Below, one piece after another: positions 1-40,700 of a DNA stretch of 40,700 nt; within the stretch, counting starts at the first letter, position 1; each line of letters begins with the position of its first letter. Both the position numbers and the translations under genes were made by a program. This stretch comes from Bacteroidales bacterium (GTDB taxonomy: Bacteria > Bacteroidota > Bacteroidia > Bacteroidales > UBA932): NCBI GenBank assembly GCA_017553405.1, contig JAFZME010000007.1:1-40700 (forward strand). The letters run 5' to 3'. Below the pieces are notes generated by a model. The model ran no database searches. It saw nothing but the letters and a program-made list of their open reading frames with translations, and was not told the DNA's origin.

Positions 1-1597
1 CGGGAGCAGCTCCTGTGGCGGCACTGGTGGCGGTTGAGGCACTGGCGGGAGCGGCATCGGCGGCGGGGGCTCCGACGGTCTTCTCCACCAGGAAGTGGGC
101 GGTGCCCTTGGCGGCGACCTGGGGGAGGTGGGTGATGGCGAAGACCTGCATCGAGGCGCCGAGGGTGCAGATCATCTCGCCCATACGGTCGGCGGCGCTG
201 CCGGAGACGCCGGAGTCGATCTCGTCGAAGACGATCGACGGCAGGCTCTCGTAGCGCGCCATCATCGCCTTGAGGCTCAGCATAATGCGTGACATCTCGC
301 CGCCCGAGGCGCATTTGCGCAGATCTTCCGGCTCCTTCCCCGTGGAGGAGAAGAGGAAGGTGATGCGGTCTTTGCCTGAGGGGCCGGCCGGGGCTTCGTC
401 CACCGAGACCTTGAAGACGGCCTTCTCCAGAAGGAGGAAGCCGAGGGACTCGGCCACGGCGGCGCTGAAGTGCGGGGCGGCCGCAGAGCGGAGCTCACTG
501 AGCTTTAAAGCCGCGGCAGAGTACTCCGCCTCCTTCGAGGCTATCTCCTTCTGCAGCAGGGCGATGCGCTCTTCTATGGCGCCCGTGTCGTACAGTGCCT
601 CGGCGAGGGCGTCCCTCTCGCGGATGAGCGAGGCGACGTCGTTGCAGGAGTAGCGTTTCAACAAATCGTACAGCAGTGAAAGGCGCGCTTCTACGGCTGC
701 GAGGCGCTCCGGCGAGGCGTTGACGCCCTCGGAGAGCGAGGCCGCTTCTTCGAAGATGTCCTCGATCTCCAGCCTGGCGGAATTGAGCCTCTCGGCCAGA
801 GGCCCGGCGTCAGTGACGAGGCCGGAGATCCGCGACAGCAGCCGGGACGCCTCCTTGAGCGCCGCGGCAGGGGAGAGCCCCTCCTCGGGAGAGGCCATAG
901 CCTCCACGCCGCCGAAGGCCTCTTTCAGCTGCTCCACGTTGGACAGCTTGCGAAGCTCTTCCTCGAGCTCCTCCAGCTCGCCGTCGCGGAGGCAAGCGCT
1001 CTCGAGCCGCTCATAGCGGGCCTCGTTGTAGTCCTTCTCGCCGGACAGCCTGCGCAGCGTCTCAGAAGCTTCTTCCAAAGCCCCGCGCAGCCCGCAAAGC
1101 TCCTTCCATAGCCCTCCGACGGCCTTCCGGCTGCTGACCGCCCCTGCAAACAGGTCCAGGGCTTCCATCTGGAAGTCCCTGTCGGACAGCAGCAGGTTGC
1201 GGTGCTGGGAGTGGATATCGATAAGGCGAGGCGCCAATGCGGCGAGAGTCGGCAACGCCACGGGCTCGTCGCAGAGGAAACTGCGGGAGCGCCCGCTGCG
1301 CGAGAACGTGCGCCGGATAGTGATGATGCCGCCGTTCCAGTCGAGGTCTTCAGCCTCGATGGCGGCCCGCACCGCTTCATCGTCGCGAACGTCGAACTCC
1401 GCTTCCAGGACGCAATTGTCGCCCCGGGGCCCGATGAGGGAGGCGTCAGCCTTCCCGCCGAGCAGCAGACCGAGAGCTCCGACAAGAATTGACTTGCCTG
1501 CTCCCGTCTGTCCGGTAATAATGACAAGACCCCCGGGAAATGAAATATCCAGGGAGTCTATCAGAATGTAGTTCGATACGTGAAGGGCGCGGAGCAC
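1..1597 (-). CDS. recN: DNA repair ATPase RecN, 3' end cut off by the window edge
   Basis: RecN is an SMC-like ATPase that acts at DNA double-strand breaks. The visible protein is about 532 residues. It opens V-L-R-A-L-H-V-S-N-Y, the usual RecN start, with GTG at 1597 as the first codon, six bases after the rpoZ stop. Walker A is GQTGAGKS at residues 29-36 (most relatives have GETGAGKS), the ABC signature is ASGGEMSR, and Walker B is IVFDEIDSG, followed by ITHLPQVAAKG ending near residue 498. A long coiled-coil middle fits the Glu/Leu/Arg-rich centre. Right after HFLVEK comes an Ala/Pro/Ser/Thr-rich run (about 25 residues up to the edge), where relatives normally go straight to the final conserved helix. 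The last part of the protein lies outside the window. It sits at the end of the bamD-rpoZ-recN run and is probably co-transcribed. Confidence 0.95.
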   Translation of the reverse strand, partial: MLRALHVSNYILIDSLDISFPGGLVIITGQTGAGKSILVGALGLLLGGKADASLIGPRGDNCVLEAEFDVRDDEAVRAAIEAEDLDWNGGIITIRRTFSRSGRSRSFLCDEPVALPTLAALAPRLIDIHSQHRNLLLSDRDFQMEALDLFAGAVSSRKAVGGLWKELCGLRGALEEASETLRRLSGEKDYNEARYERLESACLRDGELEELEEELRKLSNVEQLKEAFGGVEAMASPEEGLSPAAALKEASRLLSRISGLVTDAGPLAERLNSARLEIEDIFEEAASLSEGVNASPERLAAVEARLSLLYDLLKRYSCNDVASLIRERDALAEALYDTGAIEERIALLQKEIASKEAEYSAAALKLSELRSAAAPHFSAAVAESLGFLLLEKAVFKVSVDEAPAGPSGKDRITFLFSSTGKEPEDLRKCASGGEMSRIMLSLKAMMARYESLPSIVFDEIDSGVSGSAADRMGEMICTLGASMQVFAITHLPQVAAKGTAHFLVEKTVGAPAADAAPASASTATSAATGAAP

Positions 1598-1603
1598 AGC
1601 GTC

Positions 1604-1924
1604 TTACTTATCCTCAGTGTTGACCATTTTGTACTCGAGCTCTCCGGCTTCGAATTCGGAGATGGCCACGAGGTCGGGCTTCGGAAGACGTTCGTAGTAT
1701 TTGGAGATTTCGATCTGCTCCTTGTTTTCAAACACTTCGTCCATAGTGTCGCGCTCACCGCGGAAATCCTCGAGCTTCTTGGTGAGCTCTTTCTTCTCGG
1801 CGAGGGCTATCTGGTTGGCCCTTTTGTAGAGGATGACGCAGGTCTCGTAGATGTTGCCGGTGGGGGCGGCGAGGTCCTTGACGTCCCTTGTGATGGTGTT
1901 TGTGGGTACTTTCTTATTTTCCAT
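1604..1924 (-). CDS. rpoZ: RNA polymerase omega subunit, Bacteroidota type
   Basis: This is the small omega (RpoZ/Rpb6-like) subunit that helps assemble RNA polymerase. The 106-residue protein has the features of the Bacteroidota form: an N-terminal TITRDVKDL, then TGNIYETCVILYKRANQIA, and the C-terminal signature VFENKEQIEISKYYERLPKPDL. I start it at ATG 1924 (MENKKVPTNT). A TTG six codons upstream would extend the frame, but it lies inside a consensus -7 promoter box (1940-1947), so it is unlikely to be translated. The gene follows bamD by 23 nt and precedes recN by 6 nt. Confidence 0.93.
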   Translation of the reverse strand: MENKKVPTNTITRDVKDLAAPTGNIYETCVILYKRANQIALAEKKELTKKLEDFRGERDTMDEVFENKEQIEISKYYERLPKPDLVAISEFEAGELEYKMVNTEDK

Positions 1925-1939
1925 TTTCTTACGTATTAT

Positions 1940-1947
1940 CAAAAGTA
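1940..1947 (-). promoter_or_regulatory. Predicted -7 box of rpoZ-recN promoter
   Basis: On the minus strand the bamD/rpoZ gap reads TACTTTTG, an exact match to the Bacteroidota sigma -7 consensus TAnnTTTG. Transcription would start about 9 nt before the rpoZ ATG at 1924. I see no clear -33 TTTG at the usual spacing, so this is a plausible internal promoter, not a proven one. Confidence 0.45.
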
Positions 1948-2913
1948 TTACTCCGCTTTTTCGCCGGCAGTTTCATTTTTTTTCGAATCGGCTCTTTTCT
2001 GCTTAGCCTTCTGCCTTTCCTTCTCGCGGGCTTCCTTGTTCTTTTCGCTTTCTATCTTGCGGTAGGTCCTTTCAAATTCACGGTTTTTCGCCTCGAGCTC
2101 CGCATCGGTGCCGGAATAGCGGCCCAGCGCCTTCAGCGCTCTCTTATACATAATGTCGAGCTCCTTGCGGTAGGCCGACTCCGGAATCTCTCCGATGAAA
2201 TTGAAATAGTCGTCCACGAATGTCATATAGCGCTCCTTCTGCTTTGAACGGACGCTGAGGTTGGCATAGCGGTAGGACGACATCGCTATATAATAAAGGA
2301 TATCTTCACGGTAGATGTTCTCGGCCTTGTCCTTGAGGACGTTGCGGAAAGCGACACGGGAAGCCTTGTAGTCTTCCATCTTATAATAAAGGCGCGCCGC
2401 TTCGTAGGCTTTGCGGTCCAGACGGCCGTTGAGCTCGGCAAGCATCTCCTCGCATTCGGCCTTCCTGGTGTTGTGCGTGCCGTAGTCGTTCATATACTGC
2501 TCGATGGCGCCGATGGCCGAATATGTCCTCGACTGGTCAAGCTCATAGCGGAGCGTGCTTCTGTAGAGGCAGTCTATGCGGAGGAAGCGGGACTCCTCGG
2601 TGAACGGGCTCAGGGGGAAGTTCTCGATATGGTGCGTGAAGTTGGTCTCGGCCGTGTAGTAGTCCTTGAAACGGTAGTTGCTCAGGGCCCAGTAGTACTG
2701 GACCGTGTCGTCACGTTCGGTGCCGCTCGACATCACGGAAAGCGACTCGAAGAGCTGGGCTGCCTTGTTGTATTTCTTCGCGTCGAAATACTTGAAGGCG
2801 GCCTTGTACTTCGCATCGGAGTCTCCGCTGTGCAGCAACGCCTCGAACTCGCCTTTGCAGGAGGTGAGGACGATGAGGGCCAGGGCCGTGATTATGGTGC
2901 TTATCCTTTTCAT
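1948..2913 (-). CDS. bamD: Outer membrane assembly lipoprotein BamD
   Basis: BamD is the lipoprotein partner of BamA that helps insert beta-barrel proteins into the outer membrane. The 321-residue protein starts MKRISTIITALALIVLTSCK, a lipoprotein signal with lipobox LTSC and lipidated Cys19. Tetratricopeptide-like helical repeats follow (for example YFDAKKYNKAAQLFESL and YYWALSNYRFKDYYTAE), as in BamD/ComL proteins. The C-terminus from about residue 285 is a long Lys/Glu/Arg-rich charged tail, longer than in enterobacterial BamD. I choose ATG 2913 because the open frame continues upstream only inside trxB. The start lies 2 nt after the trxB stop, and bamA and skp are upstream in the same run, which strengthens the call. 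Confidence 0.93.
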   Translation of the reverse strand: MKRISTIITALALIVLTSCKGEFEALLHSGDSDAKYKAAFKYFDAKKYNKAAQLFESLSVMSSGTERDDTVQYYWALSNYRFKDYYTAETNFTHHIENFPLSPFTEESRFLRIDCLYRSTLRYELDQSRTYSAIGAIEQYMNDYGTHNTRKAECEEMLAELNGRLDRKAYEAARLYYKMEDYKASRVAFRNVLKDKAENIYREDILYYIAMSSYRYANLSVRSKQKERYMTFVDDYFNFIGEIPESAYRKELDIMYKRALKALGRYSGTDAELEAKNREFERTYRKIESEKNKEAREKERQKAKQKRADSKKNETAGEKAE

Positions 2914-2915
2914 AT

Positions 2916-3842
2916 TCAATTGTTTTCCAGGAGGAACCTTTCGGCGTCCCTTGCGGCGCGGCATCCTGACGCGGCCGCGGTGACCGCCTGCCTGTAAAGG
3001 GGATCCTGGACATCTCCGGCGGCGAAGACTCCCTTGACGGAAGTCTCCTGCGTCTTGCCGGAGGTGATGATGTAGCCCACCTCGTCGGTCTCCACCCAGG
3101 GGGCGAAGAGCTCCGAGTTGGGGTGATGGCCTATCGCGAGGAAGAATCCGTCGACAGCGATGTCGAAGACCTCGCCGTCGGAGCGGACAAGCCTCGCGCC
3201 TGTCACGCCGGCGGAGTCGCCGAGCACTTCCTGCGTCTGGCACTTCCAGAGTATCTCGATGTTCTCCGTCGCGAACACCTTCGCCTGCATCGCCTTGCTG
3301 GCGCGAAAGACGTCGCGCCGCACGATCATATAGACCTTGCGGCAGAGCCCTGCGAGATAGAGCGCCTCCTCACAGGCGGTGTCGCCTCCGCCCACCACGG
3401 CGACGTTGCGCCCGCGGTAGAAGAATCCGTCGCACGTCGCGCAGGCGGACACTCCGAGGCCCTTGAACTTCTCCTCCGAGGGGAGTCCGAGGTACTTTGC
3501 CGTGGCCCCCGTTGCGATGATGAGTGTCTCGGCCTCGAGCGTCTCTTTGCCGTCTATCGTGACCTTGAACGGCCTCGACGACAGATCGACGGCAGTCGCG
3601 GCGCCCCGGCATATCGACGCGCCGAAGCTTGCGGCCTGCTTACGCATCCCGTCCATCAGGGAATTGGCGTCGACGCCGCCCGGGAAGCCCGGGAAATTCT
3701 CCACGATGGTCGTCGTGGTTAACTGGCCGCCGGGCTCCATCCCTTCATAAAGAACGGGAGAGAGCCCTGCGCGTGAGGCATAGATCGCCGCAGTGTAGCC
3801 CGCAGGACCGCCTCCGAGTATGAGGCACTTGATGCTGCCCAT
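2916..3842 (-). CDS. trxB: Thioredoxin-disulfide reductase
   Basis: This FAD enzyme passes electrons from NADPH to thioredoxin in the cytoplasm. The 308-residue length is normal for the low-molecular-weight class. Visible motifs are the FAD dinucleotide loop GGGPAG (10-15), the redox-active CATC (134-137), the NADPH loop GGGDTA (151-156) and the FAD-closing GVFAAGDVQD near the C-terminus. The start ATG overlaps the skp stop in a TAATG, so translation is probably coupled to skp. Its place between the Skp chaperone and bamD suggests co-expression with envelope biogenesis. The protein has no signal peptide and should be cytoplasmic. Confidence 0.96.
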   Translation of the reverse strand: MGSIKCLILGGGPAGYTAAIYASRAGLSPVLYEGMEPGGQLTTTTIVENFPGFPGGVDANSLMDGMRKQAASFGASICRGAATAVDLSSRPFKVTIDGKETLEAETLIIATGATAKYLGLPSEEKFKGLGVSACATCDGFFYRGRNVAVVGGGDTACEEALYLAGLCRKVYMIVRRDVFRASKAMQAKVFATENIEILWKCQTQEVLGDSAGVTGARLVRSDGEVFDIAVDGFFLAIGHHPNSELFAPWVETDEVGYIITSGKTQETSVKGVFAAGDVQDPLYRQAVTAAASGCRAARDAERFLLENN

Positions 3843-4405
3843 TACTGCTGGGCAGCCTGCTGCTCGGCGGCGAGCTCCTGCTGGAGCTGCTCGAGGGTGC
3901 GGTCGGCGGGAATGTTCATCTCCTTGCGGGCGTCGGCGGTGATGTCGGTCGTCGCTGCCTCGTCGAAGTAGAGAGCTGAAGTGGAATCCAGGACAATCGT
4001 GAGACCTTTAGCCTTCGCTATCTTGTTGATGGCTTCCTGAGCCTTGTCATAGATAGGGGAGAAGAGCTTGGCCTGCTGCTGCTGGAGCTCCTGGGAAATC
4101 TGCTGCTGGAACTCCTGGAGACGCTGCTCGATGTCGCGGAGCTCTTTCTCCTTGGCTTCCCTCACAGCGGGAGTCCAGGAGTCTTTCTTCTGGTTGTACT
4201 GGGTCCCCTTGGTCTGGTACTCTTCATACATACTCTGGAATTCCTCCTCGGCTTCCTTCTGGGCCGCCTTGATTGTTGCCCTTGCGGCATCGGCCTCGGG
4301 AGCAAGCTGGACGATCTCTGTGAAGTTGACGTGGGCGATCTTCGACTGGGCGAAAGCACCTGCGGAGAGGAGAGCCATTGCGGCAAACATCAGAATTCTT
4401 TTCAT
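3842..4405 (-). CDS. skp: Periplasmic chaperone Skp/OmpH
   Basis: Skp/OmpH holds unfolded outer-membrane proteins in the periplasm on their way to the BAM complex. The 187-residue form begins MKRILMFAAMALLSAGAFAQ, a type I signal peptide with AFA|Q cleavage. The mature start KIAHVNFTEIVQLAPE is the OmpH family motif. A long Gln/Glu/Lys-rich coiled coil (about residues 45-130) follows, then the conserved core segment KAKGLTIVLDSTSALYFD and a Gln/Ala-rich tail. ATG 4429 is an alternative start, 2 nt after the bamA stop; it would add 8 residues. I prefer 4405 because it gives a compact signal peptide. The 3' end overlaps trxB by one base. Confidence 0.9.
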   Translation of the reverse strand: MKRILMFAAMALLSAGAFAQSKIAHVNFTEIVQLAPEADAARATIKAAQKEAEEEFQSMYEEYQTKGTQYNQKKDSWTPAVREAKEKELRDIEQRLQEFQQQISQELQQQQAKLFSPIYDKAQEAINKIAKAKGLTIVLDSTSALYFDEAATTDITADARKEMNIPADRTLEQLQQELAAEQQAAQQ

Positions 4406-4431
4406 AACAGTAAACTTTAGATTTTTCATTT

Positions 4432-7014
4432 TTAGAATTGCTGGCCGATGACGAAGTGGAACTGGCTTCCGCCGTTGGTCTTGTCATCGAAACCATAACC
4501 CCAGTCAATGCCGAGCAGACCGATCATCGGGAGGAACACCCTCACGCCGACGCCTGCGGAGCGCTTAATCTGGAACGGGTTGAAATCACGAATATCATAC
4601 CAGCAGTTGCCGCCTTCGAGGAAGGCGAGGACTAAAATTGTCGACTGCGGCTGCAGGATGACAGGATAGCGCAGCTCGATCGTGAACTTGTCGTACACGT
4701 TGCCCTGACGGGAATAGCCCTGCTGGCTGTACGGGGTTGCGACCGTCGGGGTGAGCGAATAGTTTTCATAGCCACGGAGGGCGATGACTTCGGAACCGTA
4801 GGTGTTGTAGCCGGACATACCGTCGCCGCCGACTTCGAAATACTCGAAGGGGGAGTAGCCCCAGTTGCGGTTGTAATAGCCCAGGTAGCCGAACTGGGCC
4901 TTGGCCATAAGGACGAGGTTGTCGACGAGCTTGACATACACGGCGCCGCTGAATTTCCATTTATGGTATTCTACCCAGCGGTAGCGCTGCTGGGAAGTCC
5001 AGGTGCTGTAGTCGATGTCTCTCCAGCTGTTGACGGGAATCCTGTTGCCGTCGATGTCGTAGGTGTGCTTGCGGAACAGCGAATAGGGCGGAGTAAGCTG
5101 CAGGGATATCGAGAATTCGGAACCCTGACGGGGATAGATCTGCTGGTCCGTGGAGTTGCGGGAGAGGGAGATGGTGTAGCTGACGTTGTTGGACGTGCCG
5201 TTGTCGAACATAAAGTAGGAGTAGCTGGAGGTCCAGTTGGTCAGCCTGTAGGTCTGCCAGCTCAGGGAGTTGTAGAGGACGAAGTAGTTGTCTGGCCACT
5301 TGAGCCTCTTGCCGAGTCCCATATTGAAACCGAACACCTCATAGACCTTGTCGTTGGACAGGAGGCCGATCGAGAGGAGGGAGTTGGTCATACGGGTGTA
5401 GTAGCCGGACAGCGAAAAAGATGTCGGCTTCTTGCCGAAGAGCCAGGGTTCCAGGAATGACGCGCTGACGGCGGTGTAGTAGCGTCCGTTGGTCTGGAAA
5501 CGGAACGAGAGGTTCTGCGCATCGCCGAGCGGAACGGGCTTCCAGGCGGTCTTGTCAAAGAAACGCCTTGTGGAGAAGTTGTTGAAGCTGACACCGGCGG
5601 TCGCCACGAATGTGTTGCCGCCCCATCCGCCGGAGAGCTCCAGCTGGGAGGAAGGCTTTTCAGTCACGTTGTAGACTATGTCGACGGTGTTGTTGAGCTG
5701 GTTGGGGATGATGCTGTAGCCCTTGGTGCCGTCCATAATTGCCTCCGGGTCGAACTGGCCGAGGGAGGCGATTTCACGGATGGACCTCTCGAAGTCGGTC
5801 TGGGAGAAGAGGTAGCCCGGCCTTGTCATCACCTGGCGGCGGACAACCCTTTCATTGGTGAGGTCGTTGCCGTTGATGATGATGTTGTTGATGATGGCGG
5901 GCTTGCCCTCGGACACGCGGAGCTCGACGTCGACGGAGTCGTTCTGGATGTTGAGCTCGACGGGGGTGACGTTGAAGAAGAGGTAGCCGTTGTCGCGGTA
6001 GAGCTTGGAGACGTCGTATTCGGTCTGCTTGCCGCCGCCGAAGAGGCGCTTGTTCATAGTGACCACGTCGTAGACGTCGCCCGGCTCGATCTGGAGGATC
6101 TCGTTGAGAGTCTCGGTCGCATAGACGGAGTTGCCGGTCCAGGTGACATTGCGGAAGTAGTATTTTTCTCCCTTGTCGAATTCGAGGTCGATGCCGAGCC
6201 TGTTGGGCTTGATGTAGTAGATGGAGTCGCGGATAAGGCGGGCGTCGCGGTAGCCGGCTTCATTGAACACTTCGACCGCCGACTTCTTGTCGGTCACATA
6301 CTCCTTCTCGTTGAACTTCTTGGAGGAGAAGAGGTTGTAGATCTTGTCGCCGGCCTTGGTCTTCTTCATACTCCTGGCGAGTTTGAAGGCCTTGATCTCG
6401 TCGCGGCCGATGAAGTTGATGGTCTTGATCCTGACCTTGTCGCCTTTCTTGACGTCGAAATTGACTCTTATGGCGCTGCGGATGACGCTGTCCTTCTGGA
6501 CCTGGACGTCGACGTCGCAGAGAAGGAAGCCCTTTTCCTTGTAGTAGCGCTTGATGATGTCGACGGAGGTCGTCTTGACGTATTCGGAGAATTCACGGCC
6601 GGGGCGGAGGTTGAGCCGCTCCTGGATGTCTTTTTTCTCGCTCGGCTTCACTCCGGTGTAGGTCCAGCGGGAGACGCGGGGCCTTTCGACGATGGCTATC
6701 TTGAGCCAGGCGGTGTCCTTCGTCGCGCTGAGGGAGTCGAGGCTGACGGCCACGTCTTCGAAATAGCGCTGCTGCCAGAGCCTGTTGACGATGCCGGAAA
6801 TCTCTTCACCGGGGATATTGACGGACATACCGGCGCGGAGACCGGTCTGCTGGATGATCTGCTGGTCGGAGAAATAGCTGTTGCCGTCGACCTTCATCCC
6901 GCCGATGACGTACTTTTTGGGGTGGGTATAATCGATCTCGATGCCTCCCTGGGCCGAGGCCGCAAGAGGGGCAAGGAGCAAAAGGCTTGTCAGTATGCTT
7001 TTGAATAATTTCAT
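4432..7014 (-). CDS. bamA: Outer membrane protein assembly factor BamA
   Basis: BamA is the Omp85 beta-barrel that folds and inserts outer-membrane proteins. The 860-residue protein has a signal peptide (cleavage near ASA|Q), then a periplasmic region of POTRA domains (roughly residues 33-450, recognisable from repeated 'G.....F....I' units such as VDGNSYFSDQQI and INGNDLTNERVVRRQV). The 16-strand barrel fills the rest. The Omp85 loop-6 motif appears as ALRGYENYSL, the counterpart of VRGF in proteobacteria, and the protein ends in a C-terminal Phe (IGQQF), as expected for a BAM substrate. The skp ATG follows 2 nt after the stop. The 34-nt gap to uppS upstream contains a consensus -7 box. Confidence 0.97.
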   Translation of the reverse strand: MKLFKSILTSLLLLAPLAASAQGGIEIDYTHPKKYVIGGMKVDGNSYFSDQQIIQQTGLRAGMSVNIPGEEISGIVNRLWQQRYFEDVAVSLDSLSATKDTAWLKIAIVERPRVSRWTYTGVKPSEKKDIQERLNLRPGREFSEYVKTTSVDIIKRYYKEKGFLLCDVDVQVQKDSVIRSAIRVNFDVKKGDKVRIKTINFIGRDEIKAFKLARSMKKTKAGDKIYNLFSSKKFNEKEYVTDKKSAVEVFNEAGYRDARLIRDSIYYIKPNRLGIDLEFDKGEKYYFRNVTWTGNSVYATETLNEILQIEPGDVYDVVTMNKRLFGGGKQTEYDVSKLYRDNGYLFFNVTPVELNIQNDSVDVELRVSEGKPAIINNIIINGNDLTNERVVRRQVMTRPGYLFSQTDFERSIREIASLGQFDPEAIMDGTKGYSIIPNQLNNTVDIVYNVTEKPSSQLELSGGWGGNTFVATAGVSFNNFSTRRFFDKTAWKPVPLGDAQNLSFRFQTNGRYYTAVSASFLEPWLFGKKPTSFSLSGYYTRMTNSLLSIGLLSNDKVYEVFGFNMGLGKRLKWPDNYFVLYNSLSWQTYRLTNWTSSYSYFMFDNGTSNNVSYTISLSRNSTDQQIYPRQGSEFSISLQLTPPYSLFRKHTYDIDGNRIPVNSWRDIDYSTWTSQQRYRWVEYHKWKFSGAVYVKLVDNLVLMAKAQFGYLGYYNRNWGYSPFEYFEVGGDGMSGYNTYGSEVIALRGYENYSLTPTVATPYSQQGYSRQGNVYDKFTIELRYPVILQPQSTILVLAFLEGGNCWYDIRDFNPFQIKRSAGVGVRVFLPMIGLLGIDWGYGFDDKTNGGSQFHFVIGQQF

Positions 7015-7036
7015 CCTTTCCTTTGGAAAAATCCTA

Positions 7037-7044
7037 CAAAGATA
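7037..7044 (-). promoter_or_regulatory. Predicted -7 box of bamA promoter
   Basis: The uppS/bamA gap on the minus strand reads TATCTTTG, a perfect TAnnTTTG element 22 nt before the bamA ATG. It would allow the bamA-skp-trxB-bamD segment to be transcribed apart from nadK-uppS. A purine-rich AAAGGAAAGG sits directly before the ATG. Confidence 0.45.
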
Positions 7045-7048
7045 ATAA

Positions 7049-7726
7049 TTATTCTACTAATCCATACCGTCTGTGCCTGTGGGCGAATTCGCGGACGGCC
7101 TCGCGGAACTCCGGCTTACGGAAATCGGGCCACAGGACGGGGGTGAAATAAAACTCGGTGTAGGCGCACTGCCAGAGGAGGAAGTTGCTGATGCGCTGCT
7201 CTCCGGAGGTGCGGATCAGGAGATCCGGCTCCGGGATGCCGTCGGTCACCAGATACTTGGCGAAATCTGCGGCGGAGGCGCTCTCCGGCTCCTTCTCCGA
7301 AGCGGCGAAGCGCTTTGCGGCCTGGAGGATGTCCCAGCGGCCGCTGTAGCTGAGGAATATGTTGAGCTGGAGGCCCTTGCAGGAGGAGGTGACGTCTTCG
7401 AGGGTGGCTATCGCGCTGCGGAGCAGGGGAGGGACCTTCCCGAGGTCGCCGAGGACGCGGAAACGGACGTCGTGGGACAGGAGGTTTTCGGTCTCTTCGG
7501 CGATGGATTTCATCATCAGCTTCATCAGGGTCCCGACTTCGTCGGCGGGACGGCCCCAGTTCTCCTCCGAAAAGGCGAACAGGGACAGCTGGTCGATCTT
7601 GTCTTCCACTGCCGCTTCGATGCAGGCACGGACGCTTTCGGCACCCTCGCGGTGGCCGTCCACCCTTTCAAGACCTCTCTCCCTGGCCCATCGGCCGTTG
7701 CCGTCCATTATAATGGCTACGTGCAT
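7049..7726 (-). CDS. uppS: Undecaprenyl diphosphate synthase (cis-prenyltransferase)
   Basis: UppS condenses isopentenyl diphosphates onto farnesyl diphosphate to make undecaprenyl diphosphate, the lipid carrier for peptidoglycan and surface glycans. The 225-residue protein carries the family motifs in order: IIMDGNGRWA (5-14, with catalytic Asp8), LSLFAFSEENWGRP, LSYSGRWDI and the C-terminal LLIRTSGEQRISNFLLWQ, followed by YTEFYFTPVLWPDF. It is slightly shorter than typical 240-residue homologues because the N-terminus begins almost at the catalytic motif. It lies 12 nt after nadK and upstream of bamA, an arrangement I recall as common in Bacteroidota. Confidence 0.96.
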   Translation of the reverse strand: MHVAIIMDGNGRWARERGLERVDGHREGAESVRACIEAAVEDKIDQLSLFAFSEENWGRPADEVGTLMKLMMKSIAEETENLLSHDVRFRVLGDLGKVPPLLRSAIATLEDVTSSCKGLQLNIFLSYSGRWDILQAAKRFAASEKEPESASAADFAKYLVTDGIPEPDLLIRTSGEQRISNFLLWQCAYTEFYFTPVLWPDFRKPEFREAVREFAHRHRRYGLVE

Positions 7727-7738
7727 TAAATTGAAGTT

Positions 7739-8557
7739 TTACTTTGACTCTGAATTTCTTACGTCTCCTCCCCAGTAGAGCTTGCTCGTCAGTGCCCTGA
7801 CGAAGCTCTCTTTCCCGAGCCGGACCCGTCTTAGCGAAAATTGTGCCAGCGACACCGTGAATTCGCCGCCGGAAGGAACAGTCGCGCTGCGGTTGTCGGC
7901 GGACAGCATAATCTCGCCGTCGCGGGAGATCGTGGAGATGCTCACCACGGCGCTGTCGGGCACGATGAGAGGCCTCACGTTCATATTGTGAGGGGCTATA
8001 GGGGCGATGATGAGAACCTTGGCCTCGGGGGCGCAGATGGGGCCGCCGACGGAGAGGGAATAGGCCGTGGAGCCCGAGCTGGTGGCGATGAGGAGGCCGT
8101 CGGCCCAGTAGGTCGGGAGGGCCGTGCCGTCCACCTTGACCTTGATGCCGAGCATCGCGGCGCCTCTGCGGTGGAGGGCGACCTCGTTGAGGACGCAGGG
8201 ATACATATCGGCGGGGACATCCTTGCCGCGAAGGTGGAGGAGCTCCCTCTCTTCGACGGTCCAGTCGCCCGATGAAAGGGCGGCGAGGACGTCTTCAGGG
8301 GAGTTCTCCGAGAGGAATCCGAGGCGGCCGAGGTTGACGCCCATCACGGGGATGCCGCTGTCTCCGACTCTTTTCGCGGCGGAGAGGAAGGTCCCGTCGC
8401 CGCCGACGGAAAGGAGCATATCGGTGCCAGAGAGCAGGTCTTCGGCGACGGATATGCGGTAGATGTCGTGTCCTGCGGCCTTCAGGGCGCCCTCGAAGGA
8501 GACATAGCGCTCCTGTCCGGCCAGCATCGAGTCTTTTATGTATATAGCAAGTTTCAT
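7739..8557 (-). CDS. nadK: NAD kinase
   Basis: NadK phosphorylates NAD to NADP in the cytoplasm. The 272-residue protein has the catalytic/nucleotide motif GGDGT at 52-56, the GVNLGRLGFL segment, the NE motif (VLNEVAL), and the glycine-rich conserved block IATSSGSTAYSLSVGGP. This is the standard order for the ATP-NAD kinase family, and the length is typical. ATG 8557 gives a normal N-terminus (MKLAIYIKD). It is the first gene of the minus-strand block and is transcribed divergently from pdxJ, with a consensus -7 box 22 nt upstream of its start. Confidence 0.96.
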   Translation of the reverse strand: MKLAIYIKDSMLAGQERYVSFEGALKAAGHDIYRISVAEDLLSGTDMLLSVGGDGTFLSAAKRVGDSGIPVMGVNLGRLGFLSENSPEDVLAALSSGDWTVEERELLHLRGKDVPADMYPCVLNEVALHRRGAAMLGIKVKVDGTALPTYWADGLLIATSSGSTAYSLSVGGPICAPEAKVLIIAPIAPHNMNVRPLIVPDSAVVSISTISRDGEIMLSADNRSATVPSGGEFTVSLAQFSLRRVRLGKESFVRALTSKLYWGGDVRNSESK

Positions 8558-8579
8558 ATAGAATACTTCTAAAGAGTGC

Positions 8580-8587
8580 CAAATTTA
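8580..8587 (-). promoter_or_regulatory. Predicted -7 box of nadK promoter
   Basis: The minus strand reads TAAATTTG, an exact TAnnTTTG element. Transcription would begin close to 8573, leaving a leader of about 16 nt before the nadK ATG. Confidence 0.5.
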
Positions 8588-8600
8588 ACACTTTATTTCT

Positions 8601-8608
8601 TAAGTTTG
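8601..8608 (+). promoter_or_regulatory. Predicted -7 box of pdxJ promoter
   Basis: The plus strand reads TAAGTTTG, a perfect TAnnTTTG, 28 nt before the pdxJ ATG at 8636. It lies only 13 bp from the opposing nadK box, so the two promoters are packed back to back in a 78-bp intergenic region. Confidence 0.5.
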
Positions 8609-8635
8609 CATTTTGAAACAAAAATTACAGCGAAA

Positions 8636-9349
8636 ATGACACGTCTTAGCGTCAATATCAATAAAATCGCGACCATCCGCAACGCCCGCGGCGGCAATGT
8701 CCCCGACGTCCGCAAGGCCGCCCTCGACATCGAGTCCTTCGGCGCGGAAGGCATCACCGTCCACCCGAGGCCCGACGAGCGCCACATCCGCTATTCCGAC
8801 GTCCGTGAGATCCGTCCCCTCATCAAGACAGAGTTCAACATTGAAGGCAACCCGATTGCCTCCTTCTGCGACCTCGTCCTCGAGGTTGTCCCGGATCAGG
8901 TCACCCTGGTTCCCGATGCTCCGGACGCCCTCACTTCCAACGCCGGATGGGACACTGTCCGCAACCGCGCCTTCCTCACCGAGATGTGCGCCGGATTCAA
9001 GGCGAAGGGCATCAGGACGTCGATTTTCATCGATCCCGATCCGGCCATGGCAGAAGGCGCGGCCCTTTGCGGGGCCGACCGAGTGGAGCTCTACACCGCA
9101 GGCTATGCCGAGCAATATCCGTCCCCGGACGCCATAAAGCCATATGTCGAAGCGGCACTCGAAGCAAAGCGCTGCGGCCTCGGCCTAAACGCCGGCCACG
9201 ACCTGTCGCTCGACAACCTCAATTTCTTTATCAGGACCATCCCGTGGACCGACGAAGTCTCGATAGGCCACGCCCTGATTTCGGACGCCCTCTATATGGG
9301 CCTTGAGAAGACAATAGCCGCCTATCTCTATGAAATCCGGAAAAAATGA
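8636..9349 (+). CDS. pdxJ: Pyridoxine 5'-phosphate synthase
   Basis: PdxJ condenses 1-deoxyxylulose 5-phosphate with 3-amino-2-oxopropyl phosphate to give pyridoxine 5'-phosphate, the last ring-forming step of vitamin B6 synthesis. The 237-residue TIM barrel starts [20 protein letters not shown]. The expected active-site residues are visible: His43 and Arg45 in [11 protein letters not shown], Glu70 in EFNIEGN and His188 in LNAGHDLS. The open frame extends 20 codons further upstream, but those codons cover the promoter box, so ATG 8636 is the start. It is followed immediately by the promoter for the ompH-like gene, so it is probably monocistronic. Confidence 0.96.
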
Positions 9350-9350
9350 T

Positions 9351-9358
9351 TAAATTTG
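9351..9358 (+). promoter_or_regulatory. Predicted -7 box of ompH-like/glycosyltransferase/LysM operon
   Basis: The sequence TAAATTTG begins two bases after the pdxJ stop and matches TAnnTTTG exactly. Initiation would fall near 9365, giving a leader of roughly 48 nt. That leader contains a short stem, GCGCA-TTGTG-TGCGC at 9366-9380, of unknown significance. Confidence 0.5.
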
Positions 9359-9412
9359 CAATTCGGCGCATTGTGTGCGCGTAAAAAGAATTAATACAAA
9401 AAGTTAAGATAA

Positions 9413-10060
9413 ATGAAACAGACACCTCTTATTCTCAGCATCATCGCGCTTGTCGCAAGTGTTGTTTTCGGGATTCTTTCCCTCACCTCCAACGGCACCC
9501 ACAAGAAAGTTTCCCCCGTCGTCTCCGGTGATTCCGCCGCAGTTGCCGGCAGCATCGTGTTCTTCAACATCGACGAGGTTATGGATGGCTACGATATGGC
9601 CAACGACCTCCGTTCCGTCGTTGAAAACAAGATCCAGGGCATCCAGAACGAGATCGACCGCAGGGGCAACAAGCTCCAGAAAGACATCAACACTTTCCAG
9701 GACAAGATCAACAAGGGTCTCCTCCTTCCTTCAGTCGCCGAGTCCCAGCAGAAAAAACTTCAGCAGCAACAGGCCGACTACCAGAATTTCGTCATCAAGA
9801 AGCAGAACGAAATGGCTGAGGAGCAGCAGGTTATGATGAACCAGATCCTCGACGCCATCAAGACCTACGTCGACGAATACAACATCGACAGGCAGTACTC
9901 GATGATCCTTGCCACCCAGGGAGCCGTCCTTCCCGCCCCCGTGGTTGTCGGCGACGACATCCTCGACATCACTTCCGACATCCTTGCCGGCCTCAACGAC
10001 GAGTACGTCAAGTCGAAGTCCAACGGCGAAGTCGCCGAGGAAGCCCCCGCGGAAGAATAA
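9413..10060 (+). CDS. Membrane-anchored OmpH/Skp-like coiled-coil protein
   Basis: This is a second OmpH-family protein (215 residues), separate from the skp gene of the bam block. An uncleaved-looking hydrophobic segment (about residues 6-25) with no obvious cleavage site suggests an inner-membrane anchor. A linker leads to the OmpH-type entry motif GSIVFFNIDEVMDGYDMAND, then a long Gln/Lys-rich coiled coil (about 70-145), and the family end block YNIDRQYSMILATQGAVLPA. The C-terminus is acidic (AEEAPAEE). A chaperone-like or envelope-tethering role is likely by family, but the partner is unknown. The glycosyltransferase gene starts 9 nt downstream. Confidence 0.88.
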   Translation: MKQTPLILSIIALVASVVFGILSLTSNGTHKKVSPVVSGDSAAVAGSIVFFNIDEVMDGYDMANDLRSVVENKIQGIQNEIDRRGNKLQKDINTFQDKINKGLLLPSVAESQQKKLQQQQADYQNFVIKKQNEMAEEQQVMMNQILDAIKTYVDEYNIDRQYSMILATQGAVLPAPVVVGDDILDITSDILAGLNDEYVKSKSNGEVAEEAPAEE

Positions 10061-10069
10061 CCGGCAGCC

Positions 10070-11188
10070 GTGAGGATCGCGATACTGTCGAGTTTTTACC
10101 CCTTGAGGGGTGGTATTGCCCAGTTCAGCGCAGCTATGCTCGAGGAGCTGGGCAAGTCCCATTCCGTCAAGGCGTTCACCTATTCCCGGCAGTATCCCTC
10201 CCTTCTTTTCCCGGGCAGGACTCAGTATGTCGGCCCGGACGACGAGGCGGTCAAGGTGGACAGCGACCCCGTGGTCGACACCCTCAATCCGTTCTCCTAT
10301 AAGTCCGCCGCCCGCAAGATAGCCGCCTGGAAGCCGGACGTGCTCATCCTCCGTTATTGGATGTCCTGGTTCGCTCCGGCCCTCGGCTGGATAGCCCGTC
10401 ACGTCAAGGGAGTAAAGATCATCGCCCTCATCGACAACGCCCTCCCTCACGAAAGGCACTTTTTCGACGAGCCTCTCGCCAGGTGGTTCTTCAAGGCGTG
10501 CGACGCTTTCGTGACGTTGTCCCCGAGTGTCACGGACGACCTTCTGCGGCTCCGTCCCAACGCTCCGTATATCGAGATCGAGCACCCGCTCTACACCCAT
10601 TTCGGAGAAAAGGTCCCCAGGGAGGAGGCGGAAGACAGGCTCGGCCTGCCCCACGGCAGCCGCAACCTTCTCTTCTTCGGGCTTATCCGTGAGTACAAAG
10701 GTCTCGACACCCTTCTCGAGGCATTCCGCGGCCTCGATCAGCGCTACCGCCTCATCATCGCCGGCGAGCCCTACGGCAGTTTCGAGAAATATGAGAAGAT
10801 CATCGAAAGCCTTCCCGGCAAAGACCGCATAAGCCTTTTCACCGACTACATCAAGGACTCCGACGTCAAATATTTCTTCTCTGCCGCCGACCTCACCGTC
10901 CTCCCCTACAAAAGCGCCACCCAAAGCGGCATAGCCGCCATTTCCTATCAGTTCGACGTCCCTCTTGTCACGACTCTCACGGGCAGCATCGGCAGTGCCG
11001 TCCAGGAGGCGGGCACGGGGATTGCAGTTCCCCCTGAAGAACCTCAGTCAGTGAGAGAGGCAGTCGTGCGTTATTTTGAAGAGGAAGGGCTCGCATCAAG
11101 GTTCAAGGCCGGTATCGAGGCCGAGAAAGACCGCCTGTCGTGGAGCCGTTTCTGCAACGCCCTCGCCGATTTCGCTGCAAGTATTTGA
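10070..11188 (+). CDS. Glycosyltransferase, family 4 type
   Basis: This 372-residue cytoplasmic GT-B enzyme should transfer a sugar from a nucleotide donor to a cell-envelope acceptor. The N-terminal domain opens VRIAILSSFYPLRGGIAQFS with the GG loop common in GT4 enzymes. The C-terminal GT1-type domain contains LLFFGLIREYKGLDTLLEAF, a YRLIIAGEPYG strand-loop and LTVLPYKSATQSGIAAISY, where relatives place the donor-binding acidic/Ser-Gly segment. GTG at 10070 is the start, 9 nt after the ompH-like stop; no in-frame ATG lies nearby. Donor and acceptor cannot be told from sequence. Position between an OmpH-like protein and a LysM protein points to envelope glycan work. Confidence 0.9.
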   Translation: MRIAILSSFYPLRGGIAQFSAAMLEELGKSHSVKAFTYSRQYPSLLFPGRTQYVGPDDEAVKVDSDPVVDTLNPFSYKSAARKIAAWKPDVLILRYWMSWFAPALGWIARHVKGVKIIALIDNALPHERHFFDEPLARWFFKACDAFVTLSPSVTDDLLRLRPNAPYIEIEHPLYTHFGEKVPREEAEDRLGLPHGSRNLLFFGLIREYKGLDTLLEAFRGLDQRYRLIIAGEPYGSFEKYEKIIESLPGKDRISLFTDYIKDSDVKYFFSAADLTVLPYKSATQSGIAAISYQFDVPLVTTLTGSIGSAVQEAGTGIAVPPEEPQSVREAVVRYFEEEGLASRFKAGIEAEKDRLSWSRFCNALADFAASI

Positions 11189-11192
11189 AACT

Positions 11193-12872
11193 ATGGAAAA
11201 AAGATTCATAACCTCAATGGCCGCGATGCTGCTCCTATTCTCCGGAGTCGCATCCGCTCAGGAATATGTCCCGACTCCGGTGACGGTGTCCACGGAGAAG
11301 GTCCGTATGAACGGCAATCTCTACTATTCCCACGTCGTTCTTGAGCGTCAGACGCTTTATTCCATCGCGAAGGCCTATGGAGTCACCATCACTGAGATAG
11401 TCGGTGCCAACAACGGCATCAGCTCCGACGGTTCCGGCCTGCAGAAAAACTCCATCATCCTTATTCCCGTCAGGGATCAGGGAGCGCCGGCCGTTGTCGA
11501 GCAGGCCCCGGCAGGGGAGCCGGAAGGTCAGCTTCCAGAATATGTCGAACACGTCGTCAAATGGTATGAAGACCTTGACGACATTGCGGCTCTCTACGGC
11601 GTGAGCGTCAAGGAGATTATGGAATACAACGGGATGAACTCCAGGAAGGTTGAAAAGCGTCAGGTCCTGAAGATACCTATGAAGGGAGGAGTCAAACAGG
11701 AGGATGCTCCTGTCACTGAGCAGGTTGCGGACGTTCCTTCGCCTCAGGATCCCGAGCCCGTCGGAGAGGTCGCGGTCGAGGCTGCCCCTCAGGACAGCAC
11801 CTCCGCCGGCAATGTCCTCCCCGCCGACTACACCGGCAAATCGACCGTTACATTCTCGCTTATGCTTCCTTTCAACGCCGCTTCGCGTTCGAAAGGTATG
11901 AATATGGATTTCTACGCCGGCGCCCTGATGGCCGTCAAGGACCTTGAAGCCTCCGGCATCTCCACCGTGATGAACGTTTTCGACATCGCGGGCGACGTTT
12001 TCCCCGAGCCCTACCAGCTCAAAGGGCAGGATTTCATCCTCGGCCCCGTCAAGAACGAGGATCTTGAGAAGGTTATATCCCTGACAGGCGGCGAGGTGAC
12101 GGTGATTTCGCCCCTCGAGCCCAAGGCGGATTCGCTCCTCGACCTCCATCCCAATTTCATCCAGGCACGGACTCCCCAGATGGACCAGTATGCCGACATC
12201 GCAGCCTGGATAGCCTCGGAGCTTTCTTCTACGGACAAGGTGATCCTTCTCACCGAGAAGGCCCCCCGTCACAACATTGCCGGCGAGCTGGCCGCCGCGC
12301 TCGATGAAGCCGGCGTCGCCTACACCAAAGTGGCCCATTCGATGATCGAGGGCCGCAGCGTTCCCGCCACGGTGACTCAGTATATTACGAAGTCCTCGAT
12401 GAGCAGGATCATCATCGCTTCCGAAAGGGAAGCCTTCGTCGCCGACGTCATCAGGACTCTCGGCATACTCACCGGCAAGGGTTATCCCGTCACGGCGTAT
12501 GCGCTTTCCAAGGTCCGTTCCTTCGACACGGTGGACCTTGAGTCCCTCCATAAGGCCGACACCCACGTCTCTTCGTCTTCCTACATCGACTATTCATCGA
12601 AGGATGTCTCGAAGTTCGTCAAGGCCTTCCGGGCGCTCTACAAGGGTGAGCCCAGCCGTTTCGCCTTCCAGGGCTACGACTCCGCTATGTATTTCATCTC
12701 TATGGTCGCCCGTTATGGCGACAGGTGGAAGGAGTATCTCCCTACGGCAGAAAAGGTAAAACTGCTCCAGTCGGATTTCCTCCTGGAGCAGTGTGAAAAC
12801 GGTTCGCTCGTCAACTCGGCAGTGCGCCGCAGCATCTATAAGAGCGACCTGACGACAGTCGCGGCCGAATAG
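11193..12872 (+). CDS. LysM protein with periplasmic-binding-protein-like C-terminal domain
   Basis: This secreted protein of 559 residues has a signal peptide ending VASA|Q (about residue 22) and two LysM-type peptidoglycan-binding repeats. They are near residues 46-92 (HVVLERQTLYSIAKAYGVT) and 118-162 (HVVKWYEDLDDIAALYGVS). An acidic Pro-rich linker (164-215) follows, then a domain of about 340 residues that looks like the type 1 periplasmic binding / receptor-ligand fold: TFSLMLPFNAA at its start, alternating strand-helix units, and KVILLTEKAPRHN and YPVTAYALSKVRSF later. I read it as a cell-wall-anchored sensor or scaffold; no ligand is evident. ATG 11193 is chosen because it starts the signal peptide; the frame upstream is inside the glycosyltransferase. 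It ends one base from the convergent NigD-like gene. Confidence 0.85.
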   Translation: MEKRFITSMAAMLLLFSGVASAQEYVPTPVTVSTEKVRMNGNLYYSHVVLERQTLYSIAKAYGVTITEIVGANNGISSDGSGLQKNSIILIPVRDQGAPAVVEQAPAGEPEGQLPEYVEHVVKWYEDLDDIAALYGVSVKEIMEYNGMNSRKVEKRQVLKIPMKGGVKQEDAPVTEQVADVPSPQDPEPVGEVAVEAAPQDSTSAGNVLPADYTGKSTVTFSLMLPFNAASRSKGMNMDFYAGALMAVKDLEASGISTVMNVFDIAGDVFPEPYQLKGQDFILGPVKNEDLEKVISLTGGEVTVISPLEPKADSLLDLHPNFIQARTPQMDQYADIAAWIASELSSTDKVILLTEKAPRHNIAGELAAALDEAGVAYTKVAHSMIEGRSVPATVTQYITKSSMSRIIIASEREAFVADVIRTLGILTGKGYPVTAYALSKVRSFDTVDLESLHKADTHVSSSSYIDYSSKDVSKFVKAFRALYKGEPSRFAFQGYDSAMYFISMVARYGDRWKEYLPTAEKVKLLQSDFLLEQCENGSLVNSAVRRSIYKSDLTTVAAE

Positions 12873-12873
12873 G

Positions 12874-13569
12874 CTATCTCGTCAGGGTATTGTCCTTTGA
12901 AGTGAAAATTGCGGTGGGGTACGGGTCTTCGCTCGTGCCCTCGACCAGCCATTTCCAGGAGAGCTTGACCGGCATCGCGTCCTTGTCTTCCGGAAGGTCG
13001 TCCGCGATGGGGAAGCAGCAGTAGACATAGCCGTAGACCATCTCGTCCATACTCACTTCGCCGCCGGGATATTCGCCGTTGGCGTTGTGGCGGATGCGGT
13101 AGTAGAGGGTGTCGTCCGGGAAAGGACCTTCTTCCCTGACAAGGTTGACGACGTGCTTGGCTCCGTCCGTCTGCTTGAAATAGAAGAGTCCCTGGAGGTT
13201 GAGGTAGCCGGCGGATATCCAGCCGGTGCCCACGTTGAACGGGTCGTCGCCGAGCTCCTCCTCGGGGATGGCTCCATTGTCCACAGGGGCCTTCACGAGA
13301 GGCGCCAGGTAGCTGGTGAGACGGATGTTGTATTCGGTGTCGGAAAGTTTCTTGAGGACATCGCAGATAATCAGGAACCTCGTCTGCTCTTCGGGGAATT
13401 CCTCGCAGTCGCGGGAGGTGATGTGGTAGGTGAGGCCGCGGTCGGTGATGAAGACGCCGTCGACGAGGTCGCCGAAGGTAATCACGTTGTACATCAGCAC
13501 GGAGTCCTCTTTGCAGGAGGTGGCGAGAATGGATATTGCGGCAATGGCCGCTGCAAGAAGTCGTTTCAT
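12874..13569 (-). CDS. NigD-like lipoprotein
   Basis: This 231-residue protein begins MKRLLAAAIAAISILATSCKED, a lipoprotein signal with lipobox ATSC and lipidated Cys19. The rest is beta-rich and resembles the Bacteroidales NigD-like family (N-terminal OB-like part, C-terminal beta-sandwich): note DLVDGVFITDRGLTYHIT, the NIRLTSYLAPLV strand and WISAGYLNLQGLFYF, a region I recall as typical of these proteins. The function of the family is not established. The gene has its own well-formed promoter and converges on the LysM gene with a 1-nt gap. The family assignment is from memory of motifs; the lipoprotein call is firm. Confidence 0.72.
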   Translation of the reverse strand: MKRLLAAAIAAISILATSCKEDSVLMYNVITFGDLVDGVFITDRGLTYHITSRDCEEFPEEQTRFLIICDVLKKLSDTEYNIRLTSYLAPLVKAPVDNGAIPEEELGDDPFNVGTGWISAGYLNLQGLFYFKQTDGAKHVVNLVREEGPFPDDTLYYRIRHNANGEYPGGEVSMDEMVYGYVYCCFPIADDLPEDKDAMPVKLSWKWLVEGTSEDPYPTAIFTSKDNTLTR

Positions 13570-13586
13570 ATCTATAAAAATCTTCG

Positions 13587-13618
13587 CAAAACTAAATCTT
13601 ATTTCGTATATTTACAAA
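13587..13618 (-). promoter_or_regulatory. Predicted -33/-7 promoter of NigD-like gene
   Basis: On the minus strand TTTG (13618-13615), a 20-nt spacer and TAGTTTTG (13594-13587) form a complete Bacteroidota promoter (TTTG, N19-21, TAnnTTTG). It is the best-formed promoter I found in the window and ends 17 nt before the ATG. Confidence 0.6.
13607..13614 (+). promoter_or_regulatory. Possible -7 box of aquaporin-symporter pair
   Basis: TATATTTA lies 24 nt before the aquaporin ATG and matches TAnnTTTG at all but the last position. It overlaps the spacer of the opposing NigD-like promoter, so the two directions may compete. Confidence 0.3.
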
Positions 13619-13638
13619 TCAAACAAAACGGAATAATT

Positions 13639-14364
13639 ATGTCACTCCTTGTAAAATGCATTTTCGAGCTTGTCGGGACGATGGTGATGATCCTTCTCGG
13701 CGACGGCGTCTGCGCCGCGACTTCGCTCTCCAAATCCAAGAGCCAGGGCGCAGGATGGGTTGTCATTACCCTCGCGTGGGGCTTCGCCGTTATGGTCGGC
13801 GTCCTCATCGCCGGCCCATATTCGGGCGCTCACCTCAACCCGGCGGTCACCCTCGGCCTTGCCATCGCAGGCAGTTTCCCCTGGGCTGAGGTCGGTCCAT
13901 ATATGGCTGCCCAGATGGTCGGCGGCTTCCTCGGCGGCCTGCTCGTCTATGTGTTCTGGAGAGACCATTTCAAGGCCACGGAAGGCGACGTGCTCGGCAT
14001 TTTCTGCACTATGCCCGCCATAGATCATAAGCCCCAGAACTTCCTCTGCGAGCTCATCGCGACCTGGGTGCTCGTCTTCGTCATCCTCTGTATCGGCGGC
14101 TCCGGCAACAGCTTTATGATCGGCGGCGCTGCCGCCCAGACCGGCGCAATCGGCGCCTTCCCCGTGACGGCGCTCATTATGGCCATCGGTATGTCCCTTG
14201 GCGGCGCGACCGGCTACGCCCTCAACCCCGCCCGCGACCTTTCGCCCCGCCTTGTCCACCAGATAATTTTCAAGCGTGACAGCGGCTGGGCCTACAGCTG
14301 GGTTCCCGTCGCCGGCCCCCTCGCCGGCGCCGCCCTTGCGGCCGCCTGCTTCATCCTGATATAG
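13639..14364 (+). CDS. MIP family channel (aquaporin / glycerol facilitator)
   Basis: This six-helix inner-membrane channel of 241 residues conducts water and possibly small polyols. The two half-helix signatures are GAHLNPAVTLG (NPA at 67-69) and ALNPARDLSPR (NPA at 196-198). The Asp after the second NPAR (Asp200) is the residue usually seen in glycerol facilitators rather than strict aquaporins, so glycerol transport is likely but unproven. ATG 13639 gives a short N-terminus (MSLLVKCIFELVGT) leading into helix 1. The frame upstream runs through the NigD-like gene and is not real. The symporter ATG follows one base after the stop. Confidence 0.93.
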   Translation: MSLLVKCIFELVGTMVMILLGDGVCAATSLSKSKSQGAGWVVITLAWGFAVMVGVLIAGPYSGAHLNPAVTLGLAIAGSFPWAEVGPYMAAQMVGGFLGGLLVYVFWRDHFKATEGDVLGIFCTMPAIDHKPQNFLCELIATWVLVFVILCIGGSGNSFMIGGAAAQTGAIGAFPVTALIMAIGMSLGGATGYALNPARDLSPRLVHQIIFKRDSGWAYSWVPVAGPLAGAALAAACFILI

Positions 14365-14365
14365 G

Positions 14366-15805
14366 ATGTTCGCCAAAATCGTTCAGACAGTAAACGACAT
14401 CGTCTGGAGTCCGGTTCTTGTCGGGCTCCTGATATTTGCAGGCATATATTTCTCCGTCCGGACGCGTTTCGTGCAGGTTCGCCGGTTCGGACTGATGGTC
14501 CGTTCCCTGTTCTCACGCAGGAGCAAGGAGGACAAGAAGAAGGGTATGTCCTCGTTCGAGGCATTCTGCGTCGCCCTTTCCGGCAGGGTGGGGACCGGCA
14601 ACATCGTCGGAGTCGCGACCGCGATAGCCCTCGGCGGCCCGGGCGCAGTCTTCTGGATGTGGATAATAGCGTTTTTCGGCGCTTCGACCGCGTTCGTCGA
14701 GTCCACCCTCGCCCAGATATATAAATTTCCCCACAAGACCGGCTTCCGCGGCGGTCCGGCCAGTTATATAGAGAAAGGCCTCGGCCAGCGTTGGATGGGT
14801 ATCCTTTTCGCCATCCTCACGATAGTGGGCTACGGGCTCTTCCTCACCACCGTCCAGGCCAACGGCGTGAGTTCCGCGATGGCCAACTCCTACAGCGTGA
14901 GTCCCTGGATCTCGGGAGTCGCGCTCGCCGTCGTTCTCGGCGTGGTCATCATCGGGGGAGTGAGGAGCATCGCCCGCGTGGCGTCGCTCGTGACGCCGTT
15001 TATGGCGCTGGGCTATATCGTTATCGCCATTGTCGTCATTGCCCTTCATATAGACAAGGTCCCCGCCGTATTCAGTGCTATCGTGACCGGTGCGTTCGGC
15101 ATCAAGCCGGTGGCGGGAGGCATACTCGGCTCCACGATTATGATGGGTGTGAAAAGGGGAATATTCTCAAATGAGGCCGGCCAGGGCGGCGGAGCTATGG
15201 TTTCCGCTTCCGCCGAGGTGCCCCACCCGGTGAAGCAGGGCCTCGCCCAGTCCTTCTCGGTCTATGTGGACACCCTCCTCGTCTGCACGGCCACTGCTCT
15301 TATGATTCTTTGCTCCGGGACCTACAACATCTTCGACGCCAAGACCGGCGAGATGCTCGTCGGAAGCGCTCCGGAGCTTGCCGACAACTACGTCAACTAC
15401 ACCCAGGCCGCCGTGGACTCCGTCCTCACCGGCTTCGGCGGGCAGTTTGTCAGCATAGCGCTGATATTCTTCGTATTCACGACGATAATGGCCTACTACT
15501 TCTACGCCGAGTCCAGCCTGATGTACATTTTCCGCGGCAAAAGCCGCTGGGAGACGGTCCTTGTGTGGGCGTTCCGCTTCGCCATCCTCGGAGCGACCGT
15601 TTTCGGCGCCGTCCGTGAGACCAACGTCATCTGGCAGCTCGGCGACATCGGCGTCGGCCTCCTCGCCTGGGTCAACGTAGTCGCCCTTCTCCTCCTCTGC
15701 AAAAAAGCGACGACGGCCCTCAAAGATTATGAGAGCCGCCTCCGCTCCGGCGACAAGAACCCCGCCTACCGCCCTGAGAACGATAATCTCGAGGCCTGGA
15801 AATAA
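14366..15805 (+). CDS. Sodium:alanine symporter family (AGCS) transporter
   Basis: This 479-residue inner-membrane protein belongs to the alanine or glycine:cation symporter family, which takes up small neutral amino acids with Na+. It shows about ten or eleven hydrophobic segments and the family blocks in order: GRVGTGNIVGVATAIALGGP, FWMWIIAFFGASTAFVESTLAQIYK, FRGGPASYIEKGLG, and the conserved IFSNEAGQGGGAMVSASAEV followed by HPVKQGLAQ. Length is normal. The start ATG lies one base after the aquaporin stop, so the two are very likely co-expressed. The actual amino acid cannot be told. The cytoplasmic tail is short and charged. Confidence 0.94.
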   Translation: MFAKIVQTVNDIVWSPVLVGLLIFAGIYFSVRTRFVQVRRFGLMVRSLFSRRSKEDKKKGMSSFEAFCVALSGRVGTGNIVGVATAIALGGPGAVFWMWIIAFFGASTAFVESTLAQIYKFPHKTGFRGGPASYIEKGLGQRWMGILFAILTIVGYGLFLTTVQANGVSSAMANSYSVSPWISGVALAVVLGVVIIGGVRSIARVASLVTPFMALGYIVIAIVVIALHIDKVPAVFSAIVTGAFGIKPVAGGILGSTIMMGVKRGIFSNEAGQGGGAMVSASAEVPHPVKQGLAQSFSVYVDTLLVCTATALMILCSGTYNIFDAKTGEMLVGSAPELADNYVNYTQAAVDSVLTGFGGQFVSIALIFFVFTTIMAYYFYAESSLMYIFRGKSRWETVLVWAFRFAILGATVFGAVRETNVIWQLGDIGVGLLAWVNVVALLLLCKKATTALKDYESRLRSGDKNPAYRPENDNLEAWK

Positions 15806-15858
15806 TTACCTTAAGGCGTTTTTGTGCACCGACCTGCCCTGCCGACGCCCATTCTTTT

Positions 15859-15886
15859 GTCATTCCGAGCGAAGCGAGAGAATCTC
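15859..15886. repeat. Possible dispersed REP-like element between convergent genes
   Basis: The gap between the symporter and the GLUG lipoprotein contains GTCATTCCGAGCGAAGCGAG followed by AGAATCTC. I recognise this as close to a short repeat that is scattered between genes in many bacterial genomes, often near gene ends. It has short terminal complementarity (ATTC/GAAT). Only one copy is in the window, so its repeat nature rests on recall. No strong terminator is visible in the remaining 85 bases. Confidence 0.4.
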
Positions 15887-15890
15887 CTGG

Positions 15891-18800
15891 TTACAGCAGG
15901 TAGGTGCCGGAAACCGAGGCGCCACCGTCCGTTGTGATCATATTGGAGGAAAGCGTGATTGCAGCTCCATCCAATGTGCCCTTTACACCACAGTCGGTGA
16001 TGGTGTTGGTCTTATTGTCAGTGATGCTGACCAACACGGCTGCGGCTGTTTTATCAGTTGCAGTACCTGTTGTCAGAGTCGCCCCGTCAACCTTGCACCC
16101 GGTAATGGTTGAACCGGTTGTTTGTTCGCTTATGGTGTAAACCAGGCCACCGATATTCTTCGCTTTTGCAATCTTGCCTTTGAAGGTGCAGTTGGTCATA
16201 GAGCTGTCGAAAAGTCGTCCGACAATTCCGCCTACTCCATTGACAGATGCATTCATTCCGGACATATTGGCGGAAGATGTGTTGTTTTCGAGTGTGCACA
16301 AGTTGGCATATCCTATCACACCGCCACCTGTCCCTCTGTAAACATACACATTCTGAGTACCTACCGTACAGTCGTGAATGGAGGCAGGGCTGGTGTCCTT
16401 GCCGCTTACCAAACCTATGATACCTCCTGCAAAAGCAGAGTTCTTATTACCTGCCTTATTGCTGTAGTTGGATGAAGTAACCTTACCGGTATTATTGCAA
16501 TTCCCAATCTCTAATCCGGTTAAAGTTCCAAGTCCGGATGCAGCATTGTTGGTATATGTCATATTCGCAAGCAGTCCGACGATGCCACCGGTATACGCAG
16601 GACGGTTGTTCGCAATTTCGCCTGACAGGTCGCATTTGATTTCCGCAGTGTTTTTGCAATTGGTGATTTTTGTATCGTTGCCTTTACTATAGCCGAGAAT
16701 ACCACCTTCGGTGTTACGGGCATATACAATAGCAGAATTTGCCTGGGAAACGGTAACGGTGCCGCTGTTAAGGGTTGCATTGGCGGTTGTGCCCGAAATG
16801 GTGATGGTAGCTTCAGCGCAGCCGACGATACCGCCTAGGTCAACATAAGCGGAAATGGCGGCGCCTGGATTCTGGCAGAGAATCGCTCCGCTGTTAGTGC
16901 AGTCAGTCACTGAACAGGCGGCAGCAGTGTGTCCGATTGTTCCGCCAATATAAATAGGACCATATGAACCGGCTGTATTGTTATTGCACCAGACTTTCCC
17001 GCTGTTGCTGCAACCGGAGACAGTGGTGTTGGCAGTTGTTACATTGCCCATAATACCACCGATGGCGTTTCTTGCCGTAGCTGCAGCAGAAGCATTGTCG
17101 TTGTCGAGTTTAATCTCTGCGTCATTTGTGCAACCTAAAATGTCCATCTGCTTGTCTCCACCTCCCAGGATGCCGCCCATATCGAGAGTGGTTCTATAAT
17201 CGGTGCCGAGAATATTGCTGGTCACAGCGGCGTGGTTGGTACAATCAACAATATCGCCGGATGTATTCGGAAGCCCCATAATACCGCCGATATACATATA
17301 TCTGTTGGTTTGACCAACCTCTGCTTCTGCATTCGACCTAGTTATAGCGCCGCCGGAGTTATTGGAACAATTGCTGACATTGATACCGTCGCCTACAATA
17401 CCTCCAAGATCAACAGTGGTTGCATTGGAAACGGAAGCAATGGCTCCGTTATTCGTGCAGTTATTGACCGGCGCAGCAGAACGGGCAGCGATACCTCCGA
17501 TACGGCAAGGAGAAGTGTCTCCTCTGGCTCCGTTGTTTGATACGCTCAGGGACATATAGTTGTGACAGCCTTTTATCTCAGAATTAGTGGCTGAGGCGAT
17601 CCATCCGACAATACCGCCGACTGCGTCAACGAAAGTACCGCGTACATCTATGGCTTTCGAGGCCCCGTTGATACCGGCGGTACAATCTGAAATGACAGCA
17701 TTTTCGGCACGACCCAAAATACCTCCGACATAAATATATTTTCCTGCCGCTATGATGCCACCATAAGTTGTTGCATCGGAAATGGTGATATTGCCTGTAA
17801 ATGTGCAATTGCTTATGGTGACTTTTTCGTTCTGATAACCTGCAATGCCTCCAATGTATATGTCATTTGAAATGGTTTGTCCGGTTTGAGAACAGGAAAT
17901 ATTACCGGACATGGAACATCCGTCAATATTTCCCTTGTTATATCCCACCAGACCACCATAATAATGGCTGGCTGTGGCCACGTCCTGAATGTTGTTGATA
18001 ATGACTGAAGCGTTGCTGATGCAGTTTTTAACGGTCCCTTTGTGAAAACCGACAAGGATTCCGTGGTTTGCATCTGCGGCGGGGGAATTGACAGTGAATG
18101 AGCAACTATTGTCCAACGTAACGTTCTCAATAAATGTTGCGCTACGGGTATATTTGAACAACGGAACGTTGGCCGTATAATTGGAGATGGTTTTGCTATT
18201 TCCATTGAAGACTCCAAGGAAATAGTTGTCTGCAGTAGTACCAAAATCACCTTTCTTGGTCCCGATACCGCCGGTGGTGTTGAAATCCGCATTGGCTGTT
18301 CCTTCGCTGAAATCGATGTCGGCCACCAACGTGGCGACAAGGTCCTCTTTATCAGCATATACCCCATTATTATAATTCTGAGCAAAGGCTACCAGTTCGG
18401 CGGCATTATGAATCTCGATGCCGAGTTCGGTGGCGGTGGGGACGAAGGCGAATTCGGGCATGTTGTAGAGCTTGCCGGCCACGGCGGTCCAGGATGCGGT
18501 CTTGCTCTTGGTCATAATGTGGCCGTTCTTGTCCTGGACGATGATGTCGAAGCCGTTGGAATAGGTCCCGGCGGGGACGACGATGTAAAATACGGCGGCC
18601 GTCGAGGTGGAAGTCTCCTGACTCTTGACCACCTTGACCACTTTGTCAGCAGTAGCATCAGATGCGCCCGTGAGGGTTGCGTGTTCGTAGTCAATCGTGA
18701 AAGAACCGCTGACCTGCTCGTTGTTACGCCCCTTGAAGCGGACGGAGACGAGGTTGTCTTCGTCTGAGCCCGGAGCGCTTGCACGGAGGACGGAAATCTT

Positions 18801-19259
18801 TACTATTGCGCAAAGGTGGCTGAGTTCGAGGTCGCTGCCGTCGGCGCTGTAGCCGGCCATAGGGTTCATCCCGTCCGCGAAACTCCCGGCTTTGTATGTT
18901 TGGATGGCAGGGAGCGTTACGTGGGTTGCATCAGCGTAGATGCTCGCCGGGTACACAATATTGTAAGGTGTGTTAAGGATCCCGTTGAAGGTGAACTGCG
19001 CGCTTTGCGCATTTTCGGCCAGGTCGGCCAGTTCATCGGAAGCAGTCCCGTTGACTGCAATCTGATCGCCGTTGGACCAGTACACCTTGCGGGAACCTGA
19101 TTCGGAATCTCCCAGATAGGTCTTGCTTTCAATACCAACCGTAAGAACAGTCTTTACCGGGCTGATTTCTTCAGAAGGATTATCGATCTCCTGCAGTTCC
19201 TTGTTGCAGCCTGCGAGCAATGCCATTGCCGCAAGGGCGAAGATATAGCGTTTTTTCAT
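15891..19259 (-). CDS. Lipoprotein with fimbrillin-like N-terminus and long GLUG-repeat array
   Basis: The 1122-residue surface lipoprotein begins MKKRYIFALAAMALLAGCNK (lipobox LAGC, Cys18). Residues about 25-265 resemble the fimbrillin/Mfa-like fold: RKVYWSNGDQIAVNG, YPASIYADATHVTLPA, and VVPAGTYSNGFDIIVQDKNG. From about 270 on comes an entry block (NTTGGIGTKKG, FLGVFNGNSKTISNY, VTLDNSCSF) and about 18 GLUG-type repeats built on GGI[VAIM]G....., each followed by a C-[TS]-N-[NS]-G turn, expected to form a right-handed beta-helix. No catalytic domain is visible, so a binding or scaffold role is likely. The gene starts one base after a 48-residue ORF whose last codons supply an AGGAGG ribosome-binding site. 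Base composition drops sharply where the repeats begin. It is the last gene of the operon. Confidence 0.9.
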   Translation of the reverse strand: MKKRYIFALAAMALLAGCNKELQEIDNPSEEISPVKTVLTVGIESKTYLGDSESGSRKVYWSNGDQIAVNGTASDELADLAENAQSAQFTFNGILNTPYNIVYPASIYADATHVTLPAIQTYKAGSFADGMNPMAGYSADGSDLELSHLCAIVKISVLRASAPGSDEDNLVSVRFKGRNNEQVSGSFTIDYEHATLTGASDATADKVVKVVKSQETSTSTAAVFYIVVPAGTYSNGFDIIVQDKNGHIMTKSKTASWTAVAGKLYNMPEFAFVPTATELGIEIHNAAELVAFAQNYNNGVYADKEDLVATLVADIDFSEGTANADFNTTGGIGTKKGDFGTTADNYFLGVFNGNSKTISNYTANVPLFKYTRSATFIENVTLDNSCSFTVNSPAADANHGILVGFHKGTVKNCISNASVIINNIQDVATASHYYGGLVGYNKGNIDGCSMSGNISCSQTGQTISNDIYIGGIAGYQNEKVTISNCTFTGNITISDATTYGGIIAAGKYIYVGGILGRAENAVISDCTAGINGASKAIDVRGTFVDAVGGIVGWIASATNSEIKGCHNYMSLSVSNNGARGDTSPCRIGGIAARSAAPVNNCTNNGAIASVSNATTVDLGGIVGDGINVSNCSNNSGGAITRSNAEAEVGQTNRYMYIGGIMGLPNTSGDIVDCTNHAAVTSNILGTDYRTTLDMGGILGGGDKQMDILGCTNDAEIKLDNDNASAAATARNAIGGIMGNVTTANTTVSGCSNSGKVWCNNNTAGSYGPIYIGGTIGHTAAACSVTDCTNSGAILCQNPGAAISAYVDLGGIVGCAEATITISGTTANATLNSGTVTVSQANSAIVYARNTEGGILGYSKGNDTKITNCKNTAEIKCDLSGEIANNRPAYTGGIVGLLANMTYTNNAASGLGTLTGLEIGNCNNTGKVTSSNYSNKAGNKNSAFAGGIIGLVSGKDTSPASIHDCTVGTQNVYVYRGTGGGVIGYANLCTLENNTSSANMSGMNASVNGVGGIVGRLFDSSMTNCTFKGKIAKAKNIGGLVYTISEQTTGSTITGCKVDGATLTTGTATDKTAAAVLVSITDNKTNTITDCGVKGTLDGAAITLSSNMITTDGGASVSGTYLL

Positions 19260-19260
19260 A

Positions 19261-19407
19261 TTACCATTCCTCCTCTTCTTCAACTATAACAGGGATTGTG
19301 TATGAATCCAGGATCCCGTCAAGAGGCGAGATCTCCAGAGGTGTAGAGCAGGGGGGCTCATACACTTCTTTGATTGTTGTTTTGATCAGTTCCATCATAT
19401 AGTGCAT
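19261..19407 (-). CDS. Small ORF (48 aa) ending in EEEEEW, upstream of GLUG lipoprotein
   Basis: I add this ORF from reading the gap. It encodes a 48-residue protein starting MHYMMELIKTTIKEVYEPPC and ending TIPVIVEEEEEW. It aligns without gaps to the 44-residue ORF at 25222-25356 over the last 33 positions (shared Y, P, I, L, S, TIP, E, EEEW). Both stand one base before a fimbrillin-like+GLUG lipoprotein. No signal peptide or membrane segment is present. Its last codons (GAG GAG GAA TGG) also form the Shine-Dalgarno sequence of the next gene, so it may be a coupling leader ORF, a real small protein, or both. The start is 20 nt after the preceding phosphoesterase stop. I recall similar unnamed small proteins near Bacteroidales fimbrillin genes, but do not know a function. 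Confidence 0.6.
   Translation of the reverse strand: MHYMMELIKTTIKEVYEPPCSTPLEISPLDGILDSYTIPVIVEEEEEW
19269..19274 (-). promoter_or_regulatory. Shine-Dalgarno AGGAGG inside small ORF, serving the GLUG lipoprotein
   Basis: On the minus strand AGGAGG lies 9 nt before the lipoprotein ATG at 19259, within the final Glu codons of the small ORF. Strong Shine-Dalgarno sites are unusual in Bacteroidota, where most genes here lack one. Confidence 0.55.
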
Positions 19408-19427
19408 AGTTTTATTCTCAAAAGAAT

Positions 19428-21932
19428 CTACCAGGAAACCGTCCTGGAATAGGTGTTCCCGAAACGGTCGGTAACGCTGACGGTACCGGTGCCGGAGGCC
19501 GGAGCGTCGACACTGAACATTGTCAGGGGCAAGCCGGGGGAGTGCGTTTTGTAGCCGGCTGAGGTGAGTAAAGAAGAATAATTTGCGTTATAGAAGTCGA
19601 TGATTTCCTTATTTGCGATATCGAAGCCGGTCCTGTCCGCTTCCTTGACATCAACGTCTTCGATATGTTCCATTATTACAGGAGAGCCTCCGCTCATTGT
19701 CAGTGTCGGTCTTTGCCACAGGCTGTCCCAGAGGAAAACGTTGACATAAAGCTTGCCGTCGCTATATGCATCCGGCGGGAATACGTGCATCTGATAGCTC
19801 TCGTCCAGGTCGGCGCCTGTGTCCTTCATTTTGGCCACCGCCGGGCTGGTGTCGGTATATACCCAGTCACAATAGGAATAAGCCGGCTGTCCGTGAGAGC
19901 CGTGGAAGCTGCTCATCAGGTACTTGGTGGGATGGAAGCGCCAGGATGCTACGTCGCCGTTCACAACTTCGACTATCGTAAATCCCCTCGGGGTACCGTT
20001 GGATAGATACTCGTTGGTCCACAGCTCTCCTGTCGAGCGTGCGAGGGTGTGGACCTGGATGTTCTTGTTGCGGTGAGAGGAAGGATAGATATAGTTGAAC
20101 GTAGTATGGGAGTGCCCGCCCCAGGCGTGGACTTCGTCGTAAGAATCAAACAAGGTCCCGTAGCCGTAGGCATAGCCCTCGCTTGAGTTGTGCCCGCCGT
20201 GCTTTGAAGTGTTTGTGCGTTCACTGCCGTTGTCGCACTTGAACAGGGGAGAATGAGCGAAGACCATAACGGTTGTGGATGTCGGAATGAAAGTCATATC
20301 GGCTTGCAGCCAGGTCCAAATCTCATCGGTGAGACCGTGGTCGTAAGCGCCGATTTTCCCGTTCCCGCCGTCTTTCATTATCACGTTGTCCAGCACTACG
20401 AAGTGGATGCCTCCGATGTTGAAGGAATAGTTTCTGGGACCGAACAACTCCTCGAATCGCCACGCTCCTTCGTCGTCGGAGGTCTTTGACATATCATAGT
20501 CGTGGTTCCCCATAATATTATAGGTGGGATACCCGAGCGTCCCGAGAGCCGTGGCGTAGGTGCCCATCAGGTCCATATCTTCGTGGACAAGATCTCCAAG
20601 ACAGATGCCATAGACCTGACGGTCTGTAATTGGTGCCGCAGTTTCTTGTAGATCACGATAAAGCGCTTCGCAGCAACGGGTGGAACGGTAGGCGATATTA
20701 TCCAGGCCCAGGGATGTGGCACGTGGCTGCGGGTCGGCAGTAATGAACAGCGTGTAGGTGTTTGGATTGGCAACCGGAGTCAGTACGAAGTCTCCGCAAT
20801 TGTAAATCCCGTCCGACGGGGTTATGCCGGAGAGCAGCTTGTAGAAACGCGGTTTGCCGCCTTCTACTGCTGGTAAATAGCCGGACGGTGTGCTGATCTG
20901 GATGAACTTGACATTCGGGATATCGCTTGTCATATAGAATGACCCGTCGAACATCGTCCTGACGCACTGCAGGCCGTCAGAGACTACGACGCCTTCAATG
21001 CCGTTGCCGGAGTTGTCCACAACGCGGCCCTTGACGTTGAAGCCGTCCGGTTCGAGTACTTCCTCCACAATATCTTCGATCTCAAAGCTCGTGGCGAGAG
21101 CCGAAGGGACGAAGGTGAATGCGGTCATCTTTTTCATACCCCCGGCCGTGAGGGTTACGGATTCATCCTTGACCTTTGTCATCGTGCGGTGCAGGTTGTC
21201 TACCAGCTCTACGTAGAATCCGCCGGAATAGGTCCCCGCGGGGACTACCAGGAATATATCCAAAGGAGCGCTCTCGGAAAGAGGCTGCGACAGGGACATC
21301 GTCAGTGTCTTGTCTGCCGTGGCAGAAGAGCTCGGCGTGAGGGTATGTGCTTGATAATCAATGGTAAAGTCGCCACAAACCTGTTCGCCGTTGTTGCCGC
21401 GGAATCTTACCGCTGCGAGGGAACTCTGGGAAACCGCAGCATCCTTTGATATAATAAGGTGTATAATCGATCCGAGATGGGCCAGGCTGATATCGGCCCC
21501 TGCAGTTGCGGCATATCCGCAAAGGGGAGCCACGTTGTTCGCAAAGGTGCCGGCCGCATATTCCTGCGTGGCAGGCAATGTGATTGTGCCGGAGTTTTTG
21601 TAGAACGATGCAGGATACAGAAGATTGAATGGAGGATTGATGACACCCTGGAAGGTGAAGCTGGCGGATACCGCATCTTCATCCAACCCGGACAGTGCCT
21701 CCGAAGCCACCCCGTTGAGGCTGACCTGGTCGCCGTTGGACCAATAGACCTTCCTCTTCCCGTCGACGGGCTCACCAAGGGACGTCTTGCTTTCAGGCAA
21801 TCCGATGGTAAGGATTGTCTGCCTTTCTTCAAGCTCCTTTTCCCTGTTGCAGCCCACAATCATCGCCACTACGCAGGCAGCCATAAGGAGCTCTATGGAG
21901 GCCAAATCTCTGTATCTCTGCAAATTACGCAT
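19428..21932 (-). CDS. Fimbrillin-like / calcineurin-like phosphoesterase fusion lipoprotein
   Basis: This 834-residue lipoprotein (lipobox IVGC, Cys28) joins three parts. Residues about 35-280 are a fimbrillin-like module close to that of the two neighbouring GLUG lipoproteins (RKVYWSNGDQVSLNG, YPASFYKNSGTITLPA, VVPAGTYSGGFYVELVDN). Residues about 297-390 are a carboxypeptidase-regulatory-like beta-domain (GRVVDNSGNGIEGVVVSDG), as in MetallophosN. From 395 a metallophosphoesterase follows with ADPQPR (399-404), GDLVHED (446-452), GNHDYD (475-480), AHSP (559-562) and GGHSHT (605-610), then a MetallophosC-like tail ending in Trp. It should be an exported, metal-dependent phosphoester or diphosphate hydrolase on the cell surface; the substrate is unknown. 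The N-terminal signal (MRNLQRYRDLASIELL before the hydrophobic stretch) is longer than usual. A 14-bp hairpin lies just upstream. Confidence 0.9.
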   Translation of the reverse strand: MRNLQRYRDLASIELLMAACVVAMIVGCNREKELEERQTILTIGLPESKTSLGEPVDGKRKVYWSNGDQVSLNGVASEALSGLDEDAVSASFTFQGVINPPFNLLYPASFYKNSGTITLPATQEYAAGTFANNVAPLCGYAATAGADISLAHLGSIIHLIISKDAAVSQSSLAAVRFRGNNGEQVCGDFTIDYQAHTLTPSSSATADKTLTMSLSQPLSESAPLDIFLVVPAGTYSGGFYVELVDNLHRTMTKVKDESVTLTAGGMKKMTAFTFVPSALATSFEIEDIVEEVLEPDGFNVKGRVVDNSGNGIEGVVVSDGLQCVRTMFDGSFYMTSDIPNVKFIQISTPSGYLPAVEGGKPRFYKLLSGITPSDGIYNCGDFVLTPVANPNTYTLFITADPQPRATSLGLDNIAYRSTRCCEALYRDLQETAAPITDRQVYGICLGDLVHEDMDLMGTYATALGTLGYPTYNIMGNHDYDMSKTSDDEGAWRFEELFGPRNYSFNIGGIHFVVLDNVIMKDGGNGKIGAYDHGLTDEIWTWLQADMTFIPTSTTVMVFAHSPLFKCDNGSERTNTSKHGGHNSSEGYAYGYGTLFDSYDEVHAWGGHSHTTFNYIYPSSHRNKNIQVHTLARSTGELWTNEYLSNGTPRGFTIVEVVNGDVASWRFHPTKYLMSSFHGSHGQPAYSYCDWVYTDTSPAVAKMKDTGADLDESYQMHVFPPDAYSDGKLYVNVFLWDSLWQRPTLTMSGGSPVIMEHIEDVDVKEADRTGFDIANKEIIDFYNANYSSLLTSAGYKTHSPGLPLTMFSVDAPASGTGTVSVTDRFGNTYSRTVSW

Positions 21933-21950
21933 ATTCTCTATGCTTGAAAA

Positions 21951-21985
21951 GATACAGAGAGAATGTATTTGATTCTCTCTGTATC
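21951..21985 (-). terminator. Perfect 14-bp intergenic hairpin
   Basis: GATACAGAGAGAAT and its exact reverse complement ATTCTCTCTGTATC flank a 7-nt loop (GTATTTG on the plus strand) in the 69-bp gap after the second GLUG lipoprotein. On the transcribed minus strand the stem is followed by TTTTC. It could be a partial terminator, or an RNA-processing or stability element that lowers expression of the last genes. The short U-run makes full termination doubtful. Confidence 0.5.
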
Positions 21986-22001
21986 ATTAAATTATCCTCC
22001 A

Positions 22002-25000
22002 CTACGGGTCGACTACGTTGCCGCCGCCGTCGGTGAAGTTGTCGTCGGAACAGATGCTAATCGTGCCAGTGTGATGGCAATTTTTGATCGTAGTTCCGGC
22101 GACTGAGGATGCGGCAATTTCGCCGATGACGGTTGGCGCCTTGGTCGCGGTGATGTCCTTGCAATAGTTATAGCAGCCGTCAACTGTGCTCCCGGCATCC
22201 AGTTTGGCAACGATTCCTCCCGAGGCATAACCCTGTGTGGCGGCAATCTTGGCGCCTTTGAATTTACAGCCTGTAATGTTCGAGTTTACAGCCCAGCCTA
22301 CAATTCCGCCTGTAATGTGGTTATACATATTGTAATTAGCTTGCACATCAGAAGACGAAATATCAGCGTACTTTGCATATCCGGCCACTCCGCCGCAGGT
22401 GCCGCGACGCGCCCCGACATCACTGCTGTAAGTCCAGTTGCATAACGAGATGGGGATGCGGTCTTCGGCAGTTCCCTGCACAAAGCCTACAATTCCGCCT
22501 TCGGCAAAAATCTTGTCCGCATCATTATCGGTATTGTTGCCGGCATTGAGAAAAACGCTGCCTGTATTTGTGCATTCACTGATAGAGGATTTGCCGGCAA
22601 GAGAGCCAGCGATACCGCCGACGTGCAACGTTTTGTCCGTAGCTGAGTAATTTGACGTGTGGATGAAGCCGGAGTTGGTGCAATTGGATATATCGACATC
22701 ATTGGTTGTGTAAGCCAGGATGCCTCCAACGTGATTGTCCGTATGTAACGCCCCGGTTTTAAGGTTCATATATACTTCACCGGTGGTGCCGCTTCCGTGT
22801 TCATTTACACAGCCGGCGATATCTCCGTCACCAGCCATAACAGCGACTACACCACCAACATAAACTTTGCTGGCGACATAGGCGTCAGAAGCCCAGTTGA
22901 ACAAGACATAGCCGGAATTCTTTGCGTTCTTTACAGACGCCGTCGAGTATCCTACAATGCCGCCGATTTCATATCCGGTAAACTGTTTTTCGAAGTTGCA
23001 GTTGAAATAAACCTGTCCGGTATTGGTTATGTTCTTCGATGCGCCGCCGTCGATGTCTGCGAGGTTGTAAGCGATAACTCCTCCCATACGGGCTTCGCAG
23101 AGAGGTTTATGATTAGTGTCATCGTAGTTGGTCTCCATCGCTGAAATCTGGATATTAGCGGTGTTGTGGACATCGGTTACAGTTGCGCCGGAGGCGTTTT
23201 CACCGATGACACCGGCGATGCTGACAACACGACCGCCTTTTTTAGTGGCACCGGTAACACCTGTCGTCATATGATTGACCTCGGCAGTATTGGTACAAGA
23301 CGAAATGGTTCCGGCATTATAGCCCGCAATACCTCCAAGGTCCTGAATTTTAGGGTTCGAGCGATGTTGAACCTTTGCGTTGTTGGTGCAGTTGCTGACA
23401 GTGCCATTGGCGTTGTTCTTGCCTACAATACCACCGGTGTCCATATAGCGGCTGCCATCTGTGGTCTTTTTAAAGATAGTGTTGAAGATCGTAGCGGCGT
23501 TAGTGCAATTTGAAACCGTGCCTTTATTGAGCTCTCCTACTATACCGCCACAGGCGGAAAAATAAGCTACAGTGGTTTTGTTAACGATATGGCCTATTGA
23601 AGTAGCTCCACTATGGGCAGATTGAACAGTCTCATGATCTGCCGTGGCGCTTGATGAGGAGATTGTTGCTCCGCCATCAAGATAACCAACCAGACCGCCG
23701 ATGATCAGGAAGGGATTCCTTTTGAGAAGCGTACTTTCGGTCGATTCATTTTCAATGCCGATCTGCGCCTCGTTGCTGATGGCACCTTTGAAATAAGAAC
23801 CGGTTATGCTGCCGGTGTTGGAGAAACCGAGCAGACCGCCGATAATGAGTTTGCGGAGGTTGGGATCATCGTCCGGAGCTGTTGCCGTGAAACCGGGAGG
23901 CGTGGAAATGAGGCCGGAATACTCGCAACCGGTCAAATCTCCGCAGTTGGAATACCCTACAAGTCCGCCAAGAGTTGTCATATATTTGACATCGGCCACT
24001 GCGGCAAGCGAGATGTCGGCGGCGCATTTGACGTTGTCAAGCAGGCCTTCGTGGTCGCCAACTACGCTGCCGAACATAGCTTCTCCTGTGTTAGGGTGAG
24101 TAAATGTGAATGAGCAGGTGTTGTCGAGGGTGAGGTCCTTGACGGTGCCGTTGTCCCCGATGGCGACAAAGAGGGGGACGGTGGCCTGGAGACCGCTGAT
24201 GGTGAAACCGTTACCATCGAAGAGACCGTTGAAGTAGTAGTCTTCGGTGCCGTTGACGCCTGTCTTGAGGCCGATACCGCCGGTTTCGTTGAAGGCGGCG
24301 GAGGTGGTGGCGTCGAATTCAATGTTATTGATAACCTTGGCGACGACCGAAGTCCAGGTCTTATTATTATAGTTTGTAGCAAAGTCAATCAAGTTCTGCG
24401 CGGAGGTGATTATGACGTCAATCTGGGTGCCGGTGGGGACGAACTCGATGACGGGCATGGACTTGATTTCACCTGCGGCAAGGGTCTTGGCACCGGTCGT
24501 AGGAATTTCCATGAAATGGCCCTGGACGTCGGTAATCCTGACTTTAAAGTTATAGGTGCCGGCGGGGACGGGGATGAAGACTTCGGTCGCCTGGTCGGAA
24601 AGGTTGAGATTCTTTACGAGCGAGACCATCGAGGCGGTGGGATCCGCAGGGGTGAGGGCGCCGGTCTCGAAATCAATCGAGAAGTCACCGCTAAGTTGTC
24701 CGTCTTCGGAGCTGACGTCGATACGCTTGATTATATCGGTGTCGGGGTTCTCTCCGCTGTAGCGCTTGATGGAAAGCTTGAGTGCAGCGGTGAGAGGGGT
24801 CACCGTGATATTATTGTCGTCGCCGTAGCCGGAGAGGGGCATGATGCCGCTGGCCGAGTAGGTGGCGGGAAGGGTGACGGTAGCGTCATTTTTCCATATA
24901 GTCTCGGGGTAGACGGCTTTGTAGGGGGCAACGATAACCTTGTCGGTGAATGAGAAGGAAGCGCTGCGGGAGTTGGCCTCGAGACCGGCGAGAGCGTCGG

Positions 25001-25220
25001 AAACTTCGCCGTTGACGGCGATTTTGTCGCCGTTGGCCCAGTAGACGGGGCGCTTGCCTTCGGAGAGTTCGCCCATCGTGGTCCTGGTCATCTCCGTGGT
25101 GAGCGTGATGACGGTCTTGCCTGCGGGGGCGACGGGCTCTTCCGGGACGAGTTGCTCACGGGTACAGCTGACGGCAGCTATTGCTGCGGCGATGCTGAAA
25201 AGGGCAAGAAACTTTTTCAT
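22002..25220 (-). CDS. Lipoprotein with fimbrillin-like N-terminus and GLUG-repeat array
   Basis: The 1072-residue surface lipoprotein starts MKKFLALFSIAAAIAAVSCT (lipobox AVSC, Cys19). Residues about 30-270 are fimbrillin-like: TRTTMGELSEGKRPVYWANG, YPETIWKNDATVTLPA, VPAGTYNFKVRITDVQG. The rest has the same entry block as its paralogue (FNETGGIGLKTG, YFNGLFDGNGFTISGL, LTLDNTCSF), then about 16 GLUG-type GGIVG/GGLVG repeats with Cys-x-Asn turns, a predicted beta-helix. It ends NVVDP. A non-enzymatic binding or scaffolding role is likely. It starts one base after the 44-residue ORF, with AGGAGG 9 nt before its ATG. Its organisation parallels the gene at 15891-19259, which suggests duplication followed by divergence. 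Confidence 0.9.
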   Translation of the reverse strand: MKKFLALFSIAAAIAAVSCTREQLVPEEPVAPAGKTVITLTTEMTRTTMGELSEGKRPVYWANGDKIAVNGEVSDALAGLEANSRSASFSFTDKVIVAPYKAVYPETIWKNDATVTLPATYSASGIMPLSGYGDDNNITVTPLTAALKLSIKRYSGENPDTDIIKRIDVSSEDGQLSGDFSIDFETGALTPADPTASMVSLVKNLNLSDQATEVFIPVPAGTYNFKVRITDVQGHFMEIPTTGAKTLAAGEIKSMPVIEFVPTGTQIDVIITSAQNLIDFATNYNNKTWTSVVAKVINNIEFDATTSAAFNETGGIGLKTGVNGTEDYYFNGLFDGNGFTISGLQATVPLFVAIGDNGTVKDLTLDNTCSFTFTHPNTGEAMFGSVVGDHEGLLDNVKCAADISLAAVADVKYMTTLGGLVGYSNCGDLTGCEYSGLISTPPGFTATAPDDDPNLRKLIIGGLLGFSNTGSITGSYFKGAISNEAQIGIENESTESTLLKRNPFLIIGGLVGYLDGGATISSSSATADHETVQSAHSGATSIGHIVNKTTVAYFSACGGIVGELNKGTVSNCTNAATIFNTIFKKTTDGSRYMDTGGIVGKNNANGTVSNCTNNAKVQHRSNPKIQDLGGIAGYNAGTISSCTNTAEVNHMTTGVTGATKKGGRVVSIAGVIGENASGATVTDVHNTANIQISAMETNYDDTNHKPLCEARMGGVIAYNLADIDGGASKNITNTGQVYFNCNFEKQFTGYEIGGIVGYSTASVKNAKNSGYVLFNWASDAYVASKVYVGGVVAVMAGDGDIAGCVNEHGSGTTGEVYMNLKTGALHTDNHVGGILAYTTNDVDISNCTNSGFIHTSNYSATDKTLHVGGIAGSLAGKSSISECTNTGSVFLNAGNNTDNDADKIFAEGGIVGFVQGTAEDRIPISLCNWTYSSDVGARRGTCGGVAGYAKYADISSSDVQANYNMYNHITGGIVGWAVNSNITGCKFKGAKIAATQGYASGGIVAKLDAGSTVDGCYNYCKDITATKAPTVIGEIAASSVAGTTIKNCHHTGTISICSDDNFTDGGGNVVDP

Positions 25221-25221
25221 C

Positions 25222-25356
25222 CTACCATTCCTCCTCTGTTTCGTTAAACTCAGGAATGGTGGCTGAAGCCAGGAAGCAGCGCTCCATATCGATGGGGCGG
25301 ATTCTGAGGGCTGGCGTCACGTAGGTCTGACGCGTTTCTCTTGAATGTTTTTCCAT
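25222..25356 (-). CDS. Small ORF (44 aa) ending in EEEW, upstream of GLUG lipoprotein
   Basis: I add this ORF from reading the gap. It encodes 44 residues: MEKHSRETRQTYVTPALRIR, then PIDMERCFLASATIPEFNET and EEEW. It begins 9 nt after the stop of the GLUG-phosphoesterase fusion and its TAG is followed by one base and the ATG of the fimbrillin-like+GLUG lipoprotein. The 48-residue ORF at 19261-19407 shares its position, its C-terminal EEEW, and Tyr, Pro, Ile, Leu, Ser and TIP at identical distances from the end. There is no signal peptide. It could be a small partner protein or a leader that couples translation of the next gene. No known function comes to mind. Confidence 0.6.
   Translation of the reverse strand: MEKHSRETRQTYVTPALRIRPIDMERCFLASATIPEFNETEEEW
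25230..25235 (-). promoter_or_regulatory. Shine-Dalgarno AGGAGG inside small ORF, serving the GLUG lipoprotein
   Basis: AGGAGG (minus strand) lies 9 nt before ATG 25220 and is made of the last Glu codons of the 44-residue ORF. The same arrangement with the same spacing is found before the gene at 15891-19259. Confidence 0.55.
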
Positions 25357-25365
25357 TATTATTGA

Positions 25366-28206
25366 TTACCAGTTGATTCTCTCTGAATATTCCTTGCCGA
25401 ACATATCTTTCACGCGGACTGTGCCGCCGGTGCAGCCGGGGGAGGGGGTGACGGAGAACAAATAGGAGTTCTTGGACGGCTGGCAGTATTTGCGGGTGGT
25501 CTTGTCCTCGAGGGCGGAGAAGAGGTCGTAGTAGTCCGGGTCGATGCCGGGGGTGAATTCCATCTCCTTCCAGTTCACTCCGTCCTCGCTCCATTCGGGC
25601 TGGCTCCAGCCTTCGGACCAGTTCCAGATGTTGGCCTTTACCAGCTCGCCGTCGGTCCTTGCGGGAGGATAGACTTTCAGCTGGTAGTCCTGGCCGTGGC
25701 CGACGGCCTTGTAGTACCAGGAGACTTCCTCGCCCTTGACATTCATCACCATATAGCCCTGGGGCTCGCCGAGGGCGGCTATCGGCTTGTTGAAGCGGAG
25801 GGCGCCGGTCGCCCTGGTAACGCTGATGCACTGGATGTTGGGCGCGCCGTGCTTCGTGTCCTTGCCGAAATGGTTGGCGTAGTTGTAGTAGAAGTTGACG
25901 TGGCTGTGGCCGTTCCAGGCATAGACCTCCTTGTAGGAGGAAAACAGCGCCAGGTACTCGGCGTAGTTGACGCTGTAGAAGTTGTGGGAGCCGTGAGGGG
26001 AGGTGTTGGGTGTCTTGAACGGGTTGTTGTGATTGCAGGTCATAATGATCTTGTCCTTCGGAACGAAGGCAAGGTCGGCTTTTATCCAGGCGAACGTCTC
26101 GTCGTCAAAGCCGTAGTGGTACTTGTCATTGGCGGACTTGCGGTCGTAGAGGATGTCGTTCATTACCATATAGTGGATATCCCCGAGATCGAAGGAATAG
26201 CGCGTGGGACCCACGTAGGTCTCATAATAGACGTCGCCCTGGGCTGTCTCGAACAGTGTCATCTGGTCGTAGTCGTGGTTGCCTATGACGTTGAAGGTGG
26301 GGCACTGGATCTTGGCCGCCACATCCATATAGTCGTCCCAGGCGTACATCTCGTTGTAGACGAGGTCGCCGAGGTTGATTGAATAGACCTCGCCGGGGCA
26401 GGAAGCGCGGAACGCCTCAGCATCCGGAGCCACGGTGTCGTCCCATCTCTCCATAGAGTTGTCCCACCCATAGGGCCTGACCTGGGGGTCGGCGATCATC
26501 ATCACCGTGTAGTCCTTGACGGGCTCTCTGGTCTCGAGGGTGAAGTCGGCTGTCGCAGCGGCAGCGCCGTAGGGGATCCTGCGGAAGAACTGCGGGACTC
26601 CGTTTCTGGTCGGGATAACGACGTTGGATGGGAGGCTGAGGTAGACGAACCTGACCTTCGTGAGGTCGCTCTTCAGGGCGTAGGATCCGTCGGAGGCGGT
26701 CTTGACGCACTGGAGGCCGTCGGTCACGACTATGCCCTCGAGGGGCTTGCCGTCCGGCGTGGAGACCTTGCCGCTGAGCGTAGTGCCGTCGGGCAGGGGA
26801 TTGGCGGCAGCGGCGTATTCATCCGGAGCCTGGCCGCCGGTCTTGACGCCGATGGCGCTGCCGACGATCTCGCCCTTGCGGCCGGGACACGTGACCTTGC
26901 CGTCGGAAGAGCAGTCGTAGACGAAGGCGCGCAGGCCGGGAAGGGCCTCTGCGTAGCCGACGATGCCGGCCGCGTGGATGGCGTTACGGTTGGAAGCGTC
27001 GTATTTATTGCCCCCTGCGCTGCAGGAAATGTTGCCGTGGTTGACGCAATTCCTTACATAGGCTCCTGCAGTCTGGCTCTTGGGGCAGTAGATGCTGCCG
27101 ACGATGCCGCCGGCGGCGCTGCGGGCGCGCTGGCTGACGCCGTCGAAGCGGATGTCGCCGTAGTTGAAGCAGCCGCGGATGTGGACGGGACGGCCTATGT
27201 TGCCGGCTATACCGCCGACCTGCGAGGGCTGCTCGCCGAGAGCCGTGACCTTGCCGAAGTTGTAGCAGTCGGCGATCACGAGAGACTCGTGGGGCATACC
27301 GACGATGCCGCCGACGTTGGAACCGCAGTCGCCCTTGCCGACAATCTCGCCGTAGTTGTAGCAGCGGATTATAGTGGACTTGGTCTGGCCAGCGATGCCG
27401 GCGGCCCTGCCGATGTTCTTGGTGCCGCCGTCTTCAGCGGCGAGAACCTCGACGGTGACGGCGCCGCGGTTGGTGTTATACTTTTGCGTCGTGCGCACTG
27501 CGTTGCCCGTGATGCCGCCGACGAAGACCGACATAAGGTTCGACACGGCGTGGACGTAGCCTTCGTTGACGCAGCGGGCGGCGACGCTGCAGGCGGTCGC
27601 CTTGCCGGCTCCCTGCCCGATGATGCCGCCTACGCTGAGGGTGACCTCCTCCTTGGGGGCGCCCTGGACATCGGACGAGATTTCGCCGTAGTTGGAGCAT
27701 CTCACCACCGCATAGCGGTTGAATCCGACTATGCCTCCGACGCCTATTGCGGAGAGGGCGTAGCCGCACTTGTGGGTGACTCGGCCCTTGTTGACGCAGT
27801 CGCGTACGATGCCGAAGTTCTTGTCGGCGATGAAGCCGCAGTAGAACTCTTCGCCCTTGCTCACGGCGTTGAGGGAGCAGGAAGCGTCAATCACTATGGA
27901 CGCCACCTCGCCGTCCTTCGCGATAGTGTTGAACAAGCCCTTCGTGGCCTTCCAGCCCTTCAGGGAGTGGCCCTGGCCGTCGAACTTGCCGGAGAAGGAG
28001 ACGACCTGCGGCATTTTCTTGGCCTTCGAAAGGTCGATGTCGGCCGTGAGGACGACCACTGAGTCGGCATTGCTCCAGGGGAGAAGGCTGGCGCCGGAGT
28101 TGCAGGCGTCGATGAATTCCTGCAGGTCCTTGGCCGAGCCGATGCCTTGAGCCCACGCGTACGCGCACGCGAGAATGAGGCCTAAGGTAAGGATTGTCTT
28201 TTTCAT
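25366..28206 (-). CDS. GLUG-repeat / calcineurin-like phosphoesterase fusion protein
   Basis: This 946-residue exported protein links the two themes of the operon in one chain. The signal is MKKTILTLGLILACAYAWAQ; type I cleavage after AWA looks best, though Cys14 could be a weak lipobox. Residues about 22-455 hold an entry block (FSGKFDGQGHSLKGW) and about nine GLUG-type repeats (GGIVGFNRY, GGIIGQGAG, GGIVGMPHE and others), each with a C-Y/S-N-Y/F-G turn. Residues about 475-560 are a MetallophosN-like beta-domain (SGKVSTPDGKPLEGIVVTDG). The metallophosphoesterase follows with ADPQVR (572-577), GDLVYNE (613-619), GNHDYD (642-647), CNHNNP (724-729) and GHSHVNF (766-772). The C-terminal domain ends ERINW. 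Its ATG overlaps the upstream phosphoesterase stop in a TAATG, so the two are translationally coupled. Confidence 0.93.
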   Translation of the reverse strand: MKKTILTLGLILACAYAWAQGIGSAKDLQEFIDACNSGASLLPWSNADSVVVLTADIDLSKAKKMPQVVSFSGKFDGQGHSLKGWKATKGLFNTIAKDGEVASIVIDASCSLNAVSKGEEFYCGFIADKNFGIVRDCVNKGRVTHKCGYALSAIGVGGIVGFNRYAVVRCSNYGEISSDVQGAPKEEVTLSVGGIIGQGAGKATACSVAARCVNEGYVHAVSNLMSVFVGGITGNAVRTTQKYNTNRGAVTVEVLAAEDGGTKNIGRAAGIAGQTKSTIIRCYNYGEIVGKGDCGSNVGGIVGMPHESLVIADCYNFGKVTALGEQPSQVGGIAGNIGRPVHIRGCFNYGDIRFDGVSQRARSAAGGIVGSIYCPKSQTAGAYVRNCVNHGNISCSAGGNKYDASNRNAIHAAGIVGYAEALPGLRAFVYDCSSDGKVTCPGRKGEIVGSAIGVKTGGQAPDEYAAAANPLPDGTTLSGKVSTPDGKPLEGIVVTDGLQCVKTASDGSYALKSDLTKVRFVYLSLPSNVVIPTRNGVPQFFRRIPYGAAAATADFTLETREPVKDYTVMMIADPQVRPYGWDNSMERWDDTVAPDAEAFRASCPGEVYSINLGDLVYNEMYAWDDYMDVAAKIQCPTFNVIGNHDYDQMTLFETAQGDVYYETYVGPTRYSFDLGDIHYMVMNDILYDRKSANDKYHYGFDDETFAWIKADLAFVPKDKIIMTCNHNNPFKTPNTSPHGSHNFYSVNYAEYLALFSSYKEVYAWNGHSHVNFYYNYANHFGKDTKHGAPNIQCISVTRATGALRFNKPIAALGEPQGYMVMNVKGEEVSWYYKAVGHGQDYQLKVYPPARTDGELVKANIWNWSEGWSQPEWSEDGVNWKEMEFTPGIDPDYYDLFSALEDKTTRKYCQPSKNSYLFSVTPSPGCTGGTVRVKDMFGKEYSERINW

Positions 28207-29879
28207 TACCAGGTAATTTTAGCGCTGTATGTTTGACCGAAGCGGTCTTTCACAGATACCGTGCCTGTGCCGTGGGTCATATCGGTGAAGCCACGGAAGA
28301 TGGACATACAGTTATTCAAATCCACATCTGAATACCAGGACGCCTTCGAGTGGTAGAAATCAGTAATGTATCTATCAGAATAGGAATATCTGAAATTATT
28401 TTTGTTGACTCTGTACATAGTGTTCATAACGCCGCCGGCTTCGAGTTTTGGCGTTCCCCATTTTTCGTCCCACATAAAAATGTTGGCGTAGACGTATTGG
28501 TCTTCATAAACACCTGGGGCGAAAAGCTGCATCTGATAGGAGTCGTCAAGGTTCGGGGTGCCGCTGCTCTTCATCACCGCGCGCTTGGTGGCGTTGCCGT
28601 TGACTGTGGCGTCGACATAGTCCCAGTCGCGGCAGGAGTAATTAGGTGCGGTAGCCTGGTGCGTACCTCTCTGATAGTAGATGGGTTTGAACTTCCAGCT
28701 GATGTCGCCGTTGTTGTACTTGAAGACTACATATCCCCTCGGAGTGCCGTTGGTGCTGATGAATTCGTTGGTCCAGAGGGCGCCGGTCACACGGGTAAGG
28801 GTATGCGTCTCAATCGGGTATTGTTTGTCCGTGTTTTTGACGGGGGCATAGTTGAAGGTGTTGTGGGAGTGCCCCGCCCAGGCGTAGGCAATAGGGAAAC
28901 GCTTCAGCAGGCCGCGCAGTTGCTCGATATAGTGGCCGCCGCGTTCGGTCCCGTCTGCCGCGACCATCATCGGGGAATGGGCGCAGACCATAATGGGCGT
29001 GTCCGACGAGACTGTGGCAAGGTCGTTCTGGATAAACTGCCAGACGACGTCGGAGAAACCTGTAAGGCATTCTTCATCGGCGTATTTGCCGCTGCCTGGG
29101 CCCTGGGAGATCATATTGTCCAGCATCAGGAAATGCATATTACCCAGATTGAAAGAGTAATTGACCGGGCCCAGTTTATCTGCGAATTTCTTCCAGGATT
29201 CGTCATCGGAAAGCTCGTAATCGGATGAGCTGTGACCCTGGTCGTGGTTGCCGATGATGTTGTAGTTGGATATGCCCGTGCGAGCAAAACCTGTCTTGTG
29301 CTTGTCGATGAGCGTCAAGTCCTGATGGACAATGTCGCCAAGGCCGATGCCGTAGACGGGCTGGTCGGTGATGGTCGCCTTGAGTTCTTGCATATCGTCG
29401 TACATATCCTCGCAGCAGTCGAGTGCCTTGTAGGCGAGTTTGTCAGTGGAGCCGGAATTCTTGCGGGGCTGCGGGTCGGCATAGATGAAGATAGTGAATT
29501 TCTCAGGGTTGTCTATTTTGTTGAGAGAAAAATCGGCGACGTACTTGCCGTCGGATCCTTTCGTGCAGCTCTTTGTCTTCTTCCAGAAGATGGCCTGGCC
29601 CTGTTCGACGGGAGCGGACCAGCCCGACGGGGTGGACACGAAGACGAACATCGATTTCTCCAGGTCGGCCGGGAGGGCGTATTTGCCGTCCGCGCCGGTC
29701 TTGACGCAGGAAATGCCGTCGGAGACGACTACCCCCTCCAGGGGAGTGTCGCCTCCTTTGACTGTGCCGACCACGGTGACGGGCTTGTCCTGGCCGCCAC
29801 CGCCGCCATTTCCTTTTTCATCCTTCTTGCACGCGAGCAGCGCCGCGGCGCAAAGAAGCAGTATAAATACCTTTTTCAT
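28206..29879 (-). CDS. Calcineurin-like phosphoesterase lipoprotein
   Basis: The 557-residue lipoprotein starts MKKVFILLLCAAALLACKKD (Cys17). A Gly-rich tether (about 23-29) leads to a carboxypeptidase-regulatory-like domain (VVGTVKGGDTPLEGVVVSDG), then a metallophosphoesterase core with ADPQPR (134-139), GDIVHQD (181-187), GNHDQ (210-214), AHSP (300-303) and GHSHNTF (336-342), and a beta-rich C-terminal domain ending AKITW. This is the MetallophosN-Metallophos-MetallophosC layout of Bacteroidota. It should hydrolyse a phosphoester or diphosphate outside the cytoplasm; the substrate is not evident. I start at ATG 29879, one base after the upstream stop; an extension of 15 codons would spoil the signal peptide. 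It is the simplest of the three phosphoesterases here, without GLUG or fimbrillin-like parts. Confidence 0.94.
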   Translation of the reverse strand: MKKVFILLLCAAALLACKKDEKGNGGGGGQDKPVTVVGTVKGGDTPLEGVVVSDGISCVKTGADGKYALPADLEKSMFVFVSTPSGWSAPVEQGQAIFWKKTKSCTKGSDGKYVADFSLNKIDNPEKFTIFIYADPQPRKNSGSTDKLAYKALDCCEDMYDDMQELKATITDQPVYGIGLGDIVHQDLTLIDKHKTGFARTGISNYNIIGNHDQGHSSSDYELSDDESWKKFADKLGPVNYSFNLGNMHFLMLDNMISQGPGSGKYADEECLTGFSDVVWQFIQNDLATVSSDTPIMVCAHSPMMVAADGTERGGHYIEQLRGLLKRFPIAYAWAGHSHNTFNYAPVKNTDKQYPIETHTLTRVTGALWTNEFISTNGTPRGYVVFKYNNGDISWKFKPIYYQRGTHQATAPNYSCRDWDYVDATVNGNATKRAVMKSSGTPNLDDSYQMQLFAPGVYEDQYVYANIFMWDEKWGTPKLEAGGVMNTMYRVNKNNFRYSYSDRYITDFYHSKASWYSDVDLNNCMSIFRGFTDMTHGTGTVSVKDRFGQTYSAKITW

Positions 29880-29880
29880 A

Positions 29881-32808
29881 CTAGATTCCATTCCAAAGTG
29901 AGATGCCGCTGACAGTGCACTCACAGTCTGCGATGTTGCCGACGGCGAAATTGCTTACGGAATTCTGGGTGATTTCAAGTCCTGAAATCGCACCGCCGAA
30001 CTTGCAGTCTTTGATTACGGTGTTGTCCTGGGCAAGTCCTGTGACTCCGCCGAGATAGGTTACCAGAGTACCCTGCGTGGTACGGCTGCCGCTTAAATGA
30101 CCATACCAGGAGGAATTCTTTATCTCCACCTTGTCGCCTTCCGCCGCGCTTTCCATAATGTGGGCGACTATACCGCCGGCGTCGGCCGATGTGCTGCTGC
30201 CATATTGGACAACGTCCATATCGGATTTGGCAGTGCAGTCATCAACCGTACCGTTGCCCAGCGCGCCGGCGATGCCGCCCTTGTAGGCGGCCTGGTTGTC
30301 GCTCTTGTCGGTCTTCAGGTGTTTGGAATTGCCTTCCCAGCTGCAGTTGCTGAAAGATGCCCCATAGGCATAGCCGGCGATGCCGCCGATAAAGCCGCGG
30401 ATGGCGCACAGGTTGCCTTTCGTGACGCAATTGCTCACGGTCACTTTCTTGGCCTGCGGATTGGGCTTGTAGTTGAAAGCACCGATAATGCCGCCGGTAG
30501 CGGTGGCAGAGTAGTAGTTGCCGTAGGTGTTGCCGACGAAATTGTTGGAGTAGAAGTTATTCGTCAGGTCGATGCGGTTTTCGCAGTTGGTGAAGGACAT
30601 ATCGGCACCATAGCAATGGCCGGCGATGCCACCCATTATCATCATATAGCCGTTTGAACGGCCGTTGTTGGCTGTTGAACCGGCCGCATTGTCCATTTTG
30701 CCCTTGTTGATGCATCTGGTGAAAGAGGCCGCACCGTTGACGAGTCCGGCGACGCCGCCGACGCAGTTGCGTCTTACGTGGACGGCGTTGGACGCGAAGA
30801 GGTTGGATAAGGCGCCTTCGTTGGTGATGTCCTCGAAAGTGAGTTCTCCGGCGAGAGCGTCCGGTTCGCAAGCTCCGAGGAATCCTCCGGTGCAGATGTA
30901 TTCGCCTTCGAGCTGTTCGGTGAAATCAAGGTTGAAGTTGGTCAGTGTGGTGTAGCCCTTGGCGCTGAGTGAAACTCCTTCGCCGATGAGACCGATGAAT
31001 CCTCCGGCGAAGATGCGCACTCCGGTGTCGGAGAGGTATTTCTTGATGTTGATGGTCCCGGAGGTGGCGGATTTGTCGGTGGTGTAATCAAAGGACAGGC
31101 TTCCTGAGGGAGCATAGGCGACGATGCCGCCGATGTTGGCGAATTTGCCCGCGCCCTTGAGTTCGATTGTCCCGGTGAAAGCATTGCCCGACAAGGACGC
31201 GCCTTCCGGTATCAACGGGGTGATGCCGCCTGCATTGACCTTGTTGTGGCCGGAATTCAGGTTTATGGTCCCGTTCATCTCGGAATTGATGATTGAGCCG
31301 AGATTGTGGCCGACGAGACCTCCGATATGTGCGTTGAGGCCTTCTGCTGCAGTCGTCTGTGAGGAAATCGTTATGGAGCCGTTCATCTTGCAGGCCCTGA
31401 CCACCGTGTAGGCATCAGCTTCGCCCAGAATACCGCCGATGTAGGTATCCTCGAATGATTTGCCCAGAAACACAATGCTGCCGGCGAAGGTGCAGTGGTC
31501 GAAGGTGCTGCCGGAGGCAGCGACAGCGATGCCGCCGAATTTTTCATTGGTGTTGTTGAGCAGAGCGCAGTGCTTGTCAAGGGAGATATTCTTTACGGTC
31601 GCTCCTTCGCAGGCATTGAAAAGGGGAGTATTGCTCTCCAGATTGACGATTGAGTGGCTCCCGCCGTCGAATACGCCGGCAAAGGGATGTTCTGCGGAGC
31701 CGATACCGGCCCAGTCGTCGACACCGTTCATATCGATGTCCTGGAGGACCTTGACTTCTCCTTCGGTCTCCCAGCTCTCAGTTGACTCTCCTGCGGCCAC
31801 CTTGGCTGCAAAGGCCTTGAGGCCGGCGGCGGTCATAAGTCCGCCTGCGGGGAGGAAGTCCTGGACCATAGGAGGGAGATTGATGGAAGATGAAGCGGCA
31901 TTGTTGAGGACGATGGAGACGGGAATCTCGCGGAGCATCTCGCAGTCGCTGAGGTTTTCCTCGAATGCGATGGAAATGGTGACGGTGCCGTCGTCGTTGC
32001 CGGACATTTCTGTCGTTGCGTAGGCGGGGGCATTAATTGTCTTTATCACGTAAGGCGGCGCGATGAAACTGATCTCCGCAGGCTCATCGTTAGGGAAGAA
32101 GATGTTGCCTTCACCGTCGTACTGGAGGTCATCACCGAACTGATACAGTGCGATTTCGTCTTCATCGCCGCTGTCCTGGTCTTTCAGGGTGATAATCCCG
32201 TAGCGGGAATCGCCGTCGTTGTTTGCTGCCCAGATTTTCAGTGTCTTGGTCGTCGTGGACTCGTCAGCATCGGTGTTGATCTCCTCGACGTTTATCCACT
32301 CGTTGTATTCAAGATTCCACTGGGCGTCTTTGAGGGTGGTGACGTCCACTTCGTAGTCAAGCTCTCCCTTCGGGGAAAGGAGGAAGGGATGGCTGATTAT
32401 GAAAGCCGAGCCGCTCTGGCTGACTCTCAAGGTCGAGCCGCGATATTCGCCGGCGACGAAGGTGAGTGTCGCGTCCTCACGGGCGTCGAAGCCTTCATTC
32501 GCATCGATCTCGATGAAGAAGGAACCCGGGCCGATGTGGGTGTCGGGGATGATGCGGCACCAGTCCTTGTCGCTTTCGATGTTCCAGTGGATGTTCTCGT
32601 TGTTGAGATCGACGGTAATCTCCTTCTGGACAGCACCGTGGGGGAACGCGAGGTTCGTGACGGCGGTGCCGGCGTCGGAGTAGCTGACGGAGATGGGAAC
32701 TCTCTGTCTTGATTCCAGATCCTTCCTGTCGGCGTCGGTCTCTTTCTTACACCCGGAGGCGAGCAGCGTCAGGGTTGCAAGGATAATATATGTCAGATAT
32801 CTTTTCAT
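29881..32808 (-). CDS. BACON and GLUG-repeat surface lipoprotein
   Basis: This 975-residue lipoprotein (lipobox ASGC, Cys20) follows SusD directly, the usual place for a surface glycan-binding protein in a Sus-like locus. Residues about 40-135 form a BACON domain (IHWNIESDKDWCRIIPD, DAREDATLTFVAGEYRGSTL, RVSQSG). A second, weaker BACON-like domain spans about 136-230 (AQWNLEYNEWINVEEI). After a further beta-rich stretch comes a GLUG entry block near 370-410 (FAGVFDGGSHSIVNL, KNISLDKHC) and about 14 GLUG-type repeats. It ends SLWNGI. BACON domains are thought to bind mucin or carbohydrate or to act as spacers. A ligand-binding role beside SusCD is likely; the ligand is unknown. The phosphoesterase gene starts one base after the stop. 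Confidence 0.9.
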   Translation of the reverse strand: MKRYLTYIILATLTLLASGCKKETDADRKDLESRQRVPISVSYSDAGTAVTNLAFPHGAVQKEITVDLNNENIHWNIESDKDWCRIIPDTHIGPGSFFIEIDANEGFDAREDATLTFVAGEYRGSTLRVSQSGSAFIISHPFLLSPKGELDYEVDVTTLKDAQWNLEYNEWINVEEINTDADESTTTKTLKIWAANNDGDSRYGIITLKDQDSGDEDEIALYQFGDDLQYDGEGNIFFPNDEPAEISFIAPPYVIKTINAPAYATTEMSGNDDGTVTISIAFEENLSDCEMLREIPVSIVLNNAASSSINLPPMVQDFLPAGGLMTAAGLKAFAAKVAAGESTESWETEGEVKVLQDIDMNGVDDWAGIGSAEHPFAGVFDGGSHSIVNLESNTPLFNACEGATVKNISLDKHCALLNNTNEKFGGIAVAASGSTFDHCTFAGSIVFLGKSFEDTYIGGILGEADAYTVVRACKMNGSITISSQTTAAEGLNAHIGGLVGHNLGSIINSEMNGTINLNSGHNKVNAGGITPLIPEGASLSGNAFTGTIELKGAGKFANIGGIVAYAPSGSLSFDYTTDKSATSGTINIKKYLSDTGVRIFAGGFIGLIGEGVSLSAKGYTTLTNFNLDFTEQLEGEYICTGGFLGACEPDALAGELTFEDITNEGALSNLFASNAVHVRRNCVGGVAGLVNGAASFTRCINKGKMDNAAGSTANNGRSNGYMMIMGGIAGHCYGADMSFTNCENRIDLTNNFYSNNFVGNTYGNYYSATATGGIIGAFNYKPNPQAKKVTVSNCVTKGNLCAIRGFIGGIAGYAYGASFSNCSWEGNSKHLKTDKSDNQAAYKGGIAGALGNGTVDDCTAKSDMDVVQYGSSTSADAGGIVAHIMESAAEGDKVEIKNSSWYGHLSGSRTTQGTLVTYLGGVTGLAQDNTVIKDCKFGGAISGLEITQNSVSNFAVGNIADCECTVSGISLWNGI

Positions 32809-32819
32809 AGCTTGCTTTT

Positions 32820-34598
32820 TTATTGTCTGCCTTTAAGACGGGTTTCGGCGCTCTCCGCAGTGGCCGCCCACCAGACATCCGTCTGGATGTTGTTGGTGCC
32901 GCCGAGCCATCTTGCCAGAACTTCCGGGAAGGTTGTCGGGTTGCGGTAGAGTTCGTCGGAAGGATAACGCATACGCGTGGGAAGGATGTGGTCGTTGCCG
33001 GCGGCGGGACCGTCGGTACGGAGGAGAGGATAGCCGGTGCGGCGGTAGTCGCACCAGGACTCGATGCTGATGAAGAAGTTGGAGAGCCACTTCTCGGTCA
33101 GGATGGCCTCAATGGCGTTCTCGGAGTTGAATGTGTTGCCGCTGTATTTCTGAACGGTGGCGCAGTGGGAAACATATTCCGTGACTTCCGGCGAATCAGC
33201 CGTCACATAGGGGTTCCACTCGAGAATGCTCGCGGTGATGCCCTGCTTGAAGAGCGGCTGATAGGCGGCAAATGCGGAAATGGAATTTACCCAGCCCCTG
33301 GCGCCGGCTTCGGCGTAGATGAACAGGAGCTCCGAGTACTGCATCAGCGGATAGTAATCTGCGTTCTGGAGATCGTAGATCTTGCCGGTGAGAGCGCTGG
33401 GCTCGGGATCGCCGTTTGCGTTCTTGCCCCTGACCATCCTGCCAATCTTGGAGTTGCCGGCCGAGGATTTGTGGAGGGCGCTGTCGAGGAACTTGGCGCG
33501 GACGTCGGTCTCGAGGTGGGCCGGCATACCGTTGACCTTCCTCCACCAGCAGTCGTAGCGGGGATCCTCGATGTGGCCGCCCTTCTCGGACGATTTCCAC
33601 TCGTAGTAGGTGAGGTTCAGCTCGTCGTCGTGAAGCTCGGTTGTGTCGAGCATCCAGCGGCAGAGCTGGTCGCATACGGCGACGGTGTTCCAGGTGCCGC
33701 TTGTCGTGGTGTAGAACGGGGTGTGCTCTATCTCGTTCTGGTCGCTGAAGGGAATCAGCGGACGGTCGTTGATGTTGCGCATCTGCGGATAGTCGCCGTC
33801 GCCGCTCTGGAAGTTGGCGAAGAGCTCGCCGAGCTTGGCCTTTATGTTGACGGACTCCCATTTCTCGTCGCCGAGGTCGAAGGAGCCGCCGTCTTCTTCG
33901 ATGACCTTCATACCGATCCTCATCAGGACTCTGGCATAGAGCGAGTTGCCGAAACGGCGCCACTTGTTGAAATCGCCGCCGAAAGTCTTGTCGCAGGCGG
34001 GAGAGAAGTTGAGGCGGATGGAGGTGCCGGTGGCATTGGACGCTTCCAGTTCGCCGAGAAGTTCGTTGGCGTCTTCCAGCATTATGATAACCTTGCGGTA
34101 GATGTCCTTCTGGGTGTCGTAGTTCATCGTGTATTTGCCCGCTGCGTCGCCGACGGCCAATCCGCAGGCTTCGGAGAAGGGGACGTCGCCGTAGGTGTCG
34201 GTGATCTGTGTGATGAGGAAGGACTGTATGATGAGGGCCACGGCCTGCATAGGACCGTCCTTCTCCTTCACCGCCTTGTCGTACATAGCGACGGCATTGC
34301 CGAGCTGGAGGTAGAGGGCGGACCAGATGTCGTCGGTCGAGCCTTCAGGGATATTGTAGTTGTCTATGACCCTCGAAGATTGCTCGGCGTTGGTCGAGAC
34401 CGCATACTGCATCAGCAGGACCGTCGTAGAGCGGAACACGCTGATGAGGTTGTACTGTGTCTTGAACATTATGGGGTGGACATACGCCTCGGAAGGGGAG
34501 TCATAGAGAGCATAGGGATTGTTGCTCATCTCGTCGAACTTCTTGCAGGAGAGAGTTGCGAGCAGCAGTACTGAAATGGCGATTATAAACTTTTTCAT
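32820..34598 (-). CDS. SusD/RagB family outer membrane lipoprotein
   Basis: SusD-like proteins form the lid of the SusC transporter and capture nutrients on the cell surface. The 592-residue protein starts MKKFIIAISVLLLATLSCKK (Cys18). The helical SusD fold is visible in QSFLITQITDTYGDVPFSEA, DFNKWRRFGNSLYARVLMRI, LMQYSELLFIYAEAGARGW and the C-terminal LTEKWLSNFFISIESWCDYR. I choose ATG 34598 over ATG 34604 because AGGAGG ends exactly 7 nt before 34598 and directly abuts 34604. It lies 16 nt after susC and 11 nt before the BACON-GLUG gene, so it is the second gene of the operon. Confidence 0.95.
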   Translation of the reverse strand: MKKFIIAISVLLLATLSCKKFDEMSNNPYALYDSPSEAYVHPIMFKTQYNLISVFRSTTVLLMQYAVSTNAEQSSRVIDNYNIPEGSTDDIWSALYLQLGNAVAMYDKAVKEKDGPMQAVALIIQSFLITQITDTYGDVPFSEACGLAVGDAAGKYTMNYDTQKDIYRKVIIMLEDANELLGELEASNATGTSIRLNFSPACDKTFGGDFNKWRRFGNSLYARVLMRIGMKVIEEDGGSFDLGDEKWESVNIKAKLGELFANFQSGDGDYPQMRNINDRPLIPFSDQNEIEHTPFYTTTSGTWNTVAVCDQLCRWMLDTTELHDDELNLTYYEWKSSEKGGHIEDPRYDCWWRKVNGMPAHLETDVRAKFLDSALHKSSAGNSKIGRMVRGKNANGDPEPSALTGKIYDLQNADYYPLMQYSELLFIYAEAGARGWVNSISAFAAYQPLFKQGITASILEWNPYVTADSPEVTEYVSHCATVQKYSGNTFNSENAIEAILTEKWLSNFFISIESWCDYRRTGYPLLRTDGPAAGNDHILPTRMRYPSDELYRNPTTFPEVLARWLGGTNNIQTDVWWAATAESAETRLKGRQ

Positions 34599-34605
34599 TG
34601 TCATT

Positions 34606-34611
34606 CCTCCT
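34606..34611 (-). promoter_or_regulatory. Shine-Dalgarno AGGAGG that decides the susD-like start
   Basis: The minus strand reads AGGAGGAATGACAATG. Seven bases separate AGGAGG from the second ATG (34598), an optimal spacing, while the first ATG is too close. The string AGGAGGAATG is also found before both fimbrillin-like+GLUG lipoproteins. Confidence 0.55.
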
Positions 34612-34614
34612 ATG

Positions 34615-37600
34615 TTAGAAAGTGATATTCAGTGATGCGCCGAACTGGGCGGTCGTCGGCATCTGCAGGATTTCGAAGCCGGGGATGACGGAGCTGCCTC
34701 GCATTGTGAGGGCCTCGGGGTCCCACCCGGGGAATTTGGACCAGCAGTAGAGGTTGTTGCCGTAGAAGGCCAGGGAGAGATTGCTGATGACCTTGGTCTT
34801 GGCCAGGAGCTTCTTCGGGAACGCATATTCGACACGCACTTCACGAAGCTTGAGGAACTGCGTGCTAACGAAGTTGGCTTCGGCGTTGGTGTTGTCGTAC
34901 TTGTTGTGGTAATAGGTCGCGATCTGGTCCTTGGGGATGGCGGTCGTGTTGATCACGTAGTTGCCGTCTGCAGTCTTGCGGACACCGACCGGGACGAGGC
35001 TGCCGTCGCGGCCTTCGAGGGTGGCGACGCCTTTACCGCGGTAGTTGAGCACCCAGTTGGTGTAGGAATAGACGTGGCCGCCGACCTGGCCGTCGAAGCC
35101 GATGTAGACGGAAAGCCCTTTCCACTTGAAGGTCGTGTTGAAGCCGCCCTTGCACTTTGGAGCGGCATCGCCGAGGTACTGGAGGTCGGTCGAGGTCTGG
35201 GGCCTGTTCTGGTCGTCCAGGACCAGCATACCGGAGACGTCGACCATATTGCCCTGCGCGTCGATGGCGGTGGCTCCCTGAGGGGCCCTGACGTAGCCCT
35301 TGCCGTACATTGCCGTGAGGCTGCCGCCTTCATAGGCCGTCATATAGGCGTGGGTGGAGTACCAGGCCACGATCCAGGAGTCGATGCCGTCGCCAAGGGA
35401 GACAACCGTGTTGCGGTTGAGGGTGAAGTTGGCGCCGACTTTCCACTGGATGTCGCGTGTCTTGATGAGCGTGCCGGTGATGGAGGTCTCGAAACCGCGG
35501 TTGCGGATGGAACCTGCGTTGATGTAGATGCTGCTCACACCGTTGGCGTAGGAAATCGGCATCTGGGAGATGAGGTCCTTGGTGACGGAGTCGTAGTAGG
35601 CGATGTCGAAATCGAGCCTGTTCTTGAACATCCTGAGTTCAAGGCCGACCTCCCAGGAGCTGACGGTCTCCGGACGGAGTTTCGTGTTGGTTTTGGCCGA
35701 AGGGATGGCAACGGTGCCGGGGAATCCGGTGGACTGAAGGTAGTTGGCTATTCTGTAGGGAGCCGTGTCGTTGCCGACGCGTGCCCAGGAAGCCCTGATC
35801 TTGAGGAGGTTGAGGAGACCGTTGGTGCGTCCGAACTCGAAGAGGTCGTTGAGCACCACGCTGCCGGAGACCGAAGGATAGAAGAACGAACGGTTGCCCT
35901 TCGGGAGGGTGCTGGACCAGTCGTTGCGGCCCGTGGCCTCGAGGAATATGGCATTCTTCCACGACAGGGAGACCATACCGTAGAGCGAGTTGGTCTGGCG
36001 GCGGTAGCTGTTGTTGCCGGTCAGGGGCTCGTAGGCGGTGTTGGGCAGTTTATAGACTCCGGGGTTGTACAGCGCACTGGCAGTCTGCGAGTGGTTGCTG
36101 TAGCTGCGGAAGATGATGCTGCCGCCGAAGTTGGCGGTGAGTTCGATGTCGTGGGCGAACAGTTTGTTGTACTTGAGGAGGAAGTCGCCGGAGAACTGCT
36201 TCGAGTCGATGTCCTGCTCGCGGTACCAGCCGTTGGGCTTGGCCTGGGTGGAGGTCGCCTGCCTCTGGGTACGGAAGTCGCTCGTGATGTCGAGACCGCC
36301 GCGGACAGTGAGGTCGAGGCCCTTGTAGATGTCGGCCTTCATCGTGATGTTGCCGTAGACACGGTCGCGCTTCTGGTCGTTGATACACTGGTTGGCCACG
36401 AAGTAGGCGTTGTTCTTGCCGCCGGACAGGGATGCATCCTGCTTGACGGCAGCCTCGTCCTTCCAGTAGTTGGAGACCCAGTCCATATCGATGTTGGGAG
36501 CGTAGCACCAGGCGCTATACATAATGGAGGTGGAGCCGTAGCCTGAAGAGGTCGGGATGTTGTCCTGGCGGGTGTGCTTGTAGTTGACTGAGCTGTCGAG
36601 CTTGAGCCAGGGGGCGAGGCGGTTGGATGTGCGCACAGACAGATAGTGAGTCTGGCTCGGCGAATTGGGCACTATGCCTCTGACCGTGCTGTTGGTGTAG
36701 GTGAGGCGGACGCTGTGCTCCTTGTTGATCTTGGCGGAGAGCATCACCGAGTTGGTGAAGTTGAGGCCGGTCTGGAAGAAATCCTTGAACCAGTCGCCGT
36801 AGCTGATGAACGGGGTGGCGTCGCGGGTGAAGCCCGTAATCTCGTCGTAGTGGCCGCCTATGCCTTTGGCTTCGTTGAAGTACTGGTAGTAGGGCGTGCC
36901 GTCCATCCTCGGACCCCAGGACTCCATCGTTGCGGTCGTGGTCTTGGAGGGGTCGGGGTTGAGGCCGATGACGTCGTCGCCTTCGCCGCTCACGAGGTAG
37001 TAGTAGTAGTCCTGCGTGGCGTTGCCCTGGCCGAACTCATACTGAAGGTCGGGGGAGGAAAGGAGGACGTCGGCGGCGAAGCTCGACTTGAAGTTGACGT
37101 TGAACACCGCGTCCTGGCCTTCGGCCGACTTGGTCGTGATGATGATCGCACCGTTGGCGGCCTGGGAACCGTAGAGGGCGGTCGCGGCGGCGCCTTTCAG
37201 GACAGTGACGCTCTCGATGTTCTCCGGGTCGATGTCGCCGACGCCGTTGCCGTAGTCGATGGCGAAGGTGTTGCCCTCGCCGCCTGCGTCGGAGGTCGTG
37301 GCGGTGTTGTACATCGGGACGCCGTCGATGACGAAGAGGGCGGTGTTGTTCTCAAGGGTTGCGGAGGATTCGCCTCGGACGGTCACACGCATAGAGCCGT
37401 TGGGGCCGCCTGAACGGTCGATGTTGAGACCTGCGACCTGGCCGGCCATTCCGTTGATCCAGTTGCCGGTGGTCCCGGCGTTGGCGAATTTCTCGCTCTC
37501 GACTTTCTGGACGGAATAGCCGAGGGCTTTTTCATCCCTCTTGATGCCGAGGGCGGTCACGACGGCTGTCGAAAGGACTTCAGAGTCGTCCTTCATTACA

Positions 37601-37896
37601 ACGCGCGAAAGCGAGGGAGCCCCCGCTTTCACCGTGACTGTCTCATAGCCGAGGAAGGAGAAGGAAATTTCCTCTCCCGGGGTGGCCGCGAGGGTCCAGG
37701 CGCCGTTCTCGTCGGAGATGGTGCCGTTGTCTTTTGTGAAGACTGCAACTCCCGGGATGGTCTCTCCGTTGAGGTCTACGATGACGCCACTGTAGGTGGC
37801 TTTCGCGGCCGGCGGAGTGTCCTGTGCCGAAAGCGCGGGCGCTGTCCCGAGCAGTATGGCCAGGGACAGGCAGATTAGCTTAAGGATGCGGTACAT
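34615..37896 (-). CDS. SusC/RagA family TonB-linked outer membrane transporter
   Basis: This 1093-residue TonB-dependent transporter imports nutrients captured by SusD. Signal peptide MYRILKLICLSLAILLGTAP ends ALSA|Q. The mature N-terminus has a carboxypeptidase-regulatory-like domain (ATYSGVIVDLNGETIPGVAV). The plug follows, with the family motif VTALGIKRDEKALGYSVQ, the Sus-type VRGESS, LFVIDGVPM and the segment VTVLKGAAATALYGSQAANG. The remainder is a 22-strand barrel ending GASLNITF, with a C-terminal Phe for BAM recognition. Length is normal for SusC. It is the first gene of the operon, 55 nt after the sugar-kinase stop, with a consensus -7 box. No regulator (HTCS, ECF/anti-sigma) is in the window, and no N-terminal STN domain suggests anti-sigma signalling. 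Confidence 0.97.
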   Translation of the reverse strand: MYRILKLICLSLAILLGTAPALSAQDTPPAAKATYSGVIVDLNGETIPGVAVFTKDNGTISDENGAWTLAATPGEEISFSFLGYETVTVKAGAPSLSRVVMKDDSEVLSTAVVTALGIKRDEKALGYSVQKVESEKFANAGTTGNWINGMAGQVAGLNIDRSGGPNGSMRVTVRGESSATLENNTALFVIDGVPMYNTATTSDAGGEGNTFAIDYGNGVGDIDPENIESVTVLKGAAATALYGSQAANGAIIITTKSAEGQDAVFNVNFKSSFAADVLLSSPDLQYEFGQGNATQDYYYYLVSGEGDDVIGLNPDPSKTTTATMESWGPRMDGTPYYQYFNEAKGIGGHYDEITGFTRDATPFISYGDWFKDFFQTGLNFTNSVMLSAKINKEHSVRLTYTNSTVRGIVPNSPSQTHYLSVRTSNRLAPWLKLDSSVNYKHTRQDNIPTSSGYGSTSIMYSAWCYAPNIDMDWVSNYWKDEAAVKQDASLSGGKNNAYFVANQCINDQKRDRVYGNITMKADIYKGLDLTVRGGLDITSDFRTQRQATSTQAKPNGWYREQDIDSKQFSGDFLLKYNKLFAHDIELTANFGGSIIFRSYSNHSQTASALYNPGVYKLPNTAYEPLTGNNSYRRQTNSLYGMVSLSWKNAIFLEATGRNDWSSTLPKGNRSFFYPSVSGSVVLNDLFEFGRTNGLLNLLKIRASWARVGNDTAPYRIANYLQSTGFPGTVAIPSAKTNTKLRPETVSSWEVGLELRMFKNRLDFDIAYYDSVTKDLISQMPISYANGVSSIYINAGSIRNRGFETSITGTLIKTRDIQWKVGANFTLNRNTVVSLGDGIDSWIVAWYSTHAYMTAYEGGSLTAMYGKGYVRAPQGATAIDAQGNMVDVSGMLVLDDQNRPQTSTDLQYLGDAAPKCKGGFNTTFKWKGLSVYIGFDGQVGGHVYSYTNWVLNYRGKGVATLEGRDGSLVPVGVRKTADGNYVINTTAIPKDQIATYYHNKYDNTNAEANFVSTQFLKLREVRVEYAFPKKLLAKTKVISNLSLAFYGNNLYCWSKFPGWDPEALTMRGSSVIPGFEILQMPTTAQFGASLNITF

Positions 37897-37931
37897 TATT
37901 GTTTTGATGTGTGTACTGTGGTTGTAAAAGG

Positions 37932-37939
37932 CAAATATA
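37932..37939 (-). promoter_or_regulatory. Predicted -7 box of susC operon
   Basis: TATATTTG on the minus strand matches TAnnTTTG exactly, 35 nt before the susC ATG. It is overlapped by an AT-only palindrome, TATATAAAAA-ATC-TTTTTATATA at 37936-37958 (plus strand), which also reaches over the kinase stop codon. Confidence 0.5.
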
Positions 37940-37951
37940 TAAAAAATCTTT

Positions 37952-38791
37952 TTATATATAATACTTGATGAGACCTTCGACGGGAGCCTTCAGGAAGCAC
38001 TTGACCTTGATGTCGTATTCTTCCAGCAACGGGGTGAGGATTTCCTGACAGGCCCGGCCGAAGCCTCCGACTATGCCTACGGGGTAGTTTGCAGTGTCGT
38101 ATTTGAGCAGGGCGCGCTCGATGAATGCCCGGAAGTTGCTCTCTATGAGAGACTTGACATAAGCATTGTCTTTGCGCTCGAGAAGGAAGGGGGCTATGCT
38201 GCCCAGATAGCCGGAAGGGGAGGGGCTGCGGTAGACGCCCTCGACGATGGCCTGGTAGGAGGCGTCGTGTTTTTCGGCGAACTCGCCGGCGACGGGCTCC
38301 GGGACAAGGCCTTTGATAAAATCGGCGAGGAAAAGCTTGCCGAGACAGGCTCCGCCGCCTTCGTCGCCTATGACATAGCCGCCGGAATAGACTTTCCGGG
38401 TGAGGGTGATGCCGTCGTAGAAACAGGTGTTGGAGCCGGTGCCGAGGATGGCGACGATGCCGCTTCCGTGGCCGCAGACGGCCCTTGCCGCGCCCATAAG
38501 GTCGTCCTGGATGTCGATCTCGGATTCGGGGGCTGCTTCGCGGATCGCGGCTTCGAGCTCACGGCGGATTTCATCCGTCACGACGCCGGCGGTGTAGAGG
38601 TAGACGCCTTTGGCGTGCGGGAGATTTTCGGCCTTCAGCCCTTCCAGGAGGGTGCTTCGGACGTCTTCGAGGCGCATTGCGGAGACGTTCATTCCGCTGC
38701 GGATGGTCTGCCTCAGCTGCCGTCCGTCCGGGGCGAGGACGCGCCAGTCGCTCTTGGTGGCCCCGCTGTCGATTATTACTTGCTCTGACAT
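37952..38791 (-). CDS. BadF/BadG/BcrA/BcrD-type kinase, N-acetylglucosamine-kinase-like
   Basis: This 279-residue cytoplasmic protein has the actin/hexokinase-like ATPase fold of eukaryotic-type GlcNAc kinases. Visible motifs: the phosphate-1 loop IIDSGATKSDWRV (6-18), GIVAILGTGSNTCFYDG (phosphate-2), YVIGDEGGGACLGK, and the adenosine loop VGIVGGFG. It probably phosphorylates an amino sugar such as GlcNAc that enters the cell. ATG 38791 is chosen; an upstream extension of 13 codons covers the promoter box. It sits upstream of susC on the same strand and divergent from the GH97 gene, so the three may serve the same sugar pathway. The substrate is inferred from the family only. Confidence 0.88.
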   Translation of the reverse strand: MSEQVIIDSGATKSDWRVLAPDGRQLRQTIRSGMNVSAMRLEDVRSTLLEGLKAENLPHAKGVYLYTAGVVTDEIRRELEAAIREAAPESEIDIQDDLMGAARAVCGHGSGIVAILGTGSNTCFYDGITLTRKVYSGGYVIGDEGGGACLGKLFLADFIKGLVPEPVAGEFAEKHDASYQAIVEGVYRSPSPSGYLGSIAPFLLERKDNAYVKSLIESNFRAFIERALLKYDTANYPVGIVGGFGRACQEILTPLLEEYDIKVKCFLKAPVEGLIKYYI

Positions 38792-38796
38792 ATCAG

Positions 38797-38804
38797 CAAA
38801 AATA
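38797..38804 (-). promoter_or_regulatory. Predicted -7 box of sugar kinase
   Basis: TATTTTTG on the minus strand matches TAnnTTTG, ending only 5 nt before the kinase ATG. If it is used, the transcript would be leaderless or nearly so. Confidence 0.45.
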
Positions 38805-38806
38805 CT

Positions 38807-38814
38807 TATTTTTG
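38807..38814 (+). promoter_or_regulatory. Predicted -7 box of GH97 gene
   Basis: TATTTTTG on the plus strand matches TAnnTTTG, 17 nt before the GH97 ATG at 38832 and 2 bp from the opposing kinase box. Confidence 0.45.
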
Positions 38815-38831
38815 TGGAAATGATTGTCAAT

Positions 38832-40700
38832 ATGAAGAGGTTCTTTTTCTCGATTTTCTGTTTTCTGGCAGTGATTTCCGCCTATGGCGCTTCAAAATCC
38901 TATCGTCTCGATTCCCCTTCGGGGATTATTTCCGTCGATGTGACGGTGGGGGATCACCTTCTCTGGAGCGTTTCCCGCGAAGGAGTCGCGATTCTTGAGC
39001 CTTCTATGCTTTCGATAGAGCTCGATGACGAGACTGTTTTCGGGCCCGGTGGGAAGGTCCGGAAGGTGGTCAGGCGCTCGGTCGACGTGACTGTGGATTC
39101 ACCGGTCTATAAGAAATCTTCGGTGCGCGACCGCTACAATGAAATGACGCTGATTTTCAGGGACTACAGCTTTGTCGTGCGCGCCTACGACGAGGGCGCG
39201 GCGTACCGGTTCGTGGCGGACAGGAAGGCTCCGTTCAAGGTAGCCTACGAGGAAGTGGCGTTCCGTTTCCCGTCGGACTGCTCCGGCTGGATTCCTTACG
39301 CAAGGAAAAGGGACGACAGCTTCGAGTGCCAGTTCTGGACCTCCTTCGAGAGGGAATATTCTTTCAACAAGCTCTCCGAGTGGCCTTACCGCCGCATCGC
39401 CTTCCTTCCGCTGACCTTCGAGGCCGCGGACGGGATGAAGGTTTGCATCACCGAGAGCAACCTCGTGGATTATCCCGGACTGTATTTCAAGAACGACGAC
39501 CAGGACAACGAACTTGAGGCGGTATTCGCCCCTTATCCGAAGGAGATCGTGCAGGGCGGCCATAATAAGCTGCAGGGGCTAGTGGAGTCGCGGGAGGAGT
39601 TCATCGCGGAAGCTTCCGCAAAGGAGAAATTTCCCTGGAGGATAGTCATCGTTTCCAAGGAGGATAAGGACTTGCTCTCCAGCGATATGGCGTGGCTTCT
39701 CGGCGCACCTTCGGACCCGTCGATTGACTTCAGCTGGGTCCGCCCCGGCAAGGTCGCGTGGGACTGGTGGAATGCGTGGAATCTCTACGGAGTCGATTTC
39801 CGCGCCGGCATCAACAACGAGACTTATAAATATTATATAGACTTCGCCGCCGACAACGGGATAGAGTATGTGATCCTCGACGAAGGCTGGGCGGTCAAGG
39901 GCAAGGCGGATCTCTTCCAGGTGGTCGACGAGATCGACCTGCCGGCTCTGGTGAAATATGCCTCGCAGAAGGGCGTGGGGCTGATTCTCTGGGCCGGCTA
40001 CTGGGCCTTCGAGAAGGATATGGAGCGTGCGTGCCGCGAGTATTCGGCTATGGGCATCAAGGGCTTCAAGGTCGATTTTATGGACCGCGACGACCAGCCG
40101 ATGGTCCGTTTCTACGAAAGGACCGCCCGGATGGCCGCCAAATATCACCTTATAATCGACTTCCACGGCGCCTTCAAGCCCGCAGGCCTGCAGCGCACCT
40201 GGCCCAACGTGGTCAATTTCGAGGGAGTCTACGGCCTGGAGAACGTCAAGAGCACTAAGCCTCACGACATCGATCTCGTGACCTATGACGTGACGATTCC
40301 CTTCGTGCGGCTGGTCGCGGGCCCTGCCGACTACACCCAGGGCGCGATGCGCAACGCCGTCAAAGATAATTTCCGTTTCGTCAGGCACGAGCCTATGAGC
40401 CAGGGGACGCGCTGCCGCCAGCTCGCCGAGTACGTCGTCTTCGACGCGCCTCTCACGATGCTCTGCGACTCGCCTTCCAACTACATCCGCGAGCCTGAGT
40501 GCCTCAAATACATCTCCGCCGTCCCGACGGTCTGGGACGAAGTGCGCCCCCTCGCCGGCAAGGTAGGGGAGTACGTCGCGGTGGCCAGGCGTAAGGGCGA
40601 CGTCTGGTACGTCGGCGCCCTCACCGGCTGGGACGCCCGCGAGCTCGAGCTCGACCTGTCGTTCCTCCCGGCCGGCAGCTCGCTCGAGATCTTCCGCGAC
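38832..40700 (+). CDS. Glycoside hydrolase family 97 (alpha-glucosidase/alpha-galactosidase), 3' end cut off
   Basis: GH97 enzymes are periplasmic or surface alpha-glycosidases such as SusB. The visible 623 residues start MKRFFFSIFCFLAVISAYGA, a type I signal peptide. They carry the N-terminal beta-sandwich (SYRLDSPSGIISVDVTVGD), the (beta/alpha)8 barrel with WDWWNAWNLYGVDF, YVILDEGWAVKGK, GIKGFKVDFMDRDDQPMV, IDFHGAFKPAGLQRTWPN and NFEGVYGLEN, and most of the C-terminal beta domain. Asp415 in KVDFMD is at the place where I recall retaining GH97 alpha-galactosidases carrying their nucleophile; Glu464 and Glu470 match the metal/base region. ATG 38820 is an alternative start adding MIVN. Little of the protein should be missing, since GH97 proteins are about 640-740 residues. 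Confidence 0.94.
   Translation, partial: MKRFFFSIFCFLAVISAYGASKSYRLDSPSGIISVDVTVGDHLLWSVSREGVAILEPSMLSIELDDETVFGPGGKVRKVVRRSVDVTVDSPVYKKSSVRDRYNEMTLIFRDYSFVVRAYDEGAAYRFVADRKAPFKVAYEEVAFRFPSDCSGWIPYARKRDDSFECQFWTSFEREYSFNKLSEWPYRRIAFLPLTFEAADGMKVCITESNLVDYPGLYFKNDDQDNELEAVFAPYPKEIVQGGHNKLQGLVESREEFIAEASAKEKFPWRIVIVSKEDKDLLSSDMAWLLGAPSDPSIDFSWVRPGKVAWDWWNAWNLYGVDFRAGINNETYKYYIDFAADNGIEYVILDEGWAVKGKADLFQVVDEIDLPALVKYASQKGVGLILWAGYWAFEKDMERACREYSAMGIKGFKVDFMDRDDQPMVRFYERTARMAAKYHLIIDFHGAFKPAGLQRTWPNVVNFEGVYGLENVKSTKPHDIDLVTYDVTIPFVRLVAGPADYTQGAMRNAVKDNFRFVRHEPMSQGTRCRQLAEYVVFDAPLTMLCDSPSNYIREPECLKYISAVPTVWDEVRPLAGKVGEYVAVARRKGDVWYVGALTGWDARELELDLSFLPAGSSLEIFRD

Follow-up and report, generated by a model that had tools for sequence, protein, structure and literature searches.

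The window analysed here, a 40,700-nucleotide portion of a 2.25 Mb draft genome in 177 contigs, carries on its minus strand a run of eight large genes and two small ORFs (15891-37896; ORF calls and profile searches) that combines a SusC/SusD pair with three phosphoesterases and a set of GLUG proteins. We lean towards reading this run as a PUL-type operon retooled for a glycoconjugate joined or decorated by phosphate esters, which it would bind, cut and import.

From 5′ to 3′ the run reads SusC, SusD, BACON-GLUG, phosphoesterase, GLUG-phosphoesterase, FIM-GLUG, FIM-phosphoesterase and FIM-GLUG, an order given by the initial annotation and borne out by ORF coordinates and Pfam, the domain name fimbrillin aside. 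A SusC/RagA TonB-dependent transporter of 1093 amino acids (34615-37896; TIGR04056, 605 bits) is followed by a 594-residue SusD-like lipoprotein (P0002, 32820-34604; PF12771 and PF12741), giving the adjacent SusC and SusD homologues by which a Sus-like PUL is recognised. Behind them lie a 975-residue BACON and GLUG beta-helix lipoprotein (P0003, 29881-32808; Pfam, model and fold match), a lipoprotein phosphoesterase of MetallophosN-Metallophos-MetallophosC type (P0004, 28206-29879; Pfam, metal-site motifs and fold) and a 946-residue protein in which a GLUG-like N-terminal half is fused to a MetallophosN/C phosphoesterase (P0005, 25366-28206; Pfam, BLAST). The run closes with a FIM-GLUG lipoprotein of 1072 residues (P0006, 22002-25220; Pfam GLUG), an 834-residue lipoprotein with a FIM domain and a MetallophosN/C phosphoesterase (P0007, 19428-21932; Pfam) and a last FIM-GLUG lipoprotein of about 1122 residues (P0008, 15891-19259; Pfam GLUG), which starts at its ATG and not at the TTG at 19283; P0004 likewise starts at an ATG, and the GTG at 29924 merely lengthens the frame. 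Two small acidic-tailed proteins of 44 and 48 residues are encoded at 25222-25356 and 19261-19407, each one nucleotide before a FIM-GLUG gene (P0006 and P0008, respectively). The single strand is thus as first described, but the count of nine genes is not, being eight or, with the small ORFs, ten. With the longest frames the gaps between the large genes are 10, 11, -44 (1 nt with the ATG start of P0004), -1, 145, 69 and 144 nt; the hairpin in the 69-bp gap and the small ORF in the 144-nt gap had been noticed before, and the 145-nt gap, which also contains a small ORF, has to be added to them. No glycosidase, lyase or sulfatase was matched by Pfam inside the window's run, and the three proteins with MetallophosN and MetallophosC domains are, as claimed at the outset, its sole recognised enzymes.

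Upstream of the SusC ATG, at a distance of 35 nt, lies the Bacteroidales-type -7 box TATATTTG (37932-37939, minus strand). The TAnnTTTG-type motif, which we take to be the Bacteroidales promoter, lies close to the start of SusC in 15 of 32 loci compared with 2 of 89 control starts (SusD, MPE and GLUG.MPE); of the 17 loci that lack it, 14 have a same-strand gene whose end is 65 nt or less from SusC. The neighbouring GlcNAc/MurNAc-kinase-like gene outside the run (37952-38791, minus strand) has its own promoter-like box, adjoining the box of a divergent GH97 gene of the retaining alpha-galactosidase type (38832-40700, plus strand, cut by the window end; NF053844, 959 bits), and is therefore probably a unit separate from the SusC run. 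Within the run, a perfect 14-bp hairpin followed by TTTT occupies 21951-21985 (minus strand) in the 69-bp gap, which as a whole folds at -20.9 kcal/mol; a terminator scan did not list it. This hairpin may act as a terminator or attenuator that ends some transcripts early, and the genes beyond it are presumably co-transcribed with those before it. Rfam gave no match within the window at gathering scores, and the 145-nt gap was rejected as an RNA element when alignment revealed its conserved small ORF.

By motif comparison the dinuclear metal-ligand set, whose assignment we take from general knowledge, is complete in P0004, P0005 and P0007, all of which carry intact predicted metal-dependent active sites. 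The site is also complete in 28/28 orthologues of the MPE type (one a fragment), 27/27 of GLUG.MPE and 18/19 of FIM.MPE, the exception being that of G248, where an Asp replaces one histidine of GHxH. The predicted structure of P0004 is nearest to the glycerophosphodiesterase GpdQ and related enzymes; the match that Foldseek itself ranks first is the cyclic-nucleotide phosphodiesterase Rv0805 (5.3e-9, TM 0.32/0.58), and phosphodiesterases, phosphomonoesterases and one diphosphatase are among the folds nearby. Profile comparison also relates P0004 to GpdQ and its relatives, and phmmer with P0004 alone against the PDB returned a single chance match (E 0.4). P0005 bears GDxxY, presumably the purple acid phosphatase (PAP) motif. 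A separate MPE-GDPD fusion is found on contig C9 of the same genome.

A lipobox Cys with acidic residues behind it was found by pattern in P0002, P0003, P0004, P0006 and P0008, and in P0007 the pattern chose a Cys earlier than the invariant Cys28; these lipoproteins would be located at the cell surface. The N-terminus of P0005 reads by eye as a plain signal peptide. A loose lipobox pattern fits it and 13 more of the 27 GLUG.MPE proteins, with a Cys that is not invariant and no acidic residue after it, and P0005 is probably periplasmic or soluble, not surface-anchored. Because of this apparent plain signal peptide, the description of all three phosphoesterases as surface enzymes was not confirmed.

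The initial annotation had also counted four GLUG beta-helix proteins. Pfam finds GLUG in P0003, P0006 and P0008, and the predicted structure of P0003 is a beta-helix like those of IgA1 protease and BACOVA_03286 (Foldseek); Ig-like and other domains, which had led a first Foldseek ranking at low TM-scores, gave way to beta-helix matches on a second look. Polygalacturonase, too, is a beta-helix. For the fourth protein the claim holds less well, as Pfam finds no GLUG at 1e-3 in the N-terminal half of P0005, which is linked through BLAST to a protein on L040 that also matches the GLUG part of P0006. The FIM domains had been called fimbrillin, a label left without sequence support: at E ≤ 1 PF13149 (Mfa_like_1) matches 15 other places in the genome (10 above the cut-off) and none of the FIM genes in the window, and a search with 14 FIM N-termini at the same threshold did not bring it up.

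The two small proteins have counterparts that likewise begin with Y..P and carry an acidic tail with a W near its end, a pattern devised after the sequences had been seen; members of this set lie just before 30/54 FIM-type genes compared with 9/312 other same-direction genes at the same loci. Sorted by downstream gene, the set precedes FIM.GLUG in 27/30 cases, the FIM305 type in 3/3, FIM.MPE in 0/19 and other FIM genes in 0/2. Similarity among the small proteins follows that of the downstream FIM domains (Mantel r 0.62, 0/2000 permutations, relatedness not removed). Neither the two window proteins nor one from a relative has a Pfam or NCBIfam match at E ≤ 1.

If the run is a working unit its order should be kept in related genomes, and a lack of conserved order had been set beforehand as grounds for refutation. 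At E ≤ 1e-60, 33 of the 400 genomes searched in the genus contain a SusD relative (13 of 151 genomes at 1e-40), giving 34 loci since one genome has two, and among these loci, picked by SusD, the order SusC-SusD-BACON.GLUG-MPE-GLUG.MPE is found in 26/26 that reach the fifth gene, including two with a frame break in one gene and one whose fifth gene runs off the contig. In eight further loci, truncated at a contig or region end, the part that is present agrees, and the run therefore withstands the refuting condition set beforehand. Some regions were extended after their neighbours had been seen, and L029, L030, L031 and L033 were taken as G216, G252, G360 and G153 and counted once. Behind this core the FIM genes differ among loci in number and order. 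Named relatives comprise bins from the rumen metagenomes of sheep, goat and water buffalo together with two RUG bins, RUG12551 lying outside the 33 genomes; a sixth, weak match is a Clostridia bin. In a search of 393 genomes of the order from 206 genera, with at most two candidates per genome scored and two other genomes of the genus in the sample, no genome but the window's own gave a match to the GLUG-MPE fusion at E ≤ 1e-90, and at this threshold the system therefore looks genus-restricted. An ordinary glycan PUL with an incidental phosphatase is disfavoured, as the window's run holds three phosphoesterases and the conserved core two.

Further genes gather at the locus in relatives. Compared with uniform placement of the copies in the 33 genomes, and with P values that treat these genomes as unrelated and ignore shared ancestry, an EEP phosphatase is enriched at the locus (10/124 copies, 1.7 expected, P 1e-5, counting contig-end fragments in G035 and G391 and an opposite-strand copy in G004), as are an OPA antiporter (6/75, 1.0 expected, P 6e-4, up to four candidates per genome scored), GH97 (5/35, 0.5 expected, P 1.5e-4, with a G011 copy missed by the ORF caller) and the kinase (4/33, 0.5 expected, P 1e-3). 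Rescoring of all OPA candidates gave 7/76, the seventh a fragment in G391b, and the P value remains that of 6/75. Mannosyl-6-phosphatase is among the closest PDB entries of the EEP phosphatase, and the antiporter resembles GlpT (3e-49) with pocket residues retained. The two form a tight pair, with gaps of -1, 3, 3, 6 and 6 nt in G222, G111, G304, G245 and G256, and abut the run itself: the OPA-SusC gap is -1 nt in G222 and the FIM.MPE-EEP gap 1 nt in G111 and G304. The pair lies upstream of SusC in G222 and downstream in the others, which suggests that it was recruited repeatedly. OPA genes are present in 306/400 genomes of the genus (up to four candidates per genome scored), and we therefore rejected their mere presence as specific evidence and used only their position near the locus. 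The window has no OPA gene, and since both copies of its genome lie on other contigs (C26 and C87) the locus can do without the transporter; the C26 copy overlaps an EEP-type gene.

The lack of a glycosidase, which the initial annotation had stressed, stands for the window, but is not a rule, because alpha-galactosidase genes occur at relatives' loci above chance. In G004 and G111 GH97 lies 6 and -4 nt before FIM.MPE, which itself lies 12 and 22 nt before SusC, and in G011 GH97 is within the run and again ahead of FIM.MPE; GH127-like genes are present in 8/35 mapped loci, on the opposite strand in two. A MINPP/phytate reading was weakened, as His_Phos_2 occurs in all 33 locus genomes without significant enrichment at the locus (5/142, 2.0 expected, P 0.05). 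MurNAc utilisation had been suggested by the kinase in the window and, upstream in G313, by a GKRP-like SIS protein; it was set aside, since of the 28 genomes with the kinase 4 carry it at the locus.

From these observations we infer the substrate class and the direction of the pathway. Long surface GLUG beta-helix lipoproteins would bind the ligand, the lipoprotein phosphoesterases at 28206-29879 and 19428-21932 would cut its phosphoester or phosphodiester links, and SusC/SusD would import the products. Breakdown in the periplasm might be continued by the GLUG-phosphoesterase, predicted to be soluble (25366-28206), together in relatives with EEP phosphatases and glycosidases (GH97 and GH127-like), and the relatives' GlpT-like antiporter could carry organophosphate into the cytoplasm and phosphate out. 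OPA antiporters swap organophosphate for phosphate and yield no net phosphate, so the gain from the ligand is probably carbon, and we moderately favour a phosphoglycan-type PUL over phosphorus scavenging for the same reason.

In the scavenging model a SusCD-like pair and periplasmic phosphodiesterases gather organic phosphate in shortage and carbon is incidental; we regard this as possible but doubtful, given the antiport without net phosphate and the glycosidases in the run of some relatives. The model has a precedent in Flavobacterium PUSI, which in the portions of PMC8115612 drawn on here follows the same logic with PusCD and two predicted periplasmic phosphodiesterases, while other PUS clusters there have lipoproteins modelled on polygalacturonase and co-localised inner-membrane organic-P transporters; the two PusD proteins it lists are of pf07980 and pf14322, however, and not of PF12771/PF12741 as here.

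A narrower form of the glycoconjugate reading, in which a genus-specific PUL class would serve glycerol-phosphate-type, teichoic-acid-like polymers of other rumen bacteria through GpdQ-like depolymerisation at the surface beside beta-helix binders and GlpT-like import of glycerol phosphate, strikes us as improbable. The initial proposal of a locus for a phosphorylated ligand survives best as a phosphoester-bearing glycoconjugate, and its nucleotide or ADP-ribose-like option we rate lower still: enzymes such as 5′-nucleotidase, SMPDL3-like proteins and ADP-ribose/CDP-alcohol diphosphatase would allow a locus for nucleotides, nucleic acid or diphosphate-linked compounds, but the 48 neighbour proteins scanned yielded no recognisable nucleosidase or nucleoside transporter, and this reading sits awkwardly with the alpha-galactosidase and GlpT-like genes found there. 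Least probable of all is a role in adhesion, in which the GLUG beta-helices, as in IgA1 protease, bind protein or a surface and the phosphoesterases are accessory, since SusC and SusD head the core in 26/26 loci that reach far enough (picked by SusD) and enzyme and transporter genes occur there above chance. Plant GIPC was dropped as a ligand after a literature search gave no title on its uptake by Bacteroides.

If the glycoconjugate reading is true, the soil PUS systems have in gut and rumen Bacteroidales a counterpart driven by carbon and directed at glycoconjugates that bear phosphate, a target missed by annotation centred on CAZymes, and GLUG beta-helix proteins, which our literature searches did not find tied to nutrient uptake, gain a possible function. 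The locus would also supply three candidate enzymes and a short list of possible ligands. In literature searches no paper came up that paired GLUG with SusD and a phosphoesterase, GlpT with PULs, or teichoic acid with SusC/SusD and a phosphatase.

Among individual proteins, P0004 resembles GpdQ, the PAPs and their relatives in fold and profile, and P0005 shares GDxxY with the PAPs; unlike GpdQ, to which identity is about 14%, P0004 has a DxQ first motif, extra N- and C-terminal beta domains and a lipoprotein signal. P0003 shares its GLUG beta-helix fold with IgA1 protease and BACOVA_03286, without a protease domain here. Among loci, B. theta BT0446-49 and BT0451-54 are listed with SusD and TonB receptor genes near a 'calcineurin-like phosphoesterase C-terminal domain' protein in the part of PMC10434189 considered; they have family 10 glycosylhydrolases, unlike the window's run, which holds three phosphoesterases and has GH97 divergent next door. 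The closest known system appears to be the Flavobacterium johnsoniae PUSI-PUSIV clusters, alike in outline: as far as the excerpts of PMC8115612 go, these are SusCD-like pairs that have metallophosphoesterases (pf00149 and pf16670 in PUSI) in place of CAZymes and are induced when phosphate is depleted; the window shares with them this substitution, the beta-helix-type lipoproteins of the sister clusters and, in relatives, organic-P transporters nearby. The present locus differs from PUS in having three MetallophosN/C enzymes, two of which carry a fused GLUG or FIM domain, in its SusD family, in its restricted host genus and in the CAZymes that some relatives carry within the run.

Two small open reading frames on the minus strand of the run, at 25222-25356 and 19261-19407, encode members of a set of small proteins that also occurs in the relatives. 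These proteins are roughly 37-59 aa long and carry a Y..P motif, their acidic tail lies close to a terminal W, and their genes immediately precede FIM.GLUG genes (FIM being our label for an N-terminal domain). Such a small ORF stands ahead of 30 of the 54 FIM-type genes, as against 9 of 312 other same-direction genes in the same loci, and the small proteins co-vary with the FIM.GLUG genes downstream. The three members tested matched no database family.

A perfect 14-bp hairpin with a TTTT tail (21951-21985, minus strand) occupies the gap separating FIM-GLUG from FIM-MPE, a gap that in several relatives measures merely 8-12 nt.

Elsewhere in the window's genome, contig C50 holds three additional MetallophosN/C proteins of about 1100 aa each, one with a C-terminal heparinase II/III-like match, and contig C9 carries a single-frame fusion of MetallophosN-Metallophos-MetallophosC with glycerophosphodiester phosphodiesterase (fetched region L044, 2-2158), its frame opening at the contig end. 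Histidine acid phosphatase (MINPP-like) genes are abundant across the 33 locus genomes (142 matches, 1 to 8 per genome). Finally, contig C72 of the window's genome (fetched region L037, 5007-19432) has a second SusC-like gene; behind it come a 607-aa gene that bears no label, an MPE gene and a pair of GLUG-like genes, and this set is a distant relative of the window's run.
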